From Lentisphaerota bacterium (GTDB taxonomy: Bacteria; Verrucomicrobiota; Lentisphaeria; Victivallales; Victivallaceae): a DNA stretch of 64,000 nucleotides. Positions 1-64,000 of the stretch are shown here, piece by piece. Under the pieces are notes generated by a model. That model searched no databases, had not been told where the DNA came from, and was given only the letters and a program-made list of their open reading frames with translations. Position 1 is the stretch's first letter; the number at the start of each line of letters is the position of its first letter. The DNA is taken from assembly GCA_015061625.1 (NCBI GenBank), contig SUWG01000011.1, forward strand, positions 1 to 64,000. Direction: 5' to 3'. The translations under genes and the position numbers were made by a program.

Positions 1-2
1 TT

Positions 3-143
3 CCTCCAGAAACTTCTTTGGAATTTGAAGATTTTCCTGATTTTATTGATGTTAGAATCAAAATCTTAAAAGAAAAACTGATGAGTAATGTCGCAATGTC
101 GGAAACTCCATTAGCAAATGAAATCATTGAGGATGAAAATTAA
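3..143 (+). CDS. C-terminal end of an unknown protein (partial)
   Basis: An open frame of 46 codons runs in from the window edge and ends at TAA 141-143. The visible tail is acidic and contains a short basic stretch (FIDVRIKILKEKL) that is probably helical. It is too short to assign to a family. A vague resemblance to the ends of DUF1524-type proteins is inference only. The gene converges on the minus-strand gene that ends at 183. Confidence 0.4.
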   Translation, partial: PPETSLEFEDFPDFIDVRIKILKEKLMSNVAMSETPLANEIIEDEN

Positions 144-147
144 TAAG

Positions 148-182
148 GGGCAGAACCCTTTTAGATATCTGCCCTGATATTT
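148..182. terminator. Hairpin between convergent genes
   Basis: GGGCAG at 148-153 pairs with CTGCCC at 169-174 and is followed by a T-rich stretch. It sits between the stop codons of two convergent genes, so it could terminate either. The stem is only 6 bp and the loop is long, so this is a weak call. Confidence 0.3.
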
Positions 183-584
183 TTACTCCATCTCAAACAG
201 TTTCCGCTGCTCGGTCCAGTCTTCGGGGAAGCCTTTGCGGAGTTTGGAAAGGGTGAGAGAGGACGGTTCTTTGCCGTTGAGGATGGCTTCAATGATGTCC
301 GGGGCGAGGTTGACCAGGCTTAACGCCCGGAAGAGGAAGGCTCGTTCCTGCTTGACTTTCTGTGCCAGTTCGAAAACGGTCGCCACTTTGCCCGATTCCA
401 GCATATCCCGGTACTGGAAACCTTGTATAACCGCTTTCTGCAAGGGGGACATCGTTTCCGGATCAAGTTCAGCCGGTTCTGCCTCCGACTGATGGATAAC
501 GGTTTTGCAGCCATCATATTTCAGGTGGATGGGAATGGTCACCTTGATATTGCCGTTGACCAGTCTTTCAATTGTTTTTTCCAT
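183..584 (-). CDS. Small ParB/KorB-like helix-turn-helix protein linked to a recombinase
   Basis: 133 residues. Residues about 65-115 (FELAQKVKQERAFLFRALSL followed by LAPDIIEAILNGKEPSSLTL) match the pattern of the ParB-type helix-turn-helix region, in which a DNA-reading helix is followed by 'L.P.i...i..G'. The N-terminus has no recognisable nuclease motif. Its ATG overlaps the 3' end of the recombinase remnant at 568-584, so the two were probably co-translated. Small HTH proteins downstream of large serine recombinases are common in mobile elements. Function here is inferred as an accessory DNA-binding protein. Confidence 0.6.
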   Translation of the reverse strand: MEKTIERLVNGNIKVTIPIHLKYDGCKTVIHQSEAEPAELDPETMSPLQKAVIQGFQYRDMLESGKVATVFELAQKVKQERAFLFRALSLVNLAPDIIEAILNGKEPSSLTLSKLRKGFPEDWTEQRKLFEME

Positions 585-1122
585 TTGATGCCTCCGCTTC
601 GGTTATGACCGCCTCCAAGCCGTCGGTTTTATACTCGATCTCCACCCGGTCGATGTGGACGGTGATTTTCTCCACAACTTCGTTGATAAATTTGTACCGC
701 TCCACCGGAAACATCACATCCCACACATTGGTCAAATCGTCAAACGCCTGCTGCACAGTTGAGAGTTTCAGATGTTTGCCGTGTTCATCCAGTTCGGCTG
801 CCTGATGCATCACCCCGGCGATGACTTCCGGTTTGGCGAGTATGTAACCGATTTCCCGGAGCAGCAGATTTTCCAACTCTGCCGCCGGGACTCGCTTCAA
901 GGGGCAGATGGAGTTGATGCGTTTCATATCCTTTTCACAGGCAAAGTAACGGTAGCGTTTGTCCTTTTTCTGGGTGAAAGTTTCCATCATCACCCCACCG
1001 CAGCAACCGCACCGGATCAATCCCCGGAGCGGCGAAAACCGGATGTCTTTTTTGCCGCTGTGGGTAAGGTTGAACGCCAGCAGTTCCTGCGCCTTGTCCC
1101 AGCGCAATTTTCCGGACGTCAT
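568..1122 (-). pseudogene. 5'-truncated large serine recombinase (C-terminal part)
   Basis: 184 codons are open from an ATG at 1122. Residues about 35-75 carry a recombinase zinc beta-ribbon: CGCCGG, then YFACEKD, then a later C. A helical coiled region follows, typical of the C-terminus of large serine integrases. The catalytic resolvase domain (S nucleophile, R residues) and the Recombinase domain are absent. A TAG lies directly upstream in frame, so the gene has lost its N-terminal two thirds. It is best read as a relic of an integrated element, and the protein cannot recombine DNA by itself. Confidence 0.7.
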
Positions 1123-1250
1123 CTATGATAATATACCTGCCGAATTTGAATCTGTAAATTTGCTGTGAGATTGTCTGCAATGCGGCACGACTGTTTTGGG
1201 GTGAGACCACAGGGGAATCTTGAAATTCGGCACATTCCGGTTAAAATGAT

Positions 1251-1278
1251 TTGACAATTCGGCTTTTTATGATATATT
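1251..1278 (+). promoter_or_regulatory. Candidate sigma-70 promoter of the GH13 gene
   Basis: TTGACA (1251-1256), 16 bp, TATATT (1273-1278). It lies about 110 bp before the GH13 start in an otherwise non-coding 270-bp stretch. The boxes match those seen before several other genes in the window. Confidence 0.4.
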
Positions 1279-1390
1279 TCCCAGTCCTTTATTCAGGATT
1301 TAAGGGACGTATGTTGATTATATGATGTTTTCAATATATAAATTTATTGAAGCGATTTTTTCTGCCGGAGTTTGAAAAAAGGAGTTCGAT

Positions 1391-2983
1391 ATGACGCACA
1401 ATTCAGTTCCACAATGGGTCAAAGAGGCTATTTTTTATGAAATTTATCCTCAAAGTTTCTGCGATTCCAATGGTGATGGTATCGGCGATATTCCGGGAAT
1501 CATATCCAAACTTGATTACATAAAAAAACTCGGCTGCAATGCCGTGTGGCTCAATCCGTGTTTTGAGTCTCCGTTTCAGGATGCAGGATACGATGTCGCG
1601 GATTTCTACAAGGTCGCTCCGCGTTATGGCTGCAATGACGACTTGAAAAATCTTTTTGACGAAGCGCATAAACGGGGAATAAAGGTAGTCCTTGATCTTG
1701 TCGCCGGACACACCTCTGTGGCACACCCCTTTTTTCAAGCAAGTGCTTCCAAAGAAAAAACTCCTTACGACAATTTCTTCGTGTGGACCAGAGGGTGGCA
1801 GGAAGACACCGGCAACTACCGTTTTATCAGCGGAATTGCCGAGCGCGATGGCTACTTTATGGTAAACTTTTTTGCTTGTCAGCCCGCCCTCAATTACGGT
1901 TTCTGCCCTGCTGAATATCCGTGGCAGCTCGATATGGATCATCCGGACGCTGTTGCAGTGCAGAATGAACTGCAGAATGTTATGAAGTTTTATCTTGATA
2001 TGGGATGTGACGGTTTCCGCGTCGATATGGCTTCAAGCCTTATCAAGGGCAGCAACGCTGAATACGGAATAAGTCTGCTGTGGAACCGTTACCGCAACTG
2101 GCTCAACGAAAACTATCCGCAAGCTGTGCTGATTTCAGAGTGGTGCCATCCTGCGGCGGCGATTCCGGCAGGATTTCACATCGACTTCAAGGCCCACTTC
2201 GGAGAACCGGGATACTCTATGCTCACCCGCGCCGAAAAAGAACTTATCAACAATTCGGATTTACCGGCTGGGCTTATCAGTTTTTTCAATGAAAGCGGCA
2301 AAGGAGATGCCAGGACTTTCCTCGCTGAATTATCTGAAGAATATAAGATCATCAAAAATGACGGATTGTTCGGCATCATTTCCGGAAACCACGATATGGG
2401 CCGTCTGCGCGGCAACGGCAGAAGCGATGCAATGATGAAAATGATATATGCTTTTCTCTTCTCGCTTCCGGGAGTTCCGTTTTTGTATTACGGCGATGAG
2501 ATCGGAATGGATAATACCCACGGTCTCGGCAACAAAGAGGGTTCATACAATCGCTCTGCGGCGCGGACTCCGATGCAATGGGATGGAAGTGAAAAAGCGG
2601 GATTTTCCACCGCAGACGCTGAAAAATTCTATCTTCCGGTTGACAGCAGTAAATATAACGTGGAAAGTCAGGAAAAAGATCCCGACTCGCTGCTCAATTT
2701 TGTACGCAATTTTTTTGCTCTCAAGCGGAGTTGTAAACTTCTGTCCAACGAGGCTGATTTCAGGGTGCTTTACTGCGAAAGCAATCAGGTCCCGGCGATA
2801 TTTGAACGCTGTATCGGCGGCGAAAAAATGATCGTTGCTGTAAATCCGTCCAATATGGATTGTCAAGCTGAAATCGACATCAGCGCAGACGGTTTTGAGG
2901 TCGTTATGAAACAGGGGGAAGCCGCTTTTTCCGGAAACAGTATTTCTCTCGGAGCTTGCAGTTTCGCGCTTTGGAAAAAGTGA
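1391..2983 (+). CDS. GH13 alpha-amylase family glycosidase (alpha-glucosidase-like)
   Basis: 530 residues, no signal peptide, so probably cytoplasmic cleavage of imported alpha-glucosides. The (beta/alpha)8 barrel starts at residue ~10 with FYEIYPQSF...DSNGDGIGDI. The catalytic set is present: nucleophile Asp212 in GFRVD, acid/base Glu250 in LISEW, and transition-state Asp335 in GNHD. Conserved region I reads DLVAGHTS (102-109), with Gly where most GH13 enzymes have Asn before the His. A C-terminal beta domain follows from about residue 450. The start has an AAAGGAG site 8 bp upstream. Exact substrate (maltose, trehalose, sucrose or an oligosaccharide) cannot be fixed from sequence. It stands alone, with a candidate promoter at 1251. 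Confidence 0.85.
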   Translation: MTHNSVPQWVKEAIFYEIYPQSFCDSNGDGIGDIPGIISKLDYIKKLGCNAVWLNPCFESPFQDAGYDVADFYKVAPRYGCNDDLKNLFDEAHKRGIKVVLDLVAGHTSVAHPFFQASASKEKTPYDNFFVWTRGWQEDTGNYRFISGIAERDGYFMVNFFACQPALNYGFCPAEYPWQLDMDHPDAVAVQNELQNVMKFYLDMGCDGFRVDMASSLIKGSNAEYGISLLWNRYRNWLNENYPQAVLISEWCHPAAAIPAGFHIDFKAHFGEPGYSMLTRAEKELINNSDLPAGLISFFNESGKGDARTFLAELSEEYKIIKNDGLFGIISGNHDMGRLRGNGRSDAMMKMIYAFLFSLPGVPFLYYGDEIGMDNTHGLGNKEGSYNRSAARTPMQWDGSEKAGFSTADAEKFYLPVDSSKYNVESQEKDPDSLLNFVRNFFALKRSCKLLSNEADFRVLYCESNQVPAIFERCIGGEKMIVAVNPSNMDCQAEIDISADGFEVVMKQGEAAFSGNSISLGACSFALWKK

Positions 2984-3131
2984 TTTACCTGCTGCAACTG
3001 CAGAGTCACTGATCCTCGTGTTACCGACTGCTCTGTTTTTGATCCAGCAATAAATCTCTGCCATTTGTCGCCCGATCAAAACTCCATCATTTTTAAAATA
3101 ACAAAACCGGTACCCCCGGAATAGATGAAAA

Positions 3132-3155
3132 GTTGCGGTTTTTCGCAACGTTTTA
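3132..3155 (+). terminator. Short hairpin with T-rich tail after the GH13 gene
   Basis: GTTGCG (3132-3137) pairs with CGCAAC (3144-3149) and is followed by GTTTTATT. The position suits termination of GH13 transcription about 150 bp after its stop. The stem is short. Confidence 0.35.
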
Positions 3156-3196
3156 TTGAAATCCCGGGGAACGGATATATATCAAGTTGCTAACAA

Positions 3197-3673
3197 ATGG
3201 AAACAGAACTTTGTAATATGTGTATGATCACTGATCCGGAAGGGCGGGTGTTGGTGCAGGAGAGGTTGCCGAAGCCGTCGAATCCGTGGTCGGGGTTGAC
3301 TTTTCCCGGTGGACACGTTGAGCCGGGTGAAACGGTTGTGGCTTCGGTGATCCGTGAAGTTCAGGAGGAAACCGGCTTGACCGTTTCCAACTTGCAGAAT
3401 TGCGGATATATTCAGTGGTACAATCCCATTAAACAGTCGCAGTATTTTGTCTTCCTTTTCAAAACCGGCACCTATTCCGGAGAACTGACCGGTTCCGTCG
3501 AGGGCAGCGTCAAGTGGATGACTTTGGATGAAATGCTTGCCTGGAAACTTGCTCCCAACATGACCAAATACCTCGCCGTCTTCCAAAACGAAAACATCCC
3601 CCAAGCCTTCGGCATCTCCGGCAAAGGGTTGAATTTAGTTGATAATAATGCTGAAAAAATATCCGGAGAATGA
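3197..3673 (+). CDS. Nudix hydrolase (MutT/8-oxo-dGTP diphosphatase-like)
   Basis: 158 residues. A perfect Nudix box spans residues 39-61 (G-x5-E-x7-REVQEETGL), preceded by WSGLTFPGG. Enzymes of this shape hydrolyse nucleoside diphosphate-X substrates with Mg2+ bound by the REVQEE glutamates. The 'QERLPKPSNPWSGL' segment resembles the MutT-like 8-oxo-(d)GTP clade, but the substrate is inference. No good ribosome-binding site precedes the ATG. The gene leads a close run of five or six plus-strand genes, and its stop lies 4 bp before the GNAT start. Base composition is like the host, unlike the AT-rich genes that follow. Confidence 0.85.
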   Translation: METELCNMCMITDPEGRVLVQERLPKPSNPWSGLTFPGGHVEPGETVVASVIREVQEETGLTVSNLQNCGYIQWYNPIKQSQYFVFLFKTGTYSGELTGSVEGSVKWMTLDEMLAWKLAPNMTKYLAVFQNENIPQAFGISGKGLNLVDNNAEKISGE

Positions 3674-3677
3674 AAAT

Positions 3678-4208
3678 ATGCTCAAGGCTTCATGTGCAGT
3701 CATTGAAACAGAGCGTTTATACTTGCGGGAAATGACTGAAAATGATTTTGAGGCACTGAATAAAGTGTTGTCAGATCCCGAAATCATGCTGTATTATCCA
3801 TGTGAATTTGACGAAGAAAAAGTAAAAAACTGGATACAGCGGAATATAGAGAGATACCGGATTTTCGGCTTTGGATTGTGGGCGGTCTGTCTGAAAGAAA
3901 CAAACGAAATGATAGGCGATTGCGGCTTGACCATGCAGTTTATCAACGGGCAGATAAAGCCTGAAATAGGGTATCATATCAGAGCAGACAAACAAAGGAA
4001 AGGGTACGCCAAAGAAGCGGCAAGTGCGGTTAGAGATTGGACATTTAGCAACACGCCTTTCAACATCGTTTATTCTTATATGAAATATACCAATGAAGCA
4101 TCAGCCAGAACCGCTATATCATACGGTTGCAGGCAAGTAGATGAGTTTGAAGACGATGTAAATGGAATCACAAAAGTATTTGCAGTTTCAAGGGGAAGTT
4201 TGTTATGA
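3678..4208 (+). CDS. GNAT-family N-acetyltransferase (RimJ/RimL type)
   Basis: 176 residues from the ATG at 3678, chosen because GGAG at 3665-3668 sits 9 bp upstream and the start falls just after the Nudix stop. An earlier in-frame ATG at 3639 would overlap the Nudix gene. Acetyltransf_3 layout: TERLYLREMTENDF at the N-terminus, GDCGLTMQF, an acetyl-CoA loop-like DKQRKGYAKEA, then Y.. TNEASARTAISYGC. The family acetylates protein N-termini, amino groups or antibiotics, and the target here is unknown. Its stop overlaps the next start as ATGA, so translation is coupled to the DUF262 pair. More AT-rich than the Nudix gene. Confidence 0.8.
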   Translation: MLKASCAVIETERLYLREMTENDFEALNKVLSDPEIMLYYPCEFDEEKVKNWIQRNIERYRIFGFGLWAVCLKETNEMIGDCGLTMQFINGQIKPEIGYHIRADKQRKGYAKEAASAVRDWTFSNTPFNIVYSYMKYTNEASARTAISYGCRQVDEFEDDVNGITKVFAVSRGSLL

Positions 4209-6244
4209 CTGATAATAAAATAGGTTTAAAAAAAATTGTTGATTTACTTGGTGATAAATTTTTTATTCCTTCATATCAACGTGGATATCGTTGGAAAAAA
4301 CAACAAGTAAATGATTTGCTTGATGATATATGGGAGTTTTACAAAAAAGGACGTCCGGGATTTTATTGTCTGCAACCATTGACTGTTACCCCAAAAGAAA
4401 TCAAAAAAGAAGATTTTGACCAAGCATTGGAAAAACGTTATCGTCAAGGTGAACTTAAATACCGAGATGCGCTTTTAAATGTAATTACCGATTTGACAGT
4501 GTGGGAGGTTATTGATGGCCAGCAAAGATTGACTACGATTTATCTTATTCTTTCCTTTTTACAGAAAAAAACGCCTTTCGTTGTGTCATATGAAACCAGA
4601 TCGCAAAGCGAAGAGTTTTTGAAAACTATAAATCCCAATTTAGATCATAACGAAGTTAATAGCAATATTGATTTTTTCCATATAGTCGAAGCTTATAACA
4701 CAATTGAATGCTGGTTCAGCAAGTTGCCCCAGGAAGAAAAAAGCATTTTTCAAGAAACCCTGTTGGAATATGTTCAAGTCATTTGGTATGAGGTCTATGA
4801 CGAAGTTCCAACAAAAGTTTTTACTCGTTTGAATATTGGAAAAATTGCATTAACAAATGCTGAACTGATAAAGGCTCTGCTGCTTAACTGTTCAAATTGG
4901 CAAAATGCGAACGATAAAGCTACTGTTGAGTTGATACAAATGGAAATAGCTTCCCAATGGGACTCCATAGAATATACTTTGCAAAACAAAGAATTTTGGA
5001 TGTTTATTCATTCTGGCGATTATGAAAAAAACACTCGGATCGAGCTTGTTTTTGAATATATTTGCAAGTACGATATTTTGAAATGTGAAGAACTCTACAG
5101 GAAGTACTGTCCGGAAAAGTTTAAGGAAAATAAAAATACCTACGATGATGAACTCGGAGATGACAAATATAAAACTTTTCGCTATTTCAACTTATACTTT
5201 GAAATGAAGAAAAAAGAAAGTTCCAAAGAGCTTTGGGAGGAAGTCATCAAAACAGCCTGGGAAGAAGTCGAAAAAACTTTCAATACCTTGTTGGAATGGT
5301 ATAATGATTGCGTACTTTTTCACTATATTGGCTTTTTAATAGAAACTAATGGCAAAAACGAATTTTATGATTTATTAAACGAATGGAATAGTGAAAACTC
5401 AACCTCAAAAGATGCATATGAAACTAATTTGAAAAAAAGGATAAAAAATTGCATTAAAAATTATAGTTGTTTAAGTAAACAATGTGAGATTAACGGCAAT
5501 CTTCATAAAAAATTCTGTAAACCACTGCTTTTGTTATTCAATATTCAAAGTGTTATCAATCAGAACAAAAGTTATTCAGACAACGAATTGTATCAAGCCG
5601 GGGTGTTCTATAAATTTCCATTCCACCTTTACAAATCAGAAGCATGGGATATTGAGCACATTGATTCAAATACGACTAATACACTGACCACGCTGAAAGA
5701 TCAAAAAGAGTGGGTGTTAAATGCACTGTTTGCCATACAAGCAGAAAAAGGTGAAATTAAAATTGATGACACTATAAAGCAGGATATAATTACTCTTTTA
5801 CAAGGGAACGAACCGAACGATTTTAAACAAATTCAAGAAGAGTTAAACTCTGCAATAAAGCATGATCAAGATCTTACTCCTGAAGAAAAAAATCAGATTG
5901 GAAACTTTGCATTATTGGACAGGGGGACTAATCGCGGCTACCACAATGACATGTTTCCGACTAAACGCAGAAAAATGATTGCAAAGGATCAAGGGGCATC
6001 TGTAAGTGTCGTTTGGGAATTGAATGAAGAAAACAATTTGGTTATAAAAACTGAACAAAAAGAAAATGCTATTGCATTTGTACCTCCATGTACGAAAAAT
6101 GCTTTTTTGAAATATTATACTCCTGGAAAAAATGATTCATGGAGTTGGAGCAAAACGGATGCCAATAATTACAAACAAGCGATATTTGATACTCTGAAAG
6201 ATTTTGGTGTGATTTTGAAGGAGGATTGCAACAATGAGCAGTAA
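4205..6244 (+). CDS. DUF262/DUF1524 protein, GmrSD-type restriction enzyme subunit
   Basis: 679 residues. The N-terminal DUF262 (ParB/sulfiredoxin-like NTPase fold) shows IPSYQRGYRW (21-30) and IDGQQRLTT (103-111). The C-terminal DUF1524 HNH-type nuclease shows WDIEHIDS near residue 480 and the NFALLDRGTNRGYHND..KRRK block at about 565-590. In the GmrSD family the first domain binds and hydrolyses nucleotide and the HNH domain cuts modified DNA (type IV restriction). Role here is inferred from that family. AAGGGGAA precedes the ATG by about 8 bp. The start overlaps the GNAT stop (ATGA) and the 3' end overlaps the next gene by 11 bp. Strongly AT-rich and rich in Lys/Asn codons ending in A/T, consistent with transfer. 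Confidence 0.85.
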   Translation: MTDNKIGLKKIVDLLGDKFFIPSYQRGYRWKKQQVNDLLDDIWEFYKKGRPGFYCLQPLTVTPKEIKKEDFDQALEKRYRQGELKYRDALLNVITDLTVWEVIDGQQRLTTIYLILSFLQKKTPFVVSYETRSQSEEFLKTINPNLDHNEVNSNIDFFHIVEAYNTIECWFSKLPQEEKSIFQETLLEYVQVIWYEVYDEVPTKVFTRLNIGKIALTNAELIKALLLNCSNWQNANDKATVELIQMEIASQWDSIEYTLQNKEFWMFIHSGDYEKNTRIELVFEYICKYDILKCEELYRKYCPEKFKENKNTYDDELGDDKYKTFRYFNLYFEMKKKESSKELWEEVIKTAWEEVEKTFNTLLEWYNDCVLFHYIGFLIETNGKNEFYDLLNEWNSENSTSKDAYETNLKKRIKNCIKNYSCLSKQCEINGNLHKKFCKPLLLLFNIQSVINQNKSYSDNELYQAGVFYKFPFHLYKSEAWDIEHIDSNTTNTLTTLKDQKEWVLNALFAIQAEKGEIKIDDTIKQDIITLLQGNEPNDFKQIQEELNSAIKHDQDLTPEEKNQIGNFALLDRGTNRGYHNDMFPTKRRKMIAKDQGASVSVVWELNEENNLVIKTEQKENAIAFVPPCTKNAFLKYYTPGKNDSWSWSKTDANNYKQAIFDTLKDFGVILKEDCNNEQ

Positions 6245-8465
6245 AATGGTAACTTTTTGGGAGTATTTACAAAATAATCGCATTCAAATCCCAATCATTC
6301 AGCGGGATTATGCACAGGGACGGAAAGGTAAATCTGCATTAAGACGTCGTTTTTTGCAATCACTTTATGAGGCTTTGGCTGAAGATAAAACATTGAAGCT
6401 TGATTTTGTGTACGGAGTAATCCAGAATAACACAAGTCTCCCTTTGGATGGTCAGCAGCGTTTGACAACGCTCTGGCTATTGCATTGGTTCGCAGCATAT
6501 AAAGCTGGGAAACTGGCTGAAGCACAGAAAACATTGGAAAAGTTTTCATACGAAACAAGAATTTCTTCAAGAAAATTCTGTAAGAAACTATGTGGGTTTA
6601 GCCAGAGAGGTGACAAAGATAAAACGATTGCCGCAATCATAGAAGAGCAAACTTGGTTCTATTCCGCATGGAAGCAAGATCCTACAATTTCAGCAATGCT
6701 TTGTATGATCAGCGGAGAAGAAGGACAAAATGCTGATTGTCTTGAAAAGGTTTTCTTTAATTTTGATAATCTTTGGGAAAAATTAATAGATGCAGACAGA
6801 TGTCCTATTCGTTTTTATACGATGAATATTGGTGAAATGCAGTTAACGGACGATTTGTATATAAAAATGAATGCTCGTGGAGAGCCGCTGACTCCGTGTG
6901 AAAATTTTAAAGCTGATTTGTTTGAATATATTAGAGAAAAAGCAGAAAAAGATGAAACTTGGAATGCTTTTCTTGATCCTGTAAATGGTATTATACAAAA
7001 ATGGGATAACTCTTGGACTGATATTTTCTGGAAGCAAAAATGTTCCAGTAACAGTCGCAAATGGAGAAATCGAATAGATGAAATATTCTTTGCTTTTATA
7101 AACCGTTTCTGGTTAAATTATATGATTGAAAACGGTCTTACAGAAAAAGAAATTGAAGACATCCATTACTATAATAAAGAATTAGAATATAATTCTTTTA
7201 CAGATTATGCTTCTGCTAATATAGATAACTCTTCAAAAAAGTTTAATATCAAAAAAGCATTGGATTCATTACAAAAAATTTTAGACCGATACAGTGAAGT
7301 AACCCAAAAGCAGCAAACACTTTCAGCTGCCCCTTTATGGGAATCTTCCGCAAAGCACTCATTTATTCCTCAATACAAATCATTAACAGATGAAAGTAAT
7401 GAATACCCAATAGAACCAACCACTCAGCCAGGTCGTGTAATTTTTTATGCCATCTGCAAATTTCTTGAGTATAATGAATTCCAAGAAGTTTTTTTAGACA
7501 AGTACCAAAAATGGATGCGAGTCGTTTGGAATATCGTGGGGGATGGCTCTGCTATTAACACTATTGAGTCTATGCGTAGTGCAATAAAACTCATTGGAGA
7601 ATTGGCCCCCAACAGCGGAAATATCATTGAATTTCTTGCCAACAATAACAATACAGTCAGGTCTGATTTTGCTTCTGATCAAATGAAAGAGGAACGCCGG
7701 AAGGCACTGATGATAAAAAAACAATCCAATGCGGAAAGCATAATCAGAGATATCGAAAAAAATAAGTATTTTAAGGGAAGAATTATTTCCTTAATGTTAG
7801 GCGATGATGCTATTTCTGCAGATAAATTGAATACGCGTTTCATAAGATTTAATACCTTTTTAACAGAAAAAAAACCCTCCGATTTAGGACGTAAATTATT
7901 ACAATATGGAGATTATAGGATCCGTCCGCAAAGTAAAGGAAACAATTGGCGATTTGTTTCTTCAGAAAAATCATTATACGAAATGCTTCATGATAGAGGG
8001 GAAGATTTTTACTCACGATTTATTCCAATTTTTGTTAAATTTGTAGATGAAATAAAACCTGAATGGAAATATACCGTTGCTAATTGGGAATACTATTTTA
8101 TTAGATACAAAGGCATTCTTAATAAAAGTGATAACGGTCTATTTGCATGGGATAGCGATTTTAGTTGTAGGTTGCTGACTAAATCGGATATAAAAGGAGG
8201 TAATTGTTCCCCATACATTGCTGCTATCGAAGACCCCCCGTGTAATATGGATATGTGGTCAAATTCACGTAATGCTTATAGAGGATTTACACGTCTCAAT
8301 GAGAGTAATCAAGAAATTAAGTTGCAAGAGCAAAATGGTAAAGTGTATTTATTGATAAAATCAACAGATGATAAAAGTGCATTAATCTCTATTGAATGGC
8401 AGAAGAATAACGATCTTGTTGATTTTTTGAAAACGGAAATTGAGAATCAATTCAAGAAAAATTAA
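6234..8465 (+). CDS. Second DUF262 protein, partner of the GmrSD-type nuclease
   Basis: 743 residues. DUF262 motifs are QRDYAQGR (23-30) and LDGQQRLTT (71-79). The middle has the usual YTMN...LTDDLYIKMNARGEPLT.CENFKADLF block. I see no convincing DUF1524/HNH motif in the C-terminal 300 residues, so this subunit may sense nucleotide or modified DNA while the upstream protein cuts. A strong AGGAGG lies just before the start inside the upstream gene. The pair overlaps by 11 bp, so one complex is likely. Two-gene GmrSD-like modules are known in defence islands. Whether this one restricts phage is not shown by sequence. AT-rich like its partner. Confidence 0.8.
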   Translation: MSSKMVTFWEYLQNNRIQIPIIQRDYAQGRKGKSALRRRFLQSLYEALAEDKTLKLDFVYGVIQNNTSLPLDGQQRLTTLWLLHWFAAYKAGKLAEAQKTLEKFSYETRISSRKFCKKLCGFSQRGDKDKTIAAIIEEQTWFYSAWKQDPTISAMLCMISGEEGQNADCLEKVFFNFDNLWEKLIDADRCPIRFYTMNIGEMQLTDDLYIKMNARGEPLTPCENFKADLFEYIREKAEKDETWNAFLDPVNGIIQKWDNSWTDIFWKQKCSSNSRKWRNRIDEIFFAFINRFWLNYMIENGLTEKEIEDIHYYNKELEYNSFTDYASANIDNSSKKFNIKKALDSLQKILDRYSEVTQKQQTLSAAPLWESSAKHSFIPQYKSLTDESNEYPIEPTTQPGRVIFYAICKFLEYNEFQEVFLDKYQKWMRVVWNIVGDGSAINTIESMRSAIKLIGELAPNSGNIIEFLANNNNTVRSDFASDQMKEERRKALMIKKQSNAESIIRDIEKNKYFKGRIISLMLGDDAISADKLNTRFIRFNTFLTEKKPSDLGRKLLQYGDYRIRPQSKGNNWRFVSSEKSLYEMLHDRGEDFYSRFIPIFVKFVDEIKPEWKYTVANWEYYFIRYKGILNKSDNGLFAWDSDFSCRLLTKSDIKGGNCSPYIAAIEDPPCNMDMWSNSRNAYRGFTRLNESNQEIKLQEQNGKVYLLIKSTDDKSALISIEWQKNNDLVDFLKTEIENQFKKN

Positions 8466-8490
8466 AGAAAATTATCTTGGGGAGAAAATG

Positions 8491-9243
8491 ATGCTTTATA
8501 ACATTTATTTCAGCCCGACGGGCGGGACGAAGAAGGTGGCGGATATTCTGGCTGGCAACCTCGGGAAAGAGGTTTGCGTGGTGGATATTTGCCGAGAGAT
8601 TGAAAGTTTGAGTTTGCAAGCGGAAGATGTTTGTCTGGTTTCAGTTCCGTCGTTTGCCGGGAGGGTTCCGCAGATTGCGGTTGAACGGCTGAAAAAGATT
8701 GCAGGCAATGGGGCGAAAGCGATTCTGAACTGCGTTTACGGTAATCGTGAGTGGGATGATACATTGACCGAATTGCAGGACACCCTTGAAGCTTGCGGAT
8801 TTGTTTGTGTGGCGGCAGTCGCTGCCGTGGCTGAACATTCCATCTTCCGGCAGTTTGCCGCCGGTCGTCCGGATAAAGAAGATACCCAAGAGCTTGCGGA
8901 TTTTGCCCGGAAAATCTCTGCCAAACTTAACAGCGGCGTTTTCGGAGATTTGAACCTTGCCGGAAGTCATGGCACATACAAGGCTCTTGCCAACATTCCT
9001 TTTAAGCCCGAAGCCAATGACAGTTGCGACAAATGCGGGATTTGTGCTGCCGGTTGTCCGGTGGGAGCAATCGACAAATCCGATCCCCGCAAAACCGATA
9101 AAGACCGCTGTATCAGTTGTATGCGTTGTCGGGATATTTGTCCCAAACACGCCCGCGACCTCGATCCGGCTTTCATGCAAGCTGCCGCCGAAATGATGGC
9201 TCCCAAACTGGGCGGCCACAAGAAAAATTATTTGTTTTTGTGA
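8491..9243 (+). CDS. EFR1-type flavodoxin/ferredoxin fusion protein
   Basis: 250 residues. The start at 8491 is preferred over the in-frame ATG at 8488 because GGGGAG (8479-8484) is then 6 bp away. The N-terminal flavodoxin-like domain has an FMN phosphate loop SPTGGTKKVA near residue 8. The C-terminus has two 4Fe-4S clusters: CDKCGICAAGCP and CISCMRCRDICP. Such proteins move electrons between ferredoxin/flavin pools in anaerobes; the partner is unknown. It follows the DUF262 pair by 25 bp but has host-like GC content, so it probably predates the insertion. Its stop touches the next gene's ATG. Confidence 0.85.
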   Translation: MLYNIYFSPTGGTKKVADILAGNLGKEVCVVDICREIESLSLQAEDVCLVSVPSFAGRVPQIAVERLKKIAGNGAKAILNCVYGNREWDDTLTELQDTLEACGFVCVAAVAAVAEHSIFRQFAAGRPDKEDTQELADFARKISAKLNSGVFGDLNLAGSHGTYKALANIPFKPEANDSCDKCGICAAGCPVGAIDKSDPRKTDKDRCISCMRCRDICPKHARDLDPAFMQAAAEMMAPKLGGHKKNYLFL

Positions 9244-9903
9244 ATGATAATGAATCCCATCCGTAAGTTTTTTGATATACTTTTTGATTATTATGGTCCG
9301 CAGAAGTGGTGGCCTTGTCAGACGGGGATGCGGTGGGAAATCATTGCCGGGGCAATTCTTACCCAGAACACCGCCTGGACCAATGTGGAAAAGGCGATCG
9401 GGAATTTGCTTTCTGCCGGGGTGATGTCGCCGGAGCGTGTTCTGGCGACACCGGATACGGAATTGCAGAAGTTGATCCGTCCGGCGGGGTTCTTTAAGCA
9501 GAAGTGTGCTTATTTGAAAGCGATGGCGGCGTTTATGCTTGAGCGTGAATCTGCCTTTGAGCAGTCGGCGAATGTTGAGGCTTTGCGAAAAGAATTGCTT
9601 TCTGTAAAAGGTGTCGGACGGGAAACGGCGGACAGTATCTTGCTTTATGCTTTCAACAAGCCGATTTTTGTCATTGATGCCTATACCCGGAGGATCGCTG
9701 AACGGCATTTGCAACTTGACGGAACTTTGCATTACGACACTCTGCAAAAGATTTTTATGGATGCCCTGCCGTCCGATGTTGCCATTTACAACGAATATCA
9801 CGCCCTGATCGTCGCCCTCTGCAAAGAGTCCTGCCACAAAGCCAAGTGTGGCGAAATTTGCAAGAGTCTTTTGAGGTCGGAAAATCCACCATCTGATGAT
9901 TGA
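9244..9903 (+). CDS. Endonuclease III-domain DNA glycosylase (monofunctional type)
   Basis: 219 residues, HhH-GPD superfamily. TQNTAWTNVEKAI (40-52) is the family signature. The helix-hairpin-helix is VKGVGRETAD (121-130), and the catalytic aspartate is Asp145 in VIDAYTRR. Glu127 replaces the lysine that gives E. coli Nth its lyase activity, so this should be a base-removing glycosylase only, like the MagIII/Mig-type branch. Four C-terminal cysteines spaced C-x3-C-x4-C-x3-C could hold an iron-sulfur cluster, but the spacing differs from the canonical C-x6-C-x2-C-x5-C. It starts directly at the preceding stop codon and has no clear ribosome site, suggesting coupling. Confidence 0.85.
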   Translation: MIMNPIRKFFDILFDYYGPQKWWPCQTGMRWEIIAGAILTQNTAWTNVEKAIGNLLSAGVMSPERVLATPDTELQKLIRPAGFFKQKCAYLKAMAAFMLERESAFEQSANVEALRKELLSVKGVGRETADSILLYAFNKPIFVIDAYTRRIAERHLQLDGTLHYDTLQKIFMDALPSDVAIYNEYHALIVALCKESCHKAKCGEICKSLLRSENPPSDD

Positions 9904-9904
9904 T

Positions 9905-10369
9905 TCAAAGGAAACCGCGATTTTCGCCGAAATGTTCTTCGTTTTCAGCAATCAATTCTTTTAATCGCACCAATTTTTTTGTCAGTTCTTCTTTATTGGT
10001 CTCAAAATCATTCTTTGAAGCATAATCATACCAACAAGCCCAACCGTCAAGATTTTCTGAAATGTCATCATAAAGCTGTTGACAAAATTGCAGCATACTT
10101 GTATGAGAAATTTCATGTATTGTATTTTGAGGAGTTAACGGATCTCTATCTTCATCCTCACATATAATATGACAATTCCAGAAACTTATAACGCAAATAA
10201 AACGCCCCGGCTCCATAAATCCCTTGACGCAAAATGGGTTCAGTGTTTCAAGTCCATGTATAGCATCGTCAAGCCAGTTGAACGGAATATTATCCAAATA
10301 ACTTAAAGGGTATACAGATGTTCCATCAAGGCTGAAATCACTCCAACCAGCTTCAGGTTTTGTCAGCAT
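9905..10369 (-). CDS. Hypothetical protein, 154 residues
   Basis: Not recognised. The protein is acidic, Trp/Cys-rich (WNCHIICEDEDRD, GWACWYDYASKNDF) and has a Lys/Glu-rich, probably coiled C-terminal helix. No signal peptide or membrane span. A good GGAGG stands 9 bp before the ATG, which argues that it is real. It converges on the glycosylase gene with a 1-bp gap. Composition is fairly AT-rich. Small acidic proteins of this kind include immunity proteins, but nothing here proves it. Confidence 0.6.
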   Translation of the reverse strand: MLTKPEAGWSDFSLDGTSVYPLSYLDNIPFNWLDDAIHGLETLNPFCVKGFMEPGRFICVISFWNCHIICEDEDRDPLTPQNTIHEISHTSMLQFCQQLYDDISENLDGWACWYDYASKNDFETNKEELTKKLVRLKELIAENEEHFGENRGFL

Positions 10370-10451
10370 TTTTACATTCCTCCGCTTTCGTTTACGCTTT
10401 TCCCGTCACCTCGTATTTTTGTACTTTATCCATAATATAACGCCACCAAGT

Positions 10452-10845
10452 GGACATTTTGCGTCCTTGCTCGTAAAAAATCAGAAAATTTTTGAAAATT
10501 AAACCGATATTGCGGTGTCACCGATTGCAGTTTTGTACTTTTTGGGCAAGTAGCCCTATTTTTATCGTCCAATCTGGAATTGAATTCCATTTCGGACGAA
10601 GCATTTTTTTGACAACTTCATTGAAAAGTTAACTTGAAAACAAGGCAACATTTCAATAAAAATTGTATTGGAGGTAATTGTTTCAGAAAAAGTGTAATAC
10701 TCCGGGGGCTTAATCGCGTTTTTCAAAACTGCGGATTTTGCATTGGCTGTTTTTCGATGGGAAAAATCCGCCACAGTTCTGTAATTTTTCAGGAAAAATT
10801 TAAAATTCAAGGGTGAAATTGCTCCAGAGTGGACACAAAATGTCC
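10452..10845. mobile_element. MITE-like segment with 15-bp terminal inverted repeats
   Basis: GGACATTTTGCGTCC at 10452-10466 and GGACACAAAATGTCC at 10831-10845 are inverted copies of each other (14 of 15 positions) enclosing about 360 bp without a convincing gene. Inside is an imperfect hairpin in which AACTGCGGATTTT near 10728 can pair with AAAATCCGCCACAGTT near 10765. The rest of the 10370-10893 spacer shows only AT-rich DNA. Each end is also nearly palindromic in itself, so two operator sites are an alternative reading. Confidence 0.4.
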
Positions 10846-10893
10846 CTTATCCGGTTGTATATTATATCAGGATAAAACTCAAGGAGGTTAAAA

Positions 10894-11076
10894 ATGCTCA
10901 AAATTATTCTGTTTGCGATAATCATCTCTATAGTCTATCGGCAAATCGATTCAGAGCAGCAGAGGCAGGGCGGCAAACCTCTGATTAAAAGTCCGGTAAT
11001 AATCGGCGGTTGCGGCTTTCTGATACTGTTTATGGCACTTTTGCTGATTTACGGTTATTCAAAAGGTCGTTTTTAA
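10894..11076 (+). CDS. Small two-span membrane protein
   Basis: 60 residues with hydrophobic segments at about 2-14 (LKIILFAIIISIV) and 34-54 (PVIIGGCGFLILFMALLLIYG), joined by a polar loop with QQRQGGK. A strong AAGGAGG lies 8 bp before the ATG, the best evidence that it is expressed. No family recognised. One end of the MITE-like segment ends about 48 bp upstream and could carry or disturb its promoter. Confidence 0.6.
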   Translation: MLKIILFAIIISIVYRQIDSEQQRQGGKPLIKSPVIIGGCGFLILFMALLLIYGYSKGRF

Positions 11077-11127
11077 TACAATGAATATTTATTGTCTGAT
11101 CGCTTCAATGACCTGATCGGCGATCGA

Positions 11128-12663
11128 TCAATTCTGTTCTTTTTTGGCCTCTTCAAATTTCGCCAGCACTTCGGCACCGGGCGCAGCAGTGCATTTGGAA
11201 ACGATCACCAGCGCGATCACCCCGGCGGCAAATCCCGGCACGATCTCATAGATACCGGTTTGCGCACTCATAAAGGCATACCAGAGAGCATCAACGACAA
11301 ATCCGGCAATAATACCCGCCAAGGCTCCGGCGTAGGTCAGGCGTTTCCAGAAAAGTGCCGCCAGAATCGCCGGACCGAAGGCCGCTCCGAATGCGCCCCA
11401 GGCACAGGAAACCAGCCCCATCAGTCCGGAACAATTCGGACTGCTGGCGATGATGTAAGCGGCAATGGCGATGACCAGCACGATCAATCTGCCCGCCCAG
11501 AGCATCTCTTTGTCTCCGGCATTCTTGCGGAAAAGCGGTTTGTAAAGGTCGGAAGCAAAAGCGGATGCCGAAGCGAGCAACTGGGAATCCGCCGTACTCA
11601 TCGCCGCCGCCAGAATCGCGGAAAGCAGAATTCCGGCGCAGAATGTGGCGATCGCCACCATGCCCCACGCCGAACCGATCCAATCAAAGACAGTACGCAC
11701 CATATCGATAAAGACCAAAGTGCTTTCATCATTGCTGGCGGTAAGTTTGTCACCGAGAAATTCTCTGCCGACCAGACCGACCGCACTGGTGGCGACCAGA
11801 ATAAAGAAGAACCATGTGCAGCCGATGATCTGGGATTTGCGCATCTCTTTTTCGCTTTTCACCGAGAAATAACGGATGAGGATGTGCGGCATACCGAAGT
11901 AGCCCAGCCCCCAGCCCAGACCGCTGATGATTTCAGAAATACTCTTCCAATCCGCCTGACCGCTGGAAAGAAAATTGTAATAGTTGGCCGACAGCACCGT
12001 TTCGGGTTGAACATATCCGGCCGAAAAATTCATCATCATCACCGCGAGGATCGGCATGAACATCAATGCCGCCAGCATCAGCATCCCCTGAAAGAAGTCC
12101 GTCCAGCAGACCGCATTGAAGCCGCCGAGAAAGGTGTAGATCACGATCACCACCGAAGCGATCGCCATGGCTACTGAAGGATTCATCCCCAGAACGGTAT
12201 TGAAAAGAGTGCCGCAGGCATAAAGACTGGAAGCCGTGTAAACACAATAGGTTATAACAAAAACAATGGCGGAGATGACCATGATGCCTTTGTGTTCGGT
12301 GCAGAATCTGCGCGTGAGAAATTGCGGTATGGTGATCGCATCATCCGCCACGATGGAGTAGCGGCGCAATCTGGGGGCAACAGTAAGCCAGGCAGTGATC
12401 GTGCCGATGAGCAGCCCCACGGCGATCCAGATCTGACCGACACCGTAAAGATAGATCGAACCGGGCAATCCCATAAGCACCCATGCGCTCATGTCGGATG
12501 CCCCGGCGGAAAGGGCCGTGACCCAGCCATTCATCTGACGGCCGCCGAGGAAGTATTCTTTTTCGGTGCCGCCGGATTTTCTGGAGCGGATAAAGAAGTA
12601 GACTCCGATGGTCATTACCAGCACAAAGTAACACAACAACGCCGCAAGTTCTGCGATTTTCAT
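11128..12663 (-). CDS. putP: Sodium/proline symporter
   Basis: 511 residues, about 13 membrane spans, SSS family. The proline/sodium site is well kept: GASDMSAWVLMGLPG at residues 54-68, with Asp57 equivalent to the key aspartate of E. coli PutP. YFLGGRQMNGWVTALSAGAS precedes it in the first cytoplasmic loop and second span. It imports L-proline with Na+ across the inner membrane. AAGGGGAAATC precedes the ATG. Transcribed alone from a clear promoter at 12711-12739. No proline dehydrogenase lies nearby. Confidence 0.88.
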   Translation of the reverse strand: MKIAELAALLCYFVLVMTIGVYFFIRSRKSGGTEKEYFLGGRQMNGWVTALSAGASDMSAWVLMGLPGSIYLYGVGQIWIAVGLLIGTITAWLTVAPRLRRYSIVADDAITIPQFLTRRFCTEHKGIMVISAIVFVITYCVYTASSLYACGTLFNTVLGMNPSVAMAIASVVIVIYTFLGGFNAVCWTDFFQGMLMLAALMFMPILAVMMMNFSAGYVQPETVLSANYYNFLSSGQADWKSISEIISGLGWGLGYFGMPHILIRYFSVKSEKEMRKSQIIGCTWFFFILVATSAVGLVGREFLGDKLTASNDESTLVFIDMVRTVFDWIGSAWGMVAIATFCAGILLSAILAAAMSTADSQLLASASAFASDLYKPLFRKNAGDKEMLWAGRLIVLVIAIAAYIIASSPNCSGLMGLVSCAWGAFGAAFGPAILAALFWKRLTYAGALAGIIAGFVVDALWYAFMSAQTGIYEIVPGFAAGVIALVIVSKCTAAPGAEVLAKFEEAKKEQN

Positions 12664-12710
12664 GATTTCCCCTTGGTTTCAAGTTTGATTTGGTAAAAAA
12701 AATTCTGAAT

Positions 12711-12739
12711 AATATACTGCAATATATGATGATTTTCAA
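12711..12739 (-). promoter_or_regulatory. Promoter of putP
   Basis: On the minus strand TTGAAA (12739-12734), 17 bp, TATATT (12716-12711), about 48 bp upstream of the putP ATG. Confidence 0.6.
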
Positions 12740-12955
12740 GATGATATATTGAATTTCAGTGAGAATAATGGAGAAAAGATGTTACACAAAGACAAAAAAC
12801 TGAAGTCTTTACAAAAAAAACTTCCGGCTTAAAAAGTGTGTGGCAGTAAAAGCAGTAAAAACAAAGCGGCGGTTGGGAAGTATACTGTGTACCCGCCCCG
12901 ACCGCCGACCTGACCGGAGATCGCCAGCAATGCATTCACCGGCACAACCCGCATA

Positions 12956-13195
12956 AGTGGATGAAGTGTGAGGAAAAGTCGCCGCTAAATCAAGGCGAAA
13001 GCGAGGGAGTGTATAAACAAACTCGGCCGAGATTGAGTCCGCCGATTTGGCGCAATGCATTCACCGGCACAACCCGCACAAGTGGATGAAGTGTGAGGCA
13101 AGGTCGCCGCTAAATCAAGGCGAAAGTGAGGGAGTGTATAAACAAACTCGACCGAGATTGAGTCCGCCGATTTGGCAAGAAAAAAGTCCACAATT
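12956..13195 (+). repeat. Dispersed structured repeat A, two tandem copies (A1, A2)
   Basis: Two copies of the family A element follow each other with a 125-bp period. Each carries the block from GTGTGAGG through AAATCAAGGCGAAAG and GAGGGAGTGTATAAAC to GTCCGCCGATTTGGC. The start arm is CTAAATC instead of CCAAATC. The spacer 12664-13209 holds in addition the putP promoter and a CGGCGGT...ACCGCCG hairpin (12867-12907). No gene is seen in it. Confidence 0.85.
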
Positions 13196-13209
13196 CATCC
13201 ACGGGAATA

Positions 13210-13701
13210 TTACTCTTCGATGACATCGAGGATGACTACGTTTTCTGTCGGCACATCCTGATGCATCCCTCTGGAACCGGTTTCGACTTTGGCGATCTCA
13301 TCAACCACATCCATTCCTTCGGTGACTTTGCCGAAAACGCAGTAGCCGAAATACTGGGGGATAGGGGCCTTGAAATTCAGGAAGTCGTTGTCTTCCAAAT
13401 TGATAAAGAACTGGCTGGTCGCAGAATCGACCACCATGGTGCGTGCCATGGCGATCGTGCCGCGTTTATTGGGCAACTGGTTGGCGGCTTCATTTTTGAT
13501 CGGAGCATGGGTATCTTTCTGGACGAATTCAGTATCGAAACCGCCGCCCTGGATCATGAAGCCCGGAATGACCCGGTGAAAAATGGTGTTACGGTAAAAA
13601 CCTTCTTTGACATAAGAGAGAAAGTTTTTGACGGTTTCCGGTGCGGCAGCGGCATCGAGTTCCAATTTGATATCGCCTTTACTGGTTTTGATCGTGACCA
13701 T
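13210..13701 (-). CDS. Peptidyl-prolyl cis-trans isomerase, cyclophilin type
   Basis: 163 residues from the ATG at 13701, which has AAAGGAAA 7 bp upstream. An in-frame GTG six codons earlier is less likely. The cyclophilin core is intact: [13 protein letters not shown] (with the catalytic Arg), the [14 protein letters not shown] block and [14 protein letters not shown]. No signal peptide, so a cytoplasmic PpiB-like protein-folding helper. It follows the unknown membrane-protein gene, separated by a strong terminator, so it is probably a single-gene unit. Confidence 0.9.
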
Positions 13702-13762
13702 AATGATTTCCTTTTGCACGTTATTGATTTTTTTACTGAAAATCAGTATCCGGTTTTATGAA

Positions 13763-13788
13763 AAACGCCGGGAAAACTCCCGGCGTTT
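13763..13788 (-). terminator. Rho-independent terminator of the gene ending at 13814
   Basis: An 11-bp perfect stem, AAACGCCGGGA (13763-13773) with TCCCGGCGTTT (13778-13788), and a 4-base loop. On the minus strand it continues into a T run. It lies 25 bp after the stop of the 13814-14539 gene. Confidence 0.85.
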
Positions 13789-13813
13789 GCGGATTTGCTT
13801 CTGAATCAAAGAA

Positions 13814-14539
13814 TTACATCACACCCAGTTTTTCTTTGCTGGCTTCGAAGTTATCTTTGTCGATGATGGTGTAGCGTTTGCTGAATGCTTCATCCAACTC
13901 ATCTTCATCCGGTGAAAATTCTTCATCGTGTTTGTCAGCGACCACGGCAAAGAGGATGCGGCCGTTGTCAAAACCTTTTTTCAGGTTGCCCAAACCACCG
14001 AGCATACCGACGGAATTTTCAGTAAAGACGAATTTCACTCCGGGTTTTCTGTCGCCGAGGAGCTTATTCAAGTCATTGGCAAATCCGGAAACATCAGTGT
14101 CGATGATCACCACGGTATCAGCATCCGCACCGGCGATAGCCTCTTTGAATTTCGCTCCATCCATCATCATACCGTTTTCCGGATCGGAAGCTTCGACCAC
14201 GGTCACAGAACCGCCGCAAGCCGCTTCCAGAGCCGCTTTTCTGGCCTGGAAATCTTCACTGGTAGTACCGCTGGCCAGCCAGATAACCTTTTTGCCCTGC
14301 AGTTTGCCGCCGATGGTATGAGCCACGGAAAGGCCGTAGATGCGGTTGTGTTCCATAGCGTAGTTGGGCGGATTGAGGTAGAACCAGAAGTACAATCCCA
14401 GACCGATCAGCATCACCACGGCGCAAGCCATAGCCACCGGCTGGATTGAGGGGTTGGTTTTCTGGATTTTAGCGCAAACCAGAACACCGGCGAAACCGCC
14501 GACCATAACGATTAAACCAAGAATACATTGCCAAGCCAT
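13814..14539 (-). CDS. Unknown two-span membrane protein with a soluble alpha/beta domain
   Basis: 241 residues from the ATG at 14539. AAAGGAG sits 8 bp upstream, while the ATG 14 codons earlier has no such site. Two N-terminal membrane segments (about 2-22 and 36-56) are followed by a Rossmann-like soluble region: KVIWLASGTTSEDFQARKAA, VTVVEASDPENG, DTVVIIDTDVSGF and KFVFTENSVGMLG read as beta strands and loops. The acidic tail FSPDEDELDEAF stands out. No family recognised. The repeated strand-helix pattern recalls periplasmic-binding folds, but that is a guess. A terminator follows. Confidence 0.7.
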   Translation of the reverse strand: MAWQCILGLIVMVGGFAGVLVCAKIQKTNPSIQPVAMACAVVMLIGLGLYFWFYLNPPNYAMEHNRIYGLSVAHTIGGKLQGKKVIWLASGTTSEDFQARKAALEAACGGSVTVVEASDPENGMMMDGAKFKEAIAGADADTVVIIDTDVSGFANDLNKLLGDRKPGVKFVFTENSVGMLGGLGNLKKGFDNGRILFAVVADKHDEEFSPDEDELDEAFSKRYTIIDKDNFEASKEKLGVM

Positions 14540-14663
14540 ACATTTTCTCCTTTTCTGTTTCGTATCATAAGGCGCATTCATGCGCGGCTTGATTATACAC
14601 TACACTCAAGAAAAGTAAATGTCAAGCAAATTCAAAAAAATTTTTTTAATATAACCGGAAAAT

Positions 14664-14692
14664 TTGCATTGTTTCCCCTCAAGTGGTATATT
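14664..14692 (+). promoter_or_regulatory. Promoter of the nagA-galM pair
   Basis: TTGCAT (14664-14669), 17 bp, TATATT (14687-14692), 52 bp before the nagA start. Confidence 0.55.
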
Positions 14693-14743
14693 ATCCGGTA
14701 AAAGTAAACACTCTGAAAACAATGCATTATTGAGGTGAAAAAA

Positions 14744-15664
14744 ATGTTCAATCCCGGCTGGGTGGATCTGCAGGTCAATGGTCATAACGGCGTGGATTAC
14801 AGTGAAGCAGGGCTTACTGCCGACAAATTCCTGAAATCCGCCGAGGAATTACTCAATACCGGCACGGAAGTTTTCCTGCCGACGATCATTACCGGTTCGC
14901 TGGAAAAAAATGCGCTCCACGCTTCGATCATCATGGATACCGTGGAAAAACACGGCTTGACCAAAAATATTCCCGGCATCCATTTTGAAGGCCCATTCAT
15001 TTCCCCCACCCCCGGCGCAGTCGGTGCCCACGATCCGGCGTATGTCTGCGCTCCCACGATCGAAAATATCGACCGCCTGCTGGATGCCGCCTGCGGTAAA
15101 ATAAAAATCATCACTTTAGGAGCAGATGCCGAAAATGCCCCCGAAGCAGTCGCTTATCTGCGGAAAAATCATGTCGCCGTCAGCGTCGGTCACCACATGG
15201 CCACTTATGAACAGGTGCGTGCCGCCGCCGATGCCGGAGCGCAACTGCTCACCCATCTGGGCAACGGCTGCCCCAATCTGATCGGCCGCCACCACAACCC
15301 CGTATTCTCCGGTCTGGCCGAGGAAAGGCTGACCGCCATGATCATCACCGACGGCCACCACCTGCCCGGTGAATTGGTCAAAATCATCATCCGGGCCAAA
15401 GGGGTGGATAAGACGATCGTCACCAGTGATGCTTCCAGTCTGACCGGTTTCCCGCCGGGTGAATATTCCACGCTGGGCAACCGGGCGGTGCTTTATCCGG
15501 ATGGCAAACTTTACAATCCGGATAAACAATGTCTGGTCGGTTCCGCTTCCACAGTAAGTCAGTGTATGGAATTTCTGGCCTCACTGGACTTCCTGACCAG
15601 AGATGAATTGATCCGGGTCGGCAGAACCAACGCTCTGGAATTACTCCGCACCACCGGAGAATGA
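14744..15664 (+). CDS. nagA: N-acetylglucosamine-6-phosphate deacetylase
   Basis: 306 residues, amidohydrolase fold. Removes acetate from GlcNAc-6-phosphate in amino-sugar catabolism and cell-wall recycling. Metal and catalytic residues are visible: Glu82 in HFEGPF, His150 in SVGHH, His171 in THLGNG, and the catalytic Asp229 in VTSDAS. The ATG at 14744 is chosen over the in-frame GTG at 14735 because TGAGGTG then forms the ribosome site. At 306 residues it is shorter than usual NagA (about 380). The N-terminal part of the small beta domain is missing and the protein starts almost at the barrel (PGWVDLQVNG), without the first HxH pair. The galM gene follows 3 bp later. Confidence 0.82.
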   Translation: MFNPGWVDLQVNGHNGVDYSEAGLTADKFLKSAEELLNTGTEVFLPTIITGSLEKNALHASIIMDTVEKHGLTKNIPGIHFEGPFISPTPGAVGAHDPAYVCAPTIENIDRLLDAACGKIKIITLGADAENAPEAVAYLRKNHVAVSVGHHMATYEQVRAAADAGAQLLTHLGNGCPNLIGRHHNPVFSGLAEERLTAMIITDGHHLPGELVKIIIRAKGVDKTIVTSDASSLTGFPPGEYSTLGNRAVLYPDGKLYNPDKQCLVGSASTVSQCMEFLASLDFLTRDELIRVGRTNALELLRTTGE

Positions 15665-15667
15665 ACG

Positions 15668-16681
15668 ATGAAAAAGGAAACTTTTTTCACTCTGCCCGAC
15701 GGCAGAACTGCCAATTTATTCAAAATGCGTCTGCCCGATGGCTTCGGAGCGGATATCACCGACTTCGGCGGCTGTGTGGTTTCACTTTTCACTCCGGATG
15801 CTTCCGGTAAACTTACCGATGTGGCTCTGGGGTGGAAAGATCCGTCATACTATATGGTCAATCATACCAATTTCGGGGCCCTGATCGGGCGGATCGCCAA
15901 CCGGATAAGCAACGGCAGATTTGAATTGGATGGCGAAGTGTATCAACTTTATCTGAATGACAACCGCCGCTGTTCGCTGCACGGCTCATTCGGCTTCGGT
16001 CACCGGCTGTGGCAAGTGGAAAATGCCACGGATACCGAATTGACTCTGACGTTATTCAGTCCGCATGGCGATGCCGGATTTCCGGGAAATCTTGCGGTCA
16101 GAGCGGCCTACCGGCTTGGGGCGGATCACACGCTGGAAATCGAAATTTCCGCCGAATCCGACCGGCCGACCGTGGCGGATTTCACCAACCACACCTACTT
16201 CAATCTGGATGGGGAAAATTCCGGTTCCACGGCGGATCACGTCATTGCGATCGCCGCAGATGCTTACACCGAAACCGATCAATATCTGCAACCGACCGGA
16301 AAGATCCTGCCGGTGGATAACAGCCGTTTCGATCTGCGCAAAGGTAAGAAATTCAGCACCATTTTTGCGGAATATGATGGTGGATTCGATGATAATTTCA
16401 TCATCGGCGATGCCGACCACTGTTACCGGGAAAATGTGGCGGTCGTCACTGCCGGACACAGCGGAATAAAGTTGGCAGTGCACACCAGCCGTCCGGGGGT
16501 GCAGCTTTATATGGGCAACTTCCTTGACGATCACGGCAAAAGCCCCTATCCGCGCAACAGCGGTTTCTGCCTGGAAACCCAATGCTGGCCGGATGCGGTG
16601 AATCATCCGGATTTTCCGTCAGTGCGTATCGAACCGGGCAAACCGCATCACAGTATTACCCGCTACAAATTTTCAGTGTAA
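15668..16681 (+). CDS. galM: Aldose 1-epimerase (mutarotase)
   Basis: 337 residues. Interconverts alpha and beta anomers of galactose/glucose. Key residues fit GalM: Arg75 in GRIANRI, His105 in LHG, catalytic His175 in NHTYFNL and catalytic Glu303 in FCLETQ. No signal peptide. Starts 3 bp after nagA with GGAG upstream, so the two form an operon that prepares hexoses and amino sugars for the cell. No galK or galT in the window. Confidence 0.9.
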   Translation: MKKETFFTLPDGRTANLFKMRLPDGFGADITDFGGCVVSLFTPDASGKLTDVALGWKDPSYYMVNHTNFGALIGRIANRISNGRFELDGEVYQLYLNDNRRCSLHGSFGFGHRLWQVENATDTELTLTLFSPHGDAGFPGNLAVRAAYRLGADHTLEIEISAESDRPTVADFTNHTYFNLDGENSGSTADHVIAIAADAYTETDQYLQPTGKILPVDNSRFDLRKGKKFSTIFAEYDGGFDDNFIIGDADHCYRENVAVVTAGHSGIKLAVHTSRPGVQLYMGNFLDDHGKSPYPRNSGFCLETQCWPDAVNHPDFPSVRIEPGKPHHSITRYKFSV

Positions 16682-16734
16682 TGCCGCATTGATCCTAACG
16701 GTAACAAACGGATAGCTGGCAGGGGCATTTCCCG

Positions 16735-16970
16735 GCTTGCGTTGCTCCGTACTTATCCGTATAATTCCGTACCTATCCGTACCGGGCGAATGTCGAGCGT
16801 AAGCGAGGTGCGAGCCTGCACCGGTATTGTTGCCGTTAACAAACCGGTGGAGCGGTTATTTGCTCTTGTGCGTATTGTTGCCGTTCACAAACCGGCACAA
16901 TGATTACCGGCTCTTGTGCGTATTGTTGCCGTTCACAAACCGGTGGAGCGGTTATTGGCTCCTGTTCGCT
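16735..16970 (+). repeat. Repeat B with three tandem 48-bp units
   Basis: Starts with GTTGCTCCGTACTTATCCGT and further CCGTAC..ATCCGTA words. A segment shared with 62.1 kb (CGAGCGTAAGCGAGGTG) follows, then three units of exactly 48 bp at 16824, 16872 and 16920, each opening GTATTGTTGCCGTT and containing ACAAACCGG. The spacer 16682-17567 has no gene. It holds this repeat, a GC-rich stretch, a repeat A copy and a repeat C copy. Confidence 0.8.
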
Positions 16971-17234
16971 TGAGGGGAGGCAAACGCTAACGCCTTTTCC
17001 TCCCCTCAAACTCCCCACCTTTTGCGGGAGATTTCCCGTGATAAAGAGTTGCTCCGGGCGTAAATCCCTTAAAAAGTAACGCCGTCGATTCCGTGGGGCG
17101 GCCGCCAGACCGGCTTTGCCGGTCGTCAAGCGGCTTCGCCTTACGGCTTGCCTGGGCGGCCTTTCCACTGCACATGCCGGCTATTGCTCGCCCGCTTGCT
17201 CATCCTTGCAACTATTGTTGCGGCGGCTTTTACT

Positions 17235-17345
17235 TTGCATTGTGGGCAATCTCTTGCCAAGTCAGCGGTCGTCAACTCGGTCGAGTACGGTCGTACACTC
17301 CTTCGTTGCCGCCTTGACTTGGCTTCGACCTTGCCTCTCAATGCA
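17235..17345 (-). repeat. Repeat A, diverged copy A3 (reverse orientation)
   Basis: Same layout as the other A elements. The long arms read GCCAAGTC (17256-17263) and GACTTGGC (17316-17323), one compensated pair different from the standard GCCAAATC/GATTTGGC. The inner helix is also compensated (GTAC in place of ATAC). Confidence 0.75.
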
Positions 17346-17431
17346 AAGCAAAAGTGCATTCGACTGCGGTCTGCGCGGTTTCCCGTGACAAAGATGAGCT
17401 TGTGCGGCTTGCTGTTGGTGTCCGTATTGTC

Positions 17432-17567
17432 CGTACAGGGGGGTACGGGGGGCAACGCCCCCTGTAAAGGGCGACAGCCCGCCCGATCAAGCCCCGGATG
17501 AAATCCGGGGCGCGACATATCGTTTTTCTTTTGGTTACTTTTCTTTTTCCGTAAAAAGAAAAGTAAC
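17432..17567 (-). repeat. Repeat C (three hairpins) abutting a stop codon
   Basis: Three consecutive hairpins: GGGGGC-AAC-GCCCCC near 17449, GCCCCGGAT-GAA-ATCCGGGGC at about 17491-17512, and the long GTTACTTTTCTTTTT/AAAAAGAAAAGTAAC pair (17534-17567). The last ends at the base before the rubrerythrin stop codon complement, so it is transcribed right after that gene and may serve as its terminator. Related copies lie at 62.5-62.9 kb. Confidence 0.75.
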
Positions 17568-18104
17568 TTAAAAGTAGCGTTTGAGTAAGCCTTCGAAACC
17601 TTTGCCGTGACGGGCTTCATCTTTGGCCATTTCGTGAACGGTGTCATGGATGGCGTCATAGCCGAGTTCTTTGGCACGTTTGGCGATGTCGAATTTACCG
17701 GCACAGGCACCGCATTCGGCTTCGGCGCGCATTTGCAGATTCTTTTTGGTGCTGGAAGTGAGGACTTCACCGAGCAATTCAGCGAATTTGGCGGCGTGTT
17801 CGGCTTCTTCAAAGGCGTAACGTTTGTATGCTTCGGCGATTTCGGGATAGCCTTCACGCTCGGCCTGGCGGCTCATAGCGAGGTACATACCGACTTCGCA
17901 GCATTCGCCTTCGAAATTGGCTTTCAGACCGGCGACGATTTCCGGATCGATACCTTCGGTGGAAGCGACGACGTGTTCACAGGCGTAACTCTGGTCGCCG
18001 GTGACGGCTTTGAATTTAGCGGCGGGTGCTTTGCACTGGGGGCAGAACTCCGGAACTTCGTTACCTTCATGGACATAACCGCAGACACCACAAACGAATT
18101 TCAT
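17568..18104 (-). CDS. Reverse rubrerythrin (peroxide-reducing)
   Basis: 178 residues. The order is rubredoxin domain first (Cys5, Cys8, Cys21, Cys24 in CGVC...CPQC) and then a ferritin-like four-helix diiron domain ([44 protein letters not shown] with E and ExxH ligands). This is the order of reverse rubrerythrins, which reduce hydrogen peroxide in anaerobes. Cytoplasmic. GGGAGAA precedes the ATG. Probable own promoter at 18173-18201 overlapping the end of the upstream gene. Repeat C follows the stop without a gap. Confidence 0.9.
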
Positions 18105-18138
18105 AATTTTTCTCCCTTATCGGTGTTTTTTATTAAGC

Positions 18139-18161
18139 GGGGGGAATACCTTATTTCCCCC
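18139..18161 (-). promoter_or_regulatory. Hairpin in the rubrerythrin leader
   Basis: A run of G at 18139-18144 and the run of C at 18157-18161 form a stem with a short AT loop. It lies between the end of the upstream gene (18198) and the rubrerythrin start. Either it ends upstream transcription or, if the 18173 promoter is used, it sits in the 5' leader. Confidence 0.4.
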
Positions 18162-18172
18162 TGACGTTGCAT

Positions 18173-18201
18173 AAATTAAACCGGTTTGGTAAAAAAATCA
18201 A
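18173..18201 (-). promoter_or_regulatory. Candidate promoter of the rubrerythrin gene
   Basis: TTGATT (18201-18196), 17 bp, TAATTT (18178-18173). The -35 box overlaps the stop codon of the preceding gene. Confidence 0.4.
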
Positions 18202-19454
18202 CTGTTAACAATTGAAAAACCGGAAAATTTTTTGATGCCGCTCAATTCCAGCAGAGATATACCGGCATGAGCCAACAGCAAAGCGGTGGAAATGGGGGCA
18301 TTTGTCCAACCGGAATAGATACTGGATGAGCCGCCTTCATAGAGGTTTCCGCCGCCCCAGGAGTGTTGTTCCATATCGTACATTCCCCGCCAGCAGCCGT
18401 TGAATTCGGCATCAGGAGAATCATCCTGAATATCCATAACGAGAGCAAGTTGTTTATCGAGCAAAGTTCCGGCATCTTTATCTTCCGGGGCGAAACGGCA
18501 GAACATTTGCAAACCGAGCAAACTCCAGTTGAGGGTATAGATCAGATCGGCCAGAGCCTTGCCGGAGGGAGCCTCGTAGTGACTGGATGGCAGAGTGCCG
18601 GTGACCGGGTCAGCGGCTTTAAGCAGCAGATCACGGCTCAAGAGTGCCACTTCACGGGCGGTTTCATCGCCGAATGCTTCAGCGGCGGCGACGGCGCCCA
18701 TCATTGCGTAAGCGTATTCACTGGTGGAAAATCCGGGAAGTTCATTTTTGAGTTGCAGCAAATATTTCCGGATCGCCGGCAGATATTCGGGTTTATGATA
18801 AAGTGAATGTATGCAGCTCAAAGCAAAAACGGATAAACCGCCCCAGTGGGGCAGACGCAGATTACCGATCCAGACTTTATCGGGGTCATTCATTTCGCCT
18901 TTTTCATCCGGGGAAGACTCCATGATACGGGCGACAGCGGCGTTGAGATGACCGGCGAGGGTCAAAGCGGCGTCACCTGCCTGATATTTTTGGTCGAGTT
19001 CGGGGAAAGCGTTGCGCAGAACACATTGCAGGATGATACACCATGAATTATCATCGAACCAGTGGCCATCGGCACTCAAAATGACATGAGACCACCGCCA
19101 TGCGCAGGGCAGTTTGTGGGTTTTCGACCGTTTCATGGCACTGCGGAAGTAGAGATAATCGAGCAAATTTTCACCGGTGGTGAAACATTGTTCATCTTGA
19201 GCAAGAATACCGTAGAGCAGAAACATCACGGCAGTTTCAAAGTTGCAATCCGGCCGGCGGGATTCCACGGCGAAAGAATTTTTGAGCATGGTGCGGGAGG
19301 CAAATTTTTCAACGATCTCCTGCCGGATGGATTCCTCGATATCCAGCGCGACGAGTCTTTCAGCGACACCCCAGAAGCCATCGGCAGGGCGCATGACTCC
19401 GGAATTTTCAAACCACCGGATATTTTTTCCGGCACTTTCGATAAATTTATTCAT
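18198..19454 (-). CDS. Unknown protein, probable all-alpha barrel glycan enzyme (paralogue of 45546-46736)
   Basis: 418 residues from the ATG at 19454, which overlaps the stop of the upstream gene by 8 bp. A GTG three codons earlier is possible. Rich in helices with Trp/His/Tyr motifs: WFENSGVMRPADGFWGVAERL at the start, RWSHVILSADGHWFDDNSWC, LRLPHWGGLSVFAL and SSIYSGWTNAPIS near the end. The pattern resembles six-hairpin (alpha/alpha)6 glycosidase-like proteins, but no catalytic signature is recognised. No signal peptide. Last gene of the operon starting at 24763. The same protein type occurs beside a sialidase-like gene at 45.5 kb, supporting a role in glycan breakdown. Confidence 0.65.
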   Translation of the reverse strand: MNKFIESAGKNIRWFENSGVMRPADGFWGVAERLVALDIEESIRQEIVEKFASRTMLKNSFAVESRRPDCNFETAVMFLLYGILAQDEQCFTTGENLLDYLYFRSAMKRSKTHKLPCAWRWSHVILSADGHWFDDNSWCIILQCVLRNAFPELDQKYQAGDAALTLAGHLNAAVARIMESSPDEKGEMNDPDKVWIGNLRLPHWGGLSVFALSCIHSLYHKPEYLPAIRKYLLQLKNELPGFSTSEYAYAMMGAVAAAEAFGDETAREVALLSRDLLLKAADPVTGTLPSSHYEAPSGKALADLIYTLNWSLLGLQMFCRFAPEDKDAGTLLDKQLALVMDIQDDSPDAEFNGCWRGMYDMEQHSWGGGNLYEGGSSSIYSGWTNAPISTALLLAHAGISLLELSGIKKFSGFSIVNS

Positions 19455-22302
19455 TGGTTGCACTTTCTTTTATGAATGCGGCAAACTGCATTGCCGGTAT
19501 ACGCAAATTGAGTTGTTTCCCGGCAGGATAAACTCTGCCGGAATTCAAATCCCTTACCGGATAGGGAAAAGTTATCCGCACCCGGCATGAGGCATTTTCC
19601 TCATTGAGAATGAATGTGACGATATCGCCATCAAGTTGACGGGTGACGATCTGACCGGGCATGGCGGTCGTGCGCAAACCTTCAGGAGTTTGATCGGTAC
19701 CGCTGATGATGATATCTTCACACTGACTGACAACTCTGGTCACGGCGGCGATCTCCAGCAATTCCAGCACGCCTGCGCCGCGCTCATACCAGCACAGCAC
19801 GCCGCCGCGGCTGTCCAGAATACGCCGCAATAAAACGGCCCGCTGATAAGTGGAACTGCCGGAATTGGTCAATACACCGAAAACCAGCGGTGACGGGGCG
19901 GTCAATTCTCTGGTTCTGGCGATGATCCCGGCATCACGGCCGTAACCGCAATAGACCATATCGGCGGCAGAACGGATAAATTTCCAATCCAGACCGTAAA
20001 TGCGGGGGCAATCAGCCGTGGCATAATCACTGTACATGACCAGTTGCAATCCGTTGGCATTGGCGGCACGGCGGATGACGGCGACGGCACGGGCCAATTC
20101 TGCGGTGCGGAATTCGATCCACCGGTCGGCATATGTCTGCCGGATGATTTGCGGCGTGAGGCTGGTTTCCGGAATTTGATAATCACGGATGAATTTCGCC
20201 AGCGCAAGGTCAGAATAGTCGGCATACAAGCCGGTGAACGGGTCATGTTCAAAATCCCAGAAAAGTTTTTTCAGACCGGGATAACGGAGTTTCAAGGTGG
20301 CAAAAACGGCTTGCAACTCACCGGCAATCTGCGCTTCCATATCTGCCAGTGCAGTCAAACTGACATCGCCCCGGTGTCTGCCGGTGGCGGTTTTGGCGCG
20401 CAACTGCGGATACTTCTGCATGAGCGGTTCAAAATCCGGCACGGAACGGTAATAGCCGAAATTTTCCAACTCCAGAAAGAACATCATGGAAAAGTCATTA
20501 TTCTGCCGGGTGGTTTCCAGAAACAACTCATTTACACCGGCAAGTTTATAAGTGTTGAAAATCGCCGCTTCGACCTCGCCGGGCAGATTGCCCTGCATCT
20601 GGGCGTAAAGAGAAATGCAAAGTTTCCGGGGCTGGATACCGGCAAGCTGCGGCAGAACTTCCACCGGCAAAGTGCGCGGCACTTCCATAACCGCCGGATT
20701 TGCGGCAGTAACGAAAAATTGCATTTCGCCTTTGAAGCCGACCTGACTGCTGCGGAAAATGATGTGGCATCTTTCCCGCATGGAGTGATAGTGTCCGGTC
20801 ATATTCGGCACCCGGTCAAGCACTGTATTGCGTTTGACGGTGAATAAATTATACTTTTTGCCGCCGTAACTTACCTCCTGCCGGTCTGTTATCTCATACA
20901 TATTCTGCTCGGCAGGCCAGTTAAATGGCGCAAAACCATTTTCATAACGCACTCTGGAACAGACCGCAAGCACTTCGATTTCAACGGGAACAAGCATTTG
21001 AAACTGCACTCCGGCAAGGGGGAAAATGCCGAATTTCACCGGATCGATCTCAAAATCGTAAGCATCATTGCCGGTCAGGAGCAAACGGCGGTTTTCCAGA
21101 CCGTAAGGTGAAATGAGTTTGGAAGTCACAGTGAAAATTTTGCGGAATTTGTATGGCGGTGCGGCATTTTCCGGTGCGGTCAGGGTGATTTGACCATTGG
21201 CGTAAGTCACACTTGCCGCCCCGTCGAAATTGCCGGAAAATGCCGGAAAATAGCCGTGGTCAAGCGTAAATGTGACCGTTTTGGCATTGGTGGTGATCTC
21301 CAGAATATTCTGTTTTTGCACCATTGCCAATACCGCCCCGGAAGCCACCGGAGTTTGATTGAAAACGGCCGACATGAGATTTTCATCAAAGCGGAGTGTG
21401 AATTGACTGTCGGGAGATTGCAGAATATATTCCGGAAAACTCCATTTGCCCAGATCGCTTTCAATACTCAAAGTGAAGCGGTTATTCCCCTTTTTCACTT
21501 CGGGAATGAGCAAAGTCACGGGATTTCCGGCCGTGGCGGAAAAATCCTGCGTAACAGTTTTGCCGTTGGCGGCAACGGTGTAACGGCCGGAAATATTCCG
21601 GGAAAAGGTCAACTGAAAATTTCCGGTATTGCTCAAACTTAATGCACCGGTTCGCAAGCCGGGAGTATTGACACCGCCTTTGAGCAGTTGGAAAAATCCG
21701 GAATACGCCCACAAATTGTAGGACGTTTCCGGCAGTAAAGTGGAAGTTTCTTTCAACCGTTTCTCGAAACGGACGAAATTTGCCGCCCACTGACCGTTGA
21801 GCAACTCCAGCGGCAGACGGATCTCCGCACTGAAAAAGCCCCGGCCTTTGAAACAGCGCACTTCCGGTTTGGCAAAACGGGCGGGGATCCGGATAAAAGT
21901 CGCCCCGTTGGCGTTGAAGCCGAAATAGAATTTTTCACCGCTTTGCGACATGGCACGCAATTCCAGAGAATCATCATCCCATACCGGCTGATTATCCCCC
22001 TGAAGTGCGGCTTTGAATTCTTTACCCATATTACTGCCCGGATGCAGTGCGTAAGAATTCATCACTGCTCCGGCGTAGAGATATTGGCCGTCACAGATCA
22101 GATAGATGGTACTCCTTTCCTGCGGGGCGGTTGCCGTGCCGGAAAGAAAAAAGTTGTTAAGTACCAATGCTCCGGCATATTCCTCCGGTTTAACTTCACC
22201 GTCAAAGGTGATGCTTTGACTGCTCTGCGGCACAGTCAATACGCCGCCGGCATACAGAAATATGGAAAAAAGGGACAAAAAAACTGTCAGAAGCTGTTTC
22301 AT
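19447..22302 (-). CDS. Exported glycosidase-like protein, 951 residues
   Basis: Signal peptide at 1-19 (KQLLTVFLSLFSIFLYAGG). The first ~220 residues resemble a DOMON/CBM9-like sugar-binding beta sandwich (ITFDGEVKPEEYAG, WDDDSLELRAM, FSAEIRLPLELL), which is seen at the front of many PVC glycosidases. Further beta domains follow, and the C-terminal ~350 residues look like a TIM barrel (LCISLYAQMQGNLPG, LKKLFWDFEHDPFTGLYADYSDLALAKF, LQLVMYSDYATADCPRIYGLDW). Glu/Asp in FWDFEHDP could be catalytic. No named family assigned. Acts outside the cytoplasm. Mid-operon, 15 bp after the prepilin gene. Confidence 0.65.
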   Translation of the reverse strand: MKQLLTVFLSLFSIFLYAGGVLTVPQSSQSITFDGEVKPEEYAGALVLNNFFLSGTATAPQERSTIYLICDGQYLYAGAVMNSYALHPGSNMGKEFKAALQGDNQPVWDDDSLELRAMSQSGEKFYFGFNANGATFIRIPARFAKPEVRCFKGRGFFSAEIRLPLELLNGQWAANFVRFEKRLKETSTLLPETSYNLWAYSGFFQLLKGGVNTPGLRTGALSLSNTGNFQLTFSRNISGRYTVAANGKTVTQDFSATAGNPVTLLIPEVKKGNNRFTLSIESDLGKWSFPEYILQSPDSQFTLRFDENLMSAVFNQTPVASGAVLAMVQKQNILEITTNAKTVTFTLDHGYFPAFSGNFDGAASVTYANGQITLTAPENAAPPYKFRKIFTVTSKLISPYGLENRRLLLTGNDAYDFEIDPVKFGIFPLAGVQFQMLVPVEIEVLAVCSRVRYENGFAPFNWPAEQNMYEITDRQEVSYGGKKYNLFTVKRNTVLDRVPNMTGHYHSMRERCHIIFRSSQVGFKGEMQFFVTAANPAVMEVPRTLPVEVLPQLAGIQPRKLCISLYAQMQGNLPGEVEAAIFNTYKLAGVNELFLETTRQNNDFSMMFFLELENFGYYRSVPDFEPLMQKYPQLRAKTATGRHRGDVSLTALADMEAQIAGELQAVFATLKLRYPGLKKLFWDFEHDPFTGLYADYSDLALAKFIRDYQIPETSLTPQIIRQTYADRWIEFRTAELARAVAVIRRAANANGLQLVMYSDYATADCPRIYGLDWKFIRSAADMVYCGYGRDAGIIARTRELTAPSPLVFGVLTNSGSSTYQRAVLLRRILDSRGGVLCWYERGAGVLELLEIAAVTRVVSQCEDIIISGTDQTPEGLRTTAMPGQIVTRQLDGDIVTFILNEENASCRVRITFPYPVRDLNSGRVYPAGKQLNLRIPAMQFAAFIKESATNE

Positions 22303-22317
22303 AAATTGTTTCTATTT

Positions 22318-23049
22318 TCAATTTTTGGTTATCCAGGGATATTTTGCCTGCCAACTGTGAGCCGGAGCAGAATTGATTTCCGTGATATTTCCACTGCCGG
22401 CGTGACCGTCAATAAAAACCATATTGGCATTGTTACTGTGAATGAAACGGAATCCGCTTCCGGCGTAAGAAGCATTTTCATTACCTCGGAACTGGATGCT
22501 GTATTTCGCACTGTCACCAAAGACAAACACTCCGGAAGGATTGGGGGCCTTGCTGATGATATAGTGGAGTTTTTTAGTACTGTCGCCACCCCATGCCGCC
22601 ATGTTGTTGCTCGCCTGATACAAGTAACAATTCATTCCGTAATCCATCGCCCAGGTTTTGTTATCATTGGCCCCCGGACAATCCAGAGAACCTGCCAGCG
22701 AATTGTATTTGCCGTAATCCGCCGATGAAGCATAGGTCGGATTGAATCCCGGTTGCACGCTCAAATAAGTCTGCAAATATTCCAGAGTTTCCTGATCCCA
22801 GCGGCCAGTGGCATCATCTTTCAAAGTATACGGCACAAAAAATCCACCGAAATCATCCGCATAAGCGGCGACCATCACCCCGCACTGTTTGAGGTTGTTG
22901 ATGCACGCCGCCGACCGGCCGCGTTCTCTGGCAGAATTCAATGCCGGAAGCAATATCGCCGCCAGAATGGCGATGATGGCGATGACTACGAGAAGTTCAA
23001 TAAGAGTAAAGCAGACTTGCTTTACTCCACCATGGTGGAGTCGTTTCAT
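22318..23049 (-). CDS. Type II secretion prepilin-like protein with DGH C-terminal motif
   Basis: 243 residues. A short basic leader, then the prepilin cleavage and hydrophobic helix [20 protein letters not shown], then [20 protein letters not shown]. The C-terminus has the [11 protein letters not shown] motif typical of the H-x9-DG class that is expanded in planctomycetes and Lentisphaerota. Such pseudopilin-like proteins are thought to sit at the cell surface, and their role in glycan operons is unproven. AAAGGAAC precedes the ATG. The leader codons carry two overlapping palindromes (23005-23041) identical to those of the gene at 42923. Confidence 0.85.
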
Positions 23050-23076
23050 GATCGTTGTTCCTTTCGTGGTGGTTGA

Positions 23077-23664
23077 TTATTCAGCGTATGCTTCAAAATT
23101 GTCGATATAGACCGTGCCGGAAAAGAAGTTGTTACCGTATTTCCAGCCCAGAGTGAAAACTTCAATGTGGCGGATATTGGTATACGGAGTCAGATCCAAA
23201 GTGGCGGCAGCTCTGAACCACTGACCTTTGGGGTCGGAATTACGCCGCACTCTGGGTTGCGGATAGAATTGTTTGCCATCGGCGGAAACAATGAAGTAGA
23301 TGGGGAAAAAGTGTCCGCGCAGATCCGCTTCATAGTAGAAACAGGCACTTACTTCCAACTTGCTTTTGCCCTGAACTTTCGCTCCGGGAATGATCTGACG
23401 CAAACCGAAGTAATTCTGACCGTCACCGGTTATTTTCATGCTGAATTGTCCGTCGAATGCCTTTTCATTGGTGCGGATCGCCGGACGGTAAGCAGCGGCC
23501 CCCCAGTTGGCGGCCTGTTCCGGAGTGCGGCCGGGAGTTTCAAATGAGGCATTCTGCAACAGATTTTCAGCAGAATCTTCCTCAACAGTCACCTCTTCGG
23601 CCGCCACCGGCAGAATTGCAGCACACATTACAGAAAGCAGACAGGAGAACCATTTGTTTTTCAT
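23077..23664 (-). CDS. Exported carbohydrate-binding-like protein, 195 residues
   Basis: Signal peptide 1-22 (LLSVMCAAILPVAA). The mature part begins with NLLQNASFETPG, the hallmark start of CBM4/9-type and related beta-sandwich modules, and ends with a strand-rich GTVYIDNFEAYAE. It probably binds glycan outside the cell and has no catalytic motif. Starts 1 bp after the regulator's stop, with GAGGTG just upstream, so it is co-transcribed with the regulator. Confidence 0.65.
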   Translation of the reverse strand: MKNKWFSCLLSVMCAAILPVAAEEVTVEEDSAENLLQNASFETPGRTPEQAANWGAAAYRPAIRTNEKAFDGQFSMKITGDGQNYFGLRQIIPGAKVQGKSKLEVSACFYYEADLRGHFFPIYFIVSADGKQFYPQPRVRRNSDPKGQWFRAAATLDLTPYTNIRHIEVFTLGWKYGNNFFSGTVYIDNFEAYAE

Positions 23665-23665
23665 T

Positions 23666-24763
23666 TTACACCTCTTGGGTTGGTTGTGAAACTTTTTTCA
23701 ATGAATCCCGCAAAATCAGATGCGGGGGGATAAATATTTTCAGATTTTCCGCCGTACCGGAAAGATATTCATCGAGCGTGTCAAGCATCTTATCCGCATC
23801 AAAACCGATGGTGGTCAGACCGGGAGTGAGCCACGCCTGACCGATGGCGGTATTGAAACAGCCGATGACATCGACCTGTTTGCCCGGTTTCAATTTGTGC
23901 AAAGTCAGCGCATGGTAAACTTTCAAAGCATAATAATCGTGAAAGACTACGATCCCATCCGGGCGGCAGGAAGCTATGGCCTTATTCAGATCCCGAATCG
24001 CTTTGGCGGGGGTGGTGATCAGATTGTGAAGTCCGATACCGGCATTTTCCAACACTTCCCGGATGCCCTCACGCATCCGGCAATGGTAGGTTTCCGGCGG
24101 ACCGAAAGGCGGGAATTTACGCCTTTCTCCGGAATCCGGAGCGATATAAAGAATTTTTTTGCGGCCGTTGGCCAGCAAAGTTTCCGCCGCCAAAGCTCCG
24201 GCGGCGTGATAATCGTAGAGGAGCCGGGCGGAATTGCTCAATTCAAAACTGCTCTCATAACGGTTGAAAAAGACGAATTTACGGAAATTGGAGCGGTGTT
24301 TGTCGATCTCTTTGAATGGCAGATAGTAAGAACCGTCGGCGATCAGCAGATCTGCCGGAGTGCTTAAATATTCCCGGAGTTTGGCCTGTCTTGCCGCCGG
24401 GGAAAGGTGATCCAGAGCGGAAATTTCAAACATGGTCAATTCGGCGTGGCGGGCGCAGAAAAAGTTGAGCAGTTTATCCAGAAACAGCGGCATGATCGCA
24501 TCCTGACCGTGGTAGATGAGCAGCACCCGGTAACGTTGCGGGGGCAGTTTTTCCGGCTGGTAATTGACGAAAACGCCCCGGCCGTGAACCCGCAGAATAA
24601 GTTTTTCCTCTTCGAGTTGATCAAGGACATGGCTCATGGTAAGGTAACTGACATCATACTGTTGCGCAAGTTGGCGCACCGGAAGCAGCCGGGTGCCATC
24701 CGGCAGTTTTCCTCCCAAAATCTCTCTTTTTATCAACTCTCTGATATTGGACGATTTAGACAT
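23666..24763 (-). CDS. GntR/LacI hybrid transcriptional regulator
   Basis: 365 residues. Residues ~6-70 form a GntR winged helix (IRELIKREILGGKLPDGTRL, VRQLAQQYDVSYLTMSHVLDQLE, RVHGRGVFV). The rest is a LacI-type sugar-binding domain (RVLLIYHGQDAIMP, KKILYIAPDSGERRKFPP, PDGIVVFHDYYALKVY, VDVIGCFN). The layout is like AraR: a sugar ligand releases the protein from DNA. It heads the operon running to 18198. A 20-bp palindrome just downstream of its own promoter, and a matching one before the gene at 25012-26154, suggest autoregulation and control of both units. Confidence 0.85.
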   Translation of the reverse strand: MSKSSNIRELIKREILGGKLPDGTRLLPVRQLAQQYDVSYLTMSHVLDQLEEEKLILRVHGRGVFVNYQPEKLPPQRYRVLLIYHGQDAIMPLFLDKLLNFFCARHAELTMFEISALDHLSPAARQAKLREYLSTPADLLIADGSYYLPFKEIDKHRSNFRKFVFFNRYESSFELSNSARLLYDYHAAGALAAETLLANGRKKILYIAPDSGERRKFPPFGPPETYHCRMREGIREVLENAGIGLHNLITTPAKAIRDLNKAIASCRPDGIVVFHDYYALKVYHALTLHKLKPGKQVDVIGCFNTAIGQAWLTPGLTTIGFDADKMLDTLDEYLSGTAENLKIFIPPHLILRDSLKKVSQPTQEV

Positions 24764-24793
24764 ATTTATCCCCGATGCAATCCACTAAAAATC

Positions 24794-24813
24794 AAAGTGA
24801 TTTATATCACTTT
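24794..24813. promoter_or_regulatory. Palindromic operator before the GntR/LacI regulator gene
   Basis: AAAGTGATTTATATCACTTT, perfect 8-bp arms around TTAT. It lies just downstream of the -10 box of the regulator's promoter. The core AGTGA-N6-TCACT recurs at 26198-26213. Confidence 0.65.
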
Positions 24814-24822
24814 CTGCTAATT

Positions 24823-24851
24823 ACTTTAGCATGAGAAAAAACATTTGTCAA
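24823..24851 (-). promoter_or_regulatory. Promoter of the 24763-18198 operon
   Basis: TTGACA (24851-24846), 17 bp, TAAAGT (24828-24823) on the minus strand, followed within 10 bp by the palindromic operator. Confidence 0.6.
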
Positions 24852-24960
24852 TAGGTATAATGGTAATTGTTGCAAAAAAATCATCCGTCAGGGAAACGGT
24901 AATCAACAACTTGCCGGTGGAGTATTCATTGATTATTGGGCGGCAGGCAGATACAAAATA

Positions 24961-24991
24961 CTCCCGGCAGAATGAAAAAATCTGCCGGGAG
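24961..24991 (-). terminator. Rho-independent terminator of the gene ending at 25012
   Basis: CTCCCGGCAGA (24961-24971) pairs perfectly with TCTGCCGGGAG (24981-24991), with a 9-base loop. The minus-strand exit reads TATTTTGT. Confidence 0.8.
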
Positions 24992-25011
24992 TCGTTACCG
25001 GATGCTGTTTT

Positions 25012-26154
25012 TTATTTTTCCCACGCTTCGTTGCCGAAAATACCATCCTGAAAGAATACCGGAGCATAGCCCAATTCCGCCGGAACCCGGCAGCAGGCAT
25101 CCAACCGGTCGAAGAAATCGGGCAGGAAATTCATATAGTTTTTGAATGCGTACTGTTCATGGCCGACCGCTTCGAGAATATCGCACCGGGTGATATCTCT
25201 CTTTTCGTGTTCTGCAATGATTTTAGCTTCGATCTCCTGCGGGGTATCGATATTGAAACAAAAGAAGGTGCGGGAAAGGAAAAGTTCATATTCCGGATCG
25301 AAAAATACCCGCCGGTTGAGCATATGGTGCGACACATCCTGCTCATAGAAAAAGCCGATGTCACAGGCATTGCCGGTGATCGTTTCAACGATGCCGTCAA
25401 CAAAAAGCCGGTTGGCCATAAAGCCGCCGGAAGTGAGGATTTTCAAACCTCTTTCTTTCATCACGCGGAAGTTGGCCGGTTCCAGCATTGCCCAGTGGAC
25501 ATTGGTCGGCGGGGAGTAACTTTTTTCTCCGGCAAAGCGGATGATTTCCCGGCTGACCGCATCAAAATCGCCGGCCAGTCTTTCTGCCGAACAGTGCTGA
25601 TAGGGGCGGTCGGGAAATTCGGAACGGGCATGAAAAGCCAGATGAAGCCACTCCGCATTGTCCTCAAACTCGCTTTTATAGATAGCGGGCATTCGGTCAA
25701 GCGTGAATTTATCCGGATCGTGGTCGTTGCAATAGAAACACTTGAGAATAAATTTCGTGCCGTATTGCTGATGAAGTTTTTTCAAACCGGCCAGATAGAA
25801 GTGGTCAAATGCCCGCGCCGGGCGTTCCCGGGCCAATTCAGTAAAGAGGAAAGAGTTGTCATCGATGCGCACGGTGTAACGCAGAAAGGATTTTTTGTCA
25901 TAAGCCAGGGTGATGGTGCGGGAAAATTCCCCGAATTTGTCAATGGCAGTGGCGGTGATGCGGTTGATTTTTTCAGTCAGCAGAATTTTGGCTGAAAATT
26001 CCCGGTCGTTTCTGATTGCCGGGATACCGTTGACCGTGACCCGGCTCTGGGGAGAAGCGATGCCCCGGATCTCGATTTCCAAACCGGCACCGGTTTCGGT
26101 GCCGCAGTAGTGATTGACAACTTCACCGTTGCGGAAAGAGGTTATTTCCAACAT
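25012..26154 (-). CDS. Polysaccharide deacetylase-like protein, 380 residues
   Basis: No signal peptide. An N-terminal beta sandwich (SRVTVNGIPAIRNDREFSAKILL, INRITATAIDKFG) precedes a NodB-like barrel. RYTVRIDDNSFLFTEL gives the paired aspartates, WLHLAFHARSEFPDRPYQH gives histidines of the metal site, and NVHWAMLEPANFRVMKERGLKILTSGG matches the later strand. The barrel assignment is moderate, and the true substrate may be a sugar amide or ester on the glycan. AAGGAT precedes the ATG. The operator at 26198 shares the core of the GntR/LacI regulator's site. Terminator at 24961. Confidence 0.6.
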   Translation of the reverse strand: MLEITSFRNGEVVNHYCGTETGAGLEIEIRGIASPQSRVTVNGIPAIRNDREFSAKILLTEKINRITATAIDKFGEFSRTITLAYDKKSFLRYTVRIDDNSFLFTELARERPARAFDHFYLAGLKKLHQQYGTKFILKCFYCNDHDPDKFTLDRMPAIYKSEFEDNAEWLHLAFHARSEFPDRPYQHCSAERLAGDFDAVSREIIRFAGEKSYSPPTNVHWAMLEPANFRVMKERGLKILTSGGFMANRLFVDGIVETITGNACDIGFFYEQDVSHHMLNRRVFFDPEYELFLSRTFFCFNIDTPQEIEAKIIAEHEKRDITRCDILEAVGHEQYAFKNYMNFLPDFFDRLDACCRVPAELGYAPVFFQDGIFGNEAWEK

Positions 26155-26197
26155 AGCAATTATCCTTTTTTTACCGTAAATCTGTTGTTGACAATAT

Positions 26198-26213
26198 AGT
26201 GAATCGTTTCACT
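26198..26213. promoter_or_regulatory. Second AGTGA-N6-TCACT operator
   Basis: AGTGAATCGTTTCACT, 44 bp before the 26154 start and next to a TATATT -10-like box on the minus strand. Same core and spacing as the site at 24794-24813. Confidence 0.55.
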
Positions 26214-26353
26214 TGATAATATTTAAAACATAATTCCTGAAAATCTCTTTGTCAAATGATTTTATAAATTTTTACTGAATTTTTCCGTTGCAACAGCCCG
26301 TCCGTCCCGCTCCACCACGACCGGTGGATGGATTGCCCGCAAGCCGCCACCGG

Positions 26354-26836
26354 TCAGTAAAGAAGGAATTCGGCGCGGATAACCCGGCGGAAGTTGTTGG
26401 CACTGCCTCCGGTCGTAGTGGAAAAGTTGCGGTAGGGGTTGACGAAGTTGCGATCGACATCGGCATAGATCTGCCGCCAATCGCCCCCGTCGGTATCGTT
26501 GTAGTCAAGCGAGGTCATGAATACCGGGTTGCTGACGACGGCGGCGTGGTCATCATCGATCACCCGGTGGTCGGTAATGAGAATGGCATTTGCGCCGCAT
26601 TCGGCGGCTTTTTCCCGCAATTTATTGATCATGTTTTGGGTGCTGACTTCCCGGTAATCGCCGCTGGCGGTGGCACTGCCCAGCACGGTGTAAGGTCTGG
26701 TGATGCGGGCCGGATCGGTAAAAACGGCGATTTGGGCATCGCTTTCCTGCCGGGGGGCGGTTTTGCCGGTGTATTCGATATTGACACAGCCGCAGAGAAT
26801 GGCGGTGATGGCGATTAATGCAAATGCTTTTCTCAT
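26354..26836 (-). CDS. Small lipoprotein, 160 residues
   Basis: Signal sequence with a lipobox-like end (AITAILCGC), so probably anchored by its lipid to a membrane. The body contains RPYTVLGSATASGDYREVS and LREKAAECGANAILITDHRV, a strand-helix-strand pattern close to YbjQ/DUF4156-type small lipoproteins ('...A...GAnAi..'). Function unknown. GAGGA precedes the ATG. Divergent from dapA with a 158-bp spacer to its start. Confidence 0.65.
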   Translation of the reverse strand: MRKAFALIAITAILCGCVNIEYTGKTAPRQESDAQIAVFTDPARITRPYTVLGSATASGDYREVSTQNMINKLREKAAECGANAILITDHRVIDDDHAAVVSNPVFMTSLDYNDTDGGDWRQIYADVDRNFVNPYRNFSTTTGGSANNFRRVIRAEFLLY

Positions 26837-26919
26837 AAAAAATCCTCGGTTGAAGTGCCGTTTTTGTTTATTCTGTTATTAAAATAATGTCCGGAATGCA
26901 TTTTTTCAAGTTATATTAT

Positions 26920-26948
26920 TTGATTTTATGGCATGATGGTAGTAAATT
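26920..26948 (+). promoter_or_regulatory. Candidate promoter of dapA
   Basis: TTGATT (26920-26925), 17 bp, TAAATT (26943-26948), about 47 bp before the dapA ATG. Confidence 0.45.
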
Positions 26949-26994
26949 ATATATCAAGTATGATTTACTGATAACTCATTCAGGGAAGATTATT

Positions 26995-27864
26995 ATGGTT
27001 TTGCAAGGTGTTTATACCGCGTTGGTGACACCTTTCCGCAATGGAAAGGTCGATTATGAAGCATTTGAAGCGTTGCTGGAGCGTCAGATCGCCGGTAAAG
27101 TTGCCGGGGTCGTGCCGGTCGGTACTACGGGTGAATCCCCGACGCTTTCGATGGAAGAGCATACTGAAGTCATCGCCAGAACGGTGGAGATCGTCAACGG
27201 CCGCTGTCAGGTCATTGCCGGAAGCGGAGCGAATTCCACGGAAGAGGCGATCCATCTGACCATGGAAGCCAAAGCTGCCGGTGCGGATGCCTCATTACAG
27301 GTGACTCCGTATTACAACAAGCCCACGCAGGAAGGCATTTACCGTCATTTTTCCGTGATCGCGGAAAAGAGTCAACTGCCGGTGGTGCTTTACAATGTGC
27401 CGGGGCGGGCCGGAGTGCCGATCGCAGTGGAAACGATTGCCCGTTTATCTGCCAATCCGCTGATGGTGGCGGTGAAAGAGGCCGGCGGCAGTGTTGACCG
27501 GGTATCGGCGATCAAAGATCAGTGTGACATCACGGTGTTAAGTGGCGATGATTCACTGACACTGCCGATGATGTCCGTGGGGGCATCCGGCATTATCAGT
27601 GTGGCATCAAATATCATTCCCGGTGAATTATCGGAAATGGTCGCGCTGGCCCTCAAAGGTGATTTTGCCGGAGCGTTGGCTTATCACCAAAAGTATTACG
27701 GACTTTTCCGGGATCTCTTTATTGAAAGCAACCCCATTCCGGTCAAAGCGGCGATGGCATTGCGCAACGAGATCGCCGGTGAATACCGTCTGCCGTTGTG
27801 CGAAATGAGTGCGGCTCATCTGGAAACGTTGACTGCCACTTTGAAAAAGTGCGGCGCTCTTTAA
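26995..27864 (+). CDS. dapA: 4-hydroxy-tetrahydrodipicolinate synthase
   Basis: 290 residues from the ATG at 26995 (AGGGAAG 7 bp upstream). The frame is open further upstream, but those codons do not fit the family. It condenses pyruvate with aspartate semialdehyde in the lysine/diaminopimelate path. Residues fall exactly at E. coli positions: Thr44/Thr45, Tyr107, Tyr133, Arg138 and Schiff-base Lys161. This separates it from the two NanA-like paralogues in the window, which lack the Arg138 equivalent. A perfect terminator follows, so it is a single-gene unit. Confidence 0.92.
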   Translation: MVLQGVYTALVTPFRNGKVDYEAFEALLERQIAGKVAGVVPVGTTGESPTLSMEEHTEVIARTVEIVNGRCQVIAGSGANSTEEAIHLTMEAKAAGADASLQVTPYYNKPTQEGIYRHFSVIAEKSQLPVVLYNVPGRAGVPIAVETIARLSANPLMVAVKEAGGSVDRVSAIKDQCDITVLSGDDSLTLPMMSVGASGIISVASNIIPGELSEMVALALKGDFAGALAYHQKYYGLFRDLFIESNPIPVKAAMALRNEIAGEYRLPLCEMSAAHLETLTATLKKCGAL

Positions 27865-27880
27865 AAATTTCAGTTGAATC

Positions 27881-27921
27881 ACGGTTTGACCGGAATATAT
27901 ACCGGTCAAACCGTTGTTTTT
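27881..27921 (+). terminator. Rho-independent terminator of dapA
   Basis: ACGGTTTGACCGG (27881-27893) pairs over 13 bp with CCGGTCAAACCGT (27902-27914), followed by TGTTTTTC. It ends 17 bp before the next gene's start, so the MFS gene must have a promoter inside this spacer or depend on read-through. Confidence 0.85.
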
Positions 27922-27937
27922 CAGGGGGTGGATTTTT

Positions 27938-29125
27938 ATGCTGATCCGGATACTTGCTTATTTTGTTCCCTTTGCCATCAACTTTCTCAACGGCGGATTT
28001 TTCTTTATTTCCGCCAAACGTTTTTCTGAAGCGGGCTGTTCCGGGGTGGTGGTCGGTTCATCCGTAGCCTCATGGGGTATAGCGTATTGCATCACCACGT
28101 CGCTTATCAGCCGTCTGGTCAAAACTTCCAATGCTCTGCGCTGGATCCTTGCCGGTGGAGTGTGTCTGATGGCCACGTCGCTGGGCTTCATCATTTTTGA
28201 TGCGCTTTATATGCAGTTTGTGTGGATGATCACCGCCGGATTCGGAGCGGCACTTTTCTGCACGCCGTTTCAAATTTTCGCCAAATCCATTGAATCCGGC
28301 AATAAGAAAGAAACTTCCGGCACGGTGAAAGCCACGGCGTTTTACACATTGACTTGGAGTGCGGGTTTTGCCACCGGGCCGCTCGCCTTTGCCCGGTTGT
28401 CGGCAAGGAACGGATTTTACGTTACGTTTGCGCTGGCGGCGATGGTGACATTGAGCGTGATTTTGCTCGCTTTACTGCGTAAACCGGACTCCGGTAAATG
28501 CGAAAATGCCGAAGCGGCACTGCCGGAAACTGCCGGAAAGAATCAGCGTTTTACCACTGCGACCTATACCCGGTTGGCCATTCTCGGCTGGATCGTCGGC
28601 GGTCTGGGTACGGCGATGGTCTGCCAGTTCCGCGCCATGTGGCCGAAACTCGGCACTGAACTGGATTTGCCCTTTTACCATGTCGCATATATCACGGCAT
28701 TATTCAGTTATGTGCAGGGGTTGACGGCGTTGGCACTTTACCGGAGCAAAGAGTGGATGTTCCGCAGATTTCCGGCGTTATTGATGAGTATTGCCGGTGT
28801 GGCCGGTCTGCTGATATTCACCTTTGCCCATTCGCTGATGTACTTTTATCCGGCAGCGGTGCTGGGGGGGATTTATTCCGGGTGTATTTACTTTTATCTG
28901 GTTTATCACTCGCTGGCCCATCCGGAAAAAAGCAGTTTCTTTGTCGCGGGCAATGAAATTATCGTCGGAGTAGTGAGCATAAGTTCAACCCTGATCGGCG
29001 GGTTGCTGGTGGATTGTTTCAACTTTACCGGAGCGGCATTTGTTTTTGCTTCCCTGCTGGTGCTGATCGCATTTGCCACCCAGTTGACCATGCTGGTTCC
29101 GGAGAAACTTCAGGAGGAGATATGA
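27938..29125 (+). CDS. Major facilitator superfamily transporter
   Basis: 395 residues, about 12 membrane spans (FVPFAINFLNGGFFFISAKR, GSSVASWGIAYCITTSLISRLV, LAGGVCLMATSLGFIIF and so on), with a polar central loop near residue 190. The start ATG at 27938 has a GGGGGTGG site 7 bp upstream. Substrate cannot be read from sequence. The next gene's ATG overlaps its TGA (ATGA), so it is co-translated with the homocysteine methyltransferase/MTHFR protein. This hints at a sulfur amino acid or related substrate, but that is inference. Confidence 0.75.
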   Translation: MLIRILAYFVPFAINFLNGGFFFISAKRFSEAGCSGVVVGSSVASWGIAYCITTSLISRLVKTSNALRWILAGGVCLMATSLGFIIFDALYMQFVWMITAGFGAALFCTPFQIFAKSIESGNKKETSGTVKATAFYTLTWSAGFATGPLAFARLSARNGFYVTFALAAMVTLSVILLALLRKPDSGKCENAEAALPETAGKNQRFTTATYTRLAILGWIVGGLGTAMVCQFRAMWPKLGTELDLPFYHVAYITALFSYVQGLTALALYRSKEWMFRRFPALLMSIAGVAGLLIFTFAHSLMYFYPAAVLGGIYSGCIYFYLVYHSLAHPEKSSFFVAGNEIIVGVVSISSTLIGGLLVDCFNFTGAAFVFASLLVLIAFATQLTMLVPEKLQEEI

Positions 29126-30936
29126 ATCACGGTGAATTGCAGAAAAAACTTCAGGAAAACATCCTGATTTTCGATGGCGGATTCGGCACGGAACTTTACC
29201 GCCGCAACTTTTTCGTCAACAACTCCTACGATGCTCTCTGTCTGAATGCCCCGGAAGTGGTATCCGCCATTCACCAATCCTATGTGGATGCCGGAGCGGA
29301 AGTGCTGACTACCAACACTTACAATGCCAACGCGGTGGCGTTGCGCCAGTTCGGCATTGCCGACCGGGCGGAAAAGATCAACCATGCCGCCGTGGCAGTG
29401 GCGCGTAAAGCCGCCGCCGGTAAGCCGGAAATTCTCATTGCCGGTTCGATCGGGCCCGCTCCGGTCAATGGTGATGAAGCGATCGCCGATCAAGCCGGAT
29501 TTCTCATCGGCGGCGGAGCGGATTTCATCATCTTTGAATCCATTTCCTCTCTCCGGGAACTGCAAACGGCACTTGAGGCGGTGAAAGGTAAAAATATCGC
29601 TTTTGTCACCAGTTTTGTTTTCGATGAAAACGGTAAAATCGCTGATGGATCGGAGTTTGCAGAAATTGAGAATATTCTGAAATCTGCTCCGGTAATGCCG
29701 GATGCCGTCGGTTTGAATTGCGGTACCGGGCCGGAAACCACCTTGAATGCATTGGAAAAAATCATCCGGCAAACGGCATTGCCCCTGATCGTGCAACCCG
29801 GATCGGGAGTACCGAAAAGTGTGGATAACCGCTTTATGCAAATGACTACTCCGGAATACTTTACCACCTATTCCATGCGGTATTTGAATCTCGGTGCCAA
29901 AGGTCTGGGCGGCTGTTGCGGTATCACCCCGGAACATATCGCCGATATGGTGCGTTCCCTCAAGCCGCTGGCCGCCGGAGCCAAAAAATCCATGCCGCCG
30001 GTCGAGGTGAAAGAGTGTGCGGAACTTATTCCGGTGCCGCTGAAAGAAAAAAGTTCTTTCGGCCGGAAACTTGCCGATGGCAAATTCGTCAAACTTATCG
30101 AAATGACTCCGCCCAGAGGATTCGACCTGACTTCCACCGTGGAAAAGGCGAAAATCTGTGCCGCCGCCGGGATCGATGCCATAAATATTCCCGATGGCCC
30201 GCGGGCAAGCTGCCGCATTTCCCAGATCATTACCGCGATCGAAATCCAGGAAAAAGCAGGCATTGAAACGATCGTCCACTGTTGCGCCCGTGACCGCAAC
30301 CTGATAAGTCTGCAATCCATGATCCTCGGCTGTATGGCGAAAAATCTGCGTAACATCCTCTTTGTTACCGGCGACCCCCCGAAACTCGGCGATTATCCAT
30401 TCAGTTCCGGAGTATTCGATGTCGATTCGATCGGCATGGTCAAATTGCAGAACCGCCTCAACCGCGGCGTGGATGTCGGCGGTCAGCCGCTGGGCAATGA
30501 TATCAAAACTGCGATCGTTGCCGGTGTCGGCGCCGATCCCAATGCAATAGATATGACCAGAGAATACCGCCGCCTGGAAGAAAAAGTCGCTTCCGGCGCA
30601 GAATTCATCATCACCCAGCCGGTATTCGACCCGCCGACTTTGCTTAAGTTCCTCCGCAACGTGCGCCGGAATTTCGGCATCCCCGTCATCGCCGGAGTGT
30701 GGCCATTTGCCAGTTACCGCAACGCCTTATTCATGAAAAATGAAGTCCCCGGCGTGATCGTGCCGGATTGGATCATGACCGCTATGGAAAACGCCGGTGA
30801 TAAAGAGGCCCAACGCAACGAAGGTATCCGTATCGCCCGGCAAATACTTGACGAGATCCGCAGCGAAATCAACGGCGTCGCCACCAGCGCACCATTCGGC
30901 AACGTCAACACCGCCCTTGCCCTTTTTGAAGAATAA
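29122..30936 (+). CDS. Bifunctional homocysteine S-methyltransferase / methylenetetrahydrofolate reductase
   Basis: 604 residues, YitJ-like fusion. Residues ~12-300 are the homocysteine methyltransferase barrel with zinc cysteines Cys200 (GLNCGTGP) and Cys265-Cys266 (GGCCGITPEH). Residues ~315-604 are the MTHFR flavin barrel (KLIEMTPPRG, DGPRASCRIS, FVTGDPPKLGDYPF, FIITQPVFD). It makes 5-methyl-THF and passes the methyl group to homocysteine, giving methionine. AGGAGGAGA lies just before the ATG, inside the MFS gene, with a 4-bp overlap. A large hairpin follows the stop. No SAM riboswitch is seen upstream. Confidence 0.9.
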   Translation: MNHGELQKKLQENILIFDGGFGTELYRRNFFVNNSYDALCLNAPEVVSAIHQSYVDAGAEVLTTNTYNANAVALRQFGIADRAEKINHAAVAVARKAAAGKPEILIAGSIGPAPVNGDEAIADQAGFLIGGGADFIIFESISSLRELQTALEAVKGKNIAFVTSFVFDENGKIADGSEFAEIENILKSAPVMPDAVGLNCGTGPETTLNALEKIIRQTALPLIVQPGSGVPKSVDNRFMQMTTPEYFTTYSMRYLNLGAKGLGGCCGITPEHIADMVRSLKPLAAGAKKSMPPVEVKECAELIPVPLKEKSSFGRKLADGKFVKLIEMTPPRGFDLTSTVEKAKICAAAGIDAINIPDGPRASCRISQIITAIEIQEKAGIETIVHCCARDRNLISLQSMILGCMAKNLRNILFVTGDPPKLGDYPFSSGVFDVDSIGMVKLQNRLNRGVDVGGQPLGNDIKTAIVAGVGADPNAIDMTREYRRLEEKVASGAEFIITQPVFDPPTLLKFLRNVRRNFGIPVIAGVWPFASYRNALFMKNEVPGVIVPDWIMTAMENAGDKEAQRNEGIRIARQILDEIRSEINGVATSAPFGNVNTALALFEE

Positions 30937-30948
30937 CGTGGATATTTC

Positions 30949-30997
30949 GGGGGAGGGAAAAACTTCTTTTCACGGGAAAAGAGGTTTTTTCCTCCCC
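30949..30997. terminator. Large hairpin terminator after the YitJ-like gene
   Basis: GGGGGAGG with AAAAA (from 30949) pairs with TTTTTTCCTCCCCC (to 30997), and CTTCTTTTC/GAAAAGAGG extends the stem. The A and T tracts make it able to end transcription in either direction. Confidence 0.65.
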
Positions 30998-31071
30998 CAA
31001 ACCCCCACCTTTTTCAAGAAAAGCGGGATAGTTTTGCTCCCGTTGGTCGCAAAACGGATCATTTTCTATAA

Positions 31072-31205
31072 ATCAACACATCCTTACTCGCGCAAGCGAG
31101 CGCTTCACTTTCGCCGCAAGGCGAAAAGCTTCACATTGCGGAGCAATGCTTCACGCCGGGAAGAATTCCCGGCACTTCACGTTGATTTGCGGCACGCAAA
31201 TCAAC
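31072..31205 (+). repeat. Stem-loop block D1 (hairpins joined by GCTTCAC)
   Basis: Five small hairpins in a row, separated by a constant heptamer-like (G)CTTCAC: CTCGC-gca-aGCGAG, TTTCGCC-gcaa-GGCGAAA, ATTGC-gga-GCAAT, GCCGGGAA-gaa-TTCCCGGC, then GATTTGCG...CGCAAATC. It is preceded by ATCAACACATCCTTA. More copies lie at 31442-31818. The spacer 30937-31843 has no gene. Confidence 0.85.
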
Positions 31206-31270
31206 CCCCCGCGCTCCCGTTGGTCGCAAGACCGGCAATACGCTTTTGCAACTGCAAAAGGTGCGATCCA

Positions 31271-31430
31271 ACCGGTGGATGCAGTGCGAGGCAAGGTCGC
31301 AGCCAAATCAAGGCGAAAGCGAGGGAGTGTATAACCATACTCGACCGAGCTTGAGTCCGCCGATTTGGCAAGAGATTGTCCGCAATGCGCCACCGCAGGT
31401 TATATTTTTCACAAAAATCAAGACAATAAC
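31271..31430 (+). repeat. Repeat A, copy A4, with conserved 3' flank
   Basis: Canonical copy. Arms GCCAAATC (31302-31309) and GATTTGGC (31362-31369), inner GAGTGTATAACCATACTC, followed by GCGCCACCG and GTTATATTTTTCACAAAAAT, a flank shared with the copies at 39.2 kb and (partly) 57.7 and 58.9 kb. It lies between stem-loop blocks D1 and D2. Confidence 0.85.
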
Positions 31431-31441
31431 TATTTTTTATA

Positions 31442-31818
31442 AATCAACATATCCTTACTCGCAAAGCGAGCGCTTCACTTTCGCCGCAAGGCGAAAAGCT
31501 TCACATTGCGGAGCAATGCTTCACGCCGGGAAGAATTCCCGGCGCTTCACTTTGATTTGCGGCACGCAAATCAACATATCCTTACTCGCAAAGCGAGCGC
31601 TTCACTTTCGCCGCAAGGCGAAAAGCTTCACATTGCGAAGCAATGCTTCACGCCGGGAAGAATTCCCGGCACTTCACGTTGATTTGCGACACGCAAATCA
31701 ACACCTAAGCACATCCTTACTCGCAAAGCGAGCGCTTCACTTTCGCCTCAAGGCGAAAAGCTTCACATTGCGAAGCAATGCTTCACGCCGGGAAGAATTC
31801 CCGGCGCTTCACGTTGAT
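31442..31818 (+). repeat. Stem-loop blocks D2-D4, tandem
   Basis: Three further copies of the five-hairpin block, with periods of 127 and 135 bp. Each hairpin keeps its own arms but varies in its loop (CTCGC-aaa-GCGAG, TCGCC-tcaa-GGCGA, ATTGC-gaa-GCAAT), while the GCTTCAC linker is constant. Block D4 ends 25 bp before the stop of the decarboxylase gene that reads toward it. Confidence 0.85.
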
Positions 31819-31843
31819 TTCCGGCGGATTTTAATAATGCTTT

Positions 31844-33301
31844 TTACCGCAGAGAAAGGATGAGAGCGAGCAGCTCATCCAGTTTTTCATGAGTCTGCAG
31901 AGGATTGAGCAACGTGAATTTCAAACAGACATTGCCGTTGCATACCGTTTGACCGATGACCACGCCGTGATGGTGGAGCAATGCCCGCCGGATACGCTTA
32001 TTCATCGTATCGGCATCTTCACTGCTTCCGGCAGGCGGCAGCACTCTGAACACCACCGAACTGATTTCCGGAGCGGTAATGACCTCACAATCGGCATCCG
32101 CTTGCAAAATCGAGTGGAAATACGCCGCATTGTCAATACATCTGGTGATCAATTCCGACCAGCCGTCGGCTCCGCGCATTTTGAATGAGACCCAAACCTT
32201 GAGCGCATCGAAACGGCGGGTGGTCTGCATGGACTTGTTGACCAGATTGATGTAGCCGTCTTCCTCATCCTCCTCACGGTTGAGATAATCGGCGTGGATG
32301 GTCAATGCATCAAAATTGCGCTTGTCCCGGATCAGCGAAGCACTGCAGCTGATCGGCATGAGGAACATCTTGTGAAAGTCCACGGTAATGGAATCGGCCA
32401 GAGCCAATCCGGCCACCCGGTGGGCATATTTCTTTGACAGCACCACGCCGCTGCCGTAGGCGGCGTCAGCATGGAGCCACAAGCCGTAACGGTCACACAA
32501 TTCACGCAACTTTTCCAGCGGGTCGATACTGCCGAAGTCGGTCGTGCCGACCGTAGCGGCGATACAGAAAGGTATATTGCCGGCGGCAATATCTTTTTCG
32601 ATCAATTTTTCCAGCGTATCAACATCCATCTGCATTGCATCGTTGACCGGCACTTTGACGACAGCCTCATAACCCATGCCCATCAGATGCGCACTTTTTT
32701 CCATGGAAAAGTGGGAAATTTCCGAGGAATACATCCGCAACTTGCGGAAGTTTTCCGGCAGACCGTGTTTCTTGATATCGTAATGCAGTTTCTCATTGCA
32801 GAACCAATCTCTGGCCAGCAGTAATCCGGAAAGGTTGGATTGCGACCCGCCGGAAGTAAATACCCCGTCGGAATTCTCATCATAGCCGTACATTTTGCAG
32901 AGATTGCGGATAACTTCCACCTCGATTTCCGTGGCCACCGGAGCCTGATCCCAGGAATCCATGGATTGATTGAATGTGGAAATGATCAATTCGGCGGCGA
33001 TGGTTTCCACCAATGCGGCACTGTGCAAATGCGCCATATAGTTGGTCGATGCCGGACGCACCAGATTGGGCAGGATCTTGCTTTTGATCTCATCGAGGAT
33101 CGCCGCAAAACCGCAACCTTTTTCCGGAAGCAATTCGTCAGTGTGTACTGCATCACGCAATTCGTATGGCGGCATACCGGCGTAAGCCTGCTCATCAACC
33201 ATGGAAGCGGCAATCGCACGGATTGTCGCTTCCATCATTTCAATATAGGCTTGTTTGCCGGAATTTTCCGAGGTCAGAAAAAGATTATTTTTTGAATTCA
33301 T
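31844..33301 (-). CDS. ddc: L-2,4-diaminobutyrate decarboxylase
   Basis: 485 residues from the ATG at 33301, which lies inside the end of the aminotransferase gene (17-bp overlap). PLP group II decarboxylase: FTSGGSQSNLSGLLLARD, AATVGTTDFGSIDPL, WLHADAAYGSG and the PLP lysine in DFHKMF. The pairing with a diaminobutyrate aminotransferase identifies the substrate. Together they make 1,3-diaminopropane, a precursor of norspermidine, as in Acinetobacter and Vibrio. On sequence alone a glutamate or aspartate decarboxylase would be harder to exclude. The stem-loop array lies directly downstream. Confidence 0.85.
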   Translation of the reverse strand: MNSKNNLFLTSENSGKQAYIEMMEATIRAIAASMVDEQAYAGMPPYELRDAVHTDELLPEKGCGFAAILDEIKSKILPNLVRPASTNYMAHLHSAALVETIAAELIISTFNQSMDSWDQAPVATEIEVEVIRNLCKMYGYDENSDGVFTSGGSQSNLSGLLLARDWFCNEKLHYDIKKHGLPENFRKLRMYSSEISHFSMEKSAHLMGMGYEAVVKVPVNDAMQMDVDTLEKLIEKDIAAGNIPFCIAATVGTTDFGSIDPLEKLRELCDRYGLWLHADAAYGSGVVLSKKYAHRVAGLALADSITVDFHKMFLMPISCSASLIRDKRNFDALTIHADYLNREEDEEDGYINLVNKSMQTTRRFDALKVWVSFKMRGADGWSELITRCIDNAAYFHSILQADADCEVITAPEISSVVFRVLPPAGSSEDADTMNKRIRRALLHHHGVVIGQTVCNGNVCLKFTLLNPLQTHEKLDELLALILSLR

Positions 33302-34679
33302 TATCGACCTCAATGACCACCTTTTCAAAGATGCTGATCATGGTATCCAGATCTTCTCTGCTCACATTGAGTGCGCAAAGACAGCGCATGACCGAACCGT
33401 GACGGCCGCCTTTTTCCATGACGAGTTTGTTTTCAAAACATTTTTTCTGGATCAGTGCGGCGATCTCACCGGAAGCGGGCAGAGAACCGATCACATCCGG
33501 AGTGCCTTTGGGATCGACAAATTCGCAACCGGACATCAAACCTTTGCCGCGGATATCGCCGATGATGGAAACTTTCTTTTTGAGTTCCAGCATTTTTTCC
33601 CGCAGATAGTCACCTTTGGCCCGGACTTCAGCGAGGAATTCCGGTTGGGAAACGCGGTTCATCACCACCGTACCGGCGCACATGGCCAACTGGTTGCCGC
33701 GGAAAGTACCGGCATGGGCTCCGGGAGTCCATTTATCCAGTTCCTTATTGTAGATGACCACCGACATCGGCTGGGTGCCGCCGATGGCTTTGGAACACAG
33801 AATCACATCCGGCACGATGTCAGCATATTCAAAGGCGAAAAATCTGCCGGAACGGCCCACGCCGCACTGGATCTCATCGACGATCATCGGGATACCCAGT
33901 TCTTTGGTCACGCGGCGGACGGTCTGGAGAAACTCCACCGGAGCGGGGATGACGCCGCCTTCGCCCTGGATCGGCTCAAGGATGACCGCCGCGGGTTTGG
34001 TGATGCCGCTTTCGGGGTCTTTGAGCATTCTTTCAAAATAGTTGCAGCAGGCTTTGACACCGGCTTCACCGCCCAGACCGAAAGGACAGCGGTAATCGTA
34101 GGGATAAGGGAAGAAGTTGACTTCCGGCATCAGCGCATGGACTTTGGCTTTGGCTCCGATATTGCCGGTCAGTGACAGTGCGCCGTGACCCATGCCGTGA
34201 TAACCGCCGGCAAAGGCGATCACCGAACTGCGGCCGGTAGCGGTTTTGCAGAGTTTGATCGCCGCATCAGTGGCATCGGTACCGGAAGGACTGCAGAACT
34301 GGATCTTGACATTGCCCTGCATCTCTTCGGGAAGCAGGGAAATGAGCGTATGCACGAAACGGTCTTTTACCGGAGTGGTAAGATCGAGGGTATGCAACGG
34401 AGCATCGTTGGAAATCAGATCGATCATCGCCTGATTGATCTCCGGGTCATTGTGTCCCAGAGCGAGGGTGCCGGCACCGCAGAGAAAATCCAGATAGCGG
34501 TTGCCTTCGACATCTTCGATCCACGAGCCTTTGGCCCTGACAAGTGAGAAGGGAAATTTTCTGGGGTAACTTCTGGCATTGGATTCTGTATTCTCCTGCC
34601 GAATCATATAATCGGCATTAGTTACCGCCTGACCGCCGAATTTGGCGGTATTGTCCTGAAAATCATTCTTAAGTGCCAT
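33285..34679 (-). CDS. dat: Diaminobutyrate--2-oxoglutarate aminotransferase
   Basis: 464 residues from the ATG at 34679 (AAAGGG upstream). Class III aminotransferase that makes L-2,4-diaminobutyrate from aspartate semialdehyde and glutamate. Motifs: FLCGAGTLALGHNDPEI, FCSPSGTDATDAAIKL, FAGGYHGMGHGALSLTGN, ILEPIQGEGGVIPAP, IVDEIQCGVGRSG and the PLP lysine in CSKAIGG. Overlaps ddc by 17 bp. Promoter at 34791-34819 with a leader of about 110 bases. Confidence 0.88.
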   Translation of the reverse strand: MALKNDFQDNTAKFGGQAVTNADYMIRQENTESNARSYPRKFPFSLVRAKGSWIEDVEGNRYLDFLCGAGTLALGHNDPEINQAMIDLISNDAPLHTLDLTTPVKDRFVHTLISLLPEEMQGNVKIQFCSPSGTDATDAAIKLCKTATGRSSVIAFAGGYHGMGHGALSLTGNIGAKAKVHALMPEVNFFPYPYDYRCPFGLGGEAGVKACCNYFERMLKDPESGITKPAAVILEPIQGEGGVIPAPVEFLQTVRRVTKELGIPMIVDEIQCGVGRSGRFFAFEYADIVPDVILCSKAIGGTQPMSVVIYNKELDKWTPGAHAGTFRGNQLAMCAGTVVMNRVSQPEFLAEVRAKGDYLREKMLELKKKVSIIGDIRGKGLMSGCEFVDPKGTPDVIGSLPASGEIAALIQKKCFENKLVMEKGGRHGSVMRCLCALNVSREDLDTMISIFEKVVIEVDNEFKK

Positions 34680-34790
34680 TGCATGGGCCCTTTTTGGTTG
34701 CGGAATTGAACCTCGCTTCCGTTTTTTTGTTAATAATTCATAAATCCGACCCCACCGGACAAAAAAGGGGCCGGTTATTTGCAAACACCT

Positions 34791-34819
34791 AAAATAGCAT
34801 TATGCGGGGATGATTGCAA
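34791..34819 (-). promoter_or_regulatory. Promoter of dat-ddc
   Basis: TTGCAA (34819-34814), 17 bp, TATTTT (34796-34791) on the minus strand. Confidence 0.5.
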
Positions 34820-35027
34820 GCCGCAAATGCAGTAAAATAGCGAAAAAATAGCCATTTTGCCATTTTCTGCGGCAAATATGTTTACTTACAGCCTTGAGAA
34901 ACCGGCGGCCTTGCTTCGCACAGCCCCCCGGCGGAGGAGTGCGCCGCGGCAAGTAGTGTAAAGCAGACCGCTTCCGGGTGGTTTCCAGCGAAAAACGGGA
35001 CAACCCCCCGGGAAAGCTTTTCCGTTC

Positions 35028-35795
35028 TTATTCCGCGATGACCCGGATGTTGCGGATCTCCACCGGCCACTGCCGCTGAAGCAGACGGATGGTCAGTTTG
35101 ATTTTCGCCGTACCGATATAGAAATTGTTGAATGTCTGGGAAAATGAGACCCATTCATCACTTTTGTCGCTGATCCCGACGTAGACAAAGGCGTTGCCGG
35201 AACGGTGCTGGCGCACTTTGGTTCCTGCCGGATAATCTTTGGCAAGCGGTTGTTTCAGAGCGACTTCCACACTGCCGTCTTCGCGGACTTTGATTTTATT
35301 CATATCAAAGAATGGTGAAAGATCCATATTCGGCAGGTCGCTGCGGTCCTCTCTGGCATTGAATGCCAGACGGCCGTGCGCAAGAAATTTCCAATTTGCC
35401 GCATTGTTGAGGATCAGCACTTTGTCGCCTTTTTTGGCGTCGGCGGCCAGTGTGGTTATCAGCTGCGGTTCGGCGGTGGCCACTGCCGCATGGGTGATCT
35501 CCTGCCCGTCGGCTGTAAACGGAGTGATCCCGAAATAGAGTGTTGCTCTGCCCTGCGGTTTGCCGATCACCCGGAATTCCCCGGAAATGGTGTACTTTCT
35601 GCCGCGGATCACCGGAACGGCTTCTTTGGAAAAAAGCGGACGGAATCCCAGTTGGGCAACCATCAGGCCATCCTGCACTGAAACCCGGTTATCCGCCCAA
35701 GCATCAGGAGAGGAGCCGTCAAAGATAACCGTACCGGCAGACACAGATAATGCGAACACTGCAAACATCAACGACATCAGAACTTTTTTTACCAT
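35028..35795 (-). CDS. Exported beta-sandwich protein, 255 residues
   Basis: The start at 35795 (MVKKVLMSLMF) is preferred over the ATG four codons earlier because GGAG is then 6 bp upstream. Signal peptide about 1-20 ending in SVSAG. The mature chain is strand-rich and resembles a carbohydrate-binding module (RKYTISGEFRVIGKPQGRATLYFG, WVSFSQTFNNFYIGTAKIKLTIRLL). No catalytic motif. Single gene with a strong promoter at 35886-35914 that contains a palindrome. Function probably glycan binding. Confidence 0.6.
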   Translation of the reverse strand: MVKKVLMSLMFAVFALSVSAGTVIFDGSSPDAWADNRVSVQDGLMVAQLGFRPLFSKEAVPVIRGRKYTISGEFRVIGKPQGRATLYFGITPFTADGQEITHAAVATAEPQLITTLAADAKKGDKVLILNNAANWKFLAHGRLAFNAREDRSDLPNMDLSPFFDMNKIKVREDGSVEVALKQPLAKDYPAGTKVRQHRSGNAFVYVGISDKSDEWVSFSQTFNNFYIGTAKIKLTIRLLQRQWPVEIRNIRVIAE

Positions 35796-35885
35796 TTTTT
35801 TCTCCATTGGTTAAGGTTGGTAATCTCCCGAATTTTGTGAAATTCAAGCAGAAACTTGCAAACAAGCGTTTACATCTGTATATAA

Positions 35886-35914
35886 AACATATCACATAAA
35901 TTGTGATTTGTCAA
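35886..35914 (-). promoter_or_regulatory. Promoter of the 35795 gene
   Basis: TTGACA (35914-35909), 17 bp, TATGTT (35891-35886) on the minus strand. Confidence 0.6.
35891..35907. promoter_or_regulatory. Palindromic operator inside the promoter spacer
   Basis: ATCACA-TAAAT-TGTGAT, perfect 6-bp arms, lying between the -35 and -10 boxes. A bound protein there would block RNA polymerase. Confidence 0.5.
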
Positions 35915-35982
35915 GCCGGAAACTCCGGCTTGGCTCCATCGAAGCCGGAAGGTCGGATTTTTCACAAAAAACGGGATAACAC

Positions 35983-36882
35983 TTACCAGTTGTAGCCGGC
36001 CTTGTTGAGAGCATCAATAAAGGCTTTTTTGCGTTCTGCGCTGAAATCCACCGCCGGATAGGTCGGCGCACCGGTATCGATCCCTTTGATCTTGAGCAAC
36101 TCTTTCATCGGGGCAATGCAACTGCTTTCAGAGAAACTCAAAATCGTTTGGATTATCCGGTTGATCCGGCATTGCAGTTCTCTGGCTTTATCCAATTCAC
36201 TGGCTTTGAATGCCCTGTAAAGGGCGACGAAAAGTTCCGGCATGGCTGAATATGTGCCGCCGATGCCGCCGTCTGCGCCCATACACAAACCGCAAAGCAA
36301 GGATTCATCCGGCCCGTTGATAACGTTGATATCGCCGTTGTTGACCTGTTTCAACTGCCACATGGCATAGTAGTCCGCTCTGGTATCTTTAGCACCGCAA
36401 ATATTGTCGATCTTGAGCAATTCGGTAAGCAGTTTGCTCATATTGATACCCGCGCCGGTCTGATTGGCGTAAATGAGAATGGGCAAATGGGTGTTTTTCG
36501 CCATATCGCTGTAAAATCTGACCACTTCGTCAAAACTGTTTTTGAAGTAGATCGATGGCGGCACGGATGAAATACCATCCGCTCCGGCGGCCGTGGCAAA
36601 ACGGGTTAATTCCATTACTTCCAGCGAATTGATCGAACCGGTGTGGATGATGACTTTGGCTCTGCCGCCAACCGCTTCGATGACCGCTTCCGCCATCGCT
36701 TTGCGTTGAGTGAGATCGATCAACACGCCTTCGCCGGTGCCGCCGACAGCATAGAAACCGTCAACTCCGGCGGCGATCATATAATCTGCCATCTCTCTGA
36801 CGGCGGATTTGATAACTTTACCGTTGGCATCCAACGGAGTAAGCATAGCGGGCATAATTCCGGTAAATTGGATTTTTGACAT
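35983..36882 (-). CDS. NanA-like aldolase of the DapA/NAL family (copy 1)
   Basis: 299 residues. Schiff-base Lys165 in CGAKDT, Tyr138 in LIYAN, and the pyruvate-carboxylate loop GGTGEG at 47-52 agree with N-acetylneuraminate lyase numbering. The DapA arginine (Arg138 in E. coli) is absent, so a sialate or other 2-keto-3-deoxy sugar acid is the likely substrate. GGAGG precedes the ATG. Last gene of an operon with two sialidase-like genes, which supports a sialate-type pathway. It is closely similar to the copy at 49840-50748. Confidence 0.82.
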   Translation of the reverse strand: MSKIQFTGIMPAMLTPLDANGKVIKSAVREMADYMIAAGVDGFYAVGGTGEGVLIDLTQRKAMAEAVIEAVGGRAKVIIHTGSINSLEVMELTRFATAAGADGISSVPPSIYFKNSFDEVVRFYSDMAKNTHLPILIYANQTGAGINMSKLLTELLKIDNICGAKDTRADYYAMWQLKQVNNGDINVINGPDESLLCGLCMGADGGIGGTYSAMPELFVALYRAFKASELDKARELQCRINRIIQTILSFSESSCIAPMKELLKIKGIDTGAPTYPAVDFSAERKKAFIDALNKAGYNW

Positions 36883-36898
36883 GATGTTTTTCCTCCGG

Positions 36899-37987
36899 TC
36901 AAATAGTAAAACTTTCTTTATTCCTTGGCAAACGGACTATTTTCATATCCTGAAGCGGCCAGTGACCGTGACCGCCGCAACAGTACGCCAGCAGCAATGC
37001 TTCATCGGTAAAAAGCATCGCCGTGTAGCAATATCCCCGGCGGGGGTCATCCTCCAGCAACACCTTTTCGCCCCAGGTTTTGCCCTCATCCCGGCTGATG
37101 GACATGGCAAACGGGGTGCGATCCCATGAATCTTCCGGCACGATCTTCACGCCCCACCGGGGGTCGCCGTCGCTCCAAATGCCGATCAATTTACCGTCAA
37201 CGGGGTCACGTTTGATGGATAACGGGGTCACAGTACAGGGGAAATATTTCCACGGCAGAGCAGGACTCCAACTTTCCCCCTGATCAAATGAATAGCAGTG
37301 ATACTGGCAGAGTTGATCGGTGCGCATCCACATCAGCAACCGGCCGTCATTCAATTCGACGATGCCCGGCTCCTGCGTACCGGAACGGCAATTCTGCGGC
37401 GGGAAAATATAATTGCCCGATTCATACCAGTTTTCACCGTTGTCATCGGAATAAAGCGTCGTTGCCAGCACCGGATAAAACCCCTGCCCTTTGGGGGTTC
37501 TGGAAACCTGTATGGAAAATACCGGCATGATGATCCGGCCGCTTTTCAACTGGATGAGCCGGTCATTATTGCCGCCGATATTGTATCTGGCACTGGTCAG
37601 TTTTTTCGCTTCGCTCCATGTTGCCGCCTCATCATCGGAAAAGCGGCACATGGTGATGAATGCCGGATATGCTTCGCCGGGTATCTCCTTTTTGGCACAA
37701 TAGACCAAAAGGATCCGGCCGGATTGCAACCGCAGCAGTGACACGGACATCAGATTATTGCCCTCATCCGGATTGTGCCGGAACATGATTTCCGGAGTAC
37801 TCCAGGTTTTACCGCCGTCGGCGGAAATGGTGGAGGCCAGATCACAATCGGCATTATCCTCTCTGGATTCTCCGGTATAACGGGAATAAACAAAGAGTAT
37901 CCTGCCGTCATTCAGGGTGACGAAAGAGCCTTCGGAGTTACGGGGATTGCCATCACCGGAATTGATAAAAAATTCACTGCGTTTCAT
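36899..37987 (-). CDS. Sialidase-like (BNR/Asp-box) protein, copy 1
   Basis: 362 residues from the ATG at 37987, overlapping the stop of the upstream copy as ATGA. Six-bladed propeller signature: FVTLNDGRILFVYSRYTGES, then Asp boxes SADGGKTWS, SDDEAATWS, SDDNGENWY, FDQGESWS and SRDEGKTWG. No signal peptide is seen, so it should be intracellular, acting on imported glycosides. Cleavage of sialic acid is inferred from family and from the adjoining NanA-like gene. The C-terminal ~120 residues are almost identical to copy 2, while the N-terminal half differs strongly. Confidence 0.8.
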   Translation of the reverse strand: MKRSEFFINSGDGNPRNSEGSFVTLNDGRILFVYSRYTGESREDNADCDLASTISADGGKTWSTPEIMFRHNPDEGNNLMSVSLLRLQSGRILLVYCAKKEIPGEAYPAFITMCRFSDDEAATWSEAKKLTSARYNIGGNNDRLIQLKSGRIIMPVFSIQVSRTPKGQGFYPVLATTLYSDDNGENWYESGNYIFPPQNCRSGTQEPGIVELNDGRLLMWMRTDQLCQYHCYSFDQGESWSPALPWKYFPCTVTPLSIKRDPVDGKLIGIWSDGDPRWGVKIVPEDSWDRTPFAMSISRDEGKTWGEKVLLEDDPRRGYCYTAMLFTDEALLLAYCCGGHGHWPLQDMKIVRLPRNKESFTI

Positions 37988-39057
37988 ATTTCGCCTTTGG
38001 GAATACGGACTATTTTCATATCCTGAAGCGGCCAGTGACCGTGACCGCCGCAACAGTACGCCAGCAGCAATGCCTCCCTTGTGAAGTGGATCGCCGTGTA
38101 GCAATATCCCCGGCGGGGGTCATCCTCCAGCAACACCTTTTCGCCCCAGGTTTTGCCCTCATCCCGGCTGACGGACATGGCAAACGGGGTGCGATCCCAT
38201 GAATCTTCCGGCACGATCTTCACGCCCCACCGGGGGTCGCCGTCGCTCCAAATGCCGATCAATTTACCGTCAGCGGGGTCACGTTTGATGGATAACGGGG
38301 TCACAGTACAGGGGAAATATTTCCACGGCAGGGCGGGACTCCAACTTTCCCCCTGATCGGATGAATAACAGTGGTACTGGCAGAGCAGATCGGTGCGTAT
38401 CCACATCAGCAACCGGCCGTCATTCAATTCGACGACTCCCGGCTCCTGCATACCGGTCATACTGCCGTTGACCGGGAATACCGCACCGGGAAAGCCATAC
38501 CAGTTTTCCCCGTCATCATCCGAATAGATGATCGAAGTTATCCGGGGCAGAAAATCGTTGCCTTTGGGGGTGTCAAGCACCACCGTGCGCCAGACCGGAG
38601 CGATGATCCGGCCGCTTTTCAACTGGATCATGCGGTCATTATTCATGCCGGTACGGTTGGAAAAGGTGGACATCAATTTGATTCCGCTCCACGTTTTGCC
38701 CTCATCGTCAGAGTAACGGCAGACCGGGATCAAACTGGAATACGTTTCACCGGGCAGGAACTTTTCCGACAGATAGGAGATCAGTATTCTGCCGGAATGC
38801 AGCCGCAGAAACGATACTGACATCACATTTCTGCCGCCGGTTTCATTGGTAAACAAAGTTTCCGGTTTGCTCCATGTCACTCCGTCATCACCGGAATAAC
38901 AACAGGCGATTTCGCAATCGGCATGATCTTCCTGCGTTTCTCCGGTGTAACGGGAGTAGGCAAAAAGTATCCTGCCGTCATTCAGAGTGACGAAAGAACC
39001 CTCGGAGTTGCGGGGATTGTTTTCACCCGACTCAAACAACCATTCACTTCTGGACAT
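37984..39057 (-). CDS. Sialidase-like (BNR/Asp-box) protein, copy 2
   Basis: 357 residues, tandem paralogue of the next gene. Begins RSEWLFESGENNPRNSEGSF. Asp boxes are SGDDGVTWS, SDDEGKTWS, SDDDGENWY, SDQGESWS and SRDEGKTWG. First gene of the operon 39057-35983, with a strong promoter at 39151-39179. No signal peptide. The part from about residue 235 to 345 is nearly identical to copy 1 at DNA level, a sign of recent duplication or gene conversion restricted to that segment. Confidence 0.8.
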   Translation of the reverse strand: MSRSEWLFESGENNPRNSEGSFVTLNDGRILFAYSRYTGETQEDHADCEIACCYSGDDGVTWSKPETLFTNETGGRNVMSVSFLRLHSGRILISYLSEKFLPGETYSSLIPVCRYSDDEGKTWSGIKLMSTFSNRTGMNNDRMIQLKSGRIIAPVWRTVVLDTPKGNDFLPRITSIIYSDDDGENWYGFPGAVFPVNGSMTGMQEPGVVELNDGRLLMWIRTDLLCQYHCYSSDQGESWSPALPWKYFPCTVTPLSIKRDPADGKLIGIWSDGDPRWGVKIVPEDSWDRTPFAMSVSRDEGKTWGEKVLLEDDPRRGYCYTAIHFTREALLLAYCCGGHGHWPLQDMKIVRIPKGEI

Positions 39058-39150
39058 GGCATTTTCTTTCTATCTTAATTTTTTGGTAATGTCCTAAATT
39101 TTGTGAAACTGGTATATAAAGTTATATGCGGCAAATTCCACAACAAACAA

Positions 39151-39179
39151 AATATACCATGGCCAGTTGGATTTGTCAA
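39151..39179 (-). promoter_or_regulatory. Promoter of the sialidase-nanA operon
   Basis: TTGACA (39179-39174), 17 bp, TATATT (39156-39151) on the minus strand. The spacer contains CTGGCCATGG, a partial palindrome. The spacer 39058-39519 holds this promoter and repeat A copy A5, with no gene seen. Confidence 0.65.
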
Positions 39180-39200
39180 CCGGAAAACACGGTTTGTCAG

Positions 39201-39360
39201 CAACCGGTGGATGCAGTGTGAGGCAAGGTCGTAGCCAAATCAAGGCGAAAACGAGGGAGTGTATAACCATACTCGACCGAGCTTGAGTCCGCCGATTTGG
39301 CAAGAGATTGCCCGCAATGCGCCACCGTAAGTTATATTTTTCACAAAAATCAGGACAATG
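39201..39360 (+). repeat. Repeat A, copy A5, with conserved 3' flank
   Basis: Canonical copy starting near ACCGGTGGATGCAGTGTGAG, with GCCAAATC/GATTTGGC arms, the inner GAGTGTATAACCATACTC helix, and the GTTATATTTTTCACAAAAAT flank seen after A4. Confidence 0.85.
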
Positions 39361-39519
39361 ACAATTTTTTCCGGCTCAACCGGTAGGTCAAACTGCCGCA
39401 CATTTTAATTGCCTTGCGCTCAAATGTTGCACAAATAAATTGCGCAACCTCGCTCACGGCAGGTGGTGTCGGCGCAGATTGCGCCGGTTTGGCAGGAAAA
39501 AAGCCCGCGGGACACCGTC

Positions 39520-41121
39520 TTATTCTGTTGCAGTCAAATCAATCAACCGGGGGTTGCGGAATTCGACGGCATCGTTATCTTTCAAACCGGCAACGCCCAT
39601 CTGGAAATAGAGCAGTTTGCAGTTTTCCGGAGCCACAATGCGGATCGTGAGCGTTTCCCATTCACCCCGCTGTCTGCTGCGCATCTGCACCACCTTTTCC
39701 TGACCGGGGCCACGCATCCATGCGTTATCCATCGCCCGGAATGAAGCACTCAAACTCGCCGAACCGCTGATCGACTGTGAACGGGGACGCACTTCGACCG
39801 TGAGCATATATTCGTGGCCGGCGATCGCCGGAATGCTCGTGTGGATCGAACCACGCAACTTCACCCCGGTCATGAATGCCACTCCATTCTGCCAAATGCC
39901 TCTGCCCTGATGGTTGATCGCCGTCCAGAACATCCATTTACCCATACCCGAAGTTGGCACTTCCACCAGATTCTGCGCTCCGGCAGAAAGGAAATCCGGA
40001 TTGGCCAATTCGATAAATATCCGGTTGGTGCCGGGGAATTGCTCTTCCCAGGTGCCTTTGACTTTCGGATGGGGCGACCGGCTCCACCAGCAGCCGGTTT
40101 CACTGTAGACCCAGACATACTCGTCGGAAACCCGCAACGCTCTCTGCAAATTCTGCCGCAGATAGTCAAGGAACGGGATCTGTTCGATCTCCGGTTTGAG
40201 ATAGTTGTAACAGGGATGACGGGGATTGACCATCTCATCCGGATAGATCGGGGCCGCCAACTGGGTCTGGGTGCGGTATTTATTGTAGTTTTCCGCCGCC
40301 ACTCTGGGCAGAAAAGTGCGGTCAAGGTCGATGCGCAGTTGTTCAAATTCGGTATCGGTATTGGCGAAATAACCGAAGTACTCATGCCCCTCGATCATGG
40401 TCGCCGTCGGCGGCAGAACATCGTAAACACCATTGAAAAATGAGTGCGACAGCGTGTGATTGACCTGATCGCCATTGAGATATGTGCCATTGGAAAAGAG
40501 GAAAAGGCAGAGCAGTTTGATATTGGGGTTGGCTCCGAAAACCGCCCGGCCGAATTCCCGGCCTCTCTGACGGGCCTTGGCAATGGCTTCGGCGTGGCTG
40601 TGACCGGGATAACGCCGCCAGATCTGGCCGCCGTATTCTTCCGGGTCAAAGACGATACCGGTCATATTGCACTCTCTGGTGATGCGGGCAAGAATCCCGT
40701 AATTGTTGCAAATAGCCGCCCAGTAGGCATCATCGAACCAATCCATATCCCTTGCCGGGGTCATGGTGGTATAAATAAAGTTATCCGTAAACCGGGTGAA
40801 ATTCAAACCTTTGTATTTGGCGATCTGATCGGCAAACCACTCATACTGCCACACATCTCTGGTGATGATGGCGTGAGCGTGGACTTCGCCTGCTTTGCCC
40901 TCAACACCGGGTTTGCGGCCGATGAAGCGGACGGTGATACCATTGATCGGGGCTTCCTGTTCCATGCGGGCGAGGTGTTCGACGAGGTAGTCCACGGAGG
41001 GGTTTGACCAACTCATGTCAATAATTTTTTTCTTTTTGGGTGTCCACGGATTTTCCACCGGGGCGGCAACCAGCAATCCGGTAAAAAGGAGTGCCAGCAT
41101 GGTGAAAAGTGATTTTTTCAT
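39520..41121 (-). CDS. Exported TIM-barrel-like protein of unknown family (copy 1)
   Basis: 533 residues from the ATG at 41121 (AGGA 9 bp upstream; an ATG three codons earlier would abut the AGGA). Signal peptide about 1-20 (SLFTMLALLFTGLLVAA). Barrel-like segments: KIIDMSWSNPSVDYLVEHLARM, ITVRFIGRKPGV, FTRFTDNFIYTTMTPARDMDWFDD, MTGIVFDPEEYGGQIW, IKLLCLFLFSNGTYLNGD, YVWVYSETGCWW. DPEEYGG and YSE..CWW could supply catalytic acids. A ~130-residue beta domain ends the chain. Not matched to a named glycosidase family by me. Tandem paralogue at 41220-42899. Confidence 0.6.
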   Translation of the reverse strand: MKKSLFTMLALLFTGLLVAAPVENPWTPKKKKIIDMSWSNPSVDYLVEHLARMEQEAPINGITVRFIGRKPGVEGKAGEVHAHAIITRDVWQYEWFADQIAKYKGLNFTRFTDNFIYTTMTPARDMDWFDDAYWAAICNNYGILARITRECNMTGIVFDPEEYGGQIWRRYPGHSHAEAIAKARQRGREFGRAVFGANPNIKLLCLFLFSNGTYLNGDQVNHTLSHSFFNGVYDVLPPTATMIEGHEYFGYFANTDTEFEQLRIDLDRTFLPRVAAENYNKYRTQTQLAAPIYPDEMVNPRHPCYNYLKPEIEQIPFLDYLRQNLQRALRVSDEYVWVYSETGCWWSRSPHPKVKGTWEEQFPGTNRIFIELANPDFLSAGAQNLVEVPTSGMGKWMFWTAINHQGRGIWQNGVAFMTGVKLRGSIHTSIPAIAGHEYMLTVEVRPRSQSISGSASLSASFRAMDNAWMRGPGQEKVVQMRSRQRGEWETLTIRIVAPENCKLLYFQMGVAGLKDNDAVEFRNPRLIDLTATE

Positions 41122-41172
41122 ATAATTCATTCCTGTTTGTGGTACATATTGGATTTTTATTTATTTACTAAA

Positions 41173-41205
41173 CTGCCTGCGGCGCAGATATTGCATCGCA
41201 GGCAG
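41173..41205 (-). terminator. Hairpin between the two paralogues
   Basis: CTGCCTGCG (41173-41181) pairs with CGCAGGCAG (41197-41205). The minus-strand exit reads TTTAGTAAATAAAT. It lies 15 bp after the stop of the 41220 gene and may reduce read-through into the second paralogue. Confidence 0.55.
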
Positions 41206-41219
41206 ATATTCGGAAGTTG

Positions 41220-42899
41220 TCAGGGCAGTTCGATCAACTGCGGGTGCTGGAATTCCACGACCTGATCGGCGAGCAGGCCTTTGACACCGAGTTTAAAGGT
41301 GGCAGTGGCTGCATTTTCCGGAGCGGTGATCAGGAAGACGATCTCCTCCCAGTAACCGCCGGTCAACTGCTGGATGCAGACTTCACGGCTCTGCGGCAGA
41401 GTTTTGCCGTCGGCATCGCTGAAAGAAATGCCCATATAGATCTGGCCGCTGCCCGCATTGGTGCGGATTCTGGTTTCGACCTTGAGCAAATAGCGTTTAC
41501 CGGGCTGGATCGTCACGCTCTGACCGGTGTAGGAGTCGGTCTGCGGACCGGTGATGTAGACTTTGCCGTCTTTCCAACCGGATTTATCGGTGGCATCGCC
41601 CTCTCCGGTGGCGTGGAACTGCCACGGGCCGGGTTCTTTGACTGCCGGATCGGCATTCAACTGCGGAATGAGCAGAATATTGCTCAAACCGGTCAGGTCG
41701 ATCGCCGTGATCTCCCGCAATTCGGCCAGCATGGCATTGAATCCGGGAATCTTCTCATCCCAGGTGCTTGCCACTCTCGGATGGGCAGACTGGCTCCAGA
41801 AGCAGCCGCGCTCACTGTAAAACCAGACGTATTGATCGGAAACGCACATGGCATTCCAGAGGCACTGACGGATGAAGTCCAGCCGGGGCTGATTGTCGAT
41901 TTCCGGTTGCAGGAAACGGTGGAAAGAGGCATTGGCACCGGTCACCGCATCGATATACATGGGAGCGGCCAACTGTACCTGCGTGCGGTACTTGGCGAAG
42001 TTGTTGGCGGCCACCCGGGAACGGAAAGTGTGGTCGATGTCGTAACGCAACTTCGCATAGCACTCGTAGTTTCTGCCGAAATATCCGAAGTACTCATGGC
42101 CGTCGAGAATGGTCGCCGTCGGCGGCATCACATCCATCACACCATTGTAGAATGAGTGGATGAGGGTACTGGATTCGGCATCACCCATGATGAAGGTGCC
42201 GTGGGAGAAGAAGAAAAGACAGAGCAGTGTGACATTGGGATTTTCAGTGAAAACCGCCCGGCCCCATTCCTGACCTCTCTGGCGGGCCTTGGCAATGGCG
42301 GCATCCCGGTCACTGCCTTTGTAGTTGCCCCAGACCCGGCCGCCGTACTCCTCGGAGTCAAAGACGATACCGGTCATATTGCACTCTCTGGAAATGCGGG
42401 CAAGAATTCCGTAATTGTTGCAGATCGCCGCCCAGTAGGCATCATCGAACCAATCCATATCTCTGGCCGGAGTCATGGTGGTATAGATGAAGTTATCGGT
42501 GAAGCGGGTGAAATTCAGATTGTTGTATTTGGCGATCTGATCGGCGAACCACTCATACTGCCACATATCTTTGGTGATGATATTGTGGCAATGCACGTCA
42601 CCGGCTTTGCCCTCGACACCGGGTTTGCGGCCGACGAAGCGGACGGTGATACCATCGACCTGTGCTTCCTGCTCCATGCGGGCAAGATGCTCGACGAGGT
42701 AGTCCACAGAGGGGTTGGACCAACTCATGTCGATCAGTTTTTTCCGGGGCTGCTGCCACGGATTGACCACCGCTCTGCTGGAAGTGGCTGACGGCGTGAT
42801 GACGATCTCATTTTGCACTTCATTATCCGTGCAACAGCCGGAGATCGCCGCCGAAAGTACGATTCCGGCGGCCATTGCGGCACCTGACAATTTTTTCAT
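41220..42899 (-). CDS. Exported lipoprotein, TIM-barrel-like (copy 2)
   Basis: 559 residues. A signal with lipobox SAAISGC places it as a membrane-anchored lipoprotein, unlike its paralogue. The shared core (KLIDMSWSNPSVDYLVEHLARM, FTRFTDNFIYTTMTPARDMDWFDD, MTGIVFDSEEYGGRVW, YVWFYSERGCFW) is highly similar. The DPEEYGG of copy 1 is DSEEYGG here, so the two Glu are the constant acids. The C-terminal beta domain holds WQFHATGEGDATDKSGWKDG, like a carbohydrate-binding module. Weak ribosome site. 23 bp after the prepilin gene and probably co-transcribed with it. Confidence 0.6.
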   Translation of the reverse strand: MKKLSGAAMAAGIVLSAAISGCCTDNEVQNEIVITPSATSSRAVVNPWQQPRKKLIDMSWSNPSVDYLVEHLARMEQEAQVDGITVRFVGRKPGVEGKAGDVHCHNIITKDMWQYEWFADQIAKYNNLNFTRFTDNFIYTTMTPARDMDWFDDAYWAAICNNYGILARISRECNMTGIVFDSEEYGGRVWGNYKGSDRDAAIAKARQRGQEWGRAVFTENPNVTLLCLFFFSHGTFIMGDAESSTLIHSFYNGVMDVMPPTATILDGHEYFGYFGRNYECYAKLRYDIDHTFRSRVAANNFAKYRTQVQLAAPMYIDAVTGANASFHRFLQPEIDNQPRLDFIRQCLWNAMCVSDQYVWFYSERGCFWSQSAHPRVASTWDEKIPGFNAMLAELREITAIDLTGLSNILLIPQLNADPAVKEPGPWQFHATGEGDATDKSGWKDGKVYITGPQTDSYTGQSVTIQPGKRYLLKVETRIRTNAGSGQIYMGISFSDADGKTLPQSREVCIQQLTGGYWEEIVFLITAPENAATATFKLGVKGLLADQVVEFQHPQLIELP

Positions 42900-42922
42900 G
42901 ATAGCAAACTTTTTTTTAGAAA

Positions 42923-43657
42923 TTATTTAGTATATTCTTCCGGATGGGCGGCGTAAGCCTTGCCGACACCATTGACGTCAAAAGTATAGAAAGTGGTTGA
43001 CCAATAACGACTGCTTGTCAGAGCTTCAACCTGATTGCTGCCGACGTGCCCATCCCAATATGCAGTATTGGCGTTTTTGGCGTGGCGGAAGTGGAAACCG
43101 GTCCAAGTAACAGCACCACGGATACAGTGATATTGTAAATTTGAGGAGTTTCTGCTGTCACCAAGGAAAAAGTATTCAGAAGGGTGGGCAATGTCTTTGG
43201 CGATCAGATGCCGGACAGTACCGACACTGACTACATTTACGGCACCTTCATCACACGCACCATAGGTCAGATTTTGATAAGGATATGTCGTATTGAACAT
43301 TTGCTGACGGGTAAATGAACCTACCGCTCCCGGTTCCAGACTGGGGCAGAATAACTGCGCTCCGGGATTGATGTAACCGGCATCTACCAGAATATCGTTC
43401 CATGTACCTCTGGCTTTCATGTCATTGGCATTTTCTGTGATCAACCAAATGCCGTTGTTGTCATCGGTATACTGTTGAATAGATTGAGTATTTTGCTTCA
43501 AATTGGAAATACATGAAGCAGTACGTCCGCGTTCACGGGCGGCATTGAGGGCGGGCAGCAGAATTGCCGCCAGAATAGCGATGATGGCGATGACTACGAG
43601 AAGTTCAATAAGAGTAAAGCAGACTTGCTTTACTCCACCATGGTGGAGTCGTTTCAT
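42923..43657 (-). CDS. Type II secretion prepilin-like protein with DGH motif (second)
   Basis: 244 residues from the ATG at 43657 (AAAGGAG 7 bp upstream). The same leader as the gene at 22318 is followed by [20 protein letters not shown] and [20 protein letters not shown]. The C-terminus has [11 protein letters not shown]. The first ~100 bp of the gene are identical or nearly so to the 22318 gene, then the two diverge. The leader contains the AGTAAAGCA/TGCTTTACT hairpin (43613-43634) and the CTCCACCATGGTGGAG palindrome (43633-43648). Sits 81 bp after the regulator gene. Confidence 0.85.
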
Positions 43658-43738
43658 TTTCTTTTCTCCTTTATTTTGAGGTGGTTGCTTTGGTTTTTTT
43701 CGACTTGCACTACCCGTTGCGGAAAACAACTTCTGTTT

Positions 43739-44428
43739 TTATACTTTAAGTTTGATTCCTCCCTTTTTATCATTTAAGAGCCAATCCAAATGCGGCTTGA
43801 AATGTTCTTTCAAAATCGCTGTAAACTCTTCTTTTGTGCCGGATTCCAAAGCATCGCAAAGGTCGAGGTGGGTCATTTTGCCCTGCCGCGGATCACGCTC
43901 GGCAACATCGATCTGATATTTGAATGACCCTTCCAATGCTTCCATGAATTGATTGGCCATCACATTGCCGCCGATGGAAAACAATTTACTGTGAAATGCC
44001 ACCTCTTCAGCAACGGGATGCACCAGTGTCGGGGGACCGGCCAATTCGCGCAATTCGGCAATATCTGCCGGTGTCGCTTTGGCATGGACAAAATCTGCCA
44101 TGCCGATCTCCATAATGATCCGCAGATTCATAAATTCTTTCCACTCCGCTTCGGAAAAAACTTCCGCCTGTGCCAGTTTATGCACCCCGGCAAAGGCATT
44201 GGGCCGGGTGACGATCATGCCCCGGCATTTGCGCGATTCGACCAGACCGTAGGCTTTGAGCCGGGATATGCCCTCGCGCACGATGTGGCGGCTCACATCG
44301 AGTTGAGCGGCCAACTCCTCCTCTTTGGGCAGCAAGTCGCCCGGATTCAATCCGTGACGGCGGATGTAACCTAAAAGATTCTGTGCCACATCATCGGCCA
44401 ATGTTTTTGATTTCAGTGCCTGCAACAT
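43739..44428 (-). CDS. GntR-family regulator, FadR/FCD type
   Basis: 229 residues. N-terminal winged helix at ~9-75 (NLLGYIRRHGLNPGDLLP, ELAAQLDVSRHIVREGISRLKAYGLVE). The FCD ligand-binding helical bundle has metal-site residues (MEIGMADFVHAKATPADIAEL, EVAFHSKLFSIGG, THLDLCDAL). FCD regulators typically bind sugar acids or carboxylates and repress transport and catabolism genes. The start shares one base with the stop of the sialidase-like gene (TAATG). A FadR-style palindrome in the promoter of its own operon (46767-46779) is the likely operator. Confidence 0.85.
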   Translation of the reverse strand: MLQALKSKTLADDVAQNLLGYIRRHGLNPGDLLPKEEELAAQLDVSRHIVREGISRLKAYGLVESRKCRGMIVTRPNAFAGVHKLAQAEVFSEAEWKEFMNLRIIMEIGMADFVHAKATPADIAELRELAGPPTLVHPVAEEVAFHSKLFSIGGNVMANQFMEALEGSFKYQIDVAERDPRQGKMTHLDLCDALESGTKEEFTAILKEHFKPHLDWLLNDKKGGIKLKV

Positions 44429-45534
44429 TATTTTCTCTCCTCTAAAATCCAGTGAACCAGTTTGATGGAAGTTTTTTCACCGGGCTGATCTATTTCGTAA
44501 TAAACCGTCAATATCGAACCGTCAGGCAACTGGGTCGAGGCCGGATATCCGTGATCGGCATCCGGAGCAAAGGAGAGTTGGAATCTTTCACTCCAACTGC
44601 GCCCGTCATCGTCACTGATCCGGGCAAATTGTCCATTCGGCTCAAAACGGCAACTGTAAACCAGCAAAATTTTTCCGTCTTTAAGCGTGTAAAAGTGCGG
44701 CGGATAACCGGCAATGTCAGTCGAAACCGGTTCACTCCATGTTCTGCCGCCGTCGGTGCTTTCGGAAACTCCCATGACCGTTTCCCGCAGAAATGTCACC
44801 AGTCTGCCGTCGGCGCACTCCACACAATATGGTTCACAACCGTATTTGTATTCTTCATTTTTCGGGATCGCCCCGATCTTTTGCCAACTCAAACCGTCAT
44901 CGGTCGATTCGTGGATCTCCACATAACTCGTATCCGGCGTGCAGGCTTTTTTCGCCGCCAGCGGTGCTGCGGCATCCGGGCCGTAGATCGTGCGGCCGAC
45001 ATAGAGCAGACGGCCGTCACGCAATTTGATCGGCCCGTGCGGCGTTGACGGAGCCACCCGGAGCAGCGGCCCCCACATTTTGCCGCCATCGGTCGAGCGG
45101 CGCAGACAACTGCCCAGAAATTTATCTCTGGTCTCATCGCTCAATTTTTCAGAAATATGCGCCCATGAGGCCATCGCTTTTTCAACCAGTTCCGGATCAC
45201 CGGGAAACACCCACTTCATCACATCCGGATTCTCAAAACCGATACTGGTGAAGTGGCTGACGATCAAAGTGCCTTTATCCGTTTCCAGAATTCCGGCATC
45301 CCGGTCATCCAGCGGCGTATCGGTGATGATTTCCGGCTCGCTCCACGTTTCGCCCTCATCACTGCTGCGGATCAGCATCGTTTTGCCGTATGGGCAGCAA
45401 TGCAAAAGCCGGTTTCCGGAATAAACCACGAGCAATTCGCCGTTTTTCCGGCGGATGATCGTCGGCCACGCCAGATATTGATTTTCCGCTTTGGCAATTA
45501 CTTTGGTGGAAATGATTTTGGCTGAATATTTCAT
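44428..45534 (-). CDS. Sialidase-like (Asp-box propeller) protein, third
   Basis: 368 residues. Five Asp boxes: SSDEGETWS, STDGGKMWG, STDDGLSWQ, STDGGRTWS and SDDDGRSWS. The N-terminus has RRKNGELLVVYSGNRLLHCC, so it lacks the RIP-like start of classical GH33. No signal peptide. More distant from the tandem pair at 36.9-39.1 kb. A GAGGGG ribosome site precedes the ATG. Placed between an (alpha/alpha)-barrel-like protein and the GntR/FCD regulator in one operon. Sialidase activity is plausible, though some Asp-box proteins act on other sugars. Confidence 0.72.
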   Translation of the reverse strand: MKYSAKIISTKVIAKAENQYLAWPTIIRRKNGELLVVYSGNRLLHCCPYGKTMLIRSSDEGETWSEPEIITDTPLDDRDAGILETDKGTLIVSHFTSIGFENPDVMKWVFPGDPELVEKAMASWAHISEKLSDETRDKFLGSCLRRSTDGGKMWGPLLRVAPSTPHGPIKLRDGRLLYVGRTIYGPDAAAPLAAKKACTPDTSYVEIHESTDDGLSWQKIGAIPKNEEYKYGCEPYCVECADGRLVTFLRETVMGVSESTDGGRTWSEPVSTDIAGYPPHFYTLKDGKILLVYSCRFEPNGQFARISDDDGRSWSERFQLSFAPDADHGYPASTQLPDGSILTVYYEIDQPGEKTSIKLVHWILEERK

Positions 45535-45545
45535 AATCGCCCCTC

Positions 45546-46736
45546 TTACCTGGCAAAAAGATCCTTACCCAGAATATCCATGGCGATCACCGAAGCGATC
45601 GGAGCATTTGTCCAACCGGTATAAATACTTCCGGCCCCGCCCTCGAAACGGTCGCCGCCGCCCCAGGAATTGGCGTTGAGATCAAACATTCCCCGCCAGC
45701 AACCGGAAAACTGCGGCTCATCTGAATCATCCTGAATACTTAAGATCAGTGCTTTGATCTTCTCATAATACGGAGCAAATGCCGGAGCGATCGCCCCCAA
45801 ACTCTGCAATGCCAGCAAACTCCAGTTGGCAGTATAGATGGTATCGACCAGATGGGCGCCGGTGGGTGCTTCGTAGTGTTCGGCGGGCAAATTGCCGTTT
45901 TCCTGCATTTTTTCCGTGAGCAGTTTGCCGAATTTCACCGCCATTTCCAGAAAGAAGGGGTCTTGCGAGTAACGGTATGCGGCAGTGGCCCCCAAAGTGG
46001 CGTAGGCCATTTCGCTGGGATTGAAGTTTTCCGCAACCGGCGCAAGATAATCATAATATTGTCTGATGAATGCCGCCGGTTTCCGGTTCGCCGCTTTATC
46101 CGCTTTGGCCAGAGCCATACAGGTAAGCGAACCCCAGTGCGGCAGATCCAGACTGCCCAGCCAGTGTTTGCTGTAATCCACCCAGTGCCCATCCGGAGTG
46201 AGGAACTTTTCCAGCATCACTTTCTGCGCTCCGGCGTGAAGCGAATCGGCGAGGATCAAAGCCCAGTGGCGCATATCGTAGCGTGTTTCCAATTCCGGAT
46301 AGGTTTCACCGATGACCAACTGGAAAAAGACACACCACGCTTCATCGTCAAAAAAGACGCAATTTTCCCGTTTGATATGTGACCAATTCCAACTGCCCGG
46401 CTGATACTCTTTCTGACTGCGGTTGAGCAAGCCGCTGCGAAAGTAAAGGAAGTCGAGGATATTCACGGCGATATCATAATATTTCTTATCGCCGAAAACT
46501 TCAAATGCCAGCAAATACAGATAAGCAGTTTCAAAATTGCAGTCGGCGCGGCGTTGTTCGATAATGCAGTAACCGTCATGGATAGTCCATGCGTGAAATT
46601 CGCGTTTCATCTCCTCAATGGCACTGTTGCCGGAGATCACGGCGACTCTTTCCGCCACGCCCCACAAGCCGTCAGCCGGAAGCATGACCCCGGAATTTTC
46701 AAACCACTTCAAACTATTCAGCAACGCATTTCTCAT
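45546..46736 (-). CDS. Unknown all-alpha barrel-like protein (paralogue of 18198-19454)
   Basis: 396 residues from the ATG at 46736 (GAGG 7 bp upstream). In-frame codons upstream extend over the promoter and are not used. Opens LKWFENSGVMLPADGLWGVAERV and keeps WNWSHIKRENCVFFDDEAWC, LDLPHWGSLTCMAL, EMAYATLGATAAYRYS and SIYTGWTNAPIAS, as in its paralogue. Likely (alpha/alpha)-barrel and cytoplasmic, but no catalytic signature recognised. First gene of the operon 46736-43739 (possibly on to 39520), with a perfect promoter and a palindromic operator. Confidence 0.68.
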   Translation of the reverse strand: MRNALLNSLKWFENSGVMLPADGLWGVAERVAVISGNSAIEEMKREFHAWTIHDGYCIIEQRRADCNFETAYLYLLAFEVFGDKKYYDIAVNILDFLYFRSGLLNRSQKEYQPGSWNWSHIKRENCVFFDDEAWCVFFQLVIGETYPELETRYDMRHWALILADSLHAGAQKVMLEKFLTPDGHWVDYSKHWLGSLDLPHWGSLTCMALAKADKAANRKPAAFIRQYYDYLAPVAENFNPSEMAYATLGATAAYRYSQDPFFLEMAVKFGKLLTEKMQENGNLPAEHYEAPTGAHLVDTIYTANWSLLALQSLGAIAPAFAPYYEKIKALILSIQDDSDEPQFSGCWRGMFDLNANSWGGGDRFEGGAGSIYTGWTNAPIASVIAMDILGKDLFAR

Positions 46737-46766
46737 CGGAATCCTCACACCGCAACAAAAGTTAAA

Positions 46767-46779
46767 TATGTTGAACATA
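46767..46779. promoter_or_regulatory. FadR-type operator palindrome
   Basis: TATGTTGAACATA, perfect 6-bp arms around one base, just downstream of the -10 box. It fits the TNGTnnnACNA style of FadR-subfamily GntR sites, and the operon encodes such a regulator (43739-44428). Confidence 0.6.
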
Positions 46780-46783
46780 AAGA

Positions 46784-46812
46784 AATATACGCAAACACCC
46801 CCCAAATGTCAA
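46784..46812 (-). promoter_or_regulatory. Promoter of the 46736 operon
   Basis: TTGACA (46812-46807), 17 bp, TATATT (46789-46784) on the minus strand, a full consensus-like promoter. Confidence 0.7.
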
Positions 46813-46923
46813 GAGCAGAATAAAAAAATTTTCATTTTTTTTGCCGTTAACGGTAAAAAAACGGTGGGAAACGGTAATGAACGGTAATGAACGGATAACT
46901 GTCACAATATATTGAAAAAAGTT

Positions 46924-46959
46924 GGAATTGCTTTTATCGTTTGCGATAAAAGTAATTCC
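46924..46959 (-). terminator. Terminator of the 57567-47016 operon
   Basis: GGAATT-G-CTTTTATCG pairs with CGATAAAAG-T-AATTCC. The minus-strand exit is AACTTTTTTC. A second hairpin, GGGGTTGC/GCAACCCC at about 46981-47010, sits between it and the stop at 47016. Confidence 0.75.
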
Positions 46960-47015
46960 GGCAAAAGTTTTTGGGAGATGGGGTTGCAACAGCCCCTGTG
47001 GAGCGGCAACCCCGG

Positions 47016-48827
47016 TCAAGAGCGGTGCCACCGGATGGTATTGCCCGCCATACCGTCAACTTCATGATCGGAGTAGTTGATGAAAAACTTCACCACACTG
47101 CCATCATCCAAAATATGTCTGGTGATCCCGATCTCCGGCGATTTTTCCGGGGTATCGACTCCGGCAAGCTGCGCCAGTTTGCGGTAGATATGGTAGAAAT
47201 TGTTACCGGGGGTCAGAGCCTCATTTTCCAGTGCGGCACTGACGTAGATCAACTGACCTTTGCCGTATTTTTTGCGGGTGATCAGCGGTGTACCGTCATC
47301 CAGCACGGCGACAACATCCGCACCGGAAACTTTTATTCTCCGGGTGAATCCGGCATTGAAAGTATAATTTCTGCCGTCGATGGTAAAGGAAAGTTTTTCC
47401 GGCAATTCTGCGGAATATTCCACGGTACAGCCGAAAAATTCTTCAAACGGCTCCAACATACCGTTATCGGCGGAAACCACCACAGTTGCACCATTTTCCG
47501 CCGCCTGCAAAAGCAGTTGATATTTGTGCAAGTCCATCACCTCATAACCGGAAACCGACGGCACGATATAAAAGTTGCTTTGCGGCAGAGCATCGATGGT
47601 ATCCATATTGCAATATTCGATCTCAAATCCGGCTTCCTTGCTCAAAATGAATGTACCGTAAGCGGTTTTCCACATATCTTTGAGCGAAGTGATCGCCACC
47701 ACCGCATCAACTTCCCGCGGCGGCAGTACACCGAAAGGCATTTCATGCAATTCATCCTGAAATTTTTTCATTGCCCTGCCCGGTCCGGCAATGCTCCGGT
47801 CGGAATTCCACGCTCCCAGAGCGCGTTCCATAGCGATCCAGCGGTATGGGTACTGACTGCCGCAGCGGCCGAAAGAAAATCCGCACCACCACAACACCGA
47901 ACCGAAACCGTGAACCAGCGCAGAATACAGCACGGTATAGAGGTATTTTTCACTGCGTTCATCGGAAATATAGCCGTTGCCGAATGAACCGATCTCCTCG
48001 ACAAATGCCGGTTTCTTACCGATCCCCCGGTACATGAGCGTTTCGGCGGTGGCGTGATATACCGCCGGAGTGTTGTTCAAAGCACTCCGGCCGCAGTGCT
48101 GGGTGAAAACCGGATAGGGATGAGTGGTCAGCGCATCGCTGAATTCCCCCTGAACCATCAGGCTGAATGGCTTATCCGTATAATTTTTGCCGCTGTGCAT
48201 ACCGGAATATACCGGACGGGGCGGATCGGCAAGGCGGATGGCAGAAGTTATATACGCCATCCAGTGCCACGACTCTTCCGGGGTGAATGGAGCCATGCAG
48301 TTGCATTCGTTGCCCGGTTCCCAGGCGGCGATCGCCGGATGATCTTTCATCGCTGAAACGAAACCGTCGATGAACATTTTTTCAATGCGCAACGCCGTAA
48401 AATCGTTGCCGACATTTTTATTCGCCATGATCGGCGGAGCGAAAAATCCACCGCTCATCCAGCCGGTGAGCAAGCCGACGATCAACCGGAAATCGTACTT
48501 CAACGCCAGATCGGCGACCTGACGGAAACGCTCCATCATCACCGGATCAAGTCCGTAACGGCGGATGCCTTTTTCCGGCAGAGGAGTGCCATCGGTAAAG
48601 ACCAATTCCAGCGGACGGTTGCTGGAACCGGCCGCCCACATGACCGGCTGGAAATCCGACCACAAAGGAAAAAGGCGCACCGTATTCACCCCGGCGGCGT
48701 GCAATGCGGCGAAATCCCGGTCGATCTCCTCAAGCGAGAATTCCCGCCACATCTTTATTCCGGCGTGAGACGCCCAATAGTTCACCCCCACGCTGAATCT
48801 ATCCATGCCCGGCAAAAATTTTTCCAT
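47016..48827 (-). CDS. GH5-like beta-glycosidase (clan GH-A), 603 residues
   Basis: The start at 48827 is chosen for GGAG 6 bp upstream; ATG 48830 and TTG 48842 are alternatives. TIM barrel ~10-330: FSVGVNYWAS, GVNTVRLFPLWSDFQP, acid/base Glu174 in WEPGNECN, nucleophile around Glu278 in PAFVEEIGSFG. The C-terminal part looks like a beta-galactosidase trimerisation-like flavodoxin fold (FYIVPSVSGYEVMDLHKYQLLLQAAENGATVVVSADNG), followed by a beta domain. No signal peptide. Mannosidase/mannanase or galactosidase activity cannot be told apart. 12 bp after the DUF4434-like gene. Last gene of its operon. Confidence 0.75.
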   Translation of the reverse strand: MEKFLPGMDRFSVGVNYWASHAGIKMWREFSLEEIDRDFAALHAAGVNTVRLFPLWSDFQPVMWAAGSSNRPLELVFTDGTPLPEKGIRRYGLDPVMMERFRQVADLALKYDFRLIVGLLTGWMSGGFFAPPIMANKNVGNDFTALRIEKMFIDGFVSAMKDHPAIAAWEPGNECNCMAPFTPEESWHWMAYITSAIRLADPPRPVYSGMHSGKNYTDKPFSLMVQGEFSDALTTHPYPVFTQHCGRSALNNTPAVYHATAETLMYRGIGKKPAFVEEIGSFGNGYISDERSEKYLYTVLYSALVHGFGSVLWWCGFSFGRCGSQYPYRWIAMERALGAWNSDRSIAGPGRAMKKFQDELHEMPFGVLPPREVDAVVAITSLKDMWKTAYGTFILSKEAGFEIEYCNMDTIDALPQSNFYIVPSVSGYEVMDLHKYQLLLQAAENGATVVVSADNGMLEPFEEFFGCTVEYSAELPEKLSFTIDGRNYTFNAGFTRRIKVSGADVVAVLDDGTPLITRKKYGKGQLIYVSAALENEALTPGNNFYHIYRKLAQLAGVDTPEKSPEIGITRHILDDGSVVKFFINYSDHEVDGMAGNTIRWHRS

Positions 48828-48838
48828 CATATTCTCCG

Positions 48839-49735
48839 TCAAATTTGAAAATATTCCCGGTAGCGGTTGTAGAGATGTCCGGCGGAGTGGTAACTTGAAT
48901 TCGGACTCATGAAGTGGGAAAATTCAAAGGTGATGACCTTTTCCACGCCCGCCTGTTTGGCCGCTTCCAGTTTCAACAGCATCTTTTCCCACTTGATCGG
49001 CAGAAAGCGGATCGGCATATCCCGGTCGAAACTCTCACAGTTGCTCCAGCAGGTAATGCCGTGTTTGCGCGCCAGACGGCTGTTGATCTCCAGATAGCCC
49101 GCCAACTCATCAAAGCCGCAGTGACCATCCTGAAACGCCATGATGTCGATCGTGCCATTGAGAGCATCAAGGATGTTGTCCCACTCTCTTTCGTGTTCTT
49201 CCAGCGTGCCGGAATCATTCTGCTTGATACCGGTGATAAAGGGGGAGATCAAAATCGGTTTGCCGCCGGAAAGTTCCTTGCAACTCTGGCTCAAACGACG
49301 GTAAATATCCACCACATGAGCCTTGCGGCGGCTGATTTCCAGCGAAAGATACCAGCCGGCGAAAGATTTGTGGTGACCGTAACGGTTCCACGCTTCTTCG
49401 ACCACCGGCAGATTGACTTCGATCTCCTTGTCATATTCGCCGTTGTGCCAGAAACTGCCGGAATCATAGGTGCCGAAATAAAACTTCATATCCAGCTCAT
49501 CGGCCAGATCGAGGAACATTTCCACCAGATCCACCGGCGGAGTGAATCCGCCTCTGGCAATCAGAGTCGGCGACGGAAACGTCATCCAGCGTTTGTGACC
49601 GCAACGGATCAGAATAACGGTATCAATGCCAATGGCTTTCATCGCCATAAAGTCTTTTTTCCACTCCTCTCGGCCCCAATTCTGATGGGGAATGTCGTGG
49701 CTGATCTCATCCAGAAAAGTTCCGGTAATACGCAT
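48839..49735 (-). CDS. DUF4434-like TIM-barrel protein, 298 residues
   Basis: ITGTFLDEISHDIPHQNWGREEWKKDFMAMKAIGIDTVILIRCGH is the characteristic opening of DUF4434 proteins (retaining glycosidase-like barrel). KFYFGTYDSGSFWHNG, FAGWYLSLEIS and DIMAFQDGHCGFDEL follow, with Glu in YLSLEIS a candidate acid. No signal peptide. AAGGA precedes the ATG. Members of this family sit in glycan utilisation loci, but no activity is proven that I know of. Separated by 104 bp from the NanA-like gene, and followed by the GH5-like gene. Confidence 0.68.
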   Translation of the reverse strand: MRITGTFLDEISHDIPHQNWGREEWKKDFMAMKAIGIDTVILIRCGHKRWMTFPSPTLIARGGFTPPVDLVEMFLDLADELDMKFYFGTYDSGSFWHNGEYDKEIEVNLPVVEEAWNRYGHHKSFAGWYLSLEISRRKAHVVDIYRRLSQSCKELSGGKPILISPFITGIKQNDSGTLEEHEREWDNILDALNGTIDIMAFQDGHCGFDELAGYLEINSRLARKHGITCWSNCESFDRDMPIRFLPIKWEKMLLKLEAAKQAGVEKVITFEFSHFMSPNSSYHSAGHLYNRYREYFQI

Positions 49736-49839
49736 GGTTAAAATTCCTTATATTATTGTTGCTGTGATTCTTGCAACATCATTTCACTTGACCGTTCCGC
49801 TACCGCAGCACCCGGTGCAGATTTTTTATTTGATTTTTT

Positions 49840-50748
49840 TCACTTCTGCCAGAATTCATATCCGGCTCTTTTCAGAGCCTCGGTCAGAGCTTTGGTGCGT
49901 TCCGGAGTGTATTCATCGGCCGGATAAACGTCATATCCGGCATCGATACCGTTGATCCGGAGCAATTCCTTGACCGGCTTGATCACGCTTCCTTCAGCAA
50001 AATCCAACAGAACCTTGATCACTTTATTAGCCTGATACTGCAACTGCTGTGCTTTGGCAATATCTCCGGCTTTGTAAGCACGGTAAATGCCGACGAAAAG
50101 TTCCGGCATCACCCCGTAAGTCGCCCCGATACCGCCATCTGCCCCCATGCACAAGCCGCAGAGCAACGCTTCATCCGGCCCGTTGATGACGTTGATATCG
50201 CCACCGTTGAGCTGTTTCAACTGCCACATGGCAAAGTTGCTGCTGCGGGTGTCTTTGGCACCGCAAATGTTGTCGATCTTGAGCAATTCCGCCATCAATT
50301 CATTCATATTGATCCCCGCGCCGGTGTGGTTGGCGTAGATCAGGATCGGCAGATCGGTATTTTTGGCAATGTCACTGTAAAACCGCAGCGTCTCCTTGAA
50401 GTTGTATTTGAAGTAGATCGACGGCATGATCGAGGAAATACCATCCGCTCCGGCGGCAGTGGCAAAACGGGTGAGTTCCAGCACTTCCAGCGAATTGATC
50501 GCCCCGGTATGCACAATAACTTTGCCCCGGCCCGCATTGGCTTCGATCGCCGCTTCCGCCATCGCCTTGCGCTGGTCAAGAGTCAGCAACACCCCTTCAC
50601 CCGTGCCGCCGACACTGTAAAAGCCGTCAACTCCGGCATCCAGATAGCGGTCAACCAGAGTTTTGACCACCGCTTTTTTGACCTTGCCCGCCGCATCCAG
50701 CGGGGTGATGAGAGCCGGCATGATGCCGGTGAATTGGATCTTTGACAT
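49840..50748 (-). CDS. NanA-like aldolase of the DapA/NAL family (copy 2)
   Basis: 302 residues with the same key residues as copy 1: GGTGEG 47-52, Tyr138 and Schiff-base Lys165 (CGAKDT). The two proteins share most positions but differ in several active-site neighbours (ANHTGAG against ANQTGAG, MPSIYF against PPSIYF). Starts 29 bp after the SSS symporter, so import and cleavage of a keto sugar acid are linked. Sialate is the best guess from the neighbouring sialidase-like genes, although no NanE or NanK is seen in the window. Confidence 0.82.
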   Translation of the reverse strand: MSKIQFTGIMPALITPLDAAGKVKKAVVKTLVDRYLDAGVDGFYSVGGTGEGVLLTLDQRKAMAEAAIEANAGRGKVIVHTGAINSLEVLELTRFATAAGADGISSIMPSIYFKYNFKETLRFYSDIAKNTDLPILIYANHTGAGINMNELMAELLKIDNICGAKDTRSSNFAMWQLKQLNGGDINVINGPDEALLCGLCMGADGGIGATYGVMPELFVGIYRAYKAGDIAKAQQLQYQANKVIKVLLDFAEGSVIKPVKELLRINGIDAGYDVYPADEYTPERTKALTEALKRAGYEFWQK

Positions 50749-50777
50749 GATTATTTATCTTTCTTTATGATTGGGAA

Positions 50778-52577
50778 TTATTTTTCATCACTTTCAGCGG
50801 AGTTCTGATTGAGGATCGGTTCATCCAGAGTCCAGACCGTCAACCCCTGATACTTCTCTTTGGGCTGTTTCGGGCAGAAAAGCAGCACGATGAATGCCCC
50901 GATCAGCGAAATCGGCAGGAAGAAGTAGAAACTGCGCGCCTGCGGTGCATCCGTGATCAATGCATTACTGTAAATATACCAGATCAGGATCGCTTCGGCA
51001 TAACCCAGCACCGCCATACCGCCGAGCGCACTGACCTTGCCGATCCACATACGGCGCAACTTTTTGAATGCATACGGGATCAGGATCACCAAACCGATGA
51101 TCAGCGGCCACAGCACCATCGAAAAGCCGATCTTACCGGCATAACCCCACGGCAGAGAATTATCCCTGACCCACGCCTGCCAGTCGGAACGGGAAAGCGC
51201 ATACCACGCATTCCAGCCCCAGCCTTCACCGAAAGCAAATGCCGTGTACGCCCAGATGAGTTTGGAATTCGCCCGGCTGGAAAGCACCGCAAACAGAAAC
51301 GCCGGTAAAATCGCCGCTCCCAGCAAGCCGAAAAGTGTTCCCACTTCGGAAACCGACTGGCTCAACCATTTGCCCGAAACTTCCAGTGCCAGCGCCAGCA
51401 AAATGGAAAATACCCCGATCCAGAGCGTTGCCAGTTTGGAAATGCGCACCTCTCCGGCATCATCCAGTTTCTTATTGATGAATTTGACGTGGAACTCCTT
51501 GAGCCAGATCGTCGCCATCGAATTCATACCCGCACTCAAAGTACTCATGATCGCCGCCAGCATACCCGCCATGAAAAGTCCGGGCATCGGAGTCGGCAGA
51601 TGGTTCGCCATGAAAACAAAGAACGCCTTGTCACCCTCACCGGCACCGGGCGCACCGACCGGATTCTGCACATAGTAGGTGTAGATCGCCAGCCCCGTGA
51701 ACCAGAGCATCAGCGTGAAGATCAATGCCGAACCGGTGGCCACCAGTTTCGCCTTGAAACCCTCTTTCCAGTTTTTCGTGGAAAGGTATCTCTGGATCGT
51801 GATCTGGTCACTGCACGCACTGGTCAGAGGCGCAATAAACGCATTCCAGATCATCAGGAAAAAGAGCAGTCTCACATAGGGGGAAAGCGAATAGAAATCC
51901 GGATCGGAAAACTGCGGCACTCCGTGACCGTTGGCAAATGCACAACGCACCGCTTCGACCGCACCGCCGTCGATCTTGGTGCAAACCAGAATGATCAACA
52001 GCACAAAACTGCCGAAAAGCACAAAGAACTGCAGCACATCAGTCCACACCACCGCTTTGGCTCCGCCTTTGACCGTGTAGATCATGCCGACGACCCCGAC
52101 CAGCAGAATGGAGAACCACGGCGCCCAGTGATAAGATGCTTCAAAAATTTTGGCCGTAGTGTAAAGCACCATCGCCAGATACATCGTTCTGGCATAGAAT
52201 GCCGAAATCGCCACGATCGCCCGCACCGAACTGTCGTAACGGTATTCCAGATATTCGTAGGGCGTAAAACTGCCCAGCCGGAAATAGAAGCGGACAAACA
52301 GCAAATACGCCGGAATATTCAGCAACATACCCAAAGTGCCGCTGATGATGAAAAGCGTCAGCCCGTAATTGTAGATCTCGCCGGGTACCTGAACCAGCGA
52401 AATGGAACTCAACAACGCCATCATACACGCCAAACCGACAGCAATGGCAGGCATTTTCCGGCCGCCGAGCAGATAGTTCACTGAACTTTTTTCACCCCGT
52501 GAACAGTAAAAACCAATGCCCAGCACCGCAACAAAGTAAGCCACGATGATCAGGTAATCGATCCAAGATTGTGTCAT
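50778..52577 (-). CDS. SSS-family sodium:solute symporter (sugar or sialate-type)
   Basis: 599 residues, about 14 membrane spans. SVNYLLGGRKMPAIAVGLACMMALLSSIS is the SSS core opening. SACSDQITIQRYLSTKNWKEG and GMLAAIMSTLSAGMNSMATIWLKEF are the later conserved blocks. It resembles the sodium-dependent glucose/sialic-acid branch rather than PutP (no D-M-S-A-W motif). It imports its ligand across the inner membrane using Na+. A GGGGGGATAAA ribosome site is present. The NanA-like aldolase follows by 29 bp. Confidence 0.82.
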   Translation of the reverse strand: MTQSWIDYLIIVAYFVAVLGIGFYCSRGEKSSVNYLLGGRKMPAIAVGLACMMALLSSISLVQVPGEIYNYGLTLFIISGTLGMLLNIPAYLLFVRFYFRLGSFTPYEYLEYRYDSSVRAIVAISAFYARTMYLAMVLYTTAKIFEASYHWAPWFSILLVGVVGMIYTVKGGAKAVVWTDVLQFFVLFGSFVLLIILVCTKIDGGAVEAVRCAFANGHGVPQFSDPDFYSLSPYVRLLFFLMIWNAFIAPLTSACSDQITIQRYLSTKNWKEGFKAKLVATGSALIFTLMLWFTGLAIYTYYVQNPVGAPGAGEGDKAFFVFMANHLPTPMPGLFMAGMLAAIMSTLSAGMNSMATIWLKEFHVKFINKKLDDAGEVRISKLATLWIGVFSILLALALEVSGKWLSQSVSEVGTLFGLLGAAILPAFLFAVLSSRANSKLIWAYTAFAFGEGWGWNAWYALSRSDWQAWVRDNSLPWGYAGKIGFSMVLWPLIIGLVILIPYAFKKLRRMWIGKVSALGGMAVLGYAEAILIWYIYSNALITDAPQARSFYFFLPISLIGAFIVLLFCPKQPKEKYQGLTVWTLDEPILNQNSAESDEK

Positions 52578-52598
52578 GATATTTTATCCCCCCTGTGA

Positions 52599-53576
52599 TC
52601 ATTCATATTTGGCGAGGATTTCCGCATATTCCAGAAATTCCCGGTCGCCGTAAAGTTTCATATATGCCTCATCCTGGCGCACCGCAAAAGTGGTAATGTT
52701 GCGGATACCCAGCGATGTATAAAAACGGATATCTTCCTCGCAGACCTTTTTGTCAAAGGGCGATTTGTGTCTTTCATCCGGCTTGCCCCACAGAGAAGCA
52801 TCCAGCCAGTATTCCAGCACATGAATCTTTTCCGGGCCGTAGAGGGCAAGTTGTTCCATCAAATGCCGCACATACTGCCGGTTGGCGGCACTGCGCCGGT
52901 CGCAGATGGCGTAATCAAAACTGCGCAGATAGGGCGCAAATTCACAGAAAACGTTCTCTTCCGGTTTGACCAGCTGCGGTGCGGGCATGGTGGTATAGTA
53001 GGCAAGGTAGGCGATCTGCGCTTCCGGATCATCCTGCCGCAGTTTCCGGGCCATGGCATTGACCGAGAGCAGATGCTGTTCACTGAATGAATAAATACTG
53101 CATTCCGGGCAGTGACACCATTCGCGGCCCGGTTCGATATCGCATCCCCAGAAAAAGTAGTTCTTCGTGGAACTGGGCAATGCTTTGGCCAGTTTGGCGG
53201 CATTTTCCGCGATGACATTTTCCAGCAATCCCGGCGCAGTAACGCACCAATTCAGGTTGCGGGCGCGGATTTTGGAACGCAGTGTCTGAATGAAATATTC
53301 CGGGTGGCTGTCGTAAAGCGCATCGGGCAGCAGATTTTTGGAAGCATGAAGTTCATATTCACAATCCAGCCCCGCCGCCGCCACGCTCTGACGGAATTCA
53401 TCACTGCCGTACCACCCCAGACCGGCCAATACATCATGACTGTCGCCGCCGCCGGAGTGCATACCCAATGTATTAAGTCCATTGGTTTTAAGTTTGTTTA
53501 TCCAATCCACGCCCTTGAAGTCATCCGGCACGAGGACTACACCTTTTTTAAATTTTTTCATACCCGGAAATCCCAT
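52599..53576 (-). CDS. DUF4838-like TIM-barrel protein, 325 residues
   Basis: KGVVLVPDDFKGVDWINKLKTNGLNTLGMHSG opens the chain. Residues about 150-190 show WCHCPECSIYSFSEQHLLSVNAMARKLR, the Cys-rich plus N-A pattern of DUF4838, a family placed with glycosidase-like barrels. YEYLDASLW-type and VLEYWLDASLWG segments follow. No signal peptide. Start uncertain (ATG 53576 or ATG 53561). Lies 22 bp before the symporter and 4 bp after the exported beta-sandwich protein, in one operon. Confidence 0.62.
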   Translation of the reverse strand: MGFPGMKKFKKGVVLVPDDFKGVDWINKLKTNGLNTLGMHSGGGDSHDVLAGLGWYGSDEFRQSVAAAGLDCEYELHASKNLLPDALYDSHPEYFIQTLRSKIRARNLNWCVTAPGLLENVIAENAAKLAKALPSSTKNYFFWGCDIEPGREWCHCPECSIYSFSEQHLLSVNAMARKLRQDDPEAQIAYLAYYTTMPAPQLVKPEENVFCEFAPYLRSFDYAICDRRSAANRQYVRHLMEQLALYGPEKIHVLEYWLDASLWGKPDERHKSPFDKKVCEEDIRFYTSLGIRNITTFAVRQDEAYMKLYGDREFLEYAEILAKYE

Positions 53577-53579
53577 ATA

Positions 53580-54206
53580 TCAATAAATTCTGACATTCAT
53601 CTGATACAATTCGCAAATGCCTTTGACCGCCACACTGCCGTCGCCGATGGAAACGGCCGGTTCCGATGCCGGGGCATTGAGTTTGAATGCTTTGTGGCGC
53701 AAAACCGGGGCCGCCCCGCCATTGATATAGACCTCTGCGGTCTGACTGGCGACATCGATCATGATCCTGACTGGTACTTTGCCATCTTCCGGCAGGGTGA
53801 ATGTGACCGGTTTTTCATCGAGGAAACGCACACTGTTGCGGCCGAAACGCAAACCCCACAGAATACCTTTGCCATCCGGCCCGTTGAGCGTGATCAACGT
53901 CTGCTGCTGGGGGCCGGGACAATTTTCATCCGTACCGCTGTAAACCAGATCGATCACGATGAATCGCGGTTCTCCGGTCAGCGCGTGGCGCAGGATCGGC
54001 CCGGCGGTCTGACTGTTGAGCGTGATCGAAGTGGAACTGTAAAGCAGATTTCTGCTGTTGAAACTCAATTTTCTCCAGTGACGGTGATTGGTCGGAGTAA
54101 GCGTGATCTCCTGCACCGGGTCAGTCGCCGGCACCGTCAGAGTTTCCCCGGCAAATGCTCCGGTACCCAGACACATTGCCGCCAGAAGTGCGAATGATTT
54201 TTTCAT
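53580..54206 (-). CDS. Exported single-domain beta-sandwich protein (GDGSVA domain)
   Basis: 208 residues from the ATG at 54206, which is 9 bp past AAGGGT; the ATG two codons earlier touches it. Signal peptide 1-20 ending in GAFAG. The ~175-residue mature domain matches two tandem domains at the C-terminus of the 1110-residue protein next door: 'L.P..h..W.Kls' opening, 'GP..RHAL' and 'ILWGLRFG.NSVRFLDE.PV', 'A.VYINGG..PVLRHKA' and the closing GDGSVAVKGICELY. The fold is probably a jelly roll like LamG/concanavalin, binding glycan. No family recognised. Confidence 0.65.
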   Translation of the reverse strand: MKKSFALLAAMCLGTGAFAGETLTVPATDPVQEITLTPTNHRHWRKLSFNSRNLLYSSTSITLNSQTAGPILRHALTGEPRFIVIDLVYSGTDENCPGPQQQTLITLNGPDGKGILWGLRFGRNSVRFLDEKPVTFTLPEDGKVPVRIMIDVASQTAEVYINGGAAPVLRHKAFKLNAPASEPAVSIGDGSVAVKGICELYQMNVRIY

Positions 54207-54234
54207 ATTCATACCCTTTTTAAATTGTTGGTGG

Positions 54235-57200
54235 TCAATAAACTTTTACTTCAGCACCGTAGAAACGGCAACTGCCTTCCACGGCGACACTGCCATCGCC
54301 GAAAGTGATCGTCGGATTGCCCCGGTTGATCTTCAAAGCCTTGTGGACCAAAGCGGGGAAAAGCGAATGATTGAAAAAGATTTCCGCCTTGTCATTTTCC
54401 CGGTCGATCAGCAAAAGCACATGGATCCGGCCGTTGGCATCCGGCCGCACCGGAAGAGGTGCTTCATCGAGGAAACGGAAGTGATCTTTGCCGAAACGGA
54501 AACCGTAAAGATAACTTTTGCCCTCTTCCACGGCATCCACGATGATGGTGGTCTGCAACTGGGCTTTGGTGCAATTTTCATCGAGGGGTGAAAATTCAAA
54601 TTCCACCGCCACAAAACGCATATTGCCGTTGGCAAAAGCGTGACGGAACATCGGCCCGGCACTCTGATTGTTGAATTGGAAATATTCATTGGCCGTGATC
54701 AGATTGTTGCGGTTGAATGAAAGTTTCTGCCACCCCTGCGACCGGCCCGGAGCAAGCGCGATCACCCCCGTTTCTTCAGCGGGCAGTTGATCTTTGATCG
54801 TAGCCGGCGGCCTGACCCCATGCATGATGATTTCGGCACTGTGCAGTAAAGTTTCGCCTTTGATCGCCACACTGCCGTCGCCGAAAGAGACCGCTTCCGC
54901 CGTGCGGTTGATCACGATCGGGCGGTGACGCAGAATTGGTTCCGTGCCGTCACCGATATAAACTTCCGCCGCTCCGGAAACCGGATCGATCACGATCCGG
55001 CCGGTAACTTTGCCGTCACTGCCGACCGGAAATGTCACCGGAGCATCATCGACAAAACGGATGCTGTTGCCGGTGAAACGGAATCCCCACAAATTGGATT
55101 TGCCCGCCGCACCATCCAGCACGATCAACGCCTGCAACTGGGGATTTCTTTCCTGCAAATCTTTCACCGTAAAGGCGAATCGCACTTCCAGAAAATCGCA
55201 TTTTGCCTTGAGCAAATGGCGGATGACCGGCCCGTTTACCCGGCTGTCGAGCTTGAATCCGTCATTCTGGATGGCGAAATTGGCCGCACTGCCGATTTTC
55301 ACCCACTGGCTGTGGTCTTCGGGGGTAAGAGTGACAGTCGCTTTTTCGCCTGATTCCGGAATCCGCTCTGCCACGGTCGGCATCAGGGAAACCGGCAGAT
55401 CTCTTTCATTGGGCTTGTGGATGACCAGCAATGCACCATCGACCAGATATCCGGCAACGGTGGAATTCAACACCTGCAGATTGCGGAAACTCACCTTGCT
55501 TTTGCCCTGCGGAGCAAGCGAACCGATAATGATGCTGTTTCCGGCCAGATATCCCATTTTGGATACGGAATATCTTTCCACGACTTCCGCATCATCAGCG
55601 AAACGGGTACGCATTTCGCCGCGGTAGACCTGACGGCCGTCGATGGTCAGAGTGAGAATGTTGTTGTTGATATTCAAGGCGTAATTATGGAAATTACCGG
55701 TAGTGTCGCAAGCGTGGAAAAATCCGGCATTTTTCAACCTCACTCCGTTGGCATGAAATTGCAGTGTTTCGGTGAAAACCCCGTTGGCAATACGCATGAC
55801 GGCGGCTTCCGGAGCGGTGGCAAAGCCCAGTTTGACCTCCGCACTGACGGTGATATTGCTGTTGGCACTTGCCTCCAGCGGATGCACCAGATTGGAAACG
55901 AAATCATCGGTCACGTCGCAAAGGACATAGGCGTTATCCTCGATATATTCCGATTTACCGGCAACGAAGCCTTCACTGCCGAAAAGTCGCCGCCATGCGC
56001 CCTGATTGCCGCCGTAGACCAGCAGTTGATCGCCAGCCAGCAGTGTTCTCGGTGCGGCATCGCCGGTAGTTCTGACCGACACGATATTTTTACCCGGATG
56101 CCAGATACTCTGCGGCACTTCATAGACGGCCAGACCGTCAAGCGTGCGGCCGTTTTCCAGCAAAGTGCCGTTGAAATGCACCTGCACAGTATCCACGGAA
56201 GCGTTGCGCAAATGGAGCATCAGCAACATTTTTGCTCCGGGATTTTCATTGCCGCAGTACAATTCGATCTCCTTGCCGTCACGGTCAACAGGCATGGGCC
56301 CGGCCGGAACGACTTTGGGCATGATCTGGAATCTTTCCCAATCCCTGCCGTAAGAACCGGCATTGGAATAGACGTGGGAGAAGTAATAAAATTTGTTGAG
56401 CCCCATCAACAGTTTTTCATCCCCGATCTCATTGAGATAACGGGCGTGATCCAGACCGGGAAAATACTCATTGAATGAGTAAATGCCGACCTTTTCATAG
56501 TGGGCAACCGCCGCCTGACCGCGGAAGTTGAGCGGGTTGTTGTTGCGTTTGAGCAAGGGGTGCTGACCGACCATCTGCGCTTCGGTCTGGGTGGAGTAGA
56601 ATTTCACTCGCGGATAGCGGCGGGCCAATTCTGCCATGTAGGCGGTCTGATTGAGGCGGATCTCACTGCCGCCGGCAACGATATCGACCAGCCCGTCGGC
56701 GCACCATTTTTCCAGATCGAGGCCCTGGGCCAGACACGCCCCGACCGAATCCAGCACTCTGACCATCAACAATATGGGGCGGTTGCGTTTCCGGCCCGCT
56801 TCGTCGCAGATGATGCGCATTTGCCGGATCATATCGGTCATGCCGTCGATTTCCGCCTGCGTCACCTGATCGCCGAATGCGGCGGATTTGAGAAATGCCC
56901 AGTGGCGGCAGAAGTCAAGTTCGATACCGTCGAGCGGGTATCTTTCGACGACCTCCCGGATGATGGCACACGCCAGATCACGCACCTCTTTTTTGCTGTA
57001 ATCCACGCCATTCCAGTAGCCGTAAGGCGGACGGACGTCACGGGTGGAAAAGAGCAGATCGGGGCGTTGGGTTTTCAATGGCGGCCACAAATCTTCGCCG
57101 CCGGTAAAGGAGTCGTGGCAGTCATTCATGCGCATGGAAAAGAAACTTTCCATATTGTGAGCATGGGCGAAACGCAAACTTTCCATCATCGGGTCGGTGC

Positions 57201-57567
57201 CATTGGCGTAGAAAAATTCCAGAGCCGCCCGGAATTTGGCGTGGTTGGTCAGATCGTTGAAAATTTTACTGGGAAAAGTGACATTGCCGAAACCGGTAGT
57301 CACCGGGCAGTAACTGATGACTTCAACGTGGGAACCGATCAAGCCGTCATGGCGCAGTTTGAGGAAGTTTTCCACCGAAGGGACCCGCAAAATGGCAGAA
57401 GAAATTTCACAACCGTCATTGTTGAAGATCACCCGGCGCGGACGGGATTGCAGTTTTTCCCATCTGGCTTGAGCCATTTCCGGGTCGATGGTATCACCGG
57501 CAAAGAGAGCGAGGCCCAGAACAGTGCCGGAAATGAGCATCAATTTTTTGAAAAATCTCTGTTTCAT
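54235..57567 (-). CDS. Large exported glycosidase-like protein with two C-terminal GDGSVA domains
   Basis: 1110 residues. Signal peptide ~1-23 (LMLISGTVLGLALFAG). Residues ~40-440 look like a GH-A/DUF187-type TIM barrel (RRVIFNNDGCE, AHAHNMESFFSMRMNDCHDSF, YPLDGIELDFCRHWAF with candidate acid Glu/Asp, RPILLMVRVLDSVGACL, VKFYSTQTEAQM). Two beta-sandwich regions follow (~440-740). Then come two copies of a ~175-residue domain, at about 745-915 and 935-1110, each ending GDGSVA. AGGAAAAAAC precedes the ATG. First gene of the operon down to 47016, so its export and binding modules fit glycan capture outside the cell. Confidence 0.65.
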   Translation of the reverse strand: MKQRFFKKLMLISGTVLGLALFAGDTIDPEMAQARWEKLQSRPRRVIFNNDGCEISSAILRVPSVENFLKLRHDGLIGSHVEVISYCPVTTGFGNVTFPSKIFNDLTNHAKFRAALEFFYANGTDPMMESLRFAHAHNMESFFSMRMNDCHDSFTGGEDLWPPLKTQRPDLLFSTRDVRPPYGYWNGVDYSKKEVRDLACAIIREVVERYPLDGIELDFCRHWAFLKSAAFGDQVTQAEIDGMTDMIRQMRIICDEAGRKRNRPILLMVRVLDSVGACLAQGLDLEKWCADGLVDIVAGGSEIRLNQTAYMAELARRYPRVKFYSTQTEAQMVGQHPLLKRNNNPLNFRGQAAVAHYEKVGIYSFNEYFPGLDHARYLNEIGDEKLLMGLNKFYYFSHVYSNAGSYGRDWERFQIMPKVVPAGPMPVDRDGKEIELYCGNENPGAKMLLMLHLRNASVDTVQVHFNGTLLENGRTLDGLAVYEVPQSIWHPGKNIVSVRTTGDAAPRTLLAGDQLLVYGGNQGAWRRLFGSEGFVAGKSEYIEDNAYVLCDVTDDFVSNLVHPLEASANSNITVSAEVKLGFATAPEAAVMRIANGVFTETLQFHANGVRLKNAGFFHACDTTGNFHNYALNINNNILTLTIDGRQVYRGEMRTRFADDAEVVERYSVSKMGYLAGNSIIIGSLAPQGKSKVSFRNLQVLNSTVAGYLVDGALLVIHKPNERDLPVSLMPTVAERIPESGEKATVTLTPEDHSQWVKIGSAANFAIQNDGFKLDSRVNGPVIRHLLKAKCDFLEVRFAFTVKDLQERNPQLQALIVLDGAAGKSNLWGFRFTGNSIRFVDDAPVTFPVGSDGKVTGRIVIDPVSGAAEVYIGDGTEPILRHRPIVINRTAEAVSFGDGSVAIKGETLLHSAEIIMHGVRPPATIKDQLPAEETGVIALAPGRSQGWQKLSFNRNNLITANEYFQFNNQSAGPMFRHAFANGNMRFVAVEFEFSPLDENCTKAQLQTTIIVDAVEEGKSYLYGFRFGKDHFRFLDEAPLPVRPDANGRIHVLLLIDRENDKAEIFFNHSLFPALVHKALKINRGNPTITFGDGSVAVEGSCRFYGAEVKVY

Positions 57568-57649
57568 ACTGTTTTTTCCTGTTTTCTGTTATTATCCCGA
57601 ATTTTATAAAAATCAAAAAATCATCTTTTTTTATACACAACTTTTGATC

Positions 57650-57790
57650 TGCAGTGTGAGGCAAAGGCGGATAAGCAGGATCCACCTTCGCCAAGGCTGC
57701 GGCGGACAGGGTGTACTATCGTACTCGACTGCGAAAACGTCCGCAGACAGGCCAAGAGATTGCCCGCAATGCACCACCGTAACTTGTTTT
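57650..57790 (+). repeat. Repeat A, strongly diverged copy A6
   Basis: Keeps the outer parts (GCAGTGTGAGGCAA at the start, GCCAAGAGATTGCCCGCAATG and CACCACCGTAA at the end). The inner helix is GTGTAC-tatc-GTACTC. The arms between them are replaced by GCGGAC/GTCCGC-type pairing. The spacer 57568-57895 holds only this element and AT-rich flanks. Confidence 0.6.
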
Positions 57791-57895
57791 TTTACAAAAT
57801 TTAAGATTTTTCCGCTGAAAATCCCGAATCCGGGCAAAATAATCTCCGGACATAAACCACTGGTTTACGCCGGAGCATTATCATAACATCACACT

Positions 57896-58660
57896 TCAGA
57901 AGGAAGTTTTTACCGTATTATTCTGAACATACACTGCCAGCACCGGATTACCGGCGGAATCTTTGGATTCATCTCTGGCTTCCTGCGGGGTCATGCTGGA
58001 AACGTGACCGTCAGACCAGCCGATATTGGCTTTGCCGCCGTGGTCAAACGCCGCAACGTTGGCATTGGTCGCACTGAATTTAGCATTGCCCCATTCGGCC
58101 ATCTGTTTACCTGTAGCCGGGTTGAAAGTGTCAGCCATGATCATTTTGGTACCCTGGATGCGGTCAAGGAAAAGATAATGAACTGTAGCACTTCCCAGCG
58201 TAGTTTCAATTCCGGCGTCTTCTCCCAGATAATTCGCCCATTTGTTGGTGCTGTTGACCCGCATAATACCATAGGAGGCGGTTCTCTGTGTAACCCAAGC
58301 TTCGGTACTGCCTTCGGGATATCCGGTCGGCTCATGGGAAGGACAAAGCAGAATATTGGTATCAAAGTCAAATCCGCGCAATTTAAGTACGTTGGCCCAA
58401 GCCTGTCCTACCCAAACAGTCCATACGGCACCGCCCTGATGGGCATCGGCATAAAAACGGATTTGGGTGAGGCACTGTTTCTGGTTATTGATACAGCTGG
58501 CGGCACGGCCGCGTTCACGGGCGGAGTTGAGGGCGGGCAGCAGAATAGCCGCCAAAATGGCGATGATCGCAATGACGACGAGAAGTTCAATAAGAGTAAA
58601 GCTGTGCTTTACTCCGCCATGGCGGAGTTCGGAATTTCCGGAAACGGTCATTTTTTTCAT
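57896..58660 (-). CDS. Type II secretion prepilin-like protein with DGH motif (third)
   Basis: 254 residues from the ATG at 58660 (GAGG 6 bp upstream). Leader with ELRHGGVK, then [20 protein letters not shown] and [20 protein letters not shown]. The C-terminal motif [11 protein letters not shown] matches the other two. Here the palindrome in the leader is CTCCGCCATGGCGGAG (58612-58627), changed at two paired positions from that of the other copies, and the adjoining hairpin AGTAAAGC-tgt-GCTTTACT (58595-58613) is 3 bp shorter but still paired. Promoter at 58855-58883, with a ~190-base leader containing a possible 27-codon gene. Confidence 0.85.
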
Positions 58661-58750
58661 AACAAACCTCACTTTTTTTGATTTTAAGGAAGCGGGAACC
58701 AATTTTTACTTTTACAATGGTAACTGACAACTCTCAAAAAATGCAACTTT

Positions 58751-58834
58751 TTAATCAGCGAACCACCATTTTTTCAACTTCTCAAACGTTGTTTTCACCT
58801 TAAAAAGTGCTTTTTCTGACATTTCAACTGTCAT
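58751..58834 (-). CDS. Possible 27-residue peptide in the prepilin gene leader
   Basis: ATG at 58834, TAA at 58753-58751. The peptide begins MTVEMSEKALFKVKTTFEKL and ends with a Lys-Lys-Trp-Trp-Phe run. AAGG lies 4 bp before the ATG, and the promoter's -10 box is 20 bp upstream, so the ATG would be near the start of the transcript. An amphipathic basic helix with a Trp-Trp end is plausible. It could be a leader peptide or a small membrane-active peptide. Nothing but the sequence supports it. Confidence 0.3.
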   Translation of the reverse strand: MTVEMSEKALFKVKTTFEKLKKWWFAD

Positions 58835-58854
58835 TACACCTTATAACAATATTT

Positions 58855-58883
58855 AATATACTACTGCTTTTTATTTTTGTCAA
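58855..58883 (-). promoter_or_regulatory. Promoter of the third prepilin gene
   Basis: TTGACA (58883-58878), 17 bp, TATATT (58860-58855) on the minus strand. The spacer 58661-59189 holds this promoter, the possible 27-codon gene, repeat A copy A7 and a repeat B fragment. Confidence 0.65.
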
Positions 58884-58929
58884 ATATTTTTTTGACTTTT
58901 TTTATAACTGTACTGCTTTTGTGAAAAAT

Positions 58930-59068
58930 CAAACCTGCGGTGGCGCATTGCGGGCAATCTCTTGCCAAATCGGCGGACTCAAGCTCGGTCGAGTATGGTT
59001 ATACACTCCCTCGCTTTCGCCTTGATTTGGCGGCGACCTTGCCTCACACTGCATCCACCGGTTGCTAA
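58930..59068 (-). repeat. Repeat A, copy A7 (reverse orientation)
   Basis: Canonical copy read on the minus strand. GCCAAATC/GATTTGGC arms, inner GAGTGTATAACCATACTC, and the flank GCGCCACCGCAGGTTTG with TTTTTCACAAAA, as after A4 and A5. Confidence 0.85.
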
Positions 59069-59170
59069 CAAGCCGTGTCGGCTCGCTCACGCTCGATATG
59101 CGCCCGGTACGGATAGGTACGGAGGGGTACGGATGAGTACGGAGCAACGCAAGCCGGGGATAAACCGGCG
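59068..59170 (-). repeat. Repeat B fragment (reverse orientation)
   Basis: Contains the CTCGCTCACGCTCGA segment, then GGTACGGATAGGTACGG, GGGTACGGATGAGTACGGAG and CAACGCAAGCCGGG. This is the reverse complement of the opening of the repeat B copies at 16.7 and 62.1 kb, without the 48-bp units. Confidence 0.7.
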
Positions 59171-59189
59171 GCCGGTGCGGTTGGCTCGC

Positions 59190-61142
59190 TTACGCTTTTA
59201 CCACGCACCATGAACCTGCGGGCATGGTCAACTGGCGGCCTTTTACCGCACCCTTTCCGGCAATGATCTTTCCATCGGCGAAAGGCAATTCAAAAGACTC
59301 CTGCGGACAATCCTTTTCTTTGAAAATCAGCACATAACCGGCATCGGAACTCAAGCCGGTGAAACTTTTGCCATCCGGTTCCGTGCCGACGGGGGAAATC
59401 ACGGAATGGAAAATATCCCGGCGGATCTTGCGGTGCAAACCGATCATCTCCCGCAAAGTGTCAGCATATTCCGGCGGCAATGCCGACGGAGCAGTCCAAA
59501 TCAGCATATTGGCAAAAATGGCAATGGCGCACCAGTAGTCAAAAGAATATGCCGCCGGATCGGGAGCATCGGGAGCCGGATCGCGGATATCTGCGGGCGA
59601 CGGCACTTCGATCTGCAGCGTCTGCGGGCGCACATAGCGGCTCAACTGCCACAAATTACGCAACGTTTTTTCCGGATGATAGGAGATCTCACCGGGCAGA
59701 TAGCAGTAGCGGTTTTCCAGAAAGATGTTGCCGTATTCAAGAAAATAGAAGTACCCCGGCCGCTGGCCGTTGGTCGTGTCAAGGTTGAAAAAGATCTGTT
59801 TGCCGCTCTTTTCCCGCACGGTGCGGAGCAGAGATTCAAGATTTTCCTGCGCCTGATAATTCTGAATGCGGACACCATCGATTTTCACCGTGGCAAAGTG
59901 ATATTTCCGGTGATAATCCAGAAGCATGGCGGCAAATTCAGCGTGGTCGGCAAAGAGTCTGGTGTATGACGGTGCGCACCACAACCCCAGCTTGACCCCG
60001 GCATTTTCAGCGGCATCGACCAGCGGCGCAAAACCGGCAGGCAGACGGCCGGAATTGATCTGCCAGAAATCCGCACTGATCGCCAGATTGTTGCCGGTCA
60101 ATTCGTTAAGACCTTTGCCCTGCTGCCATGAATCGTCGATCTGATAGACCTCCGCCCCGATCAAACCGGCGGCGGCGATCTCATCCAAAAGAAATTTCTC
60201 CCCGGTCAACTGCGGAAATCTGCCGCATCCCCACGGATTGACCAGCACCGCGGCTTCGGATTCCGCCATCGGGAACCGGCCGGATAAATAGTTATGCAAG
60301 GCGGCAGTAAGATCACCTTTGCCGGTCAGAGCGATCCAGACCGTGCGGTAACTGCGGAAAGTTTTACCGGGCATCAATTCACCGGGCATCACGCCCCAGC
60401 AACAACTGCAAAGCGTATTTTCCCCGATGCGGAAGTCATATTTTTCAAAATCCCGTCTTTCCGCACTGGGCGGGGCCTCCTGCAAAACGAGAAGTGCCGG
60501 AACATCATTTTCAGCGAGAATCAGCAAGTTGCCGGAAAATTTCTCTTCCCCGTTTCCGGCGGCAGAGTGTTCGATGACCAGATCGTTATGGTAGTCGGTG
60601 CGGCCGCGGAATTCCACACTTTTCACCGCTTTGACCCCATCGGCAAGGGCGATGGAATCAACGTCACTCTCCAGCACGGCATCAGGAAAACGGCTGCAGG
60701 CGGCGGATAATTCCGGGCGGTAACTCCAGTAGCAGTTGGGAATGCTCTGCGAAACAAGTTCATTCTGCACCGAAATCGCCGGCAGATCGGGATAAATGCG
60801 GAAAATACGGGTGAATTCCGCCTGCTGGTAACTCTCTTTGAAAGAAAACCTTACTTCGATATGCGGCGCATCAAAGGGGGGATTTTCCACAATAACTGCG
60901 GAAACAGGCGATGAAATATGCCAGTCGGTTTCGTTTCTTCCGGGCATATTCAACCCGAAAAATGAACAATCGCAGGAGTTTTTCTGCGGAGCGGAAAATT
61001 CAGTACCGCCACTGACCAGCGATACAGTGACAGGATAATGGTTCTGCAAGTCGATCGTGCGCTGCAGAAATTGATTGCCGATGACCAGACGGGAATCATC
61101 CCAACGGGCAAATGCAGTGCGGAAAGTAAGTTTTTCAGCCAT
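59190..61142 (-). CDS. GH36-like alpha-galactosidase
   Basis: 650 residues from the ATG at 61142 (GGGAGG 8 bp upstream, 2 bp after the regulator's stop). The N-terminal beta supersandwich spans ~1-290. The (beta/alpha)8 barrel has VYQIDDSWQQG (333-342) and the nucleophile Asp422 in TVKIDGVR, the KxD motif of GH36/GH27. LGLWCAPSYTRLF precedes it. A C-terminal beta domain completes the fold. No signal peptide, so it splits imported alpha-galactosides. The substrate is not certain, since the acid/base region (LDTTNGQRPGYFYFLEYGN) is atypical. Co-transcribed with the GntR/FCD regulator. Confidence 0.78.
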   Translation of the reverse strand: MAEKLTFRTAFARWDDSRLVIGNQFLQRTIDLQNHYPVTVSLVSGGTEFSAPQKNSCDCSFFGLNMPGRNETDWHISSPVSAVIVENPPFDAPHIEVRFSFKESYQQAEFTRIFRIYPDLPAISVQNELVSQSIPNCYWSYRPELSAACSRFPDAVLESDVDSIALADGVKAVKSVEFRGRTDYHNDLVIEHSAAGNGEEKFSGNLLILAENDVPALLVLQEAPPSAERRDFEKYDFRIGENTLCSCCWGVMPGELMPGKTFRSYRTVWIALTGKGDLTAALHNYLSGRFPMAESEAAVLVNPWGCGRFPQLTGEKFLLDEIAAAGLIGAEVYQIDDSWQQGKGLNELTGNNLAISADFWQINSGRLPAGFAPLVDAAENAGVKLGLWCAPSYTRLFADHAEFAAMLLDYHRKYHFATVKIDGVRIQNYQAQENLESLLRTVREKSGKQIFFNLDTTNGQRPGYFYFLEYGNIFLENRYCYLPGEISYHPEKTLRNLWQLSRYVRPQTLQIEVPSPADIRDPAPDAPDPAAYSFDYWCAIAIFANMLIWTAPSALPPEYADTLREMIGLHRKIRRDIFHSVISPVGTEPDGKSFTGLSSDAGYVLIFKEKDCPQESFELPFADGKIIAGKGAVKGRQLTMPAGSWCVVKA

Positions 61143-61144
61143 GA

Positions 61145-61849
61145 TCAAACCTCCCAAGTCCGCAGTGACTGCTGGGAACGGTATTCCGATAAAAGCTGAC
61201 CTATGCCCTTGACGCAAATGTGGGTATTGAGCAGTTTTTTGGCCCGTTCCGCCTTGCGCTGGCAGAGCAGTGAAGTAATTTTCTGGTGGCCGCGGATCTT
61301 GGCAACAGTACCCTCTTTGACCTGCGGCACCAGCGATTTGCCGATGGCCAGAATCGACGGACAAAGGTAGGAACGCACCCGGAAAAAGGGCATCTGACGG
61401 CGCATATAATCAAAAATCGCCGGGGATTTGGATAAACGGCAGAGATGGAGATGAAAATTGTCATCATGGCGGATCGCTTCATGCACATGGACGATGCGGT
61501 CGGCATTTTCCGCCAGCGGATTCAACGATGCCAACTCCTCATCTGTGGCGTAACGGCAGGCAAGTTCGACGGCTTTTTCCTCCACCGCCAAACGCAACTG
61601 CATGGAATCCCAGACATCTTCAGGGGAAAGCAGAGCGATCCGGGTGCCGGAACGTTTTTTGGTGACGAGAAGTTTTTCGCTTTCCAGCATCTTAAAAGCG
61701 ATGGAAGCCGGTTGGGTACTTACGCCGAACATTTGCGCCATCATCCGCAAAGAGATCTGTTCGCCGGGGGCAAGCGCACCCTCGCTGATCATCCGGATCA
61801 TGCGCTCAATGATCAACTCGGCGAAATCGCAACTTTCACTGTTGTCCAT
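61145..61849 (-). CDS. GntR-family regulator, FCD type, of the GH36 operon
   Basis: 234 residues. Winged helix ~8-75 (IIERMIRMISEGALAPGEQISLRMMAQMFGVSTQPASIAFKMLESE). The FCD domain has ELACRYATDEELASL, HDDNFHLHLCRLSKSP and the late His in RGHQKI, likely metal-site residues. GAGG precedes the ATG. It is the first gene of a two-gene operon with the GH36 enzyme. The palindrome overlapping its -10 box (61924-61934) suggests self-repression relieved by a sugar or sugar acid. Confidence 0.83.
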   Translation of the reverse strand: MDNSESCDFAELIIERMIRMISEGALAPGEQISLRMMAQMFGVSTQPASIAFKMLESEKLLVTKKRSGTRIALLSPEDVWDSMQLRLAVEEKAVELACRYATDEELASLNPLAENADRIVHVHEAIRHDDNFHLHLCRLSKSPAIFDYMRRQMPFFRVRSYLCPSILAIGKSLVPQVKEGTVAKIRGHQKITSLLCQRKAERAKKLLNTHICVKGIGQLLSEYRSQQSLRTWEV

Positions 61850-61923
61850 TAAAGAATCCTCATTGTATTATTTCCAAACTGTGATGACAAAAAATTTAAT
61901 TTTCTGTAATTTCAGTGACAGCC

Positions 61924-61934
61924 GTATACTATAC
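61924..61934. promoter_or_regulatory. Operator palindrome over the -10 box
   Basis: GTATACTATAC, perfect 5-bp arms around one base. It overlaps the -10 box at 61928-61933, a position that would repress. Confidence 0.5.
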
Positions 61935-61956
61935 TCATTTCGCCTTGAAAAATCAA
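61928..61956 (-). promoter_or_regulatory. Promoter of the GntR-GH36 operon
   Basis: TTGATT (61956-61951), 17 bp, TATAGT (61933-61928) on the minus strand. Confidence 0.55.
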
Positions 61957-62084
61957 GTTTTTCAGCAAAATTTATCAGAAAAAATCTGCGGATATGATAA
62001 TTTAATGCTTCGGATTTACCGGAAAAAGCGACTTTCTTGCGGTAAAGAACAGTAATCAACGGTAACAAACGGTAACAAACGGAT

Positions 62085-62300
62085 AGTTGGCGGGGAGATT
62101 TCCCGGCTTGCGTTGCTCCGTACTTATCCGTACAACTCCGTCCCCCTCCGTACCGGGCGTATATCGAGCGTAAGCGAGGTGCAAGTTTGCTCCGGGTGTG
62201 TTGCCGTTAACAAACCGGTGGAGCGGTTATTGGCTTTTGCGCGTATTGTTGCCGTTAACAAACCGGTGGAGCGGTTATTGGCTCTTAACGGGCAAAAGTT
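62085..62300 (+). repeat. Repeat B with two tandem 48-bp units
   Basis: Opens with TTGGCGGGGAGATTTCCCGG and CGTTGCTCCGTACTTATCCGT, as at 16.7 kb. Units of 48 bp start at 62195 and 62243 and contain TTGCCGTTAACAAACCGGTG. It is preceded by CGGTAACAAACGGTAACAAA, short direct repeats also found at 16.69 and 46.87 kb. Confidence 0.8.
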
Positions 62301-62359
62301 TATTCGCATACGGGCTGCGCGCTCGGCGGCGACCGCCTCGCACCCGTAAGAAAAACGCC

Positions 62360-62450
62360 ATTGTGCGGCTCGCTTGCGCTCGATATGCGCCCGGTACGGA
62401 TAGGTACGGAGGGGTACGGATGAGTACGGAGCAACGCCAGCCGGGCTATC
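62360..62450 (-). repeat. Repeat B fragment facing the copy at 62085
   Basis: Reverse complement of the opening of repeat B (CTCGCTTGCGCTCGA, GGTACGGATAGGTACGG, CAACGCCAGCCGGG). With the copy at 62085 it forms a large inverted arrangement about 60 bp apart. Confidence 0.7.
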
Positions 62451-62473
62451 CGTTAATTACCGTTAGTTACCGT

Positions 62474-62580
62474 TGAGCCGAAACAAACAAAACCCCGGCA
62501 GACTGCTGTCTACCGGGGGGTACGGGGGGCAACGCCCCCTGTAAAGGGCGGTGTCAACCGCCCGCCGAGCCGAAACACAC
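62474..62580 (+). repeat. Repeat C fragment
   Basis: GAGCCGAAACAAACAAAACC, then the GGGGGGTACGGGGGGCAACG hairpin region and CTGTAAAGGGCGG. A stretch of about 75 bp is repeated almost exactly at about 62764-62838. Confidence 0.75.
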
Positions 62581-62592
62581 AGCGGCTTTTTG

Positions 62593-62708
62593 CGAAGCAG
62601 TGCGAGGCAATGTCGAAGTCAAACAGAGGCAACGGCGAGGGAGCATACTATGTATGTGACCGAGCCGGTGTCCGATAGTTTGACAAGAGATTGCCCGCAA
62701 TGCAAAGC
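62593..62708 (+). repeat. Repeat A, diverged copy A8
   Basis: Outer parts are like the family (GCAGTGCGAGGCAA, CAAGAGATTGCCCGCAATGC). Arms are GTCAAAC (62618-62624) and GTTTGAC (62678-62684), and the inner helix is GCATAC-tat-GTATGT. Both helices differ in sequence from the standard copies but remain paired. Embedded between two repeat C fragments. Confidence 0.75.
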
Positions 62709-62712
62709 AAAA

Positions 62713-62938
62713 TCGGGGGTACGGGGGCGCAGCCCCTGTAAAGGGCGGTGTCAACCGCCCGCCGAGCCGAAACAAACAAAACCCCGGCAGACTGCTGTCT
62801 ACCGGGGGGTACGGGGGGCAACGCCCCCTGTAAAGGGCGGCTTTGCCGCCCGCCCGATCAAGCCCCGGATAAAATCCGGGGCGCGACACCCCGCTTTTCT
62901 TTTGGTTACTTTTCTTTTCTCGTGAAAAGAAAAGTAAC
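62713..62938 (-). repeat. Repeat C, partial plus full copy abutting a stop codon
   Basis: A partial copy (62713-62775) is followed by a full one (62776-62938) with the three hairpins seen at 17.4 kb, including GCCCCGGAT/ATCCGGGGC and the long GTTACTTTTCTTTTC/GAAAAGAAAAGTAAC pair at 62905-62938. Its last base is shared with the TAG of the gene that ends at 62938. The whole spacer 61850-62937 is made of repeats B, C and A plus the GntR-GH36 promoter. No gene is seen in it. Confidence 0.8.
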
Positions 62939-63624
62939 TATTTGAGGATGAGGAGTTTGGCGGCGCGTTCTTTGATGAGCAGTTCGATGTTGGTGCAAAG
63001 GGCGGGAATTTCGGTGGAGTTGCCGGAATTGACTGCTTCATTGAGTTTGGCGACGAGTTCTTTAATGGAATTGACTTCGTTATTTACGCCGGGGTGTTCC
63101 ATGGGGTCGGCGAATCGGGCGGCATCGGCGACTTTACGGATGGTATCTTTATCATTTATGGTGGCGCGGTTGGCGACAGAAGCGAGTTCAAAGGCGACGA
63201 TTTTCCAGCTGACGGTTTGGAGTTTGATATTTTGTTCGACGTTATTGATGACTTCTCTGCCGGTATCCAGAGCGAGGATTTTCCAGGTAAAAAAGGCGAG
63301 TACGATGAATTCGATCAGGGAGAACCATCCGCAATGCATGGAAGTAATTTTGCATATTTCCAACAATACGGCGATGGCGGCGATGGCCGTGGTGACAGCC
63401 AGATAACTTTTGATCATGATGGGAAAAGCGGCATTGAGGATATATTTGATATTCACGCCTTTGGCCCAGAATCCGAGTGAAATGGCGAAAACGATCATGG
63501 CGAAAACGCTCCAGAGGTATGCGGTAATGAGCAAATTGGTGCGTCTAAGCAGAAAGAGAAGAATGGTCAGTATGGCGATACCGATGACTGAACCGGCGAT
63601 GATTCTGATGAAATTTTTGTGCAT
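62938..63624 (-). CDS. Unknown four-span membrane protein, 228 residues
   Basis: Four hydrophobic segments in the first ~120 residues (IIAGSVIGIAILTILLFLL, LITAYLWSVFAMIVFAISLGF, YLAVTTAIAAIAVLLEI, LIEFIVLAFFTWKILAL) are followed by a soluble, Asn/Glu-rich helical tail (VNNEVNSIKELVAKLNEAVN). No family recognised. 45 bp after the zinc-ribbon gene and probably co-transcribed, so it may help the same membrane-linked process. GGAGAAA precedes the ATG. Repeat C begins at its stop codon. Confidence 0.65.
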   Translation of the reverse strand: MHKNFIRIIAGSVIGIAILTILLFLLRRTNLLITAYLWSVFAMIVFAISLGFWAKGVNIKYILNAAFPIMIKSYLAVTTAIAAIAVLLEICKITSMHCGWFSLIEFIVLAFFTWKILALDTGREVINNVEQNIKLQTVSWKIVAFELASVANRATINDKDTIRKVADAARFADPMEHPGVNNEVNSIKELVAKLNEAVNSGNSTEIPALCTNIELLIKERAAKLLILK

Positions 63625-63669
63625 AGTATTTTCTCCGTAAATAAAATTTTAATTCACAACCGGGTGATA

Positions 63670-64000
63670 TCAGGACAATTTTTCGCCGCATTCGAGACAG
63701 AATTTGGCACCGGGAACGATTTTTTTACTGCATTTGGGGCAAATCGGTTCGGTCAATTCCTTACCGCATTCGAGGCAGAACTTGGCTTTGGGGACATTTT
63801 TGCCGCAATTCGGGCAGAGGATGGAATTATTTTCCGGGTTTTGCGGTGGTTCATATTTTTCGCCGCATTGCAGACAGAATTTGGCAGAATTTGGCAGAGC
63901 GGCGCCGCATTTACTGCATGAAATATTATTGATAAGGGCGGCGGCGACCGGGGTGGCGGTTTGATCGAGGGCATTTCCCATCATGCTGCCGACGGTATTG
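63670..64000 (-). CDS. Zinc-ribbon C-terminal part of a larger protein (partial)
   Basis: The frame is open to the window edge (Asn-Thr-Val-Gly-Ser before the first Met), so the ATG at 63984 is probably internal. At least three zinc ribbons of the CxxC...CxxC type: CSKCG...CLQCG, CPNCG...CLECG, CPKCS...CLECG, linked by short loops. The 'GMMGNAL...CxxCG' end resembles SPFH-domain ('virion core protein'-like) proteins, which carry double zinc ribbons at their C-terminus, but the N-terminal domain lies outside the window. The stop is followed after 45 bp by the membrane protein gene. Confidence 0.7.
   Translation of the reverse strand, partial: NTVGSMMGNALDQTATPVAAALINNISCSKCGAALPNSAKFCLQCGEKYEPPQNPENNSILCPNCGKNVPKAKFCLECGKELTEPICPKCSKKIVPGAKFCLECGEKLS

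Follow-up and report, generated by a model that had tools for sequence, protein, structure and literature searches.

Many palindromic repeats of bacteria have copies too alike for selection on a fold to be told from recent copying. For certain REP and ERIC copies a role at the 3' end or in the stability of mRNA has been suggested, and the attC sites of integrons are folded single strands with bulged bases. Members of the IS256 family leave AT-rich 8-bp duplications, as stated in the portion of PMC7780238 used here, and Acido-Lenti-1 is listed for Lentisphaerae in the corresponding portion of PMC2864571.

We describe here a long imperfect hairpin of ~129 nt, a repeat of ~130 letters that occurs in many copies in gut Lentisphaeria bacteria; no description of it was found in the literature searched, which is not proof of absence. 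Its copies differ enough to reveal that one folded strand is under selection, and in some species they are young enough to reveal the carrier, the target duplications and the losses. With this family both the purpose of such repeat hairpins and the choice between RNA and single-stranded DNA as their working form can be tested, and it adds a promoter-carrying family of MITEs from an uncultured gut group.

A first covariance model, R1, gives 117 hits in the draft genome. The first-pass annotation had listed eight copies in the window, the 64,000-nucleotide stretch analysed here, and all eight match the second covariance model, R2. Seven of them belonged to its training set; the copy at 57643, divergent and carrying an insertion, lay outside that set and was missed by R1; R2 finds it at E = 8.1e-5. 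Two more R2 matches in the window, at 26320 (E 0.012) and 12866 (E 0.034), are weak and partial. The features are as follows:

12953..13073, + strand: hairpin, first of a tandem pair, 3' arm partly altered (R2 E 1.3e-13)
13079..13207, + strand: hairpin, second of the tandem pair (R2 E 4.7e-23)
17226..17353, - strand: hairpin; outer arm of its subfamily CTTTTGCTTTGCA / TGCAAAGTAAAAG (R2 E 1e-30)
31271..31399, + strand: hairpin with a right MITE end, left end not seen (R2 E 1.3e-35)
31405..31430, + strand: right terminal repeat of the 31271 copy (sequence match)
39077..39084, no strand: left 8-bp target duplication AATTTTTT (sequence)
39085..39362, + strand: complete MITE, 278 bp, bounded by terminal inverted repeats (ends, length)
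39151..39179, - strand: sigma70-like promoter TTGACA-N17-TATATT (letters checked; conserved among MITEs)
39203..39331, + strand: hairpin within the complete MITE (R2 E 1.3e-34)
39363..39370, no strand: right 8-bp target duplication AATTTTTT (sequence)
57643..57783, + strand: divergent hairpin whose basal loop holds an insertion (R2 searched over the window, E 8.1e-5; alignment; not in R1)
58934..59062, - strand: hairpin with a degenerate right MITE end (R2 E 9.7e-36)
62588..62714, + strand: hairpin with a changed apical helix, GCATAC : GTATGT (R2 E 1e-29)

The element had been placed only between genes, which holds for 114 of 116 copies of the draft genome under a crude gene caller and fails for two. 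Near the first copy of the tandem pair a MITE end was looked for and none was seen. Only 2 nt separate the second copy from the stop codon of gene 13210-13719 (-), which converges on it. In 19 of 19 relatives no hairpin follows the stop of the orthologous gene, the check having covered 19 of the 32 with a match; this is counted in support of a probably recent acquisition. One of these relatives (G015) has a hairpin ~60 bp upstream of the start of its orthologue, on the opposite side.

Two short covarying helices had been reported. The paired changes are real and extend more widely than stated; the element, though, is one longer hairpin. Its outer arms continue beyond the described helices, as GGTGGATGCA / TGCGCCACC in one subfamily and CTTTTACTTTGCA / GGTAAAGTAAAAG in another. 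At its base is a long arm that carries a bulged A as well as an asymmetric loop (GGTCG / AAGAGA); a middle helix follows, and in the apex two G:C pairs are flanked by two tandem G·A steps. A second hairpin design keeps the same base and apex around a different middle; half-swapped copies exist besides the tandem ones.

Both sides have changed in 25 of 48 pairs among copies of the draft genome (n=25; 120 cells, vs 35.5 in shuffles) and in 36 of 48 among 58 distinct copies from relatives (369 cells vs 99.7). For alignments A2 and A3 a fit to the model was used, so that pair counts lean towards it; only A1 is free of fitting, and the structure itself was drawn from A1. Covariation beyond phylogeny is confirmed under a tree-based null with 127 copies: all 12 significant column pairs are pairs of the model, with 127 of 137 alignment rows kept and the tree built from the same columns. 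The fold of one strand is under selection; covariation by itself is compatible with RNA and with single-stranded DNA alike. At threshold no Rfam family, RF01687 included, is found in the window, and at four loci searched under relaxed settings (E up to 5) the matches lie off the hairpins.

The written strand is the stabler one in all 126 copies with RNA parameters and in 124 of 126 with DNA parameters. Among changes to pairs, 83 lead to G·T and 40 to A·C, and on internal branches the counts are 37 vs 8 (Fisher p 0.009). Because the written strand is stabler, and G·T persists where A·C mismatches do not, the fold is strand-specific. Orientation along the genome is also biased: 43 of 55 clusters in the draft genome place the folding sequence opposite the G-rich strand, and orientation is mixed on contigs C1, C2, C31 and C43. 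Naked copies of this genome lie against the leading strand in 30 of 38 clusters, and those of relatives show the same lean (9/11, p 0.07). MITE-borne copies in named relatives are free of the bias (28/64).

Some hairpins lie inside MITEs, mostly 276-283 bp long with inverted ends of ~25 bp. In the complete MITE of the window, the coordinates leave ~93 bp between the left repeat and the hairpin, and 5 bp between the hairpin and the right repeat. The shared 3' flank noticed earlier in several copies, TTTTTCACAAAA, is confirmed and turns out to be the right terminal repeat of a MITE. By left and right end patterns we collected 95 distinct MITEs: 74 have a target duplication of exactly 8 bp (1.4 expected from shuffled flanks), none has one of 9 or 10 bp, and the duplications are, by reading, mostly AT-rich. 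A hairpin signature is present in 70 of the 95 sequences, usually in the same position. L111, L123 and L128 derive from the hairpin by deletion, and exact duplications also surround the hairpin-less L111, L128, L109 and L115. An outward sigma70-like promoter lies on the non-hairpin strand in 62 of 88 elements and on the hairpin strand in two; that of the window reads out of the left end, facing gene 37984-39057 (-). A preference for gene starts on the promoter side was rejected (31 starts vs 44 ends, p 0.17).

A subset of the hairpins moves inside ~280-bp MITEs, which duplicate exactly 8 bp at the target; other copies of the draft genome are naked or tandem, with the folding sequence mostly opposite the G-rich strand. 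At least one MITE end accompanies 31 of its 117 copies and none is seen beside 86, and on the tree of copies the context is inherited (20 changes vs at least 27 in shuffles). The hairpin is not itself part of a known transposon end: it is internal in the window MITE, and beside those 86 copies no such end is seen. The first-pass annotation offered a mobile element or a structured RNA. The element is structured, since its covariation survives the tree-aware control, and it is mobile and non-coding, since some copies are carried by MITEs flanked by exact target duplications; the two, put forward as alternatives, are combined here. Its statement that no known class fits agrees with the Rfam result and fails for the 3' flank, a transposon end of known type.

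Candidate partner enzymes were sought in 34 genomes of the genus, 18 R1 carriers and 16 others; these splits are approximate because R2 found weak matches in two of the non-carriers, G011 and G007. The IS256 transposase (PF00872) has no match in the source genome and occurs in 6 of 34 genomes; as a partner it does not track the element (1/18 carriers vs 5/16 others). The ends of IS256-transposase elements of the genus are similar, not identical, to the MITE ends. That the MITE ends are IS256-like rests on weak evidence: for four genus ends the alignment scores were equalled or surpassed in 3, 4, 7 and 49 of 2000 shuffles, and those ends had been picked out by searching for just this likeness. 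The Y1 transposase (PF01797) has no match in the source genome, which is 91% complete, and shows no link in the genus (11/34; 6/18 vs 5/16). Reverse transcriptase (RVT_1) does not follow the hairpin either (4/18 vs 4/16). Nor does the integron integrase: no genome of 34 exceeds the TIGR02249 cut-off, and sub-threshold matches turn up in 33 of the 34 as well as in each of 14 controls.

We give about an even chance to a selected single-stranded fold that is spread partly by an IS256-type transposase. An IS256-family transposase would move the MITEs, and the folded strand would act as a single-stranded nucleic acid. In the simplest form this would be RNA, read through from adjacent genes and bound by protein at the base loop and apex; counterpoints are that the good MITE promoter reads the non-hairpin strand and that neighbouring genes show no clear orientation preference. 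The orientation bias may arise if slippage removes copies faster when their stable strand falls in the lagging-strand template. Less probable, and tentative, is the reading that the hairpin is an independent parasite, its folded strand recognised by an enzyme or RNA-binding protein, spreading by itself in step with replication and colonising unrelated carriers that include the IS256-type MITE. In that case a hairpin would parasitise a transposon, and its two middle designs could be exchanged between a fixed base and apex.

Equally tentative is the view that the hairpin is only a structural or regulatory part of the IS256-type MITE, shielding for example the outward promoter from read-through, with naked copies as end-less relics. 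The usual position of its signature in 70 of 95 MITEs and the inherited context fit this; the 86 copies without a recognisable end, the tandem arrays, other repeated flanks and the hairpin-less MITEs with exact duplications do not, and the strand asymmetry requires a single-stranded role. Rather doubtful is a single-stranded DNA hairpin of the REP/REPIN or IS200/IS605 kind, with a Y1 (HUH) enzyme that would recognise the folded strand and move naked copies at replication forks, and the MITE as a later vehicle. It would account for the strand-specific fold, the replication-linked orientation of naked copies (in relatives at p 0.07), and the tandem and half-swapped copies, but the source genome lacks a Y1 transposase and the genus shows no association. 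IS200/IS605 elements moreover target the lagging-strand template (PMC6006769, in the portion used), outside which the folding sequence lies if the G-rich strand is the leading one here.

A 3'-end or mRNA-stability element acting on neighbouring transcripts is very unlikely. Convergent gaps do hold more copies than divergent ones (22 vs 9), and of 56 gene ends on the 3' side of a hairpin 14 lie at most 10 nt from it, vs none of 56 on the 5' side. Those 14 genes, however, would transcribe the complement, the less stable strand, and by eye no consistent T-run follows the hairpin. MITEs adjoin stop codons at both ends, on which account target choice at stop codons, on the 3' side only, was rejected, and the closeness of hairpins to stop codons may merely reflect compact space; we put it down to the short distances between genes, together with repeated flanks that are longer on the 5' side. 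Least probable, and barely credible, is a SINE-like RNA retrotransposed into forks by a borrowed reverse transcriptase: a strand-specific fold and replication-linked orientation suit it, but RVT_1 is in 4 of 18 carriers and 4 of 16 others, and the hairpin strand of MITEs has no conserved promoter.

The element shares traits with several known systems. Like Acido-Lenti-1 (RF01687) and other Rfam RNAs, the hairpin is a structured RNA candidate from Lentisphaerae, as such candidates are reported in the portion of PMC2864571 used; it differs in that none of these reaches threshold in the window. With attC sites it has in common a folded single strand, comparable length and bulged bases; unlike them it occurs in both orientations, in a genus where no integrase passes the cut-off in 34 genomes, and no cassette arrays were noticed in passing. 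REP/REPIN sequences with RAYT (Y1), as far as the consulted portions of PMC3116915 and PMC6006769 describe them, are likewise dispersed intergenic hairpins, some in tandem, with predicted single-strand folds; REPs measure 20-40 nt vs ~129 here, and our genome has no Y1 gene, nor the genus a link to one. The carrier resembles IS256-family and other prokaryotic MITEs (Correia, ERIC, QMITE; PMC10969869, in part): it is short, non-coding and intergenic, and has inverted ends, a sigma70-like promoter, a stable stem-loop and AT-rich duplications of 8 bp. Unlike these, it bears an internal hairpin with strand-specific covariation and two designs, most copies of which, in the source genome, live outside recognisable MITEs.

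All eight copies that the first-pass annotation had placed in the window match R2, the second of our two covariance models of the hairpin; seven of them were also in its training set. The window lies on contig C43. The draft genome to which it belongs has 2.7 Mb and a completeness of 91%; in it a DNA search matched 48 places and R1, the first model, gave 117 matches at E 0.01 or better (150 of 1002 candidates scored). The repeat was said to occur only between genes: this stands for 114 of 116 copies, which overlap no gene called by a crude gene caller, and fails for two. Copies are often no more than some 150 bases away from a contig end (C3, C6, C7, C16, C22, C25, C26, C36 and many contigs of the related genome G002); short-read assembly seems to break at the repeat, so copy numbers may be underestimated. 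A partial, degenerate third copy (12866-12960) adjoins the tandem pair in the window and, in the reading direction of the gene at 13210-13719(-), is followed by a T-rich stretch; it may act as a terminator for that gene.

The repeat has the architecture of a single long hairpin, imperfectly paired and some 129 nt in length. Its outermost arm varies in sequence among subfamilies with pairing kept. Inward come a bulged A and a 5-bp helix (GGCAA:TTGCC and variants), then a loop of unequal sides with GGTCGNN 5' and AAGAGA 3'; above it follow an 8-bp helix (GCCAAATC:GATTTGGC and variants), AAGG opposite CCG, a variable helix and the apex GAGGGAGTGTAC...GTACTCGACCGA, where two G:C pairs are flanked by two tandem G·A steps. 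The outer step is swapped for Watson-Crick pairs in C35:81220, C26:122193 and C10:78183. A second design, found in relatives (loci L153, L154, L164) and some own copies (L127), retains base and apex around a different middle. In the related genome G016, a subfamily with another outer arm (AAAAACGGTGTATGG / CCATACACCGTTTTT) forms short tandem arrays at contig ends (L151, L160, L169). Some copies within tandem arrays (L015 2686-2813 and 3144-3271, L009 1202-1329) are hybrids of two subfamilies, one giving the 5' half and the other the 3' half, and so lose a helix, which suggests exchange at the apex.

The paired changes noticed earlier in two helices hold up and are more extensive than first stated. 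When 25 own copies are aligned with no structure imposed, both sides are altered in 25 of 48 pairs (120 cells, compared with 35.5 after shuffling and 8 to 26 with partners slid); in 58 distinct copies from relatives, in a model-fitted alignment, 36 of 48 are (369 cells, compared with 99.7 and 46 to 66). As a relatedness-aware control, per-column changes were randomly placed 30 times on a tree of 127 rows (137 minus duplicates and fragments). Twelve column pairs reached E < 0.05, all of them model pairs, in all three helices; no pair outside the model was significant among these rows. This test used our own script rather than R-scape, with the alignment fitted to the model and the tree drawn from the same columns.

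One strand is kept foldable. With RNA parameters, the written strand is more stable than its complement in all 126 distinct copies of at least 115 nt (mean energies -59.9 kcal/mol for the written strand, -48.3 for the complement and -36.4 for mononucleotide shuffles), and with DNA parameters in 124 of 126. Watson-Crick pairs changed on the tree 83 times to G·T versus 40 to A·C: 37 versus 8 on internal branches, 46 versus 32 at tips (Fisher p 0.009). RNA or single-stranded DNA would produce such an asymmetry, a purely double-stranded palindrome would not.

Near-identical copies in two related genomes (G012 and G017) have common flanks ending at defined points. This carrier is a transposon-like MITE of about 280 bp, whose inverted ends are typically GATAATGTCCCGAATTTTGTGAAAC and TTTTTCACAAAAAATGAGACAATAAC; the window holds a complete one:

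39085-39362, complete MITE, containing the hairpin copy at 39203 and bounded by two AATTTTTT

End patterns in the examined loci yielded 95 distinct elements: 67 measure 276-283 bp, 70 bear the hairpin signature and 74 have an exact 8-bp target duplication (expectation from shuffled flanks, 1.4), while 9- or 10-bp duplications occur in none of the 95. Some lack the hairpin or its tip (L109, L111, L115, L123, L128). Near the 117 own copies, both MITE ends were seen in 14, at least one in 31 and none in 86. A smaller palindromic unit (like GGCTTGTCACGGCGTAGTGTAAACGAAGCCGG) lies within or adjoins MITEs (L122, L124, L126, L132; right flanks of C36:97014 and 98178), as if repeats were nested in repeats. 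Further repeated intergenic units, such as GGGGGTACGGGGGGCAACGCCCCCTGT and CGGATAGGTACGGAGGGGTACGG, occupy 16720-17140, 62040-62560 and 62720-62930 of the window; units of these types recur adjoining naked hairpins, those with no MITE end seen, and form mosaics.

On the opposite strand, between left end and hairpin, MITEs carry a sigma70-like promoter motif, TTGACA-N17-TATATT or TATGTT. It is found with at most 2 of 12 mismatches in 62 of 88 elements of at least 200 bp versus 2 of 88 on the strand of the hairpin, with 2.3 mean mismatches versus 3.9 in shuffles, many of the 88 being close relatives and so not independent. In the window MITE it is directed at the gene 37984-39057(-); across 80 insertions, gene starts are not favoured there, with 31 starts versus 44 ends (p 0.17).

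R1 found the hairpin in 18 of 60 genomes, every one in the genus (18/34), and in none of the 26 outside it. R2, under strict filters and with 17 candidates scored per genome, was run on 197 genomes from the class and found it in at least 36: at least 20 of the 34 from the genus, 9 or more from other genera of the family, at least two from the rest of the order (one of them a strong match at E 1e-29) and at least five from another family of the class, all weak. An exact 25-base pattern, which detects close copies only, matched 76 stretches among 84,980 species genomes. Every one of the 76 has Lentisphaerae or Lentisphaeria in its title, and sheep, roe deer and yak gut are among the sources; the pattern had no match in the viral collection.

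The repeat is mobile. Of the 34 genus genomes, 33, our own included, have a match to the gene that ends at 13210; none of 19 relatives examined has a hairpin after its stop codon, and one of them, G015, has one about 60 bp ahead of its start. On the tree of copies, presence or absence of a visible MITE end changes 20 times, versus a minimum of 27 and an average of 35 in shuffles: MITE context is inherited, yet repeatedly switched, label errors included.

An IS256-family transposase is inferred to move the MITE. One account of this family describes AT-rich 8-bp duplications (PMC7780238). The MITE ends are similar to those at IS256-family genes of the genus, with scores equalled or beaten by 3, 4, 7 and 49 of 2000 shuffles, a weak comparison since these ends were preselected by searching for that likeness. 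PF00872 was not found in our own genome; 6 of the 34 genomes of the genus have it, and one of these six is an R1 carrier. Short-read bins may miss multi-copy elements.

Copies run one way on some contigs (C22 13/13, C25 7/7, C35 5/5, C36 16/19) and are mixed on others (C1 3:2, C2 4:3, C31 4:2, C43 5:2). Taking GC skew of the examined stretches as proxy and merging neighbours into 87 clusters, with C22 and C43 left out as below the skew threshold, we find that 43 of 55 usable-skew clusters of our genome have the folding strand opposite to the G-rich one (p 3e-5), as do 30 of 38 naked clusters (p 5e-4) and 14 of 19 with a MITE end (p 0.06). Named relatives, mostly one MITE-rich genome (SIG89), show no bias overall (37/75 copies) or for MITE-borne copies (28/64); their naked copies lean the same way as ours (9/11, p 0.07). 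The pattern would arise if copies whose stable strand is in the lagging-strand template were lost; replication-coupled insertion would explain it too.

The best explanation, to which we give an even chance, is a selected single-stranded fold, partly spread by an IS256-type transposase. We think it unlikely that the hairpin is instead an independent parasite, its folded strand spreading alone, coupled to replication, and colonising carriers that include the IS256-type MITE. Confidence in both is reduced because the IS256 end comparison is partly circular and the relatives' MITE-borne copies lack orientation bias. The reported finding is real and goes beyond its first description: the repeat family holds a selected, strand-specific folded module, and an IS256-like MITE carries part of the family. 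Promoters inside MITEs were already known (PMC10969869). The MITE described here is a new family of an already known kind; the unusual part is the folded module.
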